From assembly GCF_963855985.1 (NCBI RefSeq), contig NC_087098.1:11614501-11678500 (forward strand): a stretch of 64,000 nucleotides of DNA, read 5' to 3'. The position numbers and the translations under genes were made by a program. The notes beneath the pieces are model-generated. The model worked only from the letters and a program-made list of their open reading frames with translations. It ran no database searches and had not been told where the DNA came from. Of the stretch, positions 1 through 64,000 are shown piece after piece. Position 1 is the stretch's first letter. Every line of letters begins with the position of its first letter. Source of the DNA: Ostrinia nubilalis. Its lineage: Eukaryota; Arthropoda; Insecta; Lepidoptera; Crambidae.

Positions 1-181
1 TAGAGTAAGCTACGAATAAAAATAAGTGAAAATGGCTAGGTTTGGTTAACATGGTTAAACATAATCAGAAGACAGCGCCATCTAGTGTAATTTTGTTCGT
101 GTACTAGAGGCAAAACAGTTAGTAATTTTTTGAGTGTGCTACTTTACGGCCTTGTTATGTGAATTGTTAAGATTACTTTAA

Positions 182-1134
182 CCCTCGCTGTACGAGGTGG
201 GGTGTGACACACCCCAGTCCTTTAAAAATAGCCACAATTTTAAAAAATTGCAAGTGCTGAATTTGAAATTCTCAGTAGCTGGAATTATGACACTGCTGCT
301 TCGATCAGCGTTGCAAAATCAGTCCAGCGGTAACTACCAACTGAGTTACATGCCTTTAAAGTGCGTGTGGGTGTCACACACCCCACCTGGTACGGGACGT
401 TGTTAAAAAGTTTTAAAAAAAATCTAACAGTTTTGGTGTAATTTATATATTTTTAGCTTTGTCAATTGAATAAAATTCAATACAAATATTATTTTTCGTG
501 ATTTTTACGGTATCTGAAATTTTCAAACACTTTTAGTCAAATAAGATGACTTTTAGTGCGAATCTGGAAGTTTAGTACTGAGATCCAAAGATGTATGTGA
601 ACATACACTTATGGGCTACACTTTATACTTGGTGATACAATTTATGGGCTACTGAAATGGAATACCATATTTTATAAATAAATAAAATTGTTACGCTCCC
701 ATTTTATGCATTGAGCATACTCATTTTCTTTCATCAGAATTGTGGTAAATTGAAAACCGATGATAAAAACAAATTTATGCCCTTCCAGTTTTTAATTTAC
801 TTTTAAATTATAAGTAAATACTTGTTCTTTGTTAAATAAAAACGGTTGTCATAATTAAAGGCACTCATTAAAAATTATACATAGGAAACTGATTCCTAAA
901 TTACAAGAACAACGGAAATTGTGTCTTTTTGTTTTTTTATGATAAAAATGTTATAATACATATTTTCAGCTCAGAGCATTTCTTAAACCTAATTAGCATA
1001 CGTAAATAATCAATATTAAATATTAAATTCCACCTAAAAAATGTTGAATGAAAATTTTATCACTTTGTATATTGGGGTGTGTCATACCCCACCTGGTACG
1101 GGACGTAACTTTTAGTCACCTCGTACACGGAGGG
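182..1134. mobile_element. piggyBac-like non-autonomous element, 953 bp
   Basis: Both ends abut TTAA (178-181 and 1135-1138), the target duplication of the piggyBac superfamily. The termini are inverted: CCCTCGCTGTACGAGGTG on the left, and CACCTCGTACACGGAGGG on the right. Subterminal copies of GGTACGGGACGT and a 17-base palindrome GGGGTGTGACACACCCC (199-215, variants near 369-385 and 1076-1092) lie inside both ends. No transposase frame is present, so movement would need a transposase from elsewhere. TTAA flanks plus CCC/GGG ends fit piggyBac; the call rests on ends only. Confidence 0.7.
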
Positions 1135-1519
1135 TTAATCTTAAAAACCTTCATGATGCTGTTCAAAAATATTTACTTATTAGGAAAAAATATGTGGTCA
1201 TGGTTTCTTAGCAAAGAACAAATAATATTTTAACAGTTTTTTTTTTCAGTTTGTAACTCTCACACAATTTGCTCATCGAGATGTGAATAATCTCGTATCT
1301 GATAGTGATGGGGTTTTCAGTTTGTGTAAATAAAAATTATAAATCTTTACAAATTAACCCAAATACAAAAATAAAAAATGTCTCTACTTTATCTTCCAAT
1401 CCAAAGTAATGACTAAAATCCTTATTTTACTATCACTACTCGTAATAGTGTAACAAAAAGATGAATTAATTATTATTAGTGTTAAATATGCATTTTTATC
1501 TTATTATGATGTAAAAACA

Positions 1520-1605
1520 ATATTATTGTAAGGTTTCACCAAAATCCGTTCAGTAGATTTTGTTAATCTTACAAACATCCGTCCATCTCGAAAAGTTTCA
1601 TATGA
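1520..1605 (-). repeat. Possible Helitron (Lep1-type) internal fragment
   Basis: The stretch with ACCAAAATCCGTTCAGTAG followed by ACAAACATCCGTCCATC resembles the internal part of lepidopteran Lep1-type Helitrons seen at 12479-12713. Neither terminus is present. The orientation is inferred from that comparison and is not secure. Confidence 0.3.
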
Positions 1606-1678
1606 ATAAATTACCTAGTAGGTTATATTTTAGAACTTCTAAAAGATGAAAGAAAATACTTAAAAATAAAACCAAAAA

Positions 1679-2210
1679 GGGAGTCAATTCTGCTACATCA
1701 GTTGGGTGAAGTGATCTCTAACCACTTCGCGGTTCCTCGAAACGTGGTTTCTTGGGCATTTCTGTGTTAAGCCGCGAGCGGCTTCTCGGCTTGATTAGGA
1801 TTGAGGGTTAACCTCATCCGTCCTCCTCGGGGTGCGCGCGAATGTACCCGGACTATTCGTCGGCGCGGGCGGGGGAGAATTAGGGCAGCTCTACCCCATC
1901 ACTACTTAACTGTGTAGCAACGGACTCCCCGTTCGAAGTCCAAATCCAACTGTATATATACTGAGCGGGATCAAAAACTTCGTCACCGCGATTCAGGATT
2001 TGTACGGAAAAAAAGACAATGCGACCTAAAAAAAATCGTTGATGCTTTTTTTATTTGTCCGTATAGTACAAATGTTATGGCCAGTATTTAATATTGGAAT
2101 TTAATTTGATGAGCATTGATAATATCGTGTTATTTATGATTATTTTTGTTTGATGTGACATTCTTAGGGCGAGATAAAAGGAACAACGCCATCGCTTGGC
2201 AACTTAGGGA
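1679..2210 (+). repeat. MHR copy a (multi-hairpin repeat)
   Basis: Best single example of the family layout. A arm at 1679-1712 (GGGAGTC..GCTACATCAGT), H1 hairpin at 1871-1897 (GGGG..CCCC), B arm at 1905-1930 (ACTGTGTAGCAACGGACTCC), C box at 1969-1997 (CTTCGTCACCGCGATTCAGG) and D box at 2177-2210 (CAACGCCATCGCTTGGCAAC). A and B are reverse complements over GGGAGTC and over the GCTACA..CAGT core, so they can close one long basal stem around H1. No reading frame is shared with other copies. Class unknown: structured RNA gene relic or foldback transposon. Confidence 0.75.
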
Positions 2211-2808
2211 ACGAATGATGCTAATATTACAATGATAACGCTTTTGGCACAGTACTTATTTTGTTTCAATAGATCAATCGCTTCGTTTTTAGGTCTTTAG
2301 CCGTATATAACGCAAACTGTGTGCTATAATTTATTTACACCAATTTTTTATTCTTTCAATGAGTGAAAATGTTAAATTAAACAAATTGAGATTCCTACAG
2401 TTCCTGAAATTACCTAATTAATTTTTTAGACCTTGCGCAAACTCAGATTACAGAACAAATAAAGGTATTGAATCGTTTTCAGTTTGCTAATGAAATATTA
2501 ATTTTTTGAAAAAAATTAATTTGATTGCCCTAAGCTCTGGTTTGTAAAAAAAGGTAAATAATGTCTTTCATAAATAAGTATGGCAGCGCCATCACCCGTG
2601 CCCCTACGGAACTAAACAGCTGATCTCTACAAATACAATAGTGCAGCGTGACGACACAAGGCTGGGCGTGGTAAGGGCTATTCTTTGGGCAGCTGTGAAC
2701 GGCAAGTTTGAACTCTATACCGTCGTATTTGGGGTCTTTTCAGTGATTTTGGATTGACTTATTCAGAACACATTCAATTCAAATCCTACTATCCTACTTC
2801 CTACTAAT
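2211..2808. other. Unassigned AT-rich DNA
   Basis: No convincing gene, tRNA or terminal repeat was seen. The right end holds short iterations of ATCCTACT that run into the Helitron head at 2809. Confidence 0.5.
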
Positions 2809-2976
2809 ATTATAAATGCGAACGTTTGGATGTCTGGATGTTTGTTACTCTTTCACGCAAAAACTACTAAAAGGATTTTGATGAAACTTTACTGTATTAT
2901 TGTTTATAACCCAGAATAACATATAGGCTATAATTTATGACGATCTGTGACAAACGAAGCCGCGGGCAAAAGCTAG
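2809..2976 (+). mobile_element. Helitron-like non-autonomous element (Lep1 type)
   Basis: It starts TCCTACTAATATTATAAATG and ends GCCGCGGGCAAAAGCTAG followed by T. TC at the 5' end, a GC-rich segment just before CTAG at the 3' end, and a T after it are the rolling-circle Helitron signature; this head is typical of lepidopteran Lep1 elements. At about 168 bp it has no coding capacity. The exact 5' end is uncertain because TCCTACT is repeated just upstream. Confidence 0.75.
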
Positions 2977-3227
2977 TACTTTCATATAACATCTTTTACT
3001 ACTCTACAATCATGTTTCATAAGCAATTTCATTTTTTTTAATAAAAAAAACCTACTATGGGCAACAGGCAGCAAAAATAGATTTATTTTCATCAGAAATT
3101 ATATCAAAACATGTAAACAAATGTATCCTGAATTCCTGAACAATATAAACAACGAGCAATAAAAATCTAATGAGGAAAGGAAAAGAAAAACAAACGACGA
3201 TTTGTTCCGCGGTTATACCAAAAGGCA

Positions 3228-3547
3228 AAAGGGAATCCCTCTCTACTCAATGTAACTAGTGAGTACCTACCAGTGATGTACTTAGTGTACTGGTAATTAG
3301 TGTTATTGACTTTTTACTTTTTCAAGCCACTGACCACTGAACATGGACATCAAGATTTTAAAGCCAAGAGGCGTCGTGTAGCGAACACGATAGTCTGGGC
3401 CTAGAACTATAGTGTCGCGAATGGGACAGAGATGTGATTACTCTGCCCCTTTCGCCGTTCCAATGAGTAAAGATGGATTCCCAACAGTATGAAAAAACCA
3501 AATGTAATACAAAGACAGAAAAAAAACTTTGTCACCGCGATGCAGAA
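3228..3547 (+). repeat. MHR copy b
   Basis: A arm at 3228-3255 (GGGAATCCCTCTCTACTCAA) mirrors the B arm at 3457-3484 almost perfectly (reverse complement GGGAATCCATCTTTACTCAT). H1 is GGGACAGAG at 3423-3431 with CTCTGCCCC at 3441-3449. H2 pairs GCGAACACGATAGT with ACTATAGTGTCGC. The C box is at 3520-3547. The D box is not recognisable because unrelated sequence follows. Confidence 0.75.
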
Positions 3548-3660
3548 CCTCTTAAAATCAAATTAGCATTATGACCTATAATGTAATATCCACGGACTTC
3601 GGTTGTCTCACACATATTTTTCACGTTTCTTGTCGTCTGTTCGAAAATAAATATTTTATG

Positions 3661-3735
3661 CATCATTACAGCCTCAGGGCGTCCACTGCTGAACATAGGC
3701 CTCCCCCAATGATTTCCACATCGCCATCCGAATAA
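3661..3735 (-). mobile_element. RTE-clade retrotransposon, 3' end fragment
   Basis: The plus strand carries GTCCACTGCTGAACATAGGC followed by CTCCCCCAATG, the complement of the last codons of the RTE-type frame read in full at 34447-34782 (ending ..VQQWTSYG). A short ATCATTA piece stands in for the usual trinucleotide tail. Heavily 5'-truncated, as non-LTR copies usually are. Confidence 0.65.
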
Positions 3736-4038
3736 TTTCTAAAAGGGTTAGGTTGTGGTAGAGCCAAGAGCATTAGAGCGCTCTATCACGCTAGTGCGTC
3801 CCATTGTCCAAGTTAAATCAAATAAATAAATCAAATCAAATAAATTTATTTGCTTAAAACATGGTGATATACATATATGTGGATAGATAATAATAATAAT
3901 TGTGCTCATGTTTTACCTTACTATAAATGGCATGCAAATATTTACAATTTAATAATAATGTTAATGATGAAGATTAATTATTAATGTCAAAAAAAATACA
4001 ATTTCCAATTAAAATAATATGATGTCAAAAATAATTAG

Positions 4039-6378
4039 TCAAAATTTCTTATTACAATGTCTCATATTAAGAAAGTCCTTTACCCTATAAAAATTCATGT
4101 CACTTAGCCATATTATAAGCGACCTTTTGAATCTTGCATTTGGTAGGTTTTTGATATGGTTCGGGATACAATTGTATATCTTAACACACATGGCATCACA
4201 CTGATCAAGATAATGTTTAAGTTTAGGTAAGCTATCATATACTAGATGACTAGGATCTCTAACATTGAAGTTTACAACATCTTTTCGCTTTTTGAATAAA
4301 TTAATATTATTTCTCACAAACAAAGCTACCTCAAGGATGTACAGACAAGGTAGGGGCAATATTTGTAGCTTTCTAAAGACAGGCTCACAGGATTGACGAG
4401 GGGACATACCACAAATTGCCCTTACGCATTTTTTTTGCGCTTTAAATAATAAATTCATGTCAGTAGAATTTCCCCAAACCAAAAGTCCATACCTCAGAAT
4501 TGAGCCGACATATCCATGATATGCTGCAAGACAAGCATTCAAGGTAGATGTGTAGCGCAGTCTTCTCAGAACAAATACATAACGGTTTAATTTATCCCGT
4601 AATGCTCCTATTTGTTGCTTCCAGCCACAGTTATCATCTATGATAACGCCCAAAAATTTAGTACTATCTGCTTCTTGAATGTCTATATCATTATAATGTA
4701 TATTAAGTTTTTGTTTAGTCTGTCTATTTGTCCCAAATTGTATAAAATTAGTTTTGTTTAAATTTACTGTTAAATTGTTATCATTTAGCCATGTTATTAT
4801 TTTGTCAATTGTACCATTTATGTCAGTTTCATGTTCCTCCGACTTTTTTGTGGACGGGATTACTACCGAAACATCATCTGCAAAAAGTGTACATCTATGA
4901 TTTGTTACGTCAGGAAGGTCGTTTATGTAAAGGATAAAAAGTAGAGGTCCCAAAACACTACCTTGCGGAACACCGCATGCATTCTCTAAAAACTGTGATC
5001 TGTTATTTATTACAATGTTATTTTTATCTAAGCTAGTGATTTCAACTGCCTGCTTTCTATTCCGCAAGTAAGATTCTAACCAACTTCGAGCCAAACCCCG
5101 CACTCCCATGTTTTCCAATTTAAGAAGCAGTAGGTCGTGGGAAACAAAATCAAAAGCTCGTGTCATATCAAAAAATACCGTTGTTGTGGGTATTCCAGCA
5201 TTTATATTCCTGTTTATTTCACGCAACAGATGAAACATGGCAAGAGTTGTAGAGCTATTTGCCTGGAATCCAAATTGCTCATTCTTTAGTATGCCAAATT
5301 TGGAGATATAGCTAAGCAATCTGACTTTCATGGCCTTCTCGAAGATTTTTGACAAAACCGGCACTAGTGTTATAGGACGATAGTTTTCTAGCAATGTTTT
5401 TTCTCCTTTTTTATAGATAGGCCTAACAATCGACAATTTTAACAATTCAGGAAAGCAACCAGTCTCAAAAGATAAATTTATCAGATGAGTGAGTGGCATA
5501 GCAAGTTCATCGTTGCAATGTTTAATTACTTTTGTAGAGATTCCATCATAACCAGTTGCATTTGTATTACTAAGAGATTTGATTATAGTTTTTATTTCGC
5601 TAACTGTGTATGGTTCCAGGAATATACTATTATTTAAACGAATTTTATTTGTGTTTTTAAGTGTCTTCTTTTCATTTGTTAATTTTATTAAGTAATTGTT
5701 AAACTCATCGGCTATTCGAATTGGATTTTTAATTGTTTTGTTATTTATTGTTATATTGTCAATTATAATGTCATTTGATAATTGGTTAGTTTCATTTTTA
5801 ATAATTTTCCATGTTATTTTACATTTGTTTTTAGCTTTATTTATTAGCTTCTGATTGTATATTTTTTGAGACAGACTAAAGCATTTACGAAGCAGTTTTG
5901 AATAGATTCTATATTGTTGCTTTTTGTTTGTTGATTTAGATTTATAGTATTCATATCTTAATTTTCTTTTAGTTTGGCAACTTTTTCTTAGTCCTTTAGT
6001 TATCCAAGATGGTTTTTTATATTTGCAGATTAATTTAACTTTTTTCATTGGAAAACTTAAATCATACATGGTTTTCAGAATGCCATGAAATGATAGCATT
6101 GCTTTATCCATATCAGTCATATTTACAATATCAGAGAATGATAAACATTTCAAGTGATCTCTAAATTTATTTAAATTTTCAAAACTATAGTCTCTCATAT
6201 TTATATAACATAGGACTGATTTTTCGTGCTTATATTGTACTGGTATATGCAACATTTGTGATGTATTATGGTCAGATAGATACAAATGATGTAATTCAGC
6301 AAAGGCGTCGTCAATATTGCTAATTAAGTGGTCAATACAGGATTTTAGCCTGGTTGGTTCAGTTATGTGTAATGTCAA
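4039..6378 (-). pseudogene. Reverse transcriptase part of ORF2, 779 codons
   Basis: This is the C-terminal part of a non-LTR ORF2 polyprotein, which would copy its own RNA at a nicked target. Visible motifs: SDH near residues 35-37 (last catalytic His region of the endonuclease), YDGIS near 278, YRPITLVPVLSK near 334, VFFDMTRAFDFVSH near 401-414 (first catalytic Asp), GVPQGSVLGPLLF near 468-480 and FADD near 499-502 (about 4872-4883). The C-terminal tail is basic, as in CR1/Jockey elements. The first codon of the open stretch is TTG, and the same frame stays open upstream to about 6421, so the true protein began in the preceding endonuclease segment. All RT motifs look intact; only the join to the endonuclease is broken. 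Confidence 0.9.
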
Positions 6379-6409
6379 ATTATAATTTTTAACTATGTCG
6401 ATAAGATAT

Positions 6410-6979
6410 TTAGTACCTACTATTTGATAATTTACAAGTATCGATATTTAAATCTCCGGCTAGTATTATCTTGGTCCTAGGATTTTTAATATATTTATGT
6501 AAAATGTCATCTAAGCATACCAAAAAAGAATTTACGTTTGAGTCTGGGGTTCTATATAAACAAATAATATAAATATTGTATCCTAAAAGTTTAATACCAC
6601 AACACTCAAAGGTTTTATCTTGTGATATTTGTTTGATATCAGTTATCTCATTAAACTTAAGTCCCTTTCTAATCATTATACATACACCTCCTCTATTTTT
6701 ACCACTTTTCCTACAATACGCCGATGCAATGTTATAACCAGTTAGGTTTAAACAGCTTTCACTGCCAACCCTCACAAAAGTTTCAGAGAAGCACATAATG
6801 TCAGGTTTTTTGCCTGTTTCATTCAACTCTGTTAAAGCTACTTCTAATATATCCCGCTTTGAGAAAAATCCCGCAATGTTCTGATGTAGCAATTTAAGAA
6901 AGGAATGTCCGTTAGTCTCGAAAAAAATTCTCAACCCTTTTTTCTCCCTCTGTGGATGGACTCTTGTTTCGGTTGTCAA
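6410..6979 (-). pseudogene. AP-endonuclease part of ORF2, frameshifted
   Basis: N-terminal part of the same ORF2. The apurinic-like endonuclease motifs are present: QNIAG (Asn), FSETF (Glu), GGVCIMI, LYRTP and AGDLNID (Asp-x-Asn). The frame then meets a stop 8 codons after the Asp motif. One extra base (or two lost) near 6421-6425 would explain this, since the adjacent frame continues straight into the 779-codon segment that carries the final SDH motif. The frame overlaps the end of ORF1 by about 68 bases, and no ATG lies at its start, so initiation is unclear; reinitiation or shunting from ORF1 is possible. Confidence 0.85.
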
Positions 6980-8381
6980 GATATATATAATTGTCTAGCA
7001 TATTATATTTGGAAATTTTAGCTATCAATACATTCAGATCAGTAAAAATAGTTTTGTAACAGTGATTCTTTAAGATGCCCTGTGATCCAGTGAACATATC
7101 AGAAGTATATTTTAGGTGTCTATTTGAGTCTAAAATGTAAGCATATTCATATTTCGTATTATCTAAGAACAGTAACCTATTAAACATCTCAATTCGCTGA
7201 TTGAACAAATTCATATGTTCTGAGTATCTAAAAGTAGGCAGACAAATAATGATGTTTGTATGATTAAATTTTTGTAATGTCATTCTTATAAAATTAATAA
7301 TGTCATGATAATTGCGAGTTCTATAGAAATCTGCATCTCCTATAAATATTATACAATAGTCACGAAGAGTAAAATCAACTAACTTAGTATCTAATCCTTT
7401 TAATAACTGTTTTATGTCAACACCTAAACTTCTGTAATGGCATAATTCTGTATGATCAATCATGTTTAATGCATTTTGTAAGATTTTCCCTCGCGTATAA
7501 CTACTCAATAAGCACAGCTTCCTCGCCTCGTTTGGGAGCTGTTCGTCAATGTTGTCTTGAAAACACTCCTGAAGACTTGTTGTTGCTGTTGTGATTTCTT
7601 GAAGTGATTCATGTAATTCATCCGCTTCATTCTGAACAAATTCCTTCCGCTTGCTGCTGTCCTTCAGTTTATTTGTGGACTTGTGTCTTTTTTTCAAGCT
7701 GCTTATATTTTTACACTGTGGTGATGTTGTTGTACATAATTGTTTCAAATTTTCTATGCTTAGCTTGTAATCAGTAATTTGTTTCTTTAAAGCTGAGTTT
7801 TCCAGTAATAACTCCTCAATATGACTGTTTGCACTATCCAATTTAATTTGCAGTTCTGTATTTTTGTCTTCCATTTCCTTCAAATCTTCCCTCAAATTAA
7901 TTGTTATTTCCGGGCAGCTTCTATTTTGCCTTTCTGGCTGCGATACCATGGATTCCTCTTCTTCAATCTCCGATTCAGCAGGTTCAGAAAGTGACTCAAA
8001 ACTGTTTTGAACAGGTACATTAAAAATGCTCTCGTCACTTTTATGTGGAGTTGAGTTCGTTAAACCAGAGGATGACGGGCTCAAGATGTTGGGCAATAGT
8101 TGTGCCTTGCCTGGTTTCGTCTTGGAGCAAATTGATGGCTTCACCGTAGATTTTTTATTTTTCTTCTTCAGGCACGTATTGCACTTCCATTGTGTTTTCT
8201 TTTCGCTAGTCATTAATTGGTACAATTTTTCTGACATCCCTGCACAATCAAAATCATACCTTTTTTGGCATAAGTTACACAAAATAGTGCCTCTTAGTTC
8301 GACTATAGATTTACATTTGTCACAGATAATTTTTGATGTTTTTTGGGTCCTTTTCATTCGTTGCGTCATATTTGTTGCCAT
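6912..8381 (-). CDS. ORF1 protein with PHD-like finger and coiled coil, 489 aa
   Basis: ORF1 of the non-LTR element, expected to bind element RNA. It starts at a true ATG. Residues 20-70 hold a PHD-like zinc finger: Cys20, Cys23, Cys35, Cys38, Cys46, Cys67 and Cys70 with Trp65 before the last pair. The position normally His in PHD fingers (two residues before the fifth Cys spacing, YHxxC) is Asp43, so metal binding may be altered. Residues about 165-215 have a leucine heptad pattern typical of a coiled coil. The C-terminal part (IIFIGDADF, IIICLPTFRYSEHM) resembles the esterase-like domains of CR1-type ORF1 proteins, but no catalytic triad can be assigned by eye. The frame is intact over 489 codons. 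Confidence 0.8.
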   Translation of the reverse strand: MATNMTQRMKRTQKTSKIICDKCKSIVELRGTILCNLCQKRYDFDCAGMSEKLYQLMTSEKKTQWKCNTCLKKKNKKSTVKPSICSKTKPGKAQLLPNILSPSSSGLTNSTPHKSDESIFNVPVQNSFESLSEPAESEIEEEESMVSQPERQNRSCPEITINLREDLKEMEDKNTELQIKLDSANSHIEELLLENSALKKQITDYKLSIENLKQLCTTTSPQCKNISSLKKRHKSTNKLKDSSKRKEFVQNEADELHESLQEITTATTSLQECFQDNIDEQLPNEARKLCLLSSYTRGKILQNALNMIDHTELCHYRSLGVDIKQLLKGLDTKLVDFTLRDYCIIFIGDADFYRTRNYHDIINFIRMTLQKFNHTNIIICLPTFRYSEHMNLFNQRIEMFNRLLFLDNTKYEYAYILDSNRHLKYTSDMFTGSQGILKNHCYKTIFTDLNVLIAKISKYNMLDNYIYLDNRNKSPSTEGEKRVENFFRD

Positions 8382-8626
8382 TGTTTTCTTGGTAATATAA
8401 TTTTATAATAAGCCAAAAAAAAAAATTTTTTTTCGATCACCAATTTTGTCCGTTTTGTTGCTGTGTGTAATGTGTCCGCTTTGCAAACGCGTCAATGGTG
8501 CGTGCGATGACTCGATGCGTGCGGCGGATGACTCAGCAACCGCTGCGCTAGCCGGCCGCGGCGGCCGCGCGATGCGTAATGATCCAATAAGTATGTTCAA
8601 AAATATAACGTTATGTTATATTTTTG

Positions 8627-9318
8627 AATTGTTTTGTCTCATAACTTTATAACCACTACGAATTTTTTAACACGGTTTTCACCATCGTAACACTTGATTC
8701 ACCATCTACACAACAGTATATATTATGACTGTAGACATTTAGATTTTTCACTACTTATTTTGAAAAAAAGGCGGATAGATCAATTACGTGACTGCCGTCT
8801 GACATTGCGCGACAGCGACTCTCGTTACTTTATACTATTTTAGCTGCGAATTAGCACTGATGGTTAATGACATTTATTAATAACATAATAGTAAGTAACG
8901 GGATTGCTACTATGTAGTATTATTCTAATGTTAGTGATCATGAAAGTTTAAAACAATATCATGACATTTATTTTTCTATTTGTATTATCATTTTGGTACA
9001 TTCCCTAAGACCCCATTTTAACAAATAAGTATCCATAATAATATTCAAAATCTATCATTGAAGATGTATATTGTAAATTAAAGTCTATTGGCTAATCTTA
9101 TGAAACTAAACTGTAAGTTCTACGGGTATAACGGTTTTCCTTGTTATGTCTCTACGTCATGTTGAGCTCAAAACTTTCAGCACTAAATTCCAAATAAATT
9201 TTGTGTACCTACAGACCTACATACTAAATGAATGTTAATTTTTATTGTTGTCAGTTTTATGATTAAGTTAGTTGATTACTTGATGCCAAGAATATTCAGC
9301 ATTTAATAAAAAAATATA
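8627..9318. other. Unassigned AT-rich DNA
   Basis: Lies between the retrotransposon leader and the first tandem MHR unit. Nothing with a recognisable terminus, tRNA box or coding pattern was seen. Confidence 0.5.
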
Positions 9319-9870
9319 AAAAGGAAATCACGTCTTCTACAACATTGGAAGCTTAGTCATTACCAGTGTACCAGTTTATTGTGTTAACTAAGGCTTTAGG
9401 CTATACCGCACATTGAAGGTCAATGAGGCCCCATTGACTTCGAGTGATGACCATTGAGAATGGTCATCAGATTTTGACACCAAGAGGCGTCAGATTGCGA
9501 ACACAATAGTCTGGGCCTAGAACTACTGCGTCGCGAATGGGACAGAGATACGAATAAGCTCTGTCCCGCTTACTACTCCAATGAGTAGAGACGGATTCCC
9601 GAAAGTACGACCAAGTCAAATGTATTTATACAAAGTCGGAAAAAAAACTTTGTCACCGCGATGTAGAGACCGCACACAAAATTGGTGAAAACATTATTTT
9701 AAGAATTTAATACAGACTGGATTGTTTGAGAATATTCTTAGGTGGATAGTTCTTTTGTATATTTTTATTTTGAATTGAAAATATACCTGTATATTACAAA
9801 ACTATAGTAAAATATTACTTAAAGCACTTGTTTGAGCAAGGACAACGCCATCCTTTGACAACTCACAGAA
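9319..9870 (+). repeat. MHR copy c (array unit 1)
   Basis: A arm 9319-9350, H1 GGGACAGAG 9539-9547 with CTCTGTCCC 9559-9567, B arm 9574-9601, C box 9641-9667, D box 9836-9870. The A arm begins GGAAATC, so one outer pair with the B arm (GGATTCCC) is lost here. H2 has ACTACTG where units 2-5 have ACTATTG, costing one further pair. Confidence 0.8.
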
Positions 9871-10154
9871 CTAGAGTTGCACCCCTCTACTTAGGGGATC
9901 TACTACACAAAACTTTTGGTTGGTTGTTTGCGTCTTTCTCGCTCTTATTCCATGCAACTTGGGGAGAGTGAATAAGACAGATAGAACCGAACATAATGCT
10001 ATCGTCTTCGGATCAACCCCTAGGTACGTGGTAGAGTTTGTTAGATAATGTCTCATTGTAGAGATTTCTCACGAAGCATTATGAACCGTAAATGACTGTT
10101 TATTAGCGTCATTTTTATTTTTATGACGAGTTTCAGCCTTTAGTATCATTTGGA

Positions 10155-10240
10155 CAGCCGCCTGGCCTGTTGGTTAGCGAAACGGGCCTCAATGTCAGCT
10201 GCGGTTACGTATTCGAATCGCACCAAGGCAAAATATTAGC
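10155..10240 (+). repeat. tRNA-like (SINE head?) segment in array unit 1
   Basis: CTGGCCTGTTGGTTAGCG resembles a pol III A box, and TTACGTATTCGAATCGCACC, some 40 bases on, a B box. No cloverleaf could be closed, so this is read as a degraded tRNA-derived SINE head carried in the unit. Related segments occur near 11270-11350, 12353-12440 and 13690-13775. Confidence 0.5.
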
Positions 10241-10388
10241 AGAAGAAGTTATACTTGCTTTACTTCTTTATTATGAAATTATAGTATTTAAACTATTTAT
10301 TTTATATCTTTTAAAACTGTCAGCAAATATAAATATAAATATAAATACGACTCAATCTGTACTCATTAATTATTGCGGCTAAAAACAA

Positions 10389-10980
10389 AAAGGGAATCGC
10401 GTCTTCCACACCACTGGAACTTAGTGAGATAACCTAGTGTTTAATCCAGTGATTTAATGTAGTTTTAAGTCGGTAGGTTAGTACATTGCACAGTTTAGGG
10501 GTCAAGCCAGTACCCGTGAGAGTCAATCGGCCCCATTGACTCTCTTGAGAAAGACTCTTGGTTGAGAATCTTTCAAATTTTGACACCAAGAGGCGTCAGA
10601 TTGCGAGCACAATAGTCTGGGCCTGGAACTATTGCGTCGCGAATGGGACAGAGATACGAATAAGCTCTGTCCCGCTCACCGCTCCAACGAGTAGAGACGG
10701 ATTCCCGAAAGTACGACCAAGTCAAATGCATTTATACAAAGTCGGAAAAAAAACTTCGTCACCGCGATGTAGAGACCGCCCAAAAAATGTATAAAAACAT
10801 TATTTTAAGAACTTAATACAGACTGGGTTGTTTGACAATATTCTTAGGTGGGTAGTTCTTTTGTATATTTTTATTTTTAATTGAAAATATACCTGTATAT
10901 TCAAAAAATATAGTAAAATATTACTCTAAGCATTTGTTTGAGCAAGGACAACGCCATCCCTTGACAACTCACAGAACTAG
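10389..10980 (+). repeat. MHR copy d (array unit 2)
   Basis: A arm 10389-10415 (GGGAATCGCGTCTTCCACAC), H1 GGGACAGAG 10645-10653 with CTCTGTCCC 10665-10673 (nine perfect pairs), B arm 10682-10707 (GTAGAGACGGATTCCC), C box 10745-10772, D box 10941-10980. H2 pairs CAATAGT with ACTATTG around the loop CTGGGCCTGGA. Confidence 0.85.
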
Positions 10981-11269
10981 AGTTGCACCCCTCTACATTA
11001 GGAGATCTACTACACAAAACTTTTGGTTTATTGTTTTCGTCTGTCTCGCTCTTATTCCGGGCATCCTAGAGAGAGTGAAAAAGACGGATAGAACCGAACA
11101 TAATGTTATCGTCTTCGGACCAAACCCCTAGGTACGTAGTAGAGTTTGTTAGATAACGTCCCAATGTAGACATTTCTCATGAAGCATTATGAACCGCAAA
11201 TGACTGTTTATTAGCGTCATTTTTATTTTTATGACGAGTTTCAATCTCAAGTTTATTATTTACCTGGCC

Positions 11270-11350
11270 ATGGTTAGCGTAGCGACCTAGCGGGTTACAA
11301 TGTCAATTGCGGTTACGTATTCGAATCGCACCAATGGCAAATGTTACAGC
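11270..11350 (+). repeat. tRNA-like segment in array unit 2
   Basis: Diverged version of the unit 1 segment, with CATGGTTAGCGTAGCG as A-box-like and TTACGTATTCGAATCGCACC as B-box-like sequence. Confidence 0.45.
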
Positions 11351-11479
11351 ACGAGAAGTTCTTTATTATGAAATTGAAAGAAATAAATAATACATTATGC
11401 TATACATACCTAGAGTACCTACTAACCTTAATTACAAATTAAACAATATTTTGTATTCGTTTATTTTTGCGGCTAAAAA

Positions 11480-12070
11480 CAAAAAGGGAATCGCGTCTTC
11501 CACACCACTGGAACTTAGTGAGAACCTAGTGTTTAATCCAGTGATATAATGTAGTTTTAAGTCGGTAGGTTAGTACATTGCACAGTTTAGGGGTCAAGCC
11601 AGTACCGGTGAGAGTCAATCGGCCCCATTGACTCTCTTGAGAAAGACTCTTGGTTGAGAATCTTTCAAATTTTGACACCAAGAGGCGTCAGATTGCGAGC
11701 ACAATAGTCTGGGCCTGGAACTATTGCGTCGCGAATGGGACAGAGATACGAATACGCTCTGTCCCGTTCACCGCTCCAACGAGTAGAGACGGATTCCCGA
11801 AGGTACGACCAAGTCAAATGCATTTATACAAAGTCGGAAAAAAAACTTTGTCACCGCGATGTAGAGACCGCTCACAAAATTGGTGAAAACAGTATTTTAA
11901 GAACTTAGTACAGACTGGATTATTTGAGAATATTCTTAGGTGGGTAGTTCTCTTGTATATTTTTATTTTTAATTGAAAATATACCTGTATATTCAAAAAA
12001 TATAATAAAATATTACTTAAAGCACTTGTTTGAGTAAGGACAACGCCATCCCTTGACAACTCACAGAACT
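11480..12070 (+). repeat. MHR copy e (array unit 3)
   Basis: A arm 11480-11511, H1 11737-11745 with 11757-11765, B arm 11775-11800, C box 11838-11863, D box 12036-12070. The H1 loop has one change from copy d (AATACG for AATAAG); the nine stem pairs are untouched. Confidence 0.85.
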
Positions 12071-12352
12071 AGAGTTGCACCCCTCTACATTAGGGGATCT
12101 ACTACACAAAACTTTTGGTTTATTGTTTTCGTCTGTCTCGCTCTTATTCCGGGCATCCTAGAGAGAGTTAAAAAGACGGCTAAAACCGAACATAATTTTA
12201 TCGTCTTCGGACCAACCCCCAGGCCACGTGGTAGAGTTTGTTAGAAACGTCCCATTGAAGAGATTTCTCACGAAGCATTATGAGCCGTAAATGACTGTTT
12301 ATTAGTATCATTTTTATTTTTATGACGAGTTTCAGTCTTTAGTATTATTTGG

Positions 12353-12440
12353 ACAGCCGCCTGGCCTGTTGGTTAGCGTAGCGGGTTACAATGTCAGCTG
12401 CGGTTACGTATTCAAATCGCACCAAGGGCAAATGTTACAG
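12353..12440 (+). repeat. tRNA-like segment in array unit 3
   Basis: CCTGGCCTGTTGGTTAGCG and TTACGTATTCAAATCGCACC. The B-box-like part has lost the TTCGA core (TTCAA), so pol III promoter function is unlikely. Confidence 0.45.
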
Positions 12441-12478
12441 CAGAAGAAGTTATACTTGCTTCACTTCTTTATTATGAA

Positions 12479-12713
12479 AGTAACTTTCCGCCCGCGACTT
12501 TGCCCGCGTGGAATTTTGTCTGTCACAGAAAAAACTTTATGTCGCGCGTCCCTGTTTCAAAAACCGGGATAAAAACTATCCTGAGTCCTTTCTCGAGACT
12601 CAAACTATCTCTATGCCAAATTTTATTAAAATCGGTTCAGTGGTTTAGGCGTGAAAGCAAGACAGACAGATAGAGTTACTTTCGCATTTACAATATTAAT
12701 TATAGAGTATAGA
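12479..12713 (-). mobile_element. Helitron-like element (Lep1 type) in array unit 3
   Basis: Read on the minus strand it starts TCTATACTCTATAATTAATA and contains GTAAATGCGAAAG, then ACCGATTTTAATAAAATTTG, and ends in the GC-rich block CCACGCGGGCAAAGTCGCGG. The final CTAG has decayed to AGTT. Non-coding. The same insertion at the equivalent site in the next unit shows that it preceded the duplication. Confidence 0.7.
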
Positions 12714-12809
12714 TTATAATATTTAAACTATTTATTTTACATCTTTTAAAACGGTCAGCAAATATAAATACGACTCAATCTGTTCTCATTAATTATTGCG
12801 GCTAAAAAC

Positions 12810-13405
12810 AAAAAGGGAATCGCGTCTTCCACACCACTGGAACTTAGTGAGAACCTAGTGTTTAACCCAGTGATATAATGTAGTTTTAAGTCGGTAGGTT
12901 AGTACATTGCACAGTTTAGGGGTCAAGCCTGTACCCGTGAGAGTCAATCGGCCCCATTGACTCTCTTGAGAAAGACTCTTGGTTGAGAATCTTTCAAATT
13001 TTGACACCAAGAGGCGTCAGATTGCGAGCACAATAGTCTGGGCCTGGAACTATTGCGTCGCGAATGGGACAGAGATACGAATAAGCTCTGTCCCGCTCAC
13101 CGCTCCAACGAGTAGAGACGGATTCCCGAAGGTACGTCGTACGACCAAGTCAAATGCATTTATACAAAGTCGGAAAAAAAACTTTGTCACCGCGATGTAG
13201 AGACCGCATACAAAATTGGTGAAAACATTATTTTAAGAACTTAATACAGACTGGGTTGTTTGACAATATTCTTAGGTGGGTAGTTCTTTTGTATATTTTT
13301 ATTTTTAATTGAAAATATACCTGTATATTCAAAAAATGTAATAAAATATTACTTAAAGTACTTGTTTGAGTAAGGACAACGCCATCCCTTGACAACTCAC
13401 AGAAC
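12810..13405 (+). repeat. MHR copy f (array unit 4)
   Basis: A arm 12810-12840, H1 13066-13074 with 13086-13094, B arm 13103-13130, C box 13170-13200, D box 13372-13405. A small duplication (GGTACGTCGTACGACC) after the B arm is unique to this copy and lies outside the stems. Confidence 0.85.
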
Positions 13406-13689
13406 TAGAGTTGCACCCCTCTACATTAGGGGATCTACTACACAAAACTTTTGGTTTATTGTTTTCGTCTGTCTCGCTCTTATTCCGGGCATCCTAGAGA
13501 GAGTGAAAAAGACGGATAGAACCGAACATAATTTTTATTGTCTTCGGACCAACCCCCAGGCCACGTGGTAGAGTTTGTTAGAAACGTCCCATTGAAGAGA
13601 TTTCTCACGAAGCATTATGAGCCGTAAATGACTGTTTATTAGTATCATTTTTATTTTTATGACGAGTTTCAGTCTTTAGTATTATTTGG

Positions 13690-13775
13690 ACAGCCGCCTG
13701 GCCTGTTGGTTAGCGTAGCGGGTTACAATGTCAGCTGCGGTTACGTATTCAAATCGCACCAAGGGCAAATGTTAC
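13690..13775 (+). repeat. tRNA-like segment in array unit 4
   Basis: Practically identical to the segment in unit 3, including the lost TTCGA core, which supports recent duplication of units 3 and 4. Confidence 0.45.
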
Positions 13776-13816
13776 AGCAGAAGAAGTTATACTTGCTTCA
13801 CTTCTTTATTATGAAA

Positions 13817-14048
13817 GTAACTTTCCGCCCGCGACTTCGCCCGCGTGGAATTTTGTCTGTCACAGAAAAAACTTTATCTCGCGCGTCCCTGTTTCAAAAA
13901 CCGGGATAAAAACTATCCTGAGTCCTTTCTCGAGACTCAAACTATCTCTATGCCAAATTTTATTAAAATCGGTTCAGTGGTTTAGGCGTGAAAGCAAGAC
14001 ACAGATAGAGTTACTTTCGCATTTACAATATTAATTATAGAGTATAGA
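13817..14048 (-). mobile_element. Helitron-like element in array unit 4
   Basis: Same insertion as at 12479-12713, differing by a few substitutions and a small deletion (GACAGACAGA reduced to GACACAGA). It marks the age order of the array: insertion first, then duplication of the unit. Confidence 0.7.
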
Positions 14049-14146
14049 TTATAATATTTAAACTATTTATTTTACATCTTTTAAAACGGTCAGCAAATAT
14101 AAATACGACTCAATCTGTTCTCATTAATTATTGCGGCTAAAAACAA

Positions 14147-14740
14147 AAAGGGAATCGCGTCGTCCACACCACTGGAACTTAGTGAGAACCTAGTGTTTAA
14201 TCCAGTGATTTAATGTAGTTGTAAGTCGGTAGGTTAGTCCACATTGCACAGTTTAGGGGTAAGCCGGTACCCGTGAGAGTCAATCGGCCCCATTGACTCT
14301 CTTGAGAAAGACTCTTGGTTGAGAATCTTTCAAATTTTGACACCAAGAGGCGTCAGATTGCGAGCACAATAGTCTGGGCCTGGAACTATTGCGTCGCGAA
14401 TGGGACAGAGATACGAATAAGCTCTGTCCCGCTCACCGCTCCAACGAGTAGAGACGGATTCCCGAAGGTACGACCAAGTCAAATGCATTTATACAAAGTC
14501 GGAAAAAAAACTTTGTCACCGCGATGTAGGGTCCGCACACAAAATTGACAAAATTACTACCTTTGATGACTTCTTACTAAAAGTATTTCTATAGAATCCT
14601 CTTAAATTCATGATCAGATTGTAATAATAATATTTTTCATCAAAATTTAATCAGTAAAATGGGTATATAGTCAAATATATTTCGATGTAACATGCAAAAG
14701 CAAGGGCAACGCCATCCCTTGACAAATCATAGAACTAGAA
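14147..14740 (+). repeat. MHR copy g (array unit 5)
   Basis: A arm 14147-14175, H1 14402-14410 with 14422-14430, B arm 14438-14465, C box 14503-14528, D box 14700-14740 (CAACGCCATCCCTTGACAAA). Between the C and D boxes the sequence is unrelated to units 1-4, yet the boxes and their spacing persist. Confidence 0.8.
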
Positions 14741-14899
14741 ATGCATCCCTATAAGGGCCTCGTCTGTCTCGCTTGCATCCCCTAAATTCCCATGTGAGTA
14801 AGTAAGACGGGGGATGCCGTTATAGGTAGTTTTATGGACTTGCCCTCAGGTACGTGGTAGAGAAAGGCGCTCCATTTGATTGTAGAGATATCTCACAGC

Positions 14900-15544
14900 G
14901 ATGCATTATGAGCTGTAAGTGAATGTAGATAAGTGACATTATTCTATGCTAATATGCTAAGTACATGACTGTTTTTCTTACTTTATTTACTCTTTTCATA
15001 TAATTGCTAGCAGATGTCACAAAATAAAACAGTTATACATATTTTATGTTTAAAGGAATACTTGCATGCCTATTGTTGTATATAAAATATTGTTTAATGT
15101 TAACCCCTTGTGTTACAGGTGGGCTAAAAGTATTTCACCATTTGTTATCTGAGTAAAACATAACATTAACTTTTTTATACTTTTTGTAGAGTCAAGTAAC
15201 ACCCATAGACACTGATATAACGCAAGTAATACACTGGTGTTACACCTCTTTTCATATTTAAAAGTAAGTATGCACGATGACATAATCTAATATAAACTAG
15301 CCAAGTGCGTGTAGTGCACGCGCAGTGTAGACGCGTAGTTGTCCGTCGTTAACACAATATATTTCAGCAAGCAATTACTCCATCTAAAGTCACTTTCAAT
15401 ATTTTCTTCTAAGGAATTTTATTAAGTATGAAATTTTATAATACATGAGTAAAACGACTATTACTCATAAACTAACTGATCTATCTTAATCGCTATAGTT
15501 TTTCTTGAAAGGTCATAAAAATCACTGTTACCATGTTTTTTTTT
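14900..15544. other. Unassigned AT-rich DNA
   Basis: No gene or terminal repeat recognised. Contains a short GTGCGTGTAGTGCACGCGC palindromic patch near 15305-15323. Confidence 0.4.
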
Positions 15545-15960
15545 CAGATTTTCAACCCAACCGGTTAGTTTTTAGATTGGGACGCCGAACAAAAATTGGC
15601 ACTTGAAACTTTAACATTTTGCAAACGGATCCCTAAATCGAAAAATGGTCTTATAAACACCTAAGCCATTTTAAAAGACCTATTCAACGATACCCCACAC
15701 GATGGGGTAGAAGAAGAATAAAAATTCATTCCCTCTTTACATGTAGGGGAGCTACGCTAAAAAATTTTTTTTTACAAAATTTTATCGTACCGTTTTGTCG
15801 GCGTGATTAATATACATACATACCTTCACAAAATAGCAGCTCTCTAGTGCCAATAGTTTCCAAGCAAAACCTCGGACAGACAGACAGACATATCGAAACT
15901 ATAAGGGTTCCTTCCTTGTCAGGACTACGAACCCCAAATAAAAAACTGGCACCTTATGTA
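15545..15960. repeat. Lepidopteran interspersed repeat fragment
   Basis: Contains GACAGACAGACAGACATA followed by AAACTATAAGGGTTCCTT, a pairing that recurs at the end of a very common lepidopteran interspersed repeat. The preceding 350 bases have no frame and no defined start. Class not assigned. Confidence 0.45.
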
Positions 15961-16020
15961 GCAACATAGAAGCTATTTAAAAAAAAAGATCTTTGCGCTC
16001 TAGATTCAGGTGTAATGTAA

Positions 16021-16490
16021 AAAAGGGGGTCAAATCTTCTACATCAGTGTAATTTACTTATTCATTTATTGATCAAGTTTACATCACAGATTCGCTTCCC
16101 GTTAATGAGATTTCTAATAAGACTGATTTACTTAGAAGTAAGTGCAGGATATTTGGTGAGGACAGAATTCAGAACTGTTGTGTCCATATTACCACTGTAT
16201 AGCTAACTGTGTGGAAACGGACCCCCAACAGTACGTATACAGCTGGCGTATATAAACTGAACCAGATTAAAAACTTCAATATCGAGATGCATGATTTTAG
16301 TATAAAACGCTACGATTAAATGCAAGGGGATTGTAATACTACAAGTTTTTAATATCGAATAGCGATTATATTCACACTGTAGGTAATTTTATGTGAATAT
16401 CAGAGCTCTATATATTTTTTTTACTATATTTTCCAGCTGACGGCCTTAAAGTAAAGGCACAGCGCCATCGCTTGACAATCGAAGGAACTA
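16021..16490 (+). repeat. MHR copy h
   Basis: A arm at 16021-16050 begins GGGGGTC and the B arm at 16205-16227 ends GGACCCCC, a third matched state of the outer stem. The core pairs TCTACATCAG with CTGTGTGGA. The C box is degenerate (CTTCAATATCGAGATGCATG, about 16272-16292), and the D box is clear at 16456-16490 (CAGCGCCATCGCTTGACAAT). H1 is not recognisable. Confidence 0.7.
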
Positions 16491-16675
16491 AAGAATGCAG
16501 ACTTTCTACAACGGCTACGCGAAACGAGGGAATGTGGATTAACCAGTGCGGGCTGACTACTGCAAAGGTTTAATAACACTAACAGGTCCTGTGTGATGTA
16601 TAACAGAAACAGAAACTTAACCTTTTTGTTTGAGATACGAGTAGTACCTAAAAGATATTGCGGAATGGGTTCCAA

Positions 16676-17330
16676 GGGAGAGTGAGGACTTTGTTTGTGT
16701 GTTGTTTCTACGATAACTATAATTAATTATTAAATTAATTTATATTTATAATCGTCAATTTAAACAGTTGAAATGCATATTTTCTGTGCTCTACCATGTT
16801 GCTATTATAAAGAAAAATATGTACTTTGCATTGTTTTCCGTCTTACTTTTCTACGTAATTAATCAGGACTAGACAGAAACACTATTTGTAAATTGCTTTC
16901 TACTCCTTGTAATAGCACTCTTCACTTCATCGATGACTATTTTATAATACTAAAAAGAAATCTTCATGCGCACGCGATTAGTCGTGTAATGTAAGAGTTA
17001 TGACTCTACATTACATCGTTTTAACTTATTAGTAAGCTGTGGTTTTATTGACTAATGCCGCCGTGATGGCGTTTAGATACTGAAAATGTTTACTGACAAA
17101 TCACTGCATAGACAAATCCTGTTAAGCTTTCAAATTAGTAGTCTACAAGTTTCATTGGTTTATTCTGTAATTTTCGTTTGTATGCATTTGCCAAGTTATT
17201 TATATACCAACATAATAACATTTTTATTTTGTACAAATTATTTAGAATGGGGTCCAAATAGTTACTCGAATTTTTGTTTCGATTATCGAGCAACGATTTA
17301 CCTATATGCTATCAATTTTGGTATGTATTT
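16676..17330. other. Unassigned AT-rich DNA
   Basis: A 91-codon plus-strand frame (17086-17361) is rich in hydrophobic residues, but it resembles no family and runs into an MHR copy. Nothing else seen. Confidence 0.4.
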
Positions 17331-17332
17331 GT

Positions 17333-17520
17333 CAAGGGAGTCCGATGCTACTACACAGTGAAGCAGTGGTGGGGCAGCGCTGTTCTGACTTTGCCCTAGT
17401 CGCCGCGCGCTGTTGGATGTTGTGACTTCTTTCTGCGCGCGCAGACTGTGATTCTCTCAGGCGCCTTATGAAGCGCTCGCGATTGATGCCTATCTCTGTA
17501 CTGTTGGTAGGGCCCAAAAG
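17333..17520 (-). repeat. MHR copy i, truncated
   Basis: B arm at 17335-17360 (GGGAGTCCGATGCTACTACA on the plus strand), H1 at about 17370-17397 (GGGGCAG..TTGCCCT) and a GC-rich H2 segment (17400-17450, GCGCGC on both sides). The A arm is missing: a non-LTR 3' end takes over after about 17520. Confidence 0.7.
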
Positions 17521-17559
17521 ATAAGGAGACATGTAAAGTGCCCCATAAGGGCTACCTTT

Positions 17560-17632
17560 ATTTTACTATATTTTGACGTTCATAAATGCCACCAGTGGTC
17601 TAAATTGAATAAAATATTTTTGATTTTGATTT
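17560..17632 (+). mobile_element. Non-LTR retrotransposon 3' end (TTTTGATT tail)
   Basis: ACGTTCATAAATGCCACCAG and TGGTCTAAATTGAATAAA are followed by a TTTTTGATTTTGATTTTTG tail. The minus strand at 56146-56215 carries the same segment, so this is the 3' end of one non-LTR family; the coding part is absent. Confidence 0.65.
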
Positions 17633-17639
17633 TTGTAGT

Positions 17640-18034
17640 ATTAACTATAAACAAATTCTGCTAACATGTATGATATTTAGAGTTGACTTTCGTTTTGTCT
17701 TTTATTATTATGAATGTTTCTTAAAATATGTATCATGCTTAAATGTCTTTTAAAGGTCGTGCTAGATTGATTATTTGTAAAATATTTGTAATTTAATTAC
17801 TGCGTTACTATAAAAACCTAATAACGCGCTACCTTACAGCACAAAAAGGCAAGGTCTATCTTTATCAGTTATAGAAACCGAAAAGATCAGTGTAAGTGCC
17901 AAAACCTCATAACAATAATTACTAAATTGTCTCTAGGTATCATTTTGTATAATAGTTTATTTTCGAGTCTCATTGTTTGCTATTAGTAATTAGATTTTTA
18001 TTAATAAACGCAAAATTATAGTTCTTTGCTCAAC
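17640..18034. other. Unassigned AT-rich DNA
   Basis: No feature recognised. Confidence 0.4.
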
Positions 18035-18165
18035 AGTATAAAATAAAATAAATAAAATAAAATCTTTTTATTTACTTTTACAAGAAGGTATTTACATTAA
18101 TCTGAGGCTGGGGCCTACCTAGTAAGTATATGGATATACCTGTGGCAGGAGGCCCCGCTCTTCTT
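18035..18165 (-). mobile_element. Non-LTR or SINE 3' end with ATTTT-type tail
   Basis: On the minus strand GGGGCCTCCTGCCACAGGTA leads through GTAAATACCTTCTTG to an A/T-rich tail of TTTTATTTTATTTATTTTA. This layout is that of a truncated retroposon 3' end. The family could not be named. Confidence 0.5.
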
Positions 18166-18331
18166 ACACTGGTTACGATAATTTAAGTACATAGGTAATC
18201 TTTAACACTAGTATGCAAAATAAAATCATCTTTTTAGATTTCAGTAGAAGTTTTTTACAGAAGCAAATTCTTACAATTTTTAAATATTTAAATAACGGTC
18301 GATTCTCACTGTTTGTAAGTGTACGTGCGTG

Positions 18332-18333
<2 letters not shown>

Positions 18334-18407
<74 letters not shown>

Positions 18408-18424
18408 TGTGTGTGTGTGTGTGA
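18334..18424. repeat. (GT)n microsatellite
   Basis: About 33 GT units (18334-18399), interrupted by GAGAGAGA, then about 8 more. The long Cys/Val and His/Thr frames across it are artefacts of the dinucleotide repeat. Confidence 0.95.
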
Positions 18425-18694
18425 GTTTGTGTGCGATGGGTATACACAAGTATCCACAACAACTATACAAGACTTAAAATTAAATGCTGAACCAATTTAG
18501 ATGAATAAAATTATAGTAAAGATAGAGGAAAGCAAAATTGATTGCTAGTTAGTATGGGGATCAATATTTTTCAAAAATGTAAATTTATGGTATGAGATCT
18601 TGTCTGCTAATTTATTGTGAGATTTGTGAGTCAAACTGGTCCAACCCTCTACCCTGAGCACACGTTATCGACCGGGTGAGTTAGTTCCTTAAAT

Positions 18695-19135
18695 GATCAA
18701 GGGATGGCGGTGTTGCTTCACTAAAAGCAGATGTTTTTAGTATTGTCTAGATAGACTGTACAAAATGGGCTTACAAAAATTATTAATGTTTAGAAATATG
18801 TACTAACACTTAACACAGAAATTAAACCCATAATATCGCAGTTTAACTTAAGCCTGGCTACGTTTTGGATACGTTACCTACATCGCGGTATCAACATTTT
18901 TTTTTGGGCTCAGTATAAATGGTTGCGTTATCGACGTGTACTTGGGAGTCCGTTTCTACACAGGCAAAAAGGAACTGACTACTAACTTACTCACTAGTGG
19001 ACACAAATCAACTTAACCTGTCCTATGAATATTTATATGACTAGTACTAGTATTAGGAATATTAGGAACTTAAGTGTAAAAACCCAAATGCAGACTGATA
19101 ACTTACTGATGTAGAAGATTTGACTCCCTTTTTTA
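18695..19135 (-). repeat. MHR copy j
   Basis: D box at 18695-18720 (plus strand CAAGGGATGGCGGTGTTGC), C box at 18877-18907 (CATCGCGGTATCAAC), B arm at 18944-18965 (GGGAGTCCGTTTCTACACAG) and A arm at 19104-19135 (CTGATGTAGAAGATTTGACT). Both arms carry TTCTACA where copies a, k and l carry GCTACA, a matched change inside the basal stem. Confidence 0.75.
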
Positions 19136-20008
19136 ATTTTTACTCGATATATTTATTTGTATTTTGTGAAGTAATTTGTCAAAAATCAAAATTTAATAAA
19201 AGAGGTAAAAATCTCTTTGTTACCTTTTGCATTTACTGCAGTCGATCAAAGATCAAACTATTACATTGATAGTTGATAATAACGATTAGCAACTTAGTGC
19301 CCAACGTAGAGCCGGGACTTGGAAGAGAAATTTTATACACATCTCACTAATATTTCAATTTAGCACAGCCTGTCTGATATTACATAGAAGTTTTTTCAGG
19401 ATGATTAATCTCATTTTCATTAAATTATTAAGTTCTGTCGATATTACATGATGACTATTATTACATTCTCAAGTAAAATGGCGTTACTACAAAAAAAGAA
19501 GCGTACGTTTTATCTTACCGATTTGTAGTGAAACAAACTGTGAATAATATAATAATAGTATTAGCTAATGTAAAGTGAAATTATATGCTGTAATAAATTT
19601 GGACCTAGGTCATTTATGAAAGGTTTTGAAGGATAGGTCAAATTAAAATTTAAATACCTACTTAATTTTTTTTCATATTATCACCTCGGAAATAAAAATT
19701 AAAAAATAGTATAAAAATAGGCTATGAACTCGTATAGAAAAAAGTCACTAGTCGATAATGGGTCACCGCTCTTATCTACATCCAATGATTGTGTTTTTGT
19801 GTCTTGATCCTAAAAGTAAAATTTTTACCTGAGTGTTGGATGCTTAAAAAATACAACAAAAAGTTAGTCGCGAGCGAGCAAAAGTAATTAATACAAGTTA
19901 TAGTTGTTATCGTACTAAAATTGTATGGTAAGTAGTTATGACGTAATGTATGGACTAAAATTATGAATATTAATAATATCCTCCTTTTTTAAGTCGGTTA
20001 AAAATACA

Positions 20009-20296
20009 AAAAGGAGTCAAAGCTGCTACATCAGTGGGGTGAAGCGAAGTTCACTTCCTCGTTTGCGGTTAAGCAAGGATTAGAACGGGCTTAATTTCAA
20101 TCGCGAGCACCGTGTGAGGTGTCTGAAAGAATCTGGGCACAGCTCGAGGCCTAGGCTCGAGGCGACTGGGGCAGAATCAGAACAGCGCTGCCCCCGCCAC
20201 TGCTCCACTGTGTAGCAACGGACTCCCTGACTGTGAACTTAGCATACTTGTATTATATAACAAGCAGGACCAAAAACTTTGTCATCGCGATGCAGG
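20009..20296 (+). repeat. MHR copy k (array 2, unit 1)
   Basis: A arm 20009-20040, H1 GGGGCAG 20168-20174 with CTGCCCC 20188-20194, B arm 20203-20226, C box 20270-20296 (TTTGTCATCGCGATGCAGG). The H2 position holds CTCGAGGCCTAGGCTCGAG, different in sequence from other copies yet still self-complementary. A D-like CATCGCTTG follows near 20366. Confidence 0.85.
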
Positions 20297-21859
20297 CTCA
20301 ATGTTTTGGAAAATATAAAAGTTTGCTTTATTGCTAGTACAAAAGGGCTCAGTTTTAAAGAAAAGTCATCGCTTGTAAAATCTATACCAGCCTGGTATAT
20401 AACCTGGTATTACCAGGTAGAGACTGTTGGGACAGCTTATTGTACTAGGTCCTCAAAAGACAAATTTAATCTTTATGTTCTTTCTAATAATGGTTACATT
20501 TCACTGTATTGTACGTATACTAAACAAAACAGTGAGGTACTATCAATAATAACATCGGTCATTATCGTTAACTAAACCAGTTTAGGTATTTTACAAATTA
20601 AAAGACAAATAAAGTGAATGGGGCTAAAATATTCAAAGAACTGCTTAGGCACAGAATAAATAGTAGGTATAGCTTAGTTAGGGCACGATCACGACACGAA
20701 GGCCTTACTTACTGAAGGACATCTTCTAAAATAATTCATAAGGTACGATTACAGGCTGGAGACTGAAAAAGAATCACAATTTTGAGACGAATAAGGCTTG
20801 AAAACGATGTACATAATATTATTCTGTGATGGTAATAGAGCAGGCTATACATAATGTTTTAATGTCATCAAAAGGTCTTGCATGATAATATATTTTGTCT
20901 CATTAGCTAGTGTTTGAATGTTGTAGTGCCTAAGTAGATAAATCACTGAGTATCACTGCCGTAGTATTATTATTTTTGTCGATGATCAATCTATTAAATT
21001 AATTGTTGATAATAACGATCGGCAACTTAGACCAATGTAAAGTCGGGAATTTGTCTTCTAATAGGAAGACAAATATTATGTAATCTCACCAATATTTTTA
21101 TTCAGCACAGCTTGTCTAATAATTACATAGAAGTTTTTACAGGTCAATATTCTCATTTTCATGAAATTATTAAATTATTTCGTTATTATTAAGTTCTCAA
21201 GAACAGTGGCGTTACCACAAGGGTTTTATCTTACTGATTTGTATTGAAAGAAATTGTGAAATATTGGGTAATTTAAACTCAAATTAAGCTGTAACGGGGC
21301 CAGGTGATTTAAGAATGGTTTTAAAACTGCTTTAAAATGCTTATTTTGGATGTAAATCTAGGTCAAATTAAAATTTAAATAGGTACTAAATGTTTTTTTA
21401 TAATATCTTCTGAAATAAAAATGAAAGAATATAATATTAGATAACAAACTCGTATTGAATAAAGTCACCAGTAAGTTATCACTCTTATTTCCAAAGCCAA
21501 TGGTATCAGATCACAATGTTTTTATTTTTTGTTTGTCTTTATCTTTAAAGTACATTTTTTACCTGCGCTATGGATGCTTAAATGCATCCGGTAAGTTAGG
21601 CAAGAGCGAACAATTACAAGTTCTGCTTTGTGTAGAACTAGTCCTACTGAATAGCTGTAATAATTTGTTTACTCTTCTTTATTTCACTAATTGGTTGTTT
21701 AGTTTTATGAATTGCTTTCAGACATGCATCCAATTGTGCGTATTGAATCATAATTAATACAAATCATCCTTGTTAAGTTGTTATTGTACTGAAATTTTAA
21801 GGTAGGTAATGTTAATGTATAAACAAAAATTATGATTAGGTATTAATAATAAAAATACA

Positions 21860-22204
21860 AAAAGGAGTCAAAGCTGCTACATCAGTGGGGTGAAGCGAAG
21901 TTCACTTCTTCGTGTGCGGTGAAGCAACGATTAGGTCGGGCTTAGTTTCAATCGCGAGCACCGTGTGAGGTGTCTGAAAGATTCGGGGTACGGCACGAGG
22001 CCAGAGAGACGCATGCGGCGTCGGAGTCGGCGCGCGCAGCGAGTGTCCCCCCATGCAGCCACTGCGCGGCGACTGGGGCAGAATCTGAACAGCGCTGCCC
22101 CACCCACTGCTCCACTGTGTAGCAACGGACTCCCTGACTGTGAACCTAGCATACTTGTATATATAACAAGCAGGGCCTAAAACTTTGTCATCGCGATGCA
22201 GGCA
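21860..22204 (+). repeat. MHR copy l (array 2, unit 2)
   Basis: A arm 21860-21892, H1 GGGGCAG 22075-22081 with CTGCCCC 22095-22101, B arm 22110-22134, C box 22177-22202. The stretch 22005-22070 is GC-rich with two more self-complementary patches: GACGCATGCGGCGTC, and GCGCAGCGAGTG with CACTGCGC. The GC-rich patch stands out sharply against AT-rich flanks. Confidence 0.85.
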
Positions 22205-23283
22205 CAATGTTTTGGAAATATCTAAAAGTTTGCTCTATTGCTAGTACAAAAGGGCTCAGTTTTAAAGAAAAGTCATCGCTTGTAAAATCTATACCAGGTA
22301 GAGACTGTTGGGACTGCTTATTGTACTAGGTCCTCAAAAGACAAGTTTAATCTTTATGTTCTTTCTAATAATGGTTACATTTCACTGTATTGTACGTATA
22401 CCAAACAAAACAATGAGGTACTATCAATAATAACATCGGTCATTATCGTTAACTAAACCAGTTTAGGTATTTTACAAATTAAAAGACAAATAAAGTGAAT
22501 GGGGCTAAAATATTCAAAGAACTGCTTAGGCACAGAATAAATAGTAGGTATAGCTTAGTTACGGCACGATCACGAAGGCCTTACTTACTGAAGGACATCT
22601 TCTAAAATAATTCATGAGGTACGATTACAGGCTGGAGCCTGAAAAAGGAATCACAATTTTGAGACGAATAAGGCTTGTTAATGTCATCAAATTAAAGGTC
22701 TTGCATGATAATATATTTTGTCTCTTTAGCTAGTGTTTGAATATTGTAGTGCCTTAGTAGATAAATCACTGAGTATCACTGCCGTAGTATTATTATTTTT
22801 GTCGATGATCAATCTATTAAATTAATTGTTGATAATAACGATCGGCAACTTAGCCCAATGTAAAGTCGGGAATTTGTCTTCTAATAGGAAGACAAATTAA
22901 TATTATGTAATCTCACCAATATTTTTATTCAGCACAGCTTGTCTAATAATTACATAGAAGTTTTTACAGGTCGATATTCTCATTTTCATGAAATTATTAA
23001 ATTATTTCGTTATTATTAAGTTATCAAGAACAGTGGCGTTACCACAAGGGTGCGTAGGTTTTATCTTACTGATTTGTATTGAAAGAAATTGTGAAATATT
23101 AGGTAATGTAAACTCAAATTAAGCTGTAACGGGGCTAGGTAATTTAAGAATGGTTTTAAAACTGCTTTAAAATGGTTATTTTGGATGTAAATCTGGGTCA
23201 GATTAAAATTTAAATAGGTACTAAATGTTTTTTCATAATATCATCTGAAATGAAAATGAAAGAATATAATATTAGATACTTAA

Positions 23284-23436
23284 TCTACACTAATATTATA
23301 AAGAGAAAAACTTTGTTTTTTTGTTTGTAATGAATAGGCTCAAAAACTACTGGACCGTTCATAAAAATTCTTTCACCATTCGAAAGCTACATTATCCACG
23401 AGTAACATAGGCTAAATTTTATTTTGGAAAAAAATA
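23284..23436 (+). mobile_element. Helitron (Lep1-type) 5' head, truncated
   Basis: Starts TCTACACTAATATTATAAAG after an A, as expected for a Helitron 5' end, and continues through CTCAAAAACTACTGGACC. No CTAG end: it stops where homology to array unit 2 resumes, replacing about 20 bases of that unit. It shares its head with the 2.4-kb composite elements at 32542 and 49624. Confidence 0.7.
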
Positions 23437-23835
23437 GAGCCACCAGTAAGTTATCACTCTTATTTCCAAAGCCAATGGTATCACAATGTTTTTATTCTTT
23501 GTTTGTCTTGATCTTTAAAGTATTTTTTTTACCTGAGCTATGGATGCTTAAATGCATCCGGTAAGTTAGGCAAGAGCGAACAATTACAAGTTCTGCTTTG
23601 TGTAGAACTAGCCCTACTGAATAGCTGTAATAATTTGTTTAGTCTACTCTTCTTTATTTTACTAATTGGTTGTTTAGTTTTATGAATTGCTTTCAGACAT
23701 GCGGCCAATTGTGCGTATTGAATCATAATTAATACAAATCATCCTTGTTAAGTTGTTATTGTACTGAAATTTTAAGGTAGGTAATGTTAATGTATGAACA
23801 AAAATTATGATTAAGTATTAATAATAAAAATACAA

Positions 23836-24170
23836 AAAGGAGTCAAAGTGGGGTGAAGCGAAGTTCACTTCTTCGTGTGCGGTGAAGCAACGATTAGGTC
23901 GGGCTTAGTTTCAATCGCGAGCACCGTGTGAGGTGTCTGAAAGATTCGGGGTACCTACGGCACGAGGCCAGAGCGACGCTTGAGGCGTCGGAGTCGGCGC
24001 GCGCAGCGAGTGTCCCCCCATGCAGCCACTGCGCGGCGACTGGGGCAGAATCTGAACAGCGCTGCCCCCGCCACTGCTCCACTGTGTAGCAACGGACTCC
24101 CTGACTGTGATCCTAGCATACTTGTATATATAACAAGCAGGACCAAAAACTTTGTCATCGCGATGCAGGC
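23836..24170 (+). repeat. MHR copy m (array 2, unit 3)
   Basis: H1 GGGGCAG 24042-24048 with CTGCCCC 24062-24068, B arm 24078-24102, C box 24144-24170. The A arm lacks its middle (no GCTACATCAG), so only the outer GGAGTC pairs remain. The inner patch GACGCTTGAGGCGTC keeps its five pairs although its loop differs from copy l. Confidence 0.8.
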
Positions 24171-24449
24171 TCAATGTTTTGGAAATAATTAAAAGTTTGC
24201 TCTATTGCTAGTACAAAAGGGCTCAGTTTTAAAGAAAAGTCATCGCTTGTAAAATCTGTAGAGACTGTTGGGACAGCTTATTGTACTAGGTCCTCAAAAG
24301 ACAAGTTTAATCTTTATGTTCTTTCTAATAATGGTTATATTTCATTGTATTGTAGGTACGTATTGCCAAACAAAGTAATGAGGCATTATCATTAATGACA
24401 TTAGTCGTTATCGTTAACTAAACCAGTTTAAGTAATTTAAAAATTATGA

Positions 24450-25360
24450 TACAAATATTGTGAATGGGACGAAATATACAAATGAAGGTCTTACTTACGC
24501 CTACGATAACAGACTGGAGCCTGAAAAAGGATATCTCACAAATTGAGATGAATAAGGCTTGAAAACGATATATTATTCTGCAATGGTGGTAGGGTTTACC
24601 CGCATGACGGGGTTGCATGGCAACATATCTAGTCACATTAGCTCGTTTTTCGAATGCAGTAGTAACAGAACAGTAGATATTGATAAGGTACAAGTTAGTT
24701 TTATTCCTAATTGGATCAATTTATTTGTTTTAAGATCTTTTCTGAGACCTGTTCCACACAAAGACATCTTCCACAAAATCCAAAATCACTGTATCACTGT
24801 CGTGGTATTACATTTATTGTAAAAAATATGGTTTCCTTTTATCTATACGTAATACCAACCTACGCGAGTAATAACCGAAAATATCAGCATTAAAGAAGGA
24901 AAGGAAAAATTGGTACTATCATAATTCAAGTGTTCAAGATTTTCACCAATTTCCAAATTCATTTATGTTATTTTGTAAAAATGTATAATGTTCCAGATAT
25001 TTTATTTATTTAAGTAGGGGATATTTTGTAGATCATTTGTGTACTGACAGATTCCTTATTTTATTACGAATTTTTATTTTAATTATTTTGCAGAAGTCGT
25101 GATGATAGATCATTTTGTGGTGCTTGCTCTGTACTTTCTTGTAGAGGTGTCATACCTACCTACTTATTTAGTTCGTTTCATCAAAAATCGATGGCGTTGT
25201 TGATTCTTGGGTCGATGCTCAAATTAATATCGATAGAAACATAACCCCTATTACTCACGACACAGTTCATACAATCGCATATCAGCAACAATTCTGCAAT
25301 GAGCTGTCCGAAGGGTGGTCTCTACCTGCTAAAGCATTCTCTACAATGTTAGTTCTTAAT
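24450..25360. other. Unassigned AT-rich DNA
   Basis: Follows the end of array 2. Overlapping frames at 24418-24822 on both strands show no family resemblance. A D-box-like ATCGATGGCGTTGTTG at about 25188 may be a relic of another MHR copy. Confidence 0.4.
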
Positions 25361-25364
25361 AGTG

Positions 25365-25870
25365 ACAATTGATGGCGCTGTCCCCTAAAATGAGGCCTTA
25401 TAATTTTGATGCATCTCATTTATTTAAAAAATTAAGACGTATTTTAGATTTTTTTCTAACACTAACGCTCAAACATAATGACTGATCGATATTAAATAAT
25501 TTAAAACAAAGAAAAGTTAACTGCTTTGAGCAAAACACTTTAAAAATAAAATATTGCCAAAACTATGCACACCATTCCTGCATCGCGGTGACAAAGTTTT
25601 TTTTCTTGTTTGGAACATATACGGTTGACTTGGTTCAACAGTCAGGGAGTCCGTTGCTACACAGTGAAGCAGTGGATAGGGCAGCGCTGTTCTGATACTG
25701 CCCCGGTCTCTACTAGGTCGATGCTTGGAGGGCCATCGCACCACGTTCAGATCCCGGCGCTATACGTTGGAAACTCAGATTGGCCGCGTGCTAACTCATT
25801 CAGATGACTCATTCTTGAGGAAAGAAGGACAACTTCACCCCACTGATGTAGCAAATTTGACTTCCTTTTT
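25365..25870 (-). repeat. MHR copy n
   Basis: D box at about 25368-25395 (GACAATTGATGGCGCTGTCC), C box 25576-25602 (CATCGCGGTGACAAAG), B arm 25644-25675 (GGGAGTCCGTTGCTACACAG), H1 GGGCAG at 25679-25684 with CTGCCC at 25698-25703, A arm 25833-25870 (CACTGATGTAGCAAATTTGA). All modules are present, in order, on the minus strand. Confidence 0.8.
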
Positions 25871-25947
25871 GTATTTATTTTAAATATTCTTGTTTTAACG
25901 TTATTGATTCAGTTTTCAGTGATAAATCAGTTTTGTCAAGTAATTAT

Positions 25948-26085
25948 CAAGAAAATGCGTCTACTACTTTAGTCGTTAATGTTATTATGTATGCAGTGTC
26001 GGAGGAACAACGCTGCCTCTGCCGCTGTTCGACCATGTAGTAATAACGGAGACGGACTCCCCGAAAGTGTACTAAATTACCAAAA
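25948..26085 (+). repeat. MHR copy o, degenerate
   Basis: An A-like stretch (GCGTCTACTAC, about 25957) and a B-like stretch (CATGTAGTAATAACGGAGAC then GGACTCCCC, ending about 26063) flank a short core with AACAACGCTGCCTCTGCC. No C box was found. It may be a badly decayed copy. Confidence 0.4.
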
Positions 26086-26695
26086 TCTACTGTATTTATG
26101 ATTTTGTAGAAAGCTAGGTCGATAAAAAAATTAAGCATTGGCAAAATAGTTATTTGAACAAGTTACGAAATTCATTCGTAGTAGATGGTTTACTGTTATT
26201 GTTACTGTTATTTTTTGTGGAATAAATGACTATACTATGACTTTAACTACAATACTTTGAATGCTGAACGCCTAAGAAAATAATTACTTAATTAAAAGAA
26301 ATTATTAAAAAGTTTTCACGCCTTCCATTGTAAAATAGTTCAATATGATTTAAAATGCAATCTTGGTCAAAAACCATTTTCTAGAGGAGTTCGCTCGTTT
26401 AATACCCATCGGTGGACATTGAGATAAAGATTGTATTTATTAAAAAAAAGTTTAAATAAAATAGCACTACATATTCAGTTACTTTGTTTCGTTTAGGGTG
26501 GTCTGTCTTTATTAACCTCGTACAACCAAAACTGACCATTATTTCCTTAGCATCAAGGATGTAATTTGCCCTTTTAATGTGTTTTAAGTATATTAGGTGG
26601 TCCCCTCTGCGCAAAAGCAAGTTTTGTGGCACTTGATAGAGTTTTATTTAAATGTGACGTCACATTTTTGTACGAGTAAGGGTTAAAACGCTATC
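26086..26695. other. Unassigned AT-rich DNA
   Basis: No feature recognised. One plus-strand TGTGACGTCACA palindrome lies at about 26653-26664; on its own it is too short to interpret. Confidence 0.4.
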
Positions 26696-26960
26696 CTCAA
26701 TCGCGATATTGAAGTTTTATTCCCAGCTTGTTTTAAATAGGGTCGTTGTGGCTTCAAAGCCGGGGAGTCCGTTGCTACACAGTACAGCAGTGGTGGGGCA
26801 GCGCTGTTCTAATACTGCCCCGGCCAACGCGCAGTAGCAGTGAGTTGTCATCTCACTGCGCGCATGTTCATTACTGATAATATTAATAACCATAATGGTA
26901 GCAATCATGGAGCCCTGCTCCAAATACAACTGGAGTTGCAAATTTGACTCCCTTTTTGAT
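26696..26960 (-). repeat. MHR copy p
   Basis: C box 26698-26722 (TCGCGATATTGAAG), B arm 26762-26792, H1 GGGGCAG 26795-26801 with CTGCCCC 26815-26821, A arm 26933-26958 (TTGCAAATTTGACTCCC). H2 is clear: GCGCAG then GTGAG, loop TTGTCAT, then CTCACTGCGC. The A arm lacks the CACTGATGTA part. Confidence 0.8.
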
Positions 26961-26962
26961 TT

Positions 26963-28005
26963 TTTAAATTATTTTCTTTATGTTTTCTTGAAGTTGATGA
27001 CGTATGTTATAATCCTAAACTTCATGTGCCCATGGATGAATTGACACATTTTATTGGCCTGATTCTAAGTTTTAATACTTTGTAATATTATTATGTAAAT
27101 ATCATTGAAATTAAAATTTTATTTTAAAACAATACCTGGCCAATATTTTAAGTATTATGAAAGTCATTCCGTTTAGCAGGGTTGGAAAAATATTCATACT
27201 TGTATAGGCTATTATCTTGAAGTACAGTCCGCCCGGAAATATGTAACAAACTACAATTATGTATTTAGGTCGTAGATTATCAAGCACAAGACGGAATTTT
27301 CGACACTGGTGATGGAAGTTTTTGTTTGTTCGTTTTGAAGTGATTTGAGAATATAAGAATGAAAAAGTGAGTTAAAAATATAGCTAGTCAATGAAATTGT
27401 AAACATAACAAATCTACAATTAATTTAACAATTACCTATTCTATTATTTACCCTAATAACTTTATCATCTAATAGGTAGGCATAAACAATATTACATATA
27501 AAAAATACTTAAAAAAACAGTAAAAAATTCAAAAAATTAACATTACTTTCCACCTATAAGCAATTTCCAATGTGATAACTTCACAGAATGTAAAAAAAGA
27601 TAGCAAAAATATAGGTAAAATATGAGATTAAAATATTTTTTTCCATGATTTTTTATGTCATCATGGATTTAAAATTATTTCGGGGCGGACTTTACCATTA
27701 CCTAAAGGATAACAATGGTAGCCCTAGCCAGCCAATATAACCGGTCAAATGCCAAGGTCAGCGGGCAAAACGGGCCGTCGTCGCCCTACATCGCCACTCT
27801 TTTCATAAAAAGGTGTTTTACTTCCACTAATTTGGTTAATGGCCAGTGGTCGTTAGTTTAAATTGATAGAAAATGGGTATTATTTTTTCCGACCGGCAGT
27901 TAAAAGTAATCATTACTAGTAAGAACTTAAAGGTTAGGTACTTATAACTTCCTTCAATGATCATATTTACAAGTGTTTATTTTGCTACGTTCATATATTT
28001 TTAGA
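26963..28005. other. Unassigned AT-rich DNA
   Basis: No gene or repeat terminus seen. GCGGACTTTACC (27685) and CAGTCCGCCCGG (27224) are near-complements in inverted order and may mark the ends of an unrecognised roughly 470-bp element; this is weak. Confidence 0.35.
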
Positions 28006-28483
28006 CAGATGGCGCTGTATTATAAACTGAGCCATTTTAGAATAGGACAGTAAAGTGTATTTTTTATGTATTATTAAAAGATTTTGCTTTAAAATTGTTT
28101 CACTACGTTAACGTTAATTAATTGTTATTTAATTGATAAAAAAAGCATGACAGAGGAAGAAATATTTCTGATACTAGTACATTTTGCATACCAAACCTGC
28201 ATCGCGGTGACGAAGTTTTTATCCATGCTGGTTATATAAATTGTGATTTAGAGACTCGTTCGGGAGTCCGTTGCTACACAGTGAAGCAGTGGTGACGGCA
28301 GCGCTGTTCTAACACTGCCCTAGTCGCCGCGTAGTAGATGTTTGGGGGGACATCTCACTGCGTGCGCTGATTTTGATACCTCGTCGAGCGTGTCACTAAC
28401 CACCCTTTGTATTGCACAGTCAATGGTCTAACAAAGTGCTTGCACTTGCCCCACTGAAGTAGCAAATTTGACTTCCTTTTTGT
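28006..28483 (-). repeat. MHR copy q
   Basis: D box about 28006-28030 (CAGATGGCGCTGTA), C box 28196-28222 (CATCGCGGTGACGAAG), B arm 28262-28292, H1 about 28297-28320 (GGCAG..CTGCC), A arm 28446-28483 (CACTGAAGTAGCAAATTTGA). H2 pairs AGATGT with ACATCT where copy p pairs GTGAG with CTCAC: different sequence, same position and shape. Confidence 0.8.
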
Positions 28484-28564
28484 TTTGGTTTAAATTTTTA
28501 TACAGGTCCTATTCAAATGCAACAACTTTCCTACAGGACCGATATCCTTAATGAAAAAAAAAAA

Positions 28565-28620
28565 TCACTTCCATACTTATTAGCTGTTTATCAGTAAACA
28601 GCTAATAAGTATGGAAGTGA
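28565..28620. repeat. Perfect 26-bp palindrome with 4-base loop
   Basis: Arms 28565-28590 and 28595-28620 are exact reverse complements (starting TCACTTCCATACTTATTAG) around a TCAG loop. It lies outside any assigned element, 80 bases past MHR copy q. Confidence 0.95.
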
Positions 28621-28859
28621 ATTTGTATGAAAAGGTTTTATTAGATCCATCTCTTGGGGAAAGTTGCAGAATCAATGCTTTTTGTTTGATTATTCTGCAG
28701 GTATAATAATTGGTCATTTGTAATTTATTGTAGTGTTTTTTTTTAATTCTCTCAAGTTTAATAAAACTCAATAAAGTGTCAATAACAATAATTACAGTAA
28801 ACAAGAAATAGTGCAGTTTAAAATTATGTTCTGAAATCCTTGGCATATATGAATGAGCG

Positions 28860-29425
28860 TGTAATGTGTAGGTATGTTAGATTATATTAATAAGTAGTTG
28901 GTCCTCCTGCTTGCCTAAAATTTGATCTAATACCCGCCACCGGCCATTGATAAGTTCACTTAAAAAACCGGTCGCATGCAAGGCAAGGTCACGCAGCGGA
29001 AGAAGATACAACGTTTTTTACCATTATTTTAAAAATTTTCGAAGTTATAACTAGACGCAAAAATAGACATAGCTCCTAGTACATAAGTATGTATTAAAAA
29101 AAATTAAATTAAAAAAAAATCTTTATTTCAATCTTTGTGTATATTTTAAGAAACAACATTTTATCTTAATCTAGGTTTTTAACAATTTAAAATGTAACGT
29201 TTTTATTATTTTGGATTTTTTTCAGAAGTTCTATTTTTCACACACGGTAAAAATTTATTTTATTGTTAAAACACAAAACTTAAATTCTAGTCCGTAATAT
29301 CCGTTGACCAAAAAAAAAAATCGTCATCATCAAAAACAATCTTAATATTATCGTTCATTTTGCGCGGTCCATTCTCACATTCCTTAACATGTGTGCGTGT
29401 GGCCGTGCCGTGTGCGTACTCCCCT
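28860..29425. other. Unassigned AT-rich DNA
   Basis: No gene seen. A/T-rich runs near 29095-29120 could be a retroposon tail, but no body was recognised beside it. Confidence 0.35.
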
Positions 29426-29429
29426 CGGA

Positions 29430-29824
29430 AACCTGAATCGCGATATCAAAGTTTTTTTTCCAGTTTAGTATAAGATACAGCCAATACAGTGCTAAAGTGG
29501 GGAGTCCAGTGTACCATATTGTAGATTACAGTAAAGCAGTGGTTGGGTAGAGCTGCCCTAATTCTGCCCTGCAGCGTAGCGGTGGCCTTCGGAGTTCGTC
29601 CTCAGAAGACACTGCTGCGTTGCGCCCCGACGCGTCGCGCTGCGTGCGTCGCGTCGGTCCGACGGCCAAACGCCTCACCTCATCGGCCTGCGCCGCGCCG
29701 TGTCCGATCCGACATAAATGTCGTTCTCCTCCGTTGCTGTGAATCGTAACGTAACGTGTAAACGTGTAAATCTTACGTCTTTCCAGCTGTTAACTGAAGT
29801 CGCCCTGTGTCTCCCTTTTTTGTT
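29430..29824 (-). repeat. MHR copy r
   Basis: C box 29430-29461 (AATCGCGATATCAAAG), B arm about 29499-29550 enlarged by an insertion, H1 about 29548-29572 (GGGTAGAG..CTGCCC, using an alternative pairing), A-like end CTCCCTTTTTT at about 29810-29820. The internal region 29575-29720 is very GC-rich and self-complementary: GCAGCGTAGCGGTG pairs with CACTGCTGCGTTGC. A 68-codon Arg/Ala-rich frame here is a by-product of this composition. Confidence 0.65.
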
Positions 29825-29845
29825 TAATTTTTTTTACATGTTGAT

Positions 29846-30114
29846 GTAAATAAATAAATAATTAATATCCTTGGACATTTTACACTGCGCCGCTAGTACC
29901 AAACTAAGCAAAGCTTGTACTATGGGTACTAGACAACGGATATAAACGTACTTAAATATTTTTTTTTGTAAATACATACATAATATACATAGAAAACACC
30001 CAGACCCGTCGCAGAAATTAAAATTCATCATTTCAATTTCTGCCCGACCGGGAATCGAACCCGGGACCTCTCGGCATAGTAGTCCGTTCTGAACCACTAC
30101 ATCAAACGGCCGAC
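29846..30114 (-). mobile_element. tRNA-derived SINE
   Basis: Minus-strand start GTCGGCCGTTTGATGTAG contains an A box (TGATGTAGTGG) and, about 35 bases on, a B box (GGGTTCGATTCCCGG). The body continues with GACGGGTCTGGGTG and ends in TTATTTATTTATTTA. A second copy, 58236-58520, is closely similar from head to tail. The tRNA part retains B-box pairing, but no full acceptor stem. Confidence 0.85.
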
Positions 30115-30119
30115 TTTTT

Positions 30120-31722
30120 CACGGTTTTTTTACGGGCTCCTTGAACATGAATTTAAATTGAATCATAGACATGCTTATATTTGCATCGAGCTAAGAGTTA
30201 CATTTGAAGTTCATATTACAACAAAATGTTTTGAGACTCTTCAAATTGATTTGGATAAATTTTATTTAACAGAAATTAAATCTTAGAACACGCATAATTT
30301 ATTAAAAACATTAGGTATAACTTATGAAAACTTTAAAGAACATGTTTTATACAGTTTTAAGCAGTAAATGAGTACTGCTCATACAATGATGTAATAATAT
30401 GATTTTAAGACGATAGATCCCGTGCAGTTGCGGTTTTGCATCCTACTGCGGGTATACATGGTGCTAATAAGATAATCTCTTAAAAGTAGGTGCTTCAAAG
30501 CAAAACAAATTGAACACCACAAATAGACAGCTTTATTTGTGTCATGGTTAATTATGTATACCTACTTAAATACATATTATGTAGGTACATATTTTTAACC
30601 GCAAGATATTGTGGTACTTAATTTGAATACTTACCATGATTTACTTAAATAGAAAAAAAAGGACGAGGTCAAGTTATGATCAACGAATTCTATAATTACC
30701 TATTATTTGATAATGTTAGTAACCACAAAAAGGTTTTACAGTCAGGTAATTTAATAATTTGTTTTTATATCTACTTTGGAAGTATTTCCAAAAGAGAAAT
30801 TTTAACATGTATTATTTTTTTAATAATATGGATTTTGTTCTTGAACATTAAAATATATTTATCCTCAGTTTATGTAAAACTAATTCACCTAATATCTCTA
30901 AATATTATTTAAACGGCCTTTAGAATCACGACACTTTGATTTGGTTTCGAAACTAACATTTCGCAGTTGCATTAAGTTTAATGACTTTGGTTGTTGCGTT
31001 AATAAATTAGGTCTAAGAGGGCAAAATATCCTTGTCATATAGCCGCCCACTCAAAGGTAGCTTGTAAATCAATCCGATCGAATAGCTTCGTTGAATAGCG
31101 CTATAAATGTCTGTTCACATTACAAACATTTACAAACCGAATAAGACATAGCCTAAAATACTATCAATATTAACACTTTAACGTCTGGTTGTTTTGGCGA
31201 AAGATTGTGTTAGAATTTTTAGGCTGTGGCAGACAACGCTTTGGCCGTTCGAAACATCTGAACATCGCCGAAAGGTCCAAACCCAATACGTGTTCAATTC
31301 CGTTGTATGCAAAACAAATGGAATATTTATGCGTGGGTATAATTGGAAAATCGTCAATCAAAAGATTGTTGATTTGATACGGAGCTGATTTATTGCAACG
31401 CTGCTTTATTAATACAGGTTTAACTGATTTTATAAGGATAAAGTTTTACTACATTCGCGTGTTGAGGGCACATTCGTCGTGTATTGGCATAAATTACTTA
31501 TCGCGGGCTTGTATTAACTTTCATGTTGGGGGTATTCTATGTGGGTATGTGGACTGGCTTTTAGACAGTGAGTAATGCTGGGGCTGGGGCTAGCATGTGC
31601 GCGATTATCGTGTATGATGATTTTTAATTTTATTCATGGCCGACAATAAGACCGCTAAAATGATTAAGGGCTGATTTTTCAATCGTCGGATAACTTTTAA
31701 CTGAAGAATAAGTTGTGGCACA
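30120..31722. other. Unassigned AT-rich DNA
   Basis: Small frames (30676-30912 plus, rich in Ile/Leu; overlapping frames at 31189-31388) resemble nothing known and use an AT-driven composition. No repeat termini recognised. Confidence 0.4.
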
Positions 31723-31848
31723 TTAAGACTGGGTTGCACCATCTTACTTTGACTGTAACAAACGTCAATTAATCTGTCAAACTCCATACAAAATCCACCG
31801 GTTATCGTTATAGTTACAGTCCAAGTTTGGTGGTGCAACTCAGCCTAA
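31723..31848. mobile_element. MITE, TTA(A)G..CTGGGTTGCACC family, copy 1
   Basis: Ends TTAAGACTGGGTTGCACC and GGTGCAACTCAGCCTAA are imperfect inverted repeats, with inner TGACTGTAACA and TGTCAAACTCCATACAAAAT. Two more copies lie at 56820-56942 and 60552-60692. No coding capacity. The TTA/TAA edges suggest a 3-base target as used by PIF/Harbinger-type elements, which is inference. Confidence 0.75.
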
Positions 31849-31849
31849 C

Positions 31850-32540
31850 AGTTTCAGTATGGAAAATTATGTCAAAATTACATGTTTATTCTTCTGTTAA
31901 AAGATATCTGTCGATTGAAAAATCGGCCCTAAGGATATGCCACAAGGTATTATAATAATCATTTCAGAGATCGGTATTGACACAGGTATTGATGTTATTA
32001 TGTTTTATGGTTAATCCTTGTTGATCGAAGGGTTAATCCGCCAAATCAATTTAGGCCCATTTACCTAAGCGAAGATATTTTTTTGACGTAAATAAAAGGT
32101 GAAATAGGGACTTTTTTCTTTTATTTCAATCATCATTTCTCAAGTTAGGGATCTGAAAATATGTATTTATGTCATTGGTAAGAAATTAAGTGTTTTCGAT
32201 TGCAGGATGCTTTATCACCTTAAATAACAATGTGAATTGATTGACGGATTTTGATGAAATGAAAATACGAGTAGGCTGTTATGAATGTGATAAATCTATC
32301 AGTCTATTAGGGCAGTCGGACGAAAGCTAACTAATTCGGCAAATAATAGTTAGGTAGATACCTACTTAACTGAAAATATAAAATACTTTATTATGAAAAA
32401 AAAAATCGTTTCATGTCTTTCCGCTGTCAATCACAACGATAGTAATTGCAGAACATGTCATGGCTATGACTATATCAAATACTGCTGTAAAGGGGAATTT
32501 CATTTTGTAAAACATACCTACATGGACATTTAAATGCTTG
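31850..32540. other. Unassigned AT-rich DNA
   Basis: No feature recognised. Confidence 0.4.
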
Positions 32541-33398
32541 GTCTACACTAATATTATAAAGAGGAAAACTTTGTTTGTTTGTTTGTTTGTTTGTTTGTTT
32601 GTTTAGTTGTAATGGATAGGCTCAAAAACTACTGGACCGATTTTAAAAATTCTTTCACCATTCGAAAGCTACATAACTCAGGAGTAACATAGGCTAAATT
32701 TTATTTTGGAAAAAAGTAGGGTCCCGTAAAATATTTGGGATTTTCATAAGACGTGGAAAAGCGCCATCTATCGTCATTGGTTAAAATCTTCTTGCGCCTG
32801 ACAAAAATTTTTGAGGTACGTAAATATTCATGAAGGCAAAGCTGTCAAACGCCATCTATCGACATCATTAGTAAATTAGTAACTAAATATTACATGTACT
32901 ATGAATAGCGCTGTTCGTAAATAATATTGAAAATTTAATAAATAAAGATATTTTATGTAACTGAACCATTCACTGTATGTACCTATTTGAATCATTCACT
33001 GTGTTTAAACGAGGAAATCAAAGTGTTAATTAGTGGCTTTTTACAAAGTTCCTTGCAAATTCTTACTATGTGCCGCCATCTACCGAGATGAATATTAGGG
33101 TACGGTTCAGCGGCGGACAAATGGGATGGGCGCGTGGGCGATCGTAGTTAAATAGGATAAGAATTACCTACTTCGTTTTTATTTTCTGGATGTAATTTGT
33201 AAATTTTTTGGTAGGGTCTTTATTTTAATTACTTAGGTTGGTAGGTACCTACTTACTTATTTGATTTTAATGATAATTACTATAGGTACGTATAATTTTA
33301 GTAGAAAGAAAGGTCATTGAATGACTAAGTGACTCACTCACTCATCACGAAGTCTCAGAAACTACAAGTCTCAAGAGTTCTCAGGGGTTAATGGTCTA

Positions 33399-33793
33399 TT
33401 CCACCTGGCTTTGATCACCAAGATGATCAAAGTGGACTCCAGTTAAATTATTTTTTTAGTGTTCTTTGATCACCTATAAATAAACCATACCTCTGAATTG
33501 TCACATACATGTCCAATTTGTTTATTGCGGTTTTTAGAAAATATCAAAAATGTTACAAAACAAAATATGTAGTACAACAATTGGACATGAGTGACTATTC
33601 AGAGGAGGTGTGATTTGTTTGTAGATGATCAAAGGACACTAAAATAATAATTTAACTAGAGTCCACTTGGCTCACCCAGGACATCGTATCCGTGGGTGAT
33701 CAAAGGCACAGAATAAATTCAAAGGACACTAAATTGTCGCTGTAAGTCCACTTTGATCACCTGGCTGATCAAAGCCAGGTGATCAAAGTGGAA
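33399..33793. mobile_element. MITE nested in composite element, TA target site
   Basis: Starts TTCCACCTGG and ends CAAAGTGGAA, with TA on both sides (33397-33398, 33794-33795). Long subterminal inverted arms are built from repeated TTTGATCA and CACTTTGATCACCTGGC units. TA target and non-coding interior suggest a Tc1/mariner-type MITE. Confidence 0.75.
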
Positions 33794-33989
33794 TACACCT
33801 CCTTTTAGAACGTAGGTAGTCACTAAGACGAAATTTTGCAAAATTCAACCCTTATGGGAGTTAAAAAGGGGGTTAGAAGTTTGTATTGCAGTCCTCGGTT
33901 TTTAAAGTAAGAGACTTGAAAGTTAAAGTGTATGCTCACTATGATCTCTAGATATTGTGGAGGTGTACATATACTGTTCGGTACACTGT

Positions 33990-34803
33990 GGTACTGTGTA
34001 CACATCGGTTTGCCGACGATATTGTGGTCATGGCAGAATCGTTGGAAGATCTTGACACAATGCTCGAAGACCTTAATCGATTTTCCCAACAGGTAGGCCT
34101 GAGGATGAACATGGACAAAACGAAGCTTATGCCGAATGTCCATGTTGCGCCCTACCCAGTTTCAGTTGGGAGCTCAATTCTCGAGATTGTCGACAAGTAG
34201 GTATGTCTACCTCTGACAAACGATACAGCTAGGTAGGTCCAATTTCGAGAAGGAGGTCAATCGTCGAATCCAACTCGGCTGGGCAGCGTTCGGGAAACTA
34301 CGCAACATCTTTTCTTTTCGTCCAAAATACCTCAATGCCTGAAGACTAGAGTGTATAACCAATGTGTGTTACCAGTGATAACTGTGGCTCGGAAACGTGG
34401 CCTCTCACTATAGGCCTTATACAGAAGCTCAGTTGCACAGCGTGCTATGGAGAGGGCTATGCTTGGTGTTTCTTTGCGAGATCGAATCAGAAATGAGGAG
34501 ATCCGTAAACGAACCAAAGTCGCTGACATAGCCCGACGGATTAGCAAACTGAAGTGGCAATGGGCAGGGCACATAGTACGCAGAACTGATGGTCGATGGG
34601 GCAGAATGGTTCTGGAATGGATGCCGCGTACCGGAAAACGTAGCGTGGGACTTCCACCTACAAGGTGGACCGACGAAATCGTAAAGGTAGCAGGGAAGCG
34701 CTGGACGCAGGCCGCTTCCAATCGATCAACATGGAAAGCATTGGGGGAGGCCTATGTTCAGCAGTGGACGTCCTATGGCTGAAATGGTGGTGGTGGTGGT
34801 GGT
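33990..34803 (+). pseudogene. RTE-clade reverse transcriptase, 5'-truncated
   Basis: The fragment opens at the catalytic FADD motif (34009-34020), passes through LRMNMDKTK and ends with LKWQWAGHIVRR..VQQWTSYG and a (GGT)n tail (34786-34803). The fingers and the first half of the palm are missing, so it cannot work. Frames break between about 34200 and 34447. Family: RTE, judged from the C-terminal WAGHI..R pattern and the short-unit tail. A related copy with the same start point lies in 47403-48235. Confidence 0.85.
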
Positions 34804-35018
34804 ACTTATACTGAAAATGTATCATTAGAAATCAACTACGGGGGCTAAGGAGATAAAAGGAGGGTTGGAAGTTTATATTATGAAAGTCCTGTGTTTAAAG
34901 TAAGAGAGTTGAAATTTAAAATGTATGCGCTATAGATGCTAATAGCGGATTTTACGAAACTCCACCCCTAATGGAGTAAAACGAGATCCACGCGTACGAA
35001 GTCGCGGGCGGCCGCTAG

Positions 35019-35590
35019 TAAGTTATAATTTTAAACTGCGTTCCATGAACAGTTTATTAAAATGCTTTGCTTTTACATTTATATTCGATGTTTAATTAGT
35101 AGTTTTATTTTATTTAGGTCGACTTTTATAACGGACTGCCCTTTGCCTACGACTTCGCCTAGATTTCAACATTTTAGATACAGTTAGTTTTAAAAGGAAT
35201 CAGAAATATGGTTTTGTAGTTGAGCCTTTATTATTTAGTTCCAAAAACTTTAATTTAGTGTATGGTTAATGTTACACTTGCATTTTCTACCATAAATTAT
35301 TTTTTAACCGACTTTAAAAAAAGGAGGAGGTGCTTAATTCGAATGTATGTTTTTTTAGCTTGAGAGGTGGTAATTCCTAAACAATCCTATTTTTTAAAAC
35401 ACATATTTTAGTCCCATTAACCCCTCGTTTCACAACAATAGGTGACAATAGTTTATAATTATTGTGGTCCAGTGGACGGAGATTTGTTACGTCATAAATC
35501 TACTTACACCACAGAATAATAATAAGTACTACGTACTTACACTACAAAATACGAAACGTCGATACATATCGAGTATTTCGTCAACTTTCA
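35019..35590. other. Unassigned DNA upstream of tRNA-Ala
   Basis: No element boundary recognised; the sequence is AT-rich with no convincing frame. Confidence 0.4.
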
Positions 35591-35594
35591 TACC

Positions 35595-35667
35595 GGGGGC
35601 GTAGCTCAGATGGTAGAGCGCTCGCTTAGCATGCGAGAGGTACCGGGATCGATACCCGGCGCCTCCA
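35595..35667 (+). tRNA. tRNA-Ala (AGC)
   Basis: 73 bases folding to a full cloverleaf. The acceptor stem GGGGGCG pairs with CGCCTCC (one G-U). The D arm is GCTCAGATGGTAGAGC, and the anticodon arm CTCGC, loop TTAGCAT, GCGAG gives anticodon AGC. The T arm is CCGGG, loop ATCGATA, CCCGG, and the discriminator is A. CCA is not encoded, as in eukaryotic nuclear genes. A loose T-rich terminator (TTTTGTTTT) follows at about 35689. All stems are intact, so the gene is probably functional. Confidence 0.95.
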
Positions 35668-35774
35668 AATACTGAAGGACGTCTGATGTTTTGTTTTAGG
35701 TTGTTTACCAATAATATATTTCTTTTTTTTCTTCTCTTTTTATTCCCTTGGAAATAAATAAGTATATCGATTCT

Positions 35775-35880
35775 TTTTTTTTACATTGCACATTGAGCTT
35801 AGTCCCGAACTAAGCTTGTGCTATTGACACCCGATACTTAACGGATATGAAATACTTTGTTTTTGTAAAAATTTTTTTTT
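35775..35880 (-). mobile_element. SINE 3' end fragment
   Basis: Read on the minus strand, TATCCGTTAAGTATCGGGTG and AGCACAAGCTTAGTTCGGG match the 3' half of the SINE at 58236-58520. The tRNA-like head is absent. Confidence 0.6.
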
Positions 35881-35969
35881 GCAAAAAAAGTAGGTAGGTA
35901 GGGTGGAATTTTGTAGTTTCTTTGTGTTGTGGAATTTTGTTTGTTTTGTTGAACGCGGCCAGAACCATG

Positions 35970-36319
35970 CCAGATCAGAGGGTTGATGAGTGTGAGTTTA
36001 CATCAAACGTCCTCAGTCCTCACTAGTGAGCGGGTTAAAAACATATGAAAATTTTAGTTCTTGAAAGTTTCCGCTAGGGGCGCTGTACAATCCGTCATAT
36101 TACATTTATTGTTATTTTTTACGAGCTCACTAGCGACGGCGTTTAATTACATCAAACACTACGCCCCCAGATCAGAGGGCTGAGTGTGAGTTTTCATCAA
36201 ATGCGCTCACTAGTGAGCGCGTCAAAAATGACATTATTGATGTATGACGGATTGTACAGCGCCCCTAGCGGGAAACGTTCAAAAACTAAAATTTTCATTT
36301 TTTAAACTCGCTCACTAAG
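35970..36319. mobile_element. Foldback element with about 75-bp inverted arms
   Basis: Arms at about 36023-36101 and 36241-36319 are inverted copies carrying CCGCTAGGGGCGCTGTACAA and ATGAAAATTTTAGTT. A direct repeat (GATCAGAGGG then GTGAGTTT and ATCAAA) occurs at about 35973 and 36172. No frame. Both arms also hold CTCACTAGTGAGCG palindromes. Confidence 0.75.
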
Positions 36320-36321
36320 AC

Positions 36322-36487
36322 TAGGCGCACACCGTTGATTTTTCGTCGGCCGACAGTTTAGTCGGGCAGTTGATCAGAATGGGCATGTATTGGAGTGCGC
36401 ACACTACGCCGCGGCGCCGCCGATTCTTCATACAATTTAAAATCGGGCACAACTATCGGCCAACTAAAAATCAACGGTGTGCGCCTA
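36322..36487. mobile_element. MITE with perfect 22-bp terminal repeats
   Basis: Termini 36322-36343 and 36466-36487 are exact inverse copies beginning TAGGCGCACACCGTTGATTT; the outermost TA on each side may be the target duplication. The element is 166 bp and non-coding. The arms' identity implies either recent activity or constraint. Confidence 0.8.
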
Positions 36488-36559
36488 AGTGGGACTACAG
36501 GCGGTTGCAACTGTCACTTCAAAGTCACAAAATTATCTTCAAGCAGGTTAATTAACCCT

Positions 36560-37425
36560 TTGAATGCAATTAACAAAACGCACTAGTTGTCATGCATGCT
36601 GCGTCGCCGCCAAGATTTCACGGGAAGTTTTTGTGTGGTCCTACGTGGGTGATTGTTTCGAAATTAAGTATGTAATTATAGTAATCAGTGTTAATTGTGT
36701 CCGAGGGGACAGGTGACGCCGAACAATGCCTCATTGTAGACCCTTTGTTACTTGAATAATTGTTTAAACTGTCTCGTTAGCCAGTATTGCCAGCTGAGCT
36801 ATTAAATATTTTCCACTGCAATTTTTACACGAAGAAAAATTATGCTATGAATTTAATTTAAAAAAATATATCTGCCCAGTTTTTTAAGTTATTTATGGCG
36901 ATTGCTGGTTACTCAGCTTGTGGATTTGAAATCTTGTTGTAATGAGCCAAATCTAATTTATTATTTAATCACACATACGTTTCACTTTGTTTTGGTATCA
37001 AAATGTACTGGAGATGTAGTTATTATGCCTACTTTTATTTTATTTTACACATTGACATGCACGCGAGTCGCTGGCAGGTTAAACATTGTTCATTGTCTGC
37101 CGCTATTTTAAAAAATAAAACGGCTTTTTGTTTTAAAATCTGGCAACCCTGTCACAGCCATGGCATGGGTTGTGGCATGGGCGTGCCTTGAACGGCTGCT
37201 TTTTGTTTAGCCTCGCATATAATGACTTCCGTTAGCCGTTTAGGAATAAAGACACCAATTAATAATTGTTAAGGTATAGTCCGCGCCAATAGACTCCGGC
37301 AATTTCGTAAATATGAGATGTGAGATTGAATTTAACAACAAATCAAAAGAAATAAACCATTTGGTATCAAATCATTTATTATTATCATTATTATCAAATT
37401 CAATGTTATTCGACTTAAACTTACA
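36560..37425. other. Unassigned DNA
   Basis: Overlapping short plus-strand frames (36902-37191) are not family-like. No repeat edges recognised. Confidence 0.4.
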
Positions 37426-37427
37426 TT

Positions 37428-37515
37428 TGGTGTGATGGTTGCGAAGTTGGCTACTACTAAGTGCTACTTCAGAGATAGCAAGTTCGATACTCGGCTCTCG
37501 CTTCATACAAAAAAT
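37428..37515 (+). repeat. Possible tRNA-derived SINE head
   Basis: TGGTGTGATGGTTGCGAAG resembles an A box, and AGCAAGTTCGATACTCGG a weakened B box 50 bases later. An ACGTACGTGCGTACGT stretch and TAAATAAAT follow at 37543-37568. Not matched elsewhere in the window. Confidence 0.45.
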
Positions 37516-37569
37516 AGTGTGCATGATTATTTTATATGTTTCTTACGTACGTGCGTACGTATAAATAAA

Positions 37570-38850
37570 TCTCGTAGTATTTAATTAAAATGTTTTATCC
37601 GATATCCGACACTAAATCATGTTCAGTAAGATATAGGCCGTCAAGAAGCTCAAAAGAAAGCTAGTAGAATAAAACAAAATTAGAAGATTATTCTAATTGA
37701 TTTATTACATATTCTTTGTAGTGTCTTAAGTCCTCTTGAGTTGAATACCTTAGTGCCTGCCGTAATAGCTGATCTAGTTCCAATTCTAATATCTAATGGG
37801 GTTTAAATTTAGTGCACAAAGTGCCAGCGACGATAGATGGCGGATTCCCTAGCCGCCACCGAAATACCAACGGTCGATGCACTGGCAGGTATAGTTGGCA
37901 GCAAAAATGTAAGAGATCTTGGTCTGCCTCGTCCGTAATACATGGTCATTATTTTTGGGTCTTCTTTTTTGCTGTAGTAGTAGTAGTCTTGACGGTATTT
38001 CGCTTTCTGAAAGAGAAGGGAAGCTTAGGTATGCTAAGTTTAGAAGTTAGAAGAAGTTGAGTGAAAAGAATAGAACAATCCAAATTAATGAAGACTGGGT
38101 TGGGGTGATGAATTAATCCTATGAACTATGAACGCTGTCTCGACTTATGTCTGTAGTAGCTACGAGTACGGTTTACAATAAATGTAAAAAATGTTATGCA
38201 AATATGCATGCTTTTTCTGTGTACAATTCAATTCAGCGACTTGGGCCGTGGGCCAAGTCTTTGGAAGACTCACGAAAAACATTGAAAGGAATGGAACCAT
38301 CCATCCATAGTAGCAAGAAAATGAAAATAAATAAAAAAATACAATTTAAAACTGAAATCCAGTAACATACCTACTTACTACGGCGAGACCAACTTGCATT
38401 TTTTTTACGGCATGCAGCTTTTTTTACGGTCTTTGTGGCCACCAATTTTACCAGCCGACTGTCCAAATGTATTTGAAGCGGCGCGCGCGCAATTAGGTAG
38501 CCATTACACGATCGATCGCCGTGCTAATTATATTACCTGCCCCGAGTGCCACTCGTACGATTTATACAAATCTGCGTACGTTTGCAAAAAAGAGTATTTA
38601 AACATTTTAAACTACGATAATAAGCGTATCAACAGGTAGTGGGAAATAATTTTCTTGAACGAGCCGGCTCGATAATCAAGCCGAGTGTAAAAATTAATTA
38701 AATAAAACCTTCCATACCAAATGTCAATTTAAACTAATTTTAATGCAAAAGTTTTATTAATAAAAAAAACCTACGAGCTACGACTTAATGCAAAAATAAA
38801 AATAATAATATCACAATTTCACAATTTGTCAACTAAAAAAAAATTAACGT
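37570..38850. other. Unassigned DNA
   Basis: Frames of 70-80 codons at 37812, 38147 and 38394 (plus) resemble no protein family I know. No terminal repeats recognised. Confidence 0.4.
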
Positions 38851-39184
38851 AAAAGGGTGGAGTCAAATGAACTACATCAGTTCTGGGAGGCGCTCCGCCT
38901 CGAGTCGGTGAAACTAGGTTTCCAAGTTTTGCTAGGCGAGATCATGAATCCCGCGGCAGAGGACTGGTGAGACCGCGTGCCGTGTGCCGGTCTTTTGAAG
39001 CCCTGGCGTGTATAAAGACGGATCAGCGACTGCAACAGTTTGCACCCCCTGCCTTAGCGGAGGGCGGAATAAAAGCAGCTCCGCACCTAGTTGCTTTACT
39101 GTGTAGAAACGGACTCCGAAGCGATGGTTGTAGCGAAAAGATATATTGTACGCGGCCGCTAAAACTTCGATACCGCGATGCAGG
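38851..39184 (+). repeat. MHR copy s, the outlying copy
   Basis: A arm 38851-38887 (GGAGTC..ACTACATCAG), H1 GCGGA at 39064-39068 with TCCGC at 39080-39084 (sequence unlike other copies, pairing kept), B arm 39096-39117 (ACTGTGTAGAAACGGACTCC), C box 39160-39184 (CTTCGATACCGCGATGCAGG). It lies 9 kb from the next copy, and none was found downstream. Confidence 0.75.
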
Positions 39185-39189
39185 ATTGC

Positions 39190-40960
39190 TGGCGATGACG
39201 TAAGCGTAGTTTCGCGCGTTGTGAAATGTTGCTAAGATTGTTTCACTAGTAGATATTATTCATAGTGAAGTAGGCTTTGTGTCAATGTCGTTCCTTAATC
39301 CTGAAGTACCTGTGTCTCTCAGTGGACAGCCGTAGCATGAAAATGGTGATGATGTTATTATTGACAGGTTTGTAACGATATCGATATAAGTCGAAAAAGT
39401 TAACTGGCACCATTTCTTAACATTAAGCTAAACACTTTTACCTTAAGTAGAACAGTTTTAAGTGTTGTAACATGAGTATTAATTTGCAACCAAAACGAAT
39501 GATCCTGGGTGACTGTACCTAATGAATTTAACATTTACAAGTACAAATACCACTGAATCACTGATCTGTAGCTGTAGGTACACTCAATAACAAATACCTG
39601 ACAATTTTAGTCCGAATTTATCCAAACTGCGCTTTTCTACATACAATCGCGTTTTGCGTCGGCACAAAAAGGCCCAATAAATTATTATTCGGGGAACATA
39701 AATCGCTTGACACTCGCGAACAAAAGCGTTTGGCATTAAACGGGTTCCCTACAAAATGGGACATTAAAATGTCAAAACATGCGATGAAAATTTCCTCTCC
39801 ATGCGTAAAATAATGCTAAATGTCAACGGGTGTCCGAGCAATTTAAACCTTTATTTGAATGTTGCAGAACTTGCAGAGTTGAATATACTTAGGGAGGGGA
39901 GGTGTAATATTGTACAAAGTATTTGTACACTTTTTTACTGTCTAAAATGTGGAGTAATGATTCGATAGTCAAACTCACTTTGTTATTAAATGTTATCGTA
40001 TAAAATGATACCAAATATTTAATGATGAATGTAGTAAAAGATGGTAAGTGACTTTTTAAGAAAAGCGTTATTATCTGTTTTGAAAATATTGAAAGTGTCT
40101 CTATTTATACAGTTGTTACTTTAATGCTACCAGTAATTTTAATTACAAACATAAACAAAATAATACTAAAATAAAAATAAGCAAAAAAAAAAAATTAAAG
40201 GATCTTTGAACCTATGACATTAGCTTTTTACTCCGGATATTATTTGCTTGTATTCATCACACTAACACTACATCAATGCAAATCAGCAACAAACCAAATG
40301 AAACCCGTAGGTAACCGCTAGTTTCTTATTTACTAAGACTAAGAAGCACTTATTTGTCGATATTATGACGTAATGTGCTCGCCCAGAAAATCGCCCAAAA
40401 AGCTAGTTAACTTGCTATCCAGCAGTTAATACTGTTTAATAACAAAGCCCCAGAAATAGCAAGCGGTTAGGTGCTTAGTTCCGTTCACCTGCAACTCCTC
40501 ACCAGTTGATCAAAGAGTCGGTAAAAGTGGACGGTTTTAACGCCCTGATTTATGGGACGCGTCCGGTCCGGACAACGTACACGGACGGCAGTCAAACTAA
40601 AGTCAATATCTTATGAAGTGGTAATAAAAGCGATTTTGCGACAAAAATGCCGTTTAATATGCTGACGACTGTACTAACTACGTACTATTGTTTGCGATAG
40701 ATTTCAGTTTCAGCGTATTTGACGTTTAATCTGTGTTTACTTTTGAATTTGGAACATGATGCCGTGGTTTTAGCGAACCCAAAAAACAAATGAATGAAGT
40801 TTTTTTATTGGCCCTGCTGTCACTGGCCAGTATCAAATAAAAACGATGATTGCATAATTTTCTTTCTTTTAATTTTACGTAAAGGTTGCATGTTACCTGC
40901 CTGTTTGTTTAATTCAACACCTGTGCCTGTCGCAATGGTCGGAGTTCAATTTTATTGTAT
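39190..40960. other. Unassigned AT-rich DNA
   Basis: No tRNA, coding pattern or repeat terminus recognised. Confidence 0.4.
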
Positions 40961-40964
40961 AAAT

Positions 40965-41170
40965 GAACTACACTGAAATGTCCCACCGACGACATTGACA
41001 GCAGGGCGCCACCATCTTCGTGCAACTTTATGGTTTCCACCGTGGCAAAAGTCGGAACTAGGCTAGTTCCGACTTTTGCCACGGTGGAATGAACTAGCGA
41101 TCCGCTATTGACGGTGGGTGCTGACAGGGGGTGTCAGTGTCAAATAAAGGACAGTTCAGTGTAGTTCATC
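40965..41170. mobile_element. Foldback/MITE of about 205 bp with inner 27-bp palindrome
   Basis: Outer ends GAACTACACTGAAATGTCC and GGACAGTTCAGTGTAGTTC are inverted with one mismatch. At the centre, arms 41035-41061 and 41063-41089 are perfect reverse complements (TTCCACCGTGGCAAAAGTCG onward) around a single G. Confidence 0.8.
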
Positions 41171-41171
41171 T

Positions 41172-41913
41172 ATAGCAGATATTATCTGCTACAATAAAAT
41201 TGAACTCGACAAACAAGTGAAATGCGACTGTATTTTGTATTGCATTCGCGCTAGTTCTTGGTAGCGAATAGTGAGTGACATTGAAGATGATTTTATTATG
41301 TTTGTAATAGAGTTACATTAAGTTTGTAACGAAAATATAAAACGTAGTGGAAAATTAGAATCTAAGTCAAGCAATATAATTTGAATTATAAATGTACGTA
41401 AGATGTTGAACAATTTTTGATTGTTAATTAAATTTATTTATAATGCAACCTTTTTGCAATACACCGCCCGCCCACGGGTAAAATACTTGCTCAAATAACT
41501 CATTGCCTTTTGTGAAACCCATAATACACGAGCTCAAAATCTGGCTTGATGTAACCAATTGTAATAAATATTTGCATATCGGACATTAATTGTGCATTAC
41601 TCTAATTAACCAAGCCGGGTAATGCGGTGCGCCATTGACAGGGCACCCTGCTGAGCCGACATAGCACAACACAATGCAAGGGTTCCGTAGTGGAATGGAA
41701 AAACCTTCTTCAAGTTTATCACTGGGGAATTCTATGTGGTTGAGATAGGTGCTATTTTGCATCTAATGTGTAGTCTGAACATGCTGAAGTTTGCACATTT
41801 TCAGCTCCTGCTTTTTTTATACGCCAGGCGAAAAGCATGCAAAGGCATACTTGCTATGCTGCCTAAATGATCTGTCAAGTCAAAGTTGAGAGAATTTTCA
41901 CGCGTACTGCATA
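41172..41913. other. Unassigned AT-rich DNA
   Basis: No feature recognised. Confidence 0.4.
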
Positions 41914-41914
41914 C

Positions 41915-42008
41915 TTTCGTTCGTTCGTTTCAGCCAAATGACGTCCACTGCTGGACAAAGGATCCTCCCTCAAGGATTTCCATATCGACCGCTCCTGCCC
42001 TACCCGCA
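41915..42008 (-). mobile_element. RTE-clade 3' end, CGAA-tail subfamily
   Basis: Plus strand TTCGTTCGTTCGTTTCAGCC is the complement of a (CGAA)n tail. GTCCACTGCTGGACAAAGG, the complement of the last codons, follows. Same subfamily as 52694-55020, 58612-58765 and 62555-62622. Confidence 0.7.
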
Positions 42009-42009
42009 T

Positions 42010-44070
42010 ACTTTCATTCATAGCCATTTCAGATGAGTCATCATTGCATTTTGTCTAATATAAAATATTTTATTTTTATTGTTACAACAGTATAAATAAT
42101 AATGCTAGTTTAAAAAGATTTTTATTAATCAGCTATTACGGTAGCGTAAAACCGTTAGGATTCTCAAGGGGTTAACGAGAGGAATAACCATCTGTTAGCA
42201 GTATAAAAAGAAGGTGCTTAGTAATATTTTATTAATCAACTCATTTAGAAACTTCATAAACGGGGAGGATTTAATACCAAAACTCAATGAACGGTTTTCA
42301 ATAAGCATACAGAACCCTCATCTTCAAATCCGGTCTCCACTGACCTAAATTCCCTTTTATTTCTCTCAGGACACCTATCCGCCGACAATCGCATATGAAT
42401 GTTAGTTCATAACGTTCGCTGTATCAGAAGCGGGCTCGGTTATAAATAAGGCAAATTAATGCATACATGCTTTTGTTTCGGAGCGATATTCGATTTTGTT
42501 TTGTTTTTCGTGGTTATAATAAGGTCTGTGGACAGCGGGGTAGGTTTGGAAGCGATGCTGTGCTAGTGCTACTAAAAGCCTATTTTTAACCCCATAAGGT
42601 TTTTTTTTATTTTGAAGCGTTTTCTAGACAAGTATGGGTAAATTAAATGTTGTCTAACGATAAAAAAAATTGCCCCTATTCTATATTTCTGTAAACTGCT
42701 TCGCATGGAAACCATATCCCAGCAAACAAAACCTGCTCGATGGACAGACGACCGCAAGACGGTAGCATTGGCTGGATGAAAAAAGCAGATCTTGCTTTGT
42801 GGCTTTCCTTTCAGGAAGTGCTGATAGAGTTTTAAGTATTTTTGGAAAAAAGTCCAAAGCAAAAAAAAGCCTCCTGGCCATATAAATCTTAATCCCTGGC
42901 CGAGTAACCCATTTTCAAAAAGTTTCCACCACGCATGCGAATAGACGGTACGTAAACTTGCAGAATAAACGAAGAAATCGTGCGGGCAGAAGTCGGCCGT
43001 TTGTCTGCGATCATATTAGTGTTGCGCCATTTGTTTTACTACCGGAAAAATTCAATGATCCCGATTATAATGGGTATCGGCAAAATTATGCTCCGCGCCG
43101 CGGTGAAATGCCCGTGAAATCGATTATTGATTGTTATTTTTTGATAACTAATTTGAGGTTAGGAAATGAGGTTCAAATGATTTTGTTGACATTGGAAGCC
43201 GATTTTATTGTGATTCATTATTATTTATTTTTTGATGGATGTAAGATACTAAAGTCTTTGCTACACAATAGATTATGAAACGATTTTATTTCAAGTTAGA
43301 CTAGAATTTGTTTTTAAAGTAGGTACTTATTGTTTGGATTTTATTGAAATTTACGGAAATCCGCATACTTATTCATCGTCGATTTTCCTGAAAGATTCAA
43401 ATTATTTGTTACTACGAGTATGTAGGCAATTTTAAGGGCACTTATACACGTCCCAAATATAGCTTGAGACCACATAATCTGTATCAGCTGGTGCCGACAT
43501 ATTTTATTAGCATAATTTATTTACAGACGGTGATGCTATTTAAATAGCAATATAATGCCAGCTTTCGCATCAATACGTTAACAGTTACAACATCGGCAAA
43601 ACCCACTAATTTATGATCATTTAAATTTCCGCTCCATATACAATTGAATAATTTAGTACACAACTGGAGCAGTATGCATCTACCCACACCGTACATTATC
43701 CGCTAATGTCTCTGATTATGTCCCAAGATTAATGTCATTTGTAGGTCCCTGGTGTAAATACCGGAATACGCTGTGTACGTCTATACTGTTAGTGTCACGG
43801 TATGATTGATAGTTTCCCGTTACATGCACTGTAAGAGCCCTTACACACTTAAAAGTAAAAAGAAAATCCGGCTCGAAGGACCAAAATGTAGGGGCCTCGA
43901 CTGGGAAACGACGTAATGATAGCAGTGGACTTTATTACAAAAGTTTAACAGTTTCTTTACTCATGTGATCTGCTCCGAATAAATGCTGACGCTGTGTCTT
44001 TCTTTACGGGAATATTACAAACTGGACGATAGCGAATGCGGGGGTGCAATGGGTGCTTGCACGACATTTT
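42010..44070. other. Unassigned DNA
   Basis: Frames at 42572-42881 (minus) and 42958-43278 (plus, 106 codons) have no recognisable domain. No repeat edges recognised. Confidence 0.4.
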
Positions 44071-44071
44071 T

Positions 44072-44345
44072 GATCATCATCATCGTCATCAGGTCATTTA
44101 GTGGACTACAGACAGGCACCCGACCCTCTCTAATATTTTATGAGAGGAAATCCCAAGCCATCTAGCAATCGTATAGAATTGTAGGACCAATCCTCCATAA
44201 GAGCGAGTCAGGCTCTTACGGTGGAAAGGAAGGATTCATCTGATGATAAAATTAAAAGGACTCCTCGAGTTTAAAAAGCCATATATCGAAAAACCTATCA
44301 CTGACCTCCTATCTATTCAAATGGGAGGTACTTAATGAGGTAAAC
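44072..44345 (-). repeat. Possible retroposon 3' region with ATC-rich tail
   Basis: GATCATCATCATCGTCATCA followed by GGTCATTTAGTGGACTAC is laid out like the tail plus 3' end of the RTE copies (trinucleotide tail, then a GTCCACTAAATGACC complement), but the sequence beyond does not match the RTE frame. Uncertain. Confidence 0.35.
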
Positions 44346-44801
44346 TGATGATGATAATAAAAGCATACAGTTAATACACCGCATTTGACTGTGTACAAGG
44401 CCTCTAAATCGAACTAATGTTCTCCAAACTATAAGTGGGTCAATCGGATTTGCGGAAACTGTCCCGGGAAAGTATGGCTGAATGGGCACCGTATAAATTG
44501 GTAAGTCGGCTTACTGCCTTTTTAGCCCGCTCGGCTTTTCCCCACTGATATTTGCTATTTTCATAGCATTAAGTGTTGATCCGGAGTGAATAGTTTAATC
44601 CTTATTTTGTTACTTTTACGATGTTTATTAGGAAAATACGAGAGAAAATGGGATCTTTTATATGAGTGATGTGTGTGTCTTTTTCTTTGAGACTACGGTA
44701 TATGCTACGGCTAGCCGTAGAATAACAAAATAGTATAGAAAGTATTCCTATTTGTCTCAAAACAGTTACACAGTGTAAAGCTTTGGTATGAGACAAAAGC
44801 A

Positions 44802-44918
44802 TGCACGTTTTCACCATCAATCCCTAATTTTAAGTGACCCCTATGGTAACACTTAACAGGAATTTTGTTTTCATAGGAGTCACTTAAAAACTAGGGATTG
44901 ATGAAAACGGGCATCAGT
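44802..44918. mobile_element. Foldback MITE of about 115 bp
   Basis: The left arm GTTTTCACCATCAATCCCTA with TTTAAGTGACCCCTATGG is mirrored by CATAGGAGTCACTTAAAAAC and TAGGGATTGATGAAAACGG. Non-coding. Confidence 0.7.
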
Positions 44919-44919
44919 C

Positions 44920-47188
44920 ATCGTAGTCGGCTTTTTGATAGATTTTAACGAAACGATGTCATTATGAGATGAATTATTTTCTAAATGATAAGAGTAGAAG
45001 CAAATCCTTTAAAAAAGTTGTGACTTAGGACTAGTCCTTATCAGTTTAATATGATTAATTAATAAAGACTTAAGTTCTTTCGGAACGAGATTATCACAAA
45101 CCTAGTTTGTTGGGTGCTGACGGAGCTAAATAAAAGCACTAAATCTCTTTTAAAAGTTATAAAAGTGCTAGAAAGACTTTTAAGTTCGTCTTTGTAGCTT
45201 TTGTTTTGTTTAATAAACATATTAAGCTTACATGGACATTAAAATGAATTATAGCGGATCTATTAGGGACTTTCCTATTATAATTTCTTAAGACGTCACT
45301 GGTTCTCCAACATAATTGACTATTGATAACAAAATGCAACTTAAAATGTGACGATATATTGGAAATGAAAAGGTGTACTTAATCTCGCTATAATAAATTA
45401 AAAGATAAAGCAATTTCCTAGTGTTTGAATTTATAACCCAATCCACAACAATGTTAGTATAAGCTCTTTGATTCTTTTACGCCACCATGCTCTAATTCCG
45501 CTGTAAAATAAAACGAACCCCGCTCGTAAACGAAAACCGTAAATCATCCGAAAACAAAACAGAAATGGCGCTATAATGATGCTAACACAAACAGCTCTAA
45601 TAATTTAGTGTCCAGACAAATGTTGTTCTTTTACACATAGCGAAGTATGAGTTATCGGTATTTATGAGACGCGGTAACTGACTAATATGTTTCATCGCTA
45701 GTTTATAGTGGTAATAAAACCGGCTCAGCTAAATTCAAGGAACAGTCGTTAAGTTAAATATTGTCTCTTAAATTACGCGAAATGGGACGTCGGATGATTC
45801 ATTCGACGAGGGAACACCAAACTTGTTACGTAGAACAAACTCAGGTAAGTGTATTCATTTATAAATGGGCAAACAGACCCGGTTTGTACTCGTAGGCATG
45901 ACAAAAAGTCGGCCTATCTCCTTTGTAATTTGTTATGATATTAAAATATTGAATTTTATTGACAATCGGAAGCTATGAAATGAGACCATCTTGAGATGGT
46001 CTCATCACCTCACTACGGTGTAGGTTGTTCTAACGCTCGTATTCACAAACATTACCATGAGGTCTCACAATGCGCGTGGACGCACAGTGCAGTTGAAGTT
46101 AAAATACTAAGGGATTCCGGGTGAAGGTCTCTTCCACCATACTGATCATCAATTTCCATGGGGCAAATACATGGCAAGAGCTTAAAGGAGGTTCCTTAAG
46201 TTATCATTAGTTCCTTTCGTTTTTAAATTGAGGAAAAGCGAACTGACAGGCTAGGAACATTACTATTTACGAAATGACTATGACTGGTTGTTAACGCACT
46301 TTCCTTCAGTAACAGAAGCATCAGCCATCAAAGATGGGACTAGCAAAGATATCAATAAGTTAGTTTTAGTACTAATATCGTAAATACCGTAATGCCTTTA
46401 CGACCGATGTTTTAGGAACTCCTAAAGAGCGACAGTAAAAGGACTCAGCTGTATTGGAAAAAAATAAAACTTACTTGTAAGGTTTCACATCCAAATTGCT
46501 TTGATACTGGACAACAGCCCATAATGAAGGTATCTAATGGCCCTTTCGTTTCATTGCTGTAATGATAGCTTACTTTAGTACACTTGCTAATATTAGACTG
46601 TGTATTAGACTAAGTATACGTTTTCATTGGAAAATAGCACCAATTAAGACTAAATTAGAAGCCACAGGTTAGCAAACATTTGAACTTAAACTCTGTAACG
46701 GAAAATACTTTTCTTTCCCAATAATAATATTGTATATTGAAAGTTATGGCAATTTGTGAACATTAACATCTTTGAAGTTGTAACCATGCATTTTGCCTCT
46801 TCTTAGTTCACTTTCCTTTGCAGTTTGGATCGGAATAAATGTCTATAGAATTACCGGTCTCATTGGAAACTGTATTGCAGAATGAAAATAATATTTGAAT
46901 TAATTATAGACCTCGGAAAAAAACAGACTTTTTACATAATTGCGAATTTCGTAATGCATGGTCAAGAAGTTTTTGTGGCAGTATTTTTTGTAAGATGGTT
47001 GATGACGTAATCTTTTGTCAATATTACATTAACACAGTGGCTAGTGTTCAAGGGAGAACATTCTATTAGGGCATTGTAGGTAGCTAAATAACATTGTCAG
47101 CGTAATTGAAACGAGCCGTTGGCGCCTGCTGCGTTCTCATACCAGCTAGGGTTGACACAGGCCATTTTGCAGCTAGATTTATTTAAAA
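44920..47188. other. Unassigned DNA
   Basis: Holds a short 11-bp palindrome (TGAGACCATCT and complement, 45981-46004) and a possible exon with strong splice donor (45782-45844, see findings). Otherwise nothing recognised. Confidence 0.4.
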
Positions 47189-47402
47189 CTAGCGGCCGCC
47201 CGCGACTTCGTACGCGTGGACCTCGTTTTACTCCATTAGGGGTGGAGTTTCGTAAAATCCGCTCTTAGCATCTATAGCGCATACATTTTAAATTTCAACT
47301 CTCTTACTTTAAACACATAGGACTTTCTATAAACTTCCAACCCTTCTTTTATCTCCTTAGCCCCCGTAGTTGATTTCTAATGATACATTTTCAGTATATG
47401 TA

Positions 47403-48235
47403 CCACCACCACCACCACCATTTCAGCCATAGGACGTCCACTGCTGAACATAGGCCTCCCCCAATGCTTTCCATGTTGATCGATTGGAAGCGGCCTGCGT
47501 CCAGCGCTTCCCTGCTACCTTTACGATGTCGTCGGTCCACATTGTAGGTGGAAGTCTCACGCTACGTTTTCCGGAACGCGACCTCCATTCCAGAACCATT
47601 CTGTCCCATCGGCCATCAGTTCTGCGAACTATGTGCCCTGCCCATTGCCACTTCAGCTTGCTAATCCGTCGGGCTATGTCAGCGACTTTGGTTCGTTTAG
47701 CATAGCCCTCTCCATAGCACGCTGTGCAACTGAGCTTCTGTATAAGGCCTATAGTGAGAGGCCACGTTTCCGAGCCATAAATTATCACTGGTAACACACA
47801 TTGGTTATACACTCTAATCTTCAGGCATTGAGGTATTTTGGACGAAAAGATGTTGCATAGTTTCTCGAACGCTGCCCAGCCGAGTTGGATTCGACGATTG
47901 ACCTCCTTCTCGAAATTGGACCTACCTAGCTGTATCGTTTGTCCGAGGTAGACATACCTACTTGTCGACAATCTCGAGAATTGAGCTCCCAACTGAAACT
48001 GGGTAGGGCGCAACATGGACATTCGACATAAGCTTCGTTTTGTCCATGTTCATCCTCAGGCCTACCTGTTGGGAAAATCGATTAAGGTCTTCGAGCATTG
48101 TTCCAAGATCTTCCAACGATTCTGCCATGACCACAATATCGTCGGCAAACCGATGTGTACACAGTACCACAGTGTACCGAACAGTATATGTACCTACACC
48201 TCCACAATATCTAGAGATCATAGTGAGCATACATT
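47403..48235 (-). pseudogene. RTE-clade reverse transcriptase, 5'-truncated, second copy
   Basis: Minus-strand frames 47958-48230 (with FADDIVV and MNMDKTK) and 47423-48022 (YVYLGQTIQLG, then LPVIIYGSETWPL, LKWQWAGHIVRR and the VQQWTSYG end) overlap by 65 bases in different frames, so one frameshift separates them. It preserves more of the thumb region than the copy at 33990. The (CCA)n run at 47403-47420 is the complement of its GGT tail. Confidence 0.85.
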
Positions 48236-48368
48236 TTAACTTTCAAGTCTCTTACTTTAAAAACCGAGGACTGCAATACAAACTTCGAGCCCCCTTTTTA
48301 ACTCCCATAAGGGTTGAATTTTGCAAAATTTCGTCTTAGTGACTACCTACGTTCTAAAAGGAGGTGTA

Positions 48369-48782
48369 TTCCACTTTGATCACCTGGCTTTGATCAGCCA
48401 GGTGATCAAAGTGGACTTACAATGTACAGGTGGACAGCGATAATTCAGTGTCCTTTGAATTTATTCTGTGCCTTTGATCACCCACGGATACGATGTCCTG
48501 GGTGAGCCAAGTAGACTCTAGTTAAATTATTATTTTAGTGTCCTTTGATCATCTACAAACAAATCACACCTCCTCTGAATAGTCACATGTCCAATTGTTG
48601 TACTACATAATAATATTTTGTTTTGTAACATTTTTGATATTTTCTAAAAACCGCAATAAACAAATTGGACATGTATGTGACAATTCAGAGGTATGATTTA
48701 TTTATAGGTGATCAAAGAACACTAAAAAAATAATTTAACTGGAGTCCACTTTGATCATCTTGGTGATCAAAGCCAGGTGGAA
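48369..48782. mobile_element. Nested MITE in composite copy 2
   Basis: Same element as 33399-33793 in inverse orientation. TTCCACTTTGATCA begins after TA. At the other end GGTGGAA abuts CCATTAAC, with the TA and two more bases lost relative to copy 1. Confidence 0.7.
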
Positions 48783-49675
48783 CCATTAACCCCTATGAGA
48801 ACTCTTTTGAGACTTGCTTGTAGTTTCTGAGACTTCGTGATGAGTCAGTGAGTCACTTAGTCATTCAATGACCTTTCTTTCTACTAAAAATTATACGTAC
48901 CTATAGTAATTATCATTAAAATTAAATAAGTACCTACCATTCTAAGTACCTAATTAAAATAAAGACCCTACCAAAAAAATAACAAATTACATACAGAAAA
49001 TAAAAACGAAGTAATTCTTATCCTATTTAACTAAAATCGCCCACGCGCCCATCCCATTTGTCCGCCGCTGAACCGTACCCTAATATTCATCTCGGTAGAT
49101 GGCGGCACATAGTAAGAATTTGCAAGGAAGTTTGTAAAAAGTCACTAATTAACACTTTGATTTGCTCGTTTAAACACAGTGAATGATTCAAATAGGTACA
49201 TACAGTGAATGGTTCAATTACATAAAATATCTTTATTTATTAAATTTTCAATATTATTTACGAACAGCGCTATTCATAGTACATGTAATATTTAGTTACT
49301 AATTTAATAATGACGTCGATAGATGGCGTTTGACAGCTTTGCCTTCATGAATATTTACGTACCTCAAAAATGTTTGTCAGGCGCAAGAAGATTTTAACCA
49401 ATGACGATAGATGGCGCTTTTCCACGTCTTATGAAAATCCCAAATATTTTACGGGACCCTATTATTTTCCAAAATAAAATTTAGCCTATGTTACTCGTGA
49501 GTTATGTAGCTTTCAAATGGTGAAAGAATTTTTAAAATCGGTCCAGTAGTTTTAGAGCCTATCCATTACAACTAAACAAACAAACAAACAAACAAAGTTT
49601 TCCTCTTTATAATATTAGTGTAGATTAAGTATGAAATTATCTAAGAAATAAATCAAAGTACAAATAACACATTAT

Positions 49676-49815
49676 CATCATCATTTCAGCCATATTAAGA
49701 CATCCACTGCTAAACATAGGCCTCACGCAATGATTTCAATAATGACCGAATGGTAGCGGCCTGTATCCAGCGCCTTCCTGGCTACCTTTATGAGGTCGTC
49801 GGTCCACCTTGTGGG
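49676..49815 (-). mobile_element. RTE-clade 3' end, trinucleotide-tail subfamily
   Basis: Plus strand CATCATCATTTCAGCCATAT is the tail complement; ATCCACTGCTAAACATAGGC and GAGGTCGTCGGTCCACCTTG follow. About the last 40 codons of the RTE frame, decayed. Confidence 0.7.
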
Positions 49816-50525
49816 TGATGTAAATGAATGAATGCGTGAAATAAATTACACATCTCTGATTTTTTTACCACGAAAGTGTTAGTACATAATTACAATAGAG
49901 ATTGGAAATTTTATGATTAGGTATTGTTAAAAGTTGTATCACTTCTAGTTCGCGATGCTCTGAAACTATTTTAATGAGTTTCTAGTCTGTTTAACTATGT
50001 AAGTACTTTGTTTGAGTAGACTAAAAACTGTTATAATAATAAATAATGCAACTTTTGATTAAACATTCGACAATCCTTAGTGCGAGAAGTCGATCCGCGC
50101 AGAAAATGAAATAATACTTGTATATTAAGTGCCAACCCTGTTACGTAGTGATATAATAAAATGAATGTTTAAACAACAACCTAACGTGGACAATTGAGAT
50201 ACAATGTTGGGCATTATAGCCGAATGACATAATGTTACAATAACGTGAAGCAGCCAAGGCCTCGCGTAGTACAATACAATTTGTATCAACTTAAATTGTT
50301 AGAAGGATCCTTGACCGTGGATAGCGTTTAATTGTTTAGGAAAAACGAGTACCAAAAGGCAACTAGGTAGCAATAATGTTTTAGGTAAAAATATGTAAGT
50401 TTTCGTATTATAAAGCTATCTATTAATCTTTTTCTTCTTACTCGTAGGATGTGCAACATAAGGCAAGTATGTATATGTACGAGTATACTTATTCTAAGAT
50501 GCGTCAAGTTAAAATCTATGAGAAT
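49816..50525. other. Unassigned AT-rich DNA
   Basis: No feature recognised between two RTE 3' fragments of opposite orientation. Confidence 0.4.
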
Positions 50526-50529
50526 TGAC

Positions 50530-50720
50530 GGGTCAGTAATGTAATGTACTGGAAAACGCAGCGTGTGACGTCCAGTCATAAAGTGGACCGACGACCTCAT
50601 AAAGGTAGCAAAGGCGCTGGATGCAGACCGCTACCAATCGGGGGATGTGGAAGTCATTGGGGGAGGCTATGTTCAGTAGTGGACGTCCTGTGGCTGAAAT
50701 GGTGATGATGATGATGATGA
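50530..50720 (+). mobile_element. RTE-clade 3' end, trinucleotide-tail subfamily
   Basis: GGAAAACGCAGCGTGTGACG, AAGTGGACCGACGACCTC and TTCAGTAGTGGACGTCCTG correspond to the C-terminal RTE codons, then GGTGATGATGATGATGATGA is the tail. Two frameshifts and an early stop (CAG to TAG in the last codons). Confidence 0.7.
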
Positions 50721-51174
50721 ATCTATGCGAAGAATGTCCATGTAAAGTTCGAAATCGTCAAAATTAGTTCAGACAGGATTACTTTCGCTTATTATGGTAT
50801 TAAAACGTTGTGCCATTAATTAATCAATTACGAGTACAAATTAATCTATTTCGCACGTGCTGGGTACGGAAGCTCATAACTCGCATTTTAATCAAATAAT
50901 AGCCTTCATAAAATCTAATTTCTCGTATTCGGGCATTATTTTAGTTTACGGTTCTACACGTTTGTACGATATTAAATTGCGATGTCAAGGAAGGATCAAC
51001 TTTGTGACGCTTGCTTTGAAGTCGCGAGTGGATTTGTCTGGATTAAGTTGGGTTCAAATACACCAATGACTGAAAAAATACTAGACTAGATGTTTAGGAC
51101 AAAAAATGTGTTAAAGCTAGGACTACAATTAATAATAACTACAAATCATATAAACAAAATAATGTTTTATCGGT

Positions 51175-51345
51175 TTTTACACTCATATAGAGAGGTAAAC
51201 TTTGTAACTTATTTGTAGGAAGTAATTTCTGGAGAGTTCCAGAAACTATTTACTACTGAACCAACTTTGAAAAGTCTTTCACAAGTAGAAAGCTAAATTT
51301 TTCCTGAGTGATATATTAGATTTTTTGTGAAATTCACACGGCCAA
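51175..51345 (+). repeat. Helitron (Lep1-type) 5' part, decayed
   Basis: GAGAGGTAAACTTTGTAACT, then TACTACTGAACCAACTTTG and CTTTCACAAGTAGAAAGC, matches the general order of motifs in the head of the element at 32542, strongly diverged. No ends preserved. Confidence 0.5.
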
Positions 51346-51349
51346 AATG

Positions 51350-52080
51350 GAGATGGGATATGAGTGTTAATTCCTCATCTTGGTGGGCTCACATCTGCTC
51401 ATCTCGCTATGTATAATGAGTTGTTGATACATAGCAACAACTTCATGACCTTTATGACCATCTCAGTGCCTGTCTAGTATTACATAGAAGTCTACACCCA
51501 TAGCCGGTTCGGGCAATAACGATTAATTAGGGAAGATATTGCCAGTGCGACCAACCTCGTTTGTTGTTGTGATGAACGAGCCGTGTTCTTGGCTCAGAAT
51601 ACAGAACAAACCAGAAGGAGTGTTCGATAACATTTCTACGCGGCAACTTGTGTCCAAAATACTTCCCCTCCCGCGCCCCTCTACCCCCTTTAGTGTTACT
51701 AGCGCCGTGTGACACCCCCATTTTTGGGGTAAAATTATGTAATTTTTTAAAGAGATGTTAAACAAGTAAAAAATAAGTAAGTGAAATAAGTACACACGGC
51801 CAGTGTTAACTATCCATTTCCGTTTTTGCTCTCGCTCTTATCAAATGGTGATTCTTTGCGATAGAACGAGACGACATGACTGGCCATAGGCATAGATAGT
51901 ACCTACCTACCTATGAATTTAATTTTTACTCCGAAGTAACTAAGTGTAAGATGATTATTTATTTCTATTAAATAGTGTAATATATGTACTATATTTTATG
52001 TAGGTATAATATGTTATTTAAAAGTCAATTACAAAAGTCGAATATAAATTTTAGAATGCCAAGTAAAACAAAAAAGAAAC
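51350..52080. other. Unassigned DNA with a motif shared with 56.6 kb
   Basis: A minus-strand 90-codon frame (51523-51795) resembles no protein family. Around 51590-51620 the minus strand reads TTCTGGTTTGTTCTGTATTC, which recurs with one change on the plus strand near 56678. Confidence 0.4.
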
Positions 52081-52087
52081 TTAAGGT

Positions 52088-52480
52088 TCTTTATTATGTC
52101 GACGGCAGAAAGCGGAAATGTCGTATCTCAAAAATTGGCTAAAATGACTTTTAATTGTATTGTATTAAGAAAAAAAAGCCGCGTCGAATGGTGTATGTAT
52201 CGTCTTTCTACGATGAAAAAAAATATAGATACGTCATAGAATTTTTTCCAGTTTTTTTACAATTTACTTGACCAATTGCTGTAACTGGTCAAAAAAACGC
52301 AACTTTCGAAAATAAAATAGATACGACCACACTACTAGTATGTTAAACAGTTACAGCACTCTTTTTCTGAGTCGAACATTGATTTTTAAGGAGATACAGC
52401 ATTTCAGCCGCCCTAAAATCTTACGATGTCGAACATACAGCAAATGAGCCGAACTGACGTGAGTACTTATAAAATAGTTA
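52088..52480. repeat. Degenerate GCTGTATCTC motif cluster, left part
   Basis: Plus strand at about 52100: GGCAGAAAGCGGAAATGTCG then TATCTCAAAA. Minus strand at about 52388-52412: GGCGGCTGAAATGCTGTATC. Minus strand at about 52465-52485: CGGCTCATTTGCTGTATG. The related cluster at 55490-55840 lies beyond the RTE insertion. TTGCTGTAACTGGTCAA also occurs in both parts (52275 and, with one change, 55592). Confidence 0.5.
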
Positions 52481-52714
52481 CTGCATTTCAAACGTATCAT
52501 CTAATAGCGAAAATCTTACTAACATCATTAGAATAGAGTCTTGTTTTGTGTACAGCAAGTAATACGTCACTCTAGCAAAACAAACCCCCTCCACCCGCTG
52601 CGTCATACGCCATTCTGATCGCGCGGCAGTTGTGCGTTAGCGCCGATAGTGAGAACGCAGAATTGTAAATTCTTAAAATAAATATTATTTTACATTTTTA
52701 TTTGTTGTTTCGTT

Positions 52715-53176
52715 TCAGCCAAAAGACGCCCACTGCTGGACAAAGGCCTCCCCCAAGGATTTCCACAAAGACCGGTCCTGCGCCGCTCGCATCCAGGCCA
52801 CGCATTTTGTCTTGTCCATGTTCATTTTAAGACCCACTTGTTGAGAGGCTCTACTGAGGCCATCGAGCATTGTGTTTAGGTCCTCCACGGTCTCAGCTCT
52901 GACTACGATATCGTCCGCGAAACGAAGGTGGGTGATATACTCGCCGTTGATATTTATGCCGAATCCGCTCCAGTCCAGAAGCTTGAAAACATCTTCCAGG
53001 GCGGTGGTGAACAGTTCCGGAGATATGACATCTCCCTGTCTCACTCCTCGCTGCAACTGGATAAGTTTCGAGTTCTGATCCTGGAGGCGGACCGACATTG
53101 TAGCGTTTTCGTACAAGCCCTTCAGCACTTCGATGTATCTATAGTCAATTTGGCACCGTTGGAGAGACTGTAGCAC
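52715..53176 (-). pseudogene. RTE reverse transcriptase core plus fused C terminus
   Basis: Contains GVRQGDVISPELF, GININGEYITHLRFADDIV and LKMNMDKTK, then jumps directly to the last residues (LWKSLGEAFVQQWASFG). The thumb and connection are deleted in frame, leaving a 153-codon chimeric frame that ends naturally. Confidence 0.85.
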
Positions 53177-53387
53177 TGCCCAGGTCAGTCGAAGGCTTTT
53201 TCATAGTCCACAAACGCAAAAGTGGCTGATTATAATCTGCCGTAGCGTATGTATGTGGTATATGGTACTAAAGCCTTTTCGGAAACCGGCTTGTTCGGGA
53301 GGCTGGAAGTCGTCGAGCCTGCGTGCGAGACGATTCGTGATGACTCTCGAAAACAGCTTGTAGACATGGCTCAGAAGTGAGACAGGT

Positions 53388-53765
53388 CTATAAATTTTTC
53401 AACAAGGTTTTGTCTCCTTTTTTGAAGAAAAGTTTCACCACACTTCTGTGCCATGCCGTAGGCGTTTTTCCCTCAAGTATGACGGAATCGAACAGCCTCT
53501 GAAGAGCCTTTAGTACCGGCGTTCCACCTGCTTTCAGAAGCTCAGCCGTGATTACATCATCACCCGGTGCCTTGTTGTTTTTCAGCAGTTTGAGAGCCAT
53601 TCTAATCTCGTACAGACTGACGTCCGGGATATCTTCGGTGTAGTGTCGGGTGAATCTAGCTTTTGGGTCTTCAGCTAGATTTGGGAAGTACACTCGTGTA
53701 TAATTGTCCGTAGAACTTCTCAACTTCTTCCAATAACTCAGGCCCCGACGAGATGTCTCTGCCAT
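53388..53765 (-). pseudogene. RTE reverse transcriptase N-terminal part
   Basis: Includes LKNNKAPGDDVITAELLKAG and WHRSVVKLFFKKGDKTLLKN, the conserved start of non-LTR RT domains. The frame stops just before the expected YRPISLL motif. Region 53180-53390 continues the RT in disrupted frames. Confidence 0.8.
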
Positions 53766-53766
53766 C

Positions 53767-54228
53767 CTAGGTCTTCAGCTTGGTCAGTTGACTTTGGCCA
53801 ACAGACAGATCCCTTGCGAACACTTTAGAGCCTTTGTTACGCTCAATCGCCTCTTTAATACGATCTGTATTAAATTGGCGTAGGTCGCGAGTCAAAGACT
53901 TGGAGATCTGTCTGTTAAGACGCCGATACTGAGCAGCATCTTTAGAGGACTGCAGAACCAAGTTTCGTCTCTCTTCTATAAGTTTATTGGTGAGGTCAGA
54001 GATCTTTTTGGTTTCTTTTGAACGACGCGTTTTAAAGAACTTAGACCCAGTCGTTTGGACAATTTCCACGAACCTGTCATTGTATTCGTCCACAATTTCG
54101 CAGTCTCCCAAGAATCCCAGGCATTCGAAACGATTTTGCAACTCGAGCTGAAAGCTTTCGGGGTTTTGGAGTTGGATGGGCGCTGGGCGGAGCGTAGACT
54201 TCATCAGTCGACGCCTCTCGAGCTTCAC
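53767..54228 (-). pseudogene. RTE endonuclease-RT linker
   Basis: KLERRRLMKSTLRPAP and ESFQLELQNRFECL are typical of the segment after the endonuclease SDH motif in insect RTE elements. The rest is Lys/Arg-rich and alpha-helical. The initiating codon of the open stretch is GTG, so it is not a true start. Confidence 0.75.
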
Positions 54229-54274
54229 AACGGTAAAATGGGACCGGGAGCTATGTATGGCTCTGGAAATAACC

Positions 54275-54784
54275 TCATATACATATAGTCTCCACTTCGT
54301 CGTCGGGGTGTTCCGTGGTCGGTGCGTATACCTGTATGACCTTCAGCGAATACCGTTTGGTGATTCTGAGTATAAGGTACGCTACCCTCGCCGAAATACT
54401 CTCGATCTGGACCACGTTGTTGACAAGGGACTTGTGGACGATAAACCCGACACCACCCTGGGACTGTTGGTCGCCCTCCCGGAAATAGAGCAGGTTTCCG
54501 GATTTCAGGATTATGGTGTCCTCCCCCTCTCTTCGGACTTCGCATAATCCTACGATATCCCACCGCAACCTGCTCAGTTCTTCCTCGAATTCGGCGAGCC
54601 TCACGTCAGGCCGCAGCGTGCGAGTGTTAAATGTTGCCAGGGCCAGAGGTCGTCGGGGTTGGTAGCCTGTCGGTACCCGGTGATTCTTAGCACCTCTCGC
54701 CCCAACGTTACCGTGACCGCTACCGTGGCCCGGGATAGTAGGGCCGCCGGGGACTAGGGACCGTGTTTTTTTGTGTCTCTTCAT
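54275..54784 (-). pseudogene. RTE AP-endonuclease, N-terminal half
   Basis: Starts at ATG 54784. Catalytic Asn (FNTRTL) and Glu (CEVRR) motifs, QGGVGFIV and VIQVYAPT are present. The GDFN and SDH region expected next is missing, so it cannot cut DNA. The 50 residues before FNTRTL are Gly/Pro-rich and less conserved. Confidence 0.85.
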
Positions 54785-55484
54785 GAGGGGATTTTGCCAT
54801 AATCGCCACGCTTGGCAGGCGGGTTAGCGATCGCAGTTTTTTTTTGTGAGGTTTCGCACGCAGACGCTGCTGCCCGTCCGGTGCTGCAGGGATTTTGTCG
54901 CCTATTACGACACGCCTCCTGTTGGCGGTGGGGAAGAGTATTCTTTATGGCCGTCCCCCCCACACGGCACTTGTTGTTTACGTGTTTAAAAATAATAAAT
55001 GGCAAACCTCAGGACAAAGTATAAGTAAGTGATTGTTGCAAGCAATAAAGAGAAAGTATAGCAGACTGATTTATGTAACTAATGAACAAAGAAGGAAAAG
55101 TAACATGATGATTATTTTTATTTAGTTTAAAAACTAATACTGAATTTAGCAGATTGATTGTTGAAACTAATGAAGAAGAAAAACTATGGCAGGCTGATTG
55201 TTAAACTTTTAAAGAGAAAGTGTATGCTTCTTAAAATTAATGAAGAAGAGAGATAAACTAATAAAGAAGAATATTTTTGTCGGACTGATTATTATAATTA
55301 AAAAACAGACTGATTTTTTTGTGCCATTACATTCTTAAAATTTAAATAAAACAGTTAAGAAAAAGATACAGTATTTTATTGTTTTCACATCTCTGACTCT
55401 TATTGTAGATAAAACATTTCAAATGTAGAAAGTGATTTCATTATAAGGTCCATACAGCTAAATAGCCCTGTACAGTTTATCGTT

Positions 55485-55840
55485 TCTTTGAGATACAGCA
55501 GATCCGCTGCCTGGGAATTGAACTCAACTTAAATAAGCCATACATTTTACCTTCCTGATACAACATTTCTGCAGCTCGATATTAAAAAATCAATTGCTGT
55601 AACTAGTCAAAAGTCAATGAAGTAGTAACTCTAGATTATTCCAATCACCTTTATTAAATAAAGTTTAATTAGTAGACAAAACATGTAAAATTTCAGCTTT
55701 CTAACTTTCTTAATTTAAGATTTATGAATTTTTTAAATAGTTTTTTTTGCTCTGGTGTAAAATCGGACTTTTTGAGATACGACAAAATCGCTTTCTGCCG
55801 TCGATGTAAACATATCGACAACAAAACATTTGTTTACGGC
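55485..55840 (-). repeat. Degenerate GCTGTATCTC motif cluster, right part
   Basis: On the minus strand: GGCAGAAAGCGATTTTGTCG then TATCTCAAAA (about 55771-55800), CTGCAGAAATGTTGTATCAG (about 55555-55575) and GGCAGCGGATCTGCTGTATC then TCAAAG (about 55488-55514). The spacing is uneven. The cluster may be the 3' UTR of the gene suggested by the exons at 55858-55946; an AATAAA lies near 55370-55380 on the same strand. Confidence 0.5.
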
Positions 55841-55857
55841 GCAGTAGTGCTTTTAGT

Positions 55858-55946
55858 TTAACTTTTCTTGGAGTCAAAAACAGAATCCAAATCAAAAACA
55901 TCACCAATACTTAAATTTGATTGCGAGGCAACTCTGGCTGTGTATC
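55858..55946 (-). CDS. Possible terminal coding exon, 28 codons
   Basis: A good acceptor (T-rich tract then CAG, ending at 55947) precedes a frame that reads YTARVASQ.., then an acidic GDVFDLDSVFDSKKS and TAA at 55858-55860. The exon would need a donor leaving one base of a codon; the THAP exon upstream leaves two, so they do not join directly and an exon would be missing. Composition is protein-like, but the call rests on splice signals alone. Confidence 0.3.
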
Positions 55947-56145
55947 CTGAAAAAAAATAAGAGTAAGTATGTAAGCAATAATTAATTACTTAAAATTATT
56001 ATTAAATATACAAATATTGCTGCTGCTGATCTGTTGATACCAATGCCTTACTTTTGAATAAATGGGAAAGTATGAAATTCACGATAGTAATTTATTATCT
56101 CCTCATTATTAGGGAGTAATATTATAAATTAATTCAATATATTGA

Positions 56146-56215
56146 AATCAAATCAAAATCAAAAATATTTATTCAGTTTAGACCACAAGTGGCACTTATA
56201 ATTTAATTAATCAGG
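56146..56215 (-). mobile_element. Non-LTR retrotransposon 3' end (TTTTGATT tail)
   Basis: The minus strand reads AAGTGCCACTTGTGGTCTAA then ACTGAATAAATATTTTTG and a TTTTGATTTGATTTC tail: the same 3' end as at 17560-17632. It lies in what would be an intron or flank of the THAP gene. Confidence 0.65.
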
Positions 56216-56266
56216 TTGTCATGTCATGGATGAAATTACACTAAAAACTAATTAAAACAAAAAGGA

Positions 56267-56420
56267 TGGGGAAAATATTCCATTATTCTGTGGTAACGCT
56301 AACAAAATTAACGCGTGAATTTTTTATAAGTAGACAAATGTAATTCAATATAAAAAAGTAGGGTAAAATATTCCGTTGACCTGTGGCAACACTTACAAAA
56401 TACAACCGTGATTTTTTTTG
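56267..56420. repeat. Two-copy direct repeat, period about 94 bp
   Basis: GGGGAAAATATTCC..CTGTGGTAAC (from 56267) recurs as GGGTAAAATATTCC..CTGTGGCAAC (from 56361), both followed by ACAAAAT and a GTGAATTTTTT/GTGATTTTTTT run. Not coding. Confidence 0.75.
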
Positions 56421-56464
56421 AAAATTATTATTTAATTAAAATGAATTGGAAATGTGCTACTTAC

Positions 56465-56541
56465 GGATAAAACATGATCCCATGCACTTTCTTCGTAATT
56501 CCAGTAGCATTCTTACATGTTGGAACGGCACAAGACGGCAT
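56465..56541 (-). CDS. THAP-domain protein, first coding exon (partial)
   Basis: Minus-strand ATG at 56541 opens a 25-codon frame, MPSCAVPTCKN.. to ..GIMFY plus CC, ending at a consensus donor GTAAGT (56464 downward). Cys4 and Cys9 with Asn11 match the start of the C2CH zinc finger of THAP proteins (first two ligands four residues apart, at positions 4 and 9), and the aromatic F-Y-P end fits the F-P motif that follows in that domain. THAP fingers bind DNA; host transcription factors and P-element-type transposases carry them. The remaining ligands must lie in another exon, which I did not find downstream to 52 kb. The base composition before the ATG (CGCGCGCCGGCC) looks like a CpG-rich promoter or 5' UTR. 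Confidence 0.55.
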
Positions 56542-56819
56542 AATTTAATTATAAAGTGTCAATCTGACGGATATGTAAACAATGCGCGCGCCGGCCATTG
56601 ACTGATTGCTCTAAAGTCAAAGTAGTGCGATTTGGAGTACTTTATATGAATACACATTTACGCCCGTTGACGGTTTCTGGTTTGTTCCGTATTCTGAGGG
56701 TTCTTGGTAAAATGACTGAGATGTATTTAAGCAGTATGTTTTTAGTTGGCTTATGTTTTAATGAGTATTGCCAACATGACATTCTTGCTGTGGTGTAGTT
56801 TGAATTAATTATGCAAGAC

Positions 56820-56942
56820 TTAGGCTGGGTTGCATCATCTTACTTTGACTGTAACAAACGTCAAAAATCTGTCAAACTCCATACAAAATCACCGGTTATC
56901 GTTATAGTAACGGTCAAAGTTTGATGATGCAACTTAGCCTTA
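56820..56942. mobile_element. MITE, TTAGGCTGGGTTGCA family, copy 2
   Basis: Starts TTAGGCTGGGTTGCATCATC and ends GATGATGCAACTTAGCCTTA. Same interior as copy 1 (TGACTGTAACAAACGTC, CACCGGTTATCGTTATAGT). Confidence 0.75.
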
Positions 56943-56944
56943 GG

Positions 56945-58235
56945 ATTCGATTCCCAGTAGGGGCAAAATTTTCTCCTCGGTATGGTTGGTGGTAAGGCTT
57001 GTTCTTAGTCCGCATGGCTTATGATACCAGCTGTAGGTACTTACCATAGAAGTTGACATTGACATTGCTGACTGACAGATTCATCGCCTTGTCAGGTATA
57101 GCTAGTAAAACCAAGAATTATCCCATAACTGATCTGAAATAATCTATAACTGACTTAGCATCTTGTACTCAAGATACCATATTTTTGCGTTTTTAATCCA
57201 TAATAATAACAATCTTTATTGTTGCACAACATTTTGACAAAGTTAAACAAAAAAATATAACCATGTTGTTATATGAAAATGTTGCATAATTTTTGCTCTA
57301 TTTAATCTCATGATTGTTTTCGCACACTGTCATAGATCGTAGATAGTGTGCTATGGCTCAAATGAGCTATTGTTGTGCCTTATTGTCAATAATTAGAGCC
57401 GCTTTCTCTCACAAACCAACGCGGACACTGCATTCAATATTTTTTGCCTGCTGACCGTCCTTGTTGAATGGAATGAATGAAAATAATAAAAAACGTTCAT
57501 TTTCATTTAACTGCGTTTAGTTGTATGGGTTGCGAATAAGTTTGTGGGTCCCGTAGGTTTTACTGCATGTTTCAGTTAGTTTTTGGGTTTTATTTTGTCA
57601 GATTCATTTGTGCCATCCTTAAAATTTTTGCTTCTTTTCAGATATAGCCGACTCGAATTCTTGGAGATTTGAAGGAGACTGAAAAGTTTTGTTATTATTT
57701 TGTTAACGGGACTAATCCCACCTCTCGTTCCCACCGTTGCAACTCTTGTGCAGGATCTAACGCTTGACCGCCAAAAAAAACCCAACCAATAGAAAGTCAA
57801 TTTTGTCCTGGGGGAAAGTTAAGGTGTCATTGGAGCCGCAACGTAATTAAACAGAACACGAAGGAACTGCTACGAGTATTATTTATTCCTTATGAATACG
57901 ATCTATCAATAGATAATTGTGACGTTTGGTACCTACTAAATATTTCTTCGGTCACTTGTTTTCCTACTGTAATTATTAGGTTAATTGGATTTTTATCGAT
58001 AGCTCGAATAATTATACGGAACCCCAGAAGTGTGCTGCAGATATAATCGTTGATGGGATCTCCGGTGGATGATTGCATTGTTTGTAAATGAGAGCATCGC
58101 AAATAAAGCACAACGTTCATTTGATAGTGCTTGGCTACGTCACAGCTAGTTAAGATCAGTTTGTCCAGAATACAAAAGTCCTAAAAAAATGTGTTACATT
58201 TGTTTAAACCACAACGATGAAGCTTTTGGTGTAGT
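56945..58235. other. Unassigned DNA
   Basis: Minus-strand frames at 57576-57800 and 57890-58120 show no domain. No terminal repeats recognised. Confidence 0.4.
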
Positions 58236-58520
58236 GTCGGCCGTTTGGTGTAGTGGTTCAGAACGGACTACTATGCCGAGAGGTCCCGGGTTCGATTCCC
58301 GGCCGGGCAGAAATTGAAATGATGAATTTTAATTTCTGTGACGGGTCTGGGTGTGACTATGTATAATATGTATGTATATATAAAAAATATATATATAAGT
58401 AGTATATCCGTTAAGCTAGCACCCATAACACAAGCATTAAGTTGCTTACTTTGGGGCTAGCTGGCGCTGTGTGAAATTGTCCAAAAGATTTATTAGATTT
58501 AGATTTGTCCAAAAGATTTT
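58236..58520 (+). mobile_element. tRNA-derived SINE, full length
   Basis: GTCGGCCGTTTGGTGTAGTG holds the A box (TGGTGTAGTGG); GGGTTCGATTCCCGG is a perfect B box. The body continues GACGGGTCTGGGTGTG, a TATATA-rich patch, TATCCGTTAAGCTAG and CTGGCGCTGTGTGAAATTG. The end is marked by a partly duplicated TTTGTCCAAAAGATTT. Confidence 0.85.
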
Positions 58521-58611
58521 ATAGTTCTACTCCTTGTTGGAAAGTTATGATCAGCATTTTCAACGTTGGAAAGTTACTAACCCAAGTGATTCTTAAATGA
58601 ATCTATTTTTA

Positions 58612-58765
58612 TTTAAAGTTCGTTCGATCGTTCGTTTTAGCCAAATGACGACTACTGCTAGACAGAGGTCTCTTCTTACAAGGATTTCCATAACGCCGGG
58701 TCCTGCGCTGTCCGCATCCAAGTTCTTCCCGTGACCTTCACCAGATCGGTCTACCTATTAGGGAG
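58612..58765 (-). mobile_element. RTE-clade 3' end, CGAA-tail subfamily
   Basis: TTCGTTCGATCGTTCGTTTT (tail complement) is followed by AGCCAAATGACGACTACTGC and by GCGCTGTCCGCATCCAAG, the complement of C-terminal codons. Decayed. Confidence 0.65.
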
Positions 58766-59084
58766 CCTGCCCACACATTTTAAAGTACTTTCGAACTAAA
58801 AAACATCTTAATGGTTAGAATTTAAAAAAAAAGCCGCTAAAGCACTATCTACGATTTCTTTGACTACGAAAAATCCTCAAGATTGCCTATTATTAAATCA
58901 ACCTGAGCTTTTTGATTTTATTGGGCTGTGGCTCGATTGTGTTGGCTTGGATCGGCGTTCGCTAAATAAATAAATACCTCGTGTAGCATACAAGCAGCTG
59001 CTAAGAGCGATTTGCAGCGTCTCCGTGTCGTTTGTATGTAGTCTTTTTAAGCTGTTTGGTGCTGGCTACTGCTACCTTTAGATA

Positions 59085-59270
59085 AAATTTTATTATTGTT
59101 GTAGTCTTGACTTAAGGTCCTATGTCCCCTAGATGGGGCAAATGGCGTCCACAACAGTCCTCCATCGCGTTCGGTCTTGAGTTTCGCGTTTGATCTCGCA
59201 CCAGGTTTTGCCGATTTTCTTACAGTGCGCCGCCAAGTTTGCTTGGGGCGACCACGTTTGCTGTAGTGCA
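59085..59270 (-). pseudogene. Second RTE-like family, C-terminal fragment
   Basis: Minus-strand frame reads RGRPKQTWRRTVRKSAK and later LLWTPFAPSRGHRT, the pattern (GRPK.TWRRT..., then ...W..L..A.C..RG) at the C terminus of RTE/BovB-type polyproteins, distinct from the WAGHI family elsewhere in the window. A TAATAATAAAAT stretch below may be the tail. Confidence 0.6.
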
Positions 59271-59284
59271 ACGATTTATTCATT

Positions 59285-60550
59285 TGTTTTAGTTACTGTT
59301 TTTGCATACTCAATCCGAAATGTTTAATAAAAAATTGCTCCCGGGGAAAGTTAAACTGTCATTGGACTCGCAACGAAATTAATCAGAAGAACATAGGAGG
59401 AGTTCGAAATTAATGTTGGAATTCGTCTCTCCAGTGCAAAGCGGCTGACAGGTAACAAAACAAAGGTTATGTAACTTATAAGGACAGGAATACATCACAG
59501 ACTGTAAACATCAATTATGGGGATCTATCTTATAAGAAGAAATCTGTGAATGTTAACTAGGTAGTCGTTGGTATTTTGGTTGTAAATGGGGCTTTACTCT
59601 GTACACATTTTCTCGTAACAATTCGAATCCAAATACGTTCAGAAACCTTTAATGTACCGGAATTTCGACCATTAGTGTATTATTAATGAATAATGAGCTC
59701 AATCCATTAAATGTAAGTGATGTAAATGGCCCTAATGCCCGCCATTCAGAGGCAGCAATGGCCCGTGACGAAACACTTCATCATATCTATCTACATTCGA
59801 TATCTAAGAAAGTTTTAAGTGATGTGGGTTTGTCATTGAATGTACGATGGTACTTGCATTATGCTAAACGGTTGATGAATGACTGAAAAGTGTCATTTAC
59901 CTGCCTTTTGTTTCTGGAAGTCTTCGGCTCAATTCAAGAGTCCGAACAAAATTGTTACTAAAGAAAATCCCTTGTCGAACTAATTTATTATTATTTGTAT
60001 TTTTGTTAAGTATGTAACAACTGTTGTGTGTCAGACTTCAGATTGGCGCGTGGCGTCAGATAGTCTTATAGCGCAAATAACTGAAGGCTTAACGCTCACT
60101 CTGAGCTGAAGTACGAGATCATACTTTCTTTTCAGACAGTCAAGTTATTTCAAAGCCTGCAATGTTTTAATGAAACTGAGAACAACCACACGAAGATATT
60201 TTTGTGCCCCACCAGGGAATTTTGATTGAAGAATATTCTTTAATCGTTTAAAAACAAAGGCTAGTACTTTAAAATAACAGGAAACTCCGCCCTCTTCACA
60301 ATAAAAACTGGTCTACCGATATATTTTGTTTACGAACGAGAGATGAAACGCAGAATTTTATTGACGTTTAGAAAGTAAACAGTGCGAAGAGCATTGTATT
60401 TGTTTTTGCAGCTCGAACGCTCTACGGCGCAGTGGTACGTTGTATATTTCACTTGTTTTACCAATATATTGCCGTTGTTTCGACAAATGGAAAACGCTTA
60501 CGAGCTTTGTTGGTACAGCCTACAGCAAGTGTCTGGACAAAATTGACAGT
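59285..60550. other. Unassigned DNA
   Basis: A 66-codon plus-strand frame (59686-59886) has no recognisable domain. Nothing else seen. Confidence 0.4.
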
Positions 60551-60551
60551 G

Positions 60552-60692
60552 TCAGGCTGATTTGCACTCACTAACTTTGACCTTAACTATAACTAACTAA
60601 CCTTAATAACGATAACAGGTGTTTTTTGTATGGAGTTTGACAGATTTTTGACGTTTGTCAAAGTTAAAGTAAGATGGTGCAATCCAGCCTAA
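60552..60692. mobile_element. MITE, TTAGGCTGGGTTGCA family, copy 3 (inverse)
   Basis: Starts TCAGGCTGATTTGCACTCAC and ends AGATGGTGCAATCCAGCCTA. The interior TTTTGTATGGAGTTTGACAG is the complement of that in copies 1 and 2. The left terminus is the most decayed. Confidence 0.7.
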
Positions 60693-60838
60693 TTGTATTT
60701 CAAAGCTTCAAAGCAAATCGTATTAATTAATACGATCAAACTTTATCGATCTACATACCTAGTTTCTTTGAATTCAATAAATATCGAAATAAAGATTGTT
60801 GTTAGTAACAATTTATAAAAAACATACCTAATAAATGT

Positions 60839-61458
60839 ATGTCGCTATCCCATTCCGCAAAAAACTTTAATATAAATTATACAGACAACGATGTCCAATA
60901 CAGGTTAACTTTTCCTTTCACCTTCCATCCACCACCCATTAGGCAAGCTATAACCAAGTTTACTTTTAAAAGTAAACTTAAAAAGCACATACTGGCATTC
61001 CAAAAAATCTCTAATGGCCAGGTATAGTCGACCCCTCTAATTTGACATTATTTATAATACTGACCTGCTAATCCTATTCCTGACATCTAATTTACATAAT
61101 TTAATATATCATTTTGACATTAAACTAATTTTCACTTTTTATTTATTTAATTTTTCTTTATCATTTATCATTTGTGTTTTAATGCCCTTGCGAATTGCTG
61201 CGGCGATTACCGCCGCTCTCCACTTTCGTCGGCCGCCGTCTGAAAATCAGCGTCACACATTAGCTTGTGACACATGCTGAGACGGAGACCTTTTGCTGCC
61301 GCAACTCTGCTCACATTTCATAACATTTCTCATTGTTATTTATTTTTATTTTTTTTTGAATGTGCATGTTAAATATTGTATTATGTTATTTTGTTGAACT
61401 ATGTATGTGACTTTGTGTGCAGCAAATAAATGCTTACTTACTTACTTACTTACTTACT
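60839..61458 (+). mobile_element. Non-LTR retrotransposon 3' end with (CTTA)n tail
   Basis: A short frame (60839-61027) ends FTFKSKLKKHILAFQ.., the basic C terminus typical of CR1/Jockey-group ORF2 proteins. A 400-base 3' UTR with a GC-rich block (61195-61300) and then CAAATAAATG followed by a (CTTA)n tail (61433-61458) complete it. Truncated from the 5' side. Confidence 0.75.
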
Positions 61459-61459
61459 T

Positions 61460-62554
61460 TTTATTTTTGGTACGTAATCCTGAAATAGAAGCTTAAATTG
61501 ACCCTCGTAAAATCAGGTAGAAAAAAGTTTAATAAATAAAGAAATAAACGCTAAAGATTTTCGCACCAGCATAAATTGAAACTGGCCAATATTGAAAGTG
61601 AATCATGGCACTATAATAGGAAAAGGACACAGTAGTATCACTACGAATTATAAAGCAGACGCGTTCTGTCGACGTAGCACGTTGTAATTCTGTCGATGGC
61701 ATGTGTAAGTAAGAAGGGCCTGCGAGGCATTTTCAGTCCAATATGGTTTTTAATCTGGTAGATAGAATAGAATAGAAAGGTTATTTCGCTATGTACCATT
61801 TCGCATACTATCATCGCTGCCATCCAATTTTATACACATTCAGCACTAGGTCATAAATTAAAAAAATCACAAAATTAACGATAACTTCTAAACTACGAAA
61901 AATCGTAGAACATACATGAGGGTGAGATCGATAGATCTGGTCCTTACCTATCACCTGCATTCGGCTTGACACCTTACAGGAAAGAGCCTGTATAAAATCG
62001 TCAGGATTTGTATCAATCTAAACACCATGTAGTATGATTTTTTGATGTGAGTCGAGTGACGCAGTGCGTCGATTTTTCGTTAAAGACGACGGCAAATTGA
62101 CCTGTTTAATGCTAGAAGTGTGAACCTACTGACATACCTTTCTTTTCAGCAGCTGAGCTCGGATTTGGAATTGGGTTAAAGAGGGATGATGAATTCAATC
62201 ATTCGTGACGTCATGATTGAGATCGGCACCTGTATTCTGTGAAATAAAAGCGGATAGTAACTGGATCAGTTAACGTCGTTTATAACTGACCTTATGTTAT
62301 TGAAAGGGTATAATATTAAATTGATACATTTTGTGAGGGTTAAATGGTTCATGAAGAAAATAAAATAAGAACATAGGTTATACATATTGTATTGTGTTTA
62401 TGCTACAATATGGTTCGGTATCATTAATATTCTATTAAACGTTCAGTTTTATTTTTGTTCAGGAGCCAATCAAGCAAGCACAAGCTTTTTAAGCTTTGCT
62501 GTTTAGAAAGCTTGAGAGGCGATTCAAGATTTCATGACAATAAATCCGAACTTT
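61460..62554. other. Unassigned DNA
   Basis: No gene or repeat edge recognised. Confidence 0.4.
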
Positions 62555-62622
62555 GTGGAAATCCTTGGGGGAGGCCTTTGTCCAGCAGTAGACGTCTTTC
62601 GGCTGAAACGAACGAACGAACG
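62555..62622 (+). mobile_element. RTE-clade 3' end, CGAA-tail subfamily
   Basis: GGAAATCCTTGGGGGAGGCC, TTTGTCCAGCAGTAGACGTC and TTCGGCTGAAACG are followed by an AACGAACGAACGAACG tail (to about 62622). About 15 last codons of the RTE frame. Confidence 0.75.
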
Positions 62623-62629
62623 AAATCCG

Positions 62630-64000
62630 AACATTTTCCGCAAGGTCAGCTTAGGAAGTCTCATAAAATAAAATTATTGCTTACATGGTTTAATGTACTG
62701 TGAAAAGAAAGTAAGTTGATAAAACCATTAAGTGATTCCGTAAAATTATGATTGTTTTGTAATCTCTCTAAAAAGAAAAACCAATGAAGAGTGAATTTCC
62801 CACCGGACAAGAAAATGCTTAACATTCAAAGAAAAAGTGAATTTTACAAAACTAGGAAACAATTAGAAAAAAGTTTTAGCTACTGGTTTTTGGGTCTTCA
62901 AACAAAGCTTTCAAAACCTGAAAAATAACACTCAGCAAGATTCATAGCGGTAGGTACCTATTGCATTAAGGTAAAAGGCACCATAAGATATCGGGCCTAT
63001 GAGTGATAGGGATCGATTTGTGTTGGGTAGGGACATACGACGGCATTATCCAGGTAAACTTCTTCTGGCGATTCGCACTGTAGACTTGAGTGCGAATGGC
63101 CTAAGAAATCTTTTGTAAAGGGTTGATTCTTGGACCGATACTTTATGAAATATGTATGAAATAATAAAAAAATCTTCGATACTTAAAAAGATAACTGTTT
63201 CGTTGCTTCTATCTCACTCCAAATTGACCAGTTACAAAAAGCTCTCTGGCGATTCACCACCGCCCCGGTCCGAATCACTTCTGGTCTGGTGCGAAACGCT
63301 AAAAGACTCTTATTTAGTTGTAATAGATGCAATTTTACAACTTAAATGTATAATTTGATGAGATGTTGATTCTTTTGTTCCATACACGAGGCGTCCGCGT
63401 CATCGTCATGGGCTGTGAACTCAATGGTCGAATAGTGGCGATAATAACGTAATAAGGCAATCAATCAGCGAATGTATAAACATTTATTTGTTTCTTGAAG
63501 ATTGTTAACGCGATTAAGATGTTTTAACAACGGTTTAGTTGAAATAAATACGATAGGTGAAAAATAGTGGGCAATTTAATTTTACCAATTTAATATTGCA
63601 CAAAATTTTACCAATTTTAACAAGGGATTGTTTTCATTGTTACCAAATCATACTAATGTAAGGATGATCATACGAATTCGCCAAAAAAGTACTTTTCTCA
63701 TTAAGTTTTTGTTTTGTTGGTAAATTAGCTCAATCTCATAACACAACGCACTGTCAGTTGCTTTATTAAATAACTTATGCAAATATTGCTATCAATTGTC
63801 AATAAAGTATGGCCAAATAATAATTAATCAGACCGAAATATAAATAATTTTCTGAGCGCAGTTGTAACATTAAGGTGTGTGCTCACCGGTAGATGTAACA
63901 TTCGTTTTAAAATCGATTCTGTTTTTCTAGGAAAGGACAAATTGTAGATTGTTTTGTCGTTTGGTCTCCATAAATATTTTATTAATCTTATTGTATGGTT
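62630..64000. other. Unassigned AT-rich DNA
   Basis: No tRNA, domain or terminal repeat recognised up to the window end. Confidence 0.4.

Follow-up and report, generated by a model that had tools for sequence, protein, structure and literature searches.

Clustered candidate genes for an undescribed structured RNA with a U6-type Pol III promoter in the moth Ostrinia nubilalis

Introduction

To our knowledge, discoveries of new Pol III RNA families are rare in animals. One known RNA of this class is the arthropod 7SK, about 300 nt long. In Drosophila, the distance from the PSE to the TATA box is 12 bp in U6 and 8 bp in the Pol II snRNA genes (PMC4227766). Y RNAs and stem-bulge RNAs (sbRNA), whose Ro60 site is described in PMC4726728, are gene families of Pol III RNAs with a closed lower stem containing an unpaired C and a variable interior. 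For Lepidoptera, a telomerase-RNA-like snRNA with a type 3 promoter has been proposed in PMC9841428, which sets the minimum template at 6-7 nt.

A 39-kb stretch of a chromosome of the moth Ostrinia nubilalis, lying in the window of 64,000 nt that was analysed, is predicted from its sequence to be a cluster of small structured RNA genes. The copies resemble U6 genes in the sequence and place of the PSE, in the TATA box and its spacing, in an upstream GATGGCG and in the T-run at the end, whereas the RNA bodies are unrelated: the U6 matches are 107 nt long and lie on four contigs, and the copies are clustered and 185-316 nt long. The likeness to arthropod 7SK (RF01052) lies in being a predicted Pol III RNA of similar length, and that model has no match to the cluster RNAs. 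Its sole match in the genome (contig C7, 45.1 bits with the cut-off at 44) has no PSE at up to seven mismatches in the surrounding 3.3 kb; this score and the missing PSE make the match itself doubtful.

At the gathering score, Rfam returned only tRNA from the whole window and no match to the copies; at E≤5 nothing was found in positions 1600-29600. Queried singly, c14 gave three chance-level lncRNA matches (E 4.7-9.8) and c4 none. No description of the family turned up in a search of the open literature.

Results

The window contains 16 near-complete copies, a 17th (c18) and two partial ones, 19 in total, which agrees with the count of about 19 in a preliminary description of this DNA. In that description the copies were read on the wrong strand. 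The elements that it named are real, but their order (A, B, H2, H1, C, D) becomes D, C, B, H1, H2, A, because the copies are read on the opposite strand. The C and D boxes had been taken as parts of the RNA; they are instead promoter elements (C the PSE, D a distal element), and the 3' end of the RNA is formed by A. The plan of the gene is then the D box, the C box, a TATA box near -30, the RNA start in arm B (GGGAGTCC), H1, H2, arm A and a T-run.

On the minus strand are located c1 (1679..1929, 251 nt), the subfamily B members c2 (3231..3482, 252 nt) and c3 (9323..9600, 278 nt), and the tandem units of the same subfamily, c4 (10392..10706, 315 nt), c5 (11486..11798, 313 nt), c6 (12815..13127, 313 nt, with PSE and TATA box 7 nt further upstream) and c7 (14150..14463, 314 nt). 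These are followed on that strand by c8 (16025..16226, 202 nt, with the GGGGGTC/GACCCCC stem), c11 (20012..20227, 216 nt), c12 (21863..22134, 272 nt), c13 (23838..24101, 264 nt, 3' arm in part deleted) and c19 (38858..39118, 261 nt, terminator displaced, ACCCTTTT). The plus strand carries c10 (18944..19128, 185 nt), c14 (25645..25865, 221 nt), c16 (26763..26952, 190 nt), c17 (28262..28476, 215 nt) and the near-complete c18 (29500..29815), which has an imperfect basal stem and is followed by TTTTTT. The partial copies are c9 (17336..17399, plus strand, E 9.7e-9), a 5' domain with no recognisable promoter and no visible 3' arm, and the weak c15 (26005..26064, minus strand, E 0.48). Copies c9, c13, c15, c18 and c19 are damaged or weak. 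The tandem duplications of c4-c7 and c11-c13 include the flanks.

In the window, the C box has 16 matches at up to two mismatches against 1.56 expected, two of which (14892 and 37151) are not copies, and the D box has 13 at up to three mismatches against 1.84 expected. The PSE of c1, 21 nt long, occupies 1974..1994 on the minus strand at -65. The others start at 3543, 9664, 10770, 11862, 13198, 14527, 16290, 20293, 22199, 24166 and 39181 on the minus strand, and at 18880, 25580, 26698, 28199 and 29435 on the plus strand. The PSE begins between -63 and -66 in 14 of the 16 near-complete copies, at -61 in c2 and at -71 in c6. An exact TATA-like match is present in 12/16 copies (in c1 at 1953..1960, minus strand, from -31; in c6 at -37) and absent from c2, c14, c16 and c19. 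In all 12 the gap between the PSE, taken as the 21 nt delimited by the analyst, and the TATA box is 12-13 bp. The distal GATGGCG, the core of the D box, lies within the expected zone in 11/16 copies, at -241 to -274 (c1, 2187..2193, minus strand; further starts at 3728, 9852, 10958, 12050, 13386, 14716 and 16469 on the minus strand and at 18703, 25371 and 28008 on the plus strand), and is absent from that zone in c11, c12, c13, c16 and c19.

At least seven U6 loci were found in the genome, six of them full, and the comparisons use those six. Their PSE lies at -65 in every case, and TATATA is found at -31/-29 in five genes and at -29 in the remaining one (L050). GATGGCG is mostly closer in U6 than in the cluster copies, at -117/-118 in five full genes and at -253 in one. 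The consensus PSEs of U6 and of the copies agree in 18 of 21 columns. When the consensus is built from the U6 genes alone and up to five mismatches are allowed, it matches 18 sites in the window, 17 of which are the C boxes of copies. The same promoter module was also seen in unrelated dispersed elements, including LTR-like and poly-A elements; the module alone is therefore no proof of a host RNA gene.

Directly after the 3' arm, T4-6 is found in 15/16 copies (c1, 1674..1678, minus strand), and T4 or longer at the opposite end in none of the 16; TTTT occurs within 6 nt at about 4% of window positions. Inside the copies, the RNA strand has two T4 runs, in c17 and c19, against a shuffle mean of 9.5 (1 of 300 shuffles as low), and the other strand has 15 runs in eight copies (shuffle mean 13.7). 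With 11 representatives only, the count is two against a mean of 5.9, and 12 of 300 shuffles are as low. The non-Watson-Crick cells of the outer stem are, on the RNA strand, G-U in six cases, which correspond to about four events on the tree, and A-C in one. Fold energies do not discriminate between the strands. The plus strand as RNA was rejected, since promoter, terminator, internal T-runs and G-U pairs all point the opposite way. Transcription out of the C box in the direction of the D box, with a TATA box about 30 nt ahead of C, was also set aside, because the module runs in the other direction in U6 genes. The copies have the attributes of U6-type (type 3) Pol III genes, namely a PSE at its distance, a TATA box near -30 and a T-run with no earlier one. 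Since their promoter is of the same kind as that of the moth's own U6 genes, they have the appearance of genuine RNA genes and not of a folded transposon.

The outer stems are those already described (GGGAGTC/GACTCCC, GGGAATC/GATTCCC and GGGGGTC/GACCCCC), with 7/7 pairs in 15 of 16 copies and 6/7 in c19. H1 and the core stems are likewise as described in most copies, with the exception of c10, which has no clear H1. In a structure drawn by the analyst after the copies were seen, 93.4% of the cells of basal stem and H1 are paired. The figure for shuffles is 87.7%, with none of 500 coming up to 93.4%, and pairing falls to 30-51% when the register is slid. Both sides have changed in 7 of the 22 pairs. 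The repeats, the pairing of their arms and the matched stem changes reported earlier are real. Read on the tree by the analyst, the independent double changes are about six. This is a small number of events behind the covariation, smaller than a set of 19 copies would lead one to expect. The alignments left out c9, c15 and c18. MAFFT sets the H1 of c8 one column off register, which lowers the pairing count of that copy; the regular expression for H1 missed c1, c8, c10, c17 and c19, all five of which were kept in later counts. Model R1, in which five RNAalifold pairs were judged spurious, acts as a sequence profile. Over 60 shuffles, c8 and c13 fold hardly better than the shuffled sequences (z -0.96 and -1.36).

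The middle domains of the older pairs are no closer to each other (0.71-0.76) than distant flanks aligned with gaps (0.68-0.75), and the arms fall to 0.57-0.66 between distant subfamilies.

Discussion

The gene anatomy, the promoter in common with U6 and the conserved pairing are observed directly. Judged from sequence, the stretch very probably holds a cluster of about 20 genes, damaged copies included, that encode an undescribed structured RNA, 185-316 nt in length, under a U6-type Pol III promoter. The copies are rated as a putative RNA family that is new, whereas the type of its promoter is known. Against this reading speak the distal GATGGCG, which lies farther off than in five of the six U6 genes and is missing from five copies, the four copies lacking an exact TATA-like match, the similarity values of middles and arms, the weak folds of c8 and c13, the damaged copies and the presence of the promoter module in unrelated elements.

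The alternative that survives best, though unlikely, is a non-functional repeat, in which an RNA gene, or an element carrying the promoter, has multiplied and left copies that are now mostly pseudogenes. Several copies are damaged, and the module does occur in the LTR-like and poly-A elements. On the other hand, PSE, TATA box, arms and T-run keep a fixed spacing despite diverged middles and flanks, and the compensated pairs likewise speak against it.

Kinship with Y RNAs or sbRNAs is less likely still. On this view Ro60 would bind a lower stem of 7 bp in which a bulged C faces a second bulge, and the loop domain above it would have grown. The copies do have a 7-bp helix followed by C8, as at the Ro60 site, and at least 18 sbRNA genes, their Pol III promoters putative, are present in C. 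elegans (PMC4726728). In the predicted folds, the exact 1-nt bulge with 3 nt opposite is seen in c11 and c12 (2/16) and a 2x4 loop in c1, c8, c10, c14, c16 and c17 (6/16), but neither form in c2-c7, c13 and c19 (8/16). The UUAUC loop motif is present in 1 of 17 copies, human Y RNAs measure 83-112 nt (PMC4030889) against 185-316 nt here, and Rfam gave no Y RNA match. An exon-by-exon search of the genome for TROVE/Ro60 gave no match and no first-look candidate; its control gave a match in 1 of 14 genomes, a bacterium, so that an intron-split gene may have escaped it.

A foldback or other DNA transposon, with inverted arms diverged by subfamily, is very improbable. Inverted terminal arms, many copies and both orientations would suit it. 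However, the conserved blocks run on beyond arm B as a U6-type promoter, the T-run stands at a single end, the c4-c7 and c11-c13 duplications carry their flanks, and a BLAST search of the 495-Mb genome with c14 as query returns this cluster and one other locus, a lower bound because the cluster's own distant subfamilies were missed. The earlier preference for a structured ncRNA over a foldback transposon is thus supported, on the strength of promoter, terminators, compensated pairs and tandem duplications; its layout was on the wrong strand and wrongly placed C and D in the RNA. The remotest reading is a telomerase RNA or the telomerase-RNA-like snRNA of PMC9841428, with which the copies, compared by description, have the type 3 promoter in common: c4-c7 contain CTAACCTA, a template for TTAGG repeats, and 9/17 copies a 6-nt permutation, but the 8-mer is absent from 13/17, the 6-mers lie at differing places, and the copies are many and divergent.

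For the candidate genes, Pol III would be recruited as at the host U6 genes, probably with SNAPc on the PSE, TBP on the TATA box and some factor on the distal GATGGCG. The RNA would begin at GGGAGTCC, and its ends would close a basal stem of 7 bp, a small internal loop and a longer stem. H1, H2 and copy-specific hairpins would lie in between, and the U-run after the 3' arm would end the RNA and may bind La. A common protein may then grip the two conserved parts, basal stem and H1, and the middle, which changes fast, could give each copy its own ligand; the resulting RNPs would share one handle but differ inside. The genes multiply through tandem duplication that takes their flanks along. We give an even chance to the wider proposal of an undescribed insect class of Pol III RNA, a multigene family whose U6-type promoter, closing stem and H1 form a fixed frame around a fast-changing interior of copy-specific hairpins, and which would work as RNPs with a common handle. 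A clustered moth family of this design is directly testable, for the genes and their starts, ends and promoters are predicted at single-base resolution. The consensus PSE derived from U6 is, in addition, a means to seek further snRNA-type genes in moth genomes.

Pattern scans of viral and genome contigs gave 4, 23 and 1 places; those of the start motif all lacked a PSE-like or 3'-arm companion, and they are for this reason taken as chance. The plan of the gene is also kept in two copies that lie beyond the window. The first (c0, E 8.9e-18) has an imperfect outer stem and a PSE 64 nt upstream, and a GATGGCG starting at 82 on the minus strand of the window fits it. In the second, on contig C29, an insert of 860 bp with ATTGCGAGT at its flanks separates the promoter from the RNA; if the insert were absent, the PSE would fall at -64 and GATGGCG at -272.

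Gene copies and promoter organization

The boxes and arms reported in the preliminary description are present at the positions it gave, in counts far over the chance expectation. The window contains 16 near-complete copies of the putative RNA gene, a 17th that is nearly complete (c18, 29500-29815, whose slice for sequence comparison is 3 nt short at the end) and two fragments. On the strand opposite to that first described, the order in each copy is GATGGCG (distal element), PSE, TATA, GGGAGTCC or variants, 3' arm and T-run. The PSE occurs in 16/16 copies, GATGGCG in 11, an exact TATA in 12 and the T-run after the 3' arm in 15.

The six full U6 genes of the same genome have a PSE of the same kind at -65, GATGGCG at -117/-118 (five genes) or -253 (one), and TATATA at -31/-29 in five and at -29 in that of stretch L050. 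In a seventh, degenerate U6 the PSE is at -60 and a TATA match is absent. Since these U6 genes carry the same PSE arrangement, the strand and promoter reading of the cluster are settled. The distal GATGGCG of the cluster (-241 to -274) is, however, more remote than that of all but one of the six U6 genes. A PSE consensus derived from U6 only (up to 5 mismatches) is found at 18 places in the 64 kb, 17 of which are cluster genes. T4 runs inside the RNA are avoided on the RNA-gene strand only. The remaining PSE-like site, at 38910 (+), lies inside c19 on the other strand.

Conserved pairing

The structure for the pairing test was drawn by hand after inspection of the copies. In the alignment of 16 copies, 93.4% of 346 cells are paired and both partners have changed in 7 of the 22 pairs, the change at columns 42/78 being confined to c10, a copy without a clear inner hairpin H1. 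None of 500 shuffles was as high as observed for pairing, double-change cells or covariation score. The number of double-changed pairs was matched by 8 of 500, and further pair types (15) were fewer than in the shuffles (18.0). RNAalifold alone recovered the same stems, together with columns 12/345 and part of hairpin H2.

By our reading of a tree built from the promoter and 5' domain, about six events account for the double changes. The 4/355 change is in c8, those at 5/354, 12/345 and 20/336 fall on deep branches, 44/76 changed within subfamily B (c2-c7) with a G-U intermediate in c2, and 46/74 changed in c19. Arms of subfamily B pair weakly with those of other copies (mean -8.7 to -10.4 kcal/mol) and strongly with their own (-24.3 to -29.3), whereas arms of the other subfamilies are largely exchangeable. 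Fold z-scores range from -0.96 to -9.07; in many copies the opposite strand scores almost as well, and energy is therefore uninformative on strand.

Evolution of the copies

Tandem duplications that include flanks are seen in c4-c7 and c11-c13. Between c4 and c7, similarity is 0.96-1.00 in promoter and RNA and goes down to 0.72-0.76 in the upstream flanks, the baseline from distant flanks in the same gapped alignments being 0.68-0.75. Copies c14 and c17 agree at 0.89 in the 5' domain and 0.73 in the middle. The frame is thus conserved while the interior varies. Between distant subfamilies the arms diverge as well, down to 0.57-0.66 (c1 vs c4), yet pairing is retained.

The upstream flanks of c11 and c12 (20012-22134) agree in 0.97-0.98 of aligned columns, and the central hairpin has a large indel, which suggests rapid interior turnover. 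A telomere-template-like 8-mer, CTAACCTA, is present at RNA position about 226 of c4-c7 (10392-14463) and is limited to these four near-identical copies.

Copies outside the window

Copy c0 (L029, 9818-9647) is located just before the window, with a PSE 64 nt upstream, a T-run and one mismatch in the outer stem; by coordinates, the GATGGCG at window position 82 is 264 nt upstream of its start. The RNA of the copy on contig C29 is intact: all 7 bp of its outer stem pair, and CTTTTT follows. An insert of 860 bp, accompanied by a 9-bp duplication, cuts this copy from its promoter. With the insert left out, its PSE would be at -64. This is a natural promoter disruption. The insert (L063, about 5194-6117) lies between TATA and RNA start, with duplication ATTGCGAGT and ends AGGGTTTC...GAAACCCT.

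The family model detected no further copy in the 30 kb before and 20 kb after the window. BLAST of c14 over the genome (495 Mb, 52 contigs) gave 11 matches, all at the cluster or the C29 copy; c0, c2-c8, c10, c15, c18 and c19 escape this search, and distant copies may therefore exist elsewhere.

The promoter module in other elements

The genome contains 311 occurrences of GTCACCGCGATG, versus 56 of the reversed control. In 11 stretches sampled outside the cluster, holding 15 sites, TATATA follows the PSE core by 33 or 36 nt (15/15) and GATGGCG precedes it by 53 nt (13/15). Stretch L032, examined whole, is LTR-like: it has perfect direct repeats of 237 bp (387-623 and 1037-1273; TG...CA ends), a primer-binding-site-like TGGTGACCCCGACGTGA and ACTG on both flanks. 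Within its repeat lie GATGGCG, PSE and TATATA, spaced as in U6 genes. This stretch recurs in L033 (two copies) and L034 (three copies), 638-652 nt apart, and L035 and L038 have a variant form; six further stretches were viewed around the promoter only. In L038 (C11:13478000-13479500) the same promoter precedes a poly-A tract of about 60, which is SINE-like; its body is, by eye, dissimilar to the cluster RNAs. The module occurs in LTR-like and poly-A elements and, consequently, is by itself no proof of a host gene. An LTR carrying an snRNA-type promoter seems unusual, and these elements are of interest in their own right.

Putative function and neighboring features

The cluster copies share their gene anatomy, a promoter common with U6 and conserved pairing. 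Their RNAs would be transcribed by Pol III, bind La and form an RNP. With moderate confidence, we consider that a common protein handle is combined with varied interiors. A Y RNA-like role is attractive given the resemblance of the lower stem, but Ro60, the Y RNA partner, was not found in an exon-by-exon search of the genome, and half of the copies are predicted to fold otherwise.

An Arthropod_7SK match on contig C7 (G000:C7:6040384-6040693) is weak, just above cut-off, with no PSE found near it, and is doubtful as a real 7SK. The window also contains a tRNA-Ala (AGC) gene (35595-35667, +) and three retrotransposon-like frames (4039-8381, -). Moths have reverse transcriptase relatives of the first frame (4039-6378). 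The host itself is a moth: among the best 120 of 3872 relatives of one retrotransposon frame, the species-named entries are all moths (Trichoplusia, Plutella, Loxostege, Ostrinia, Arctia).
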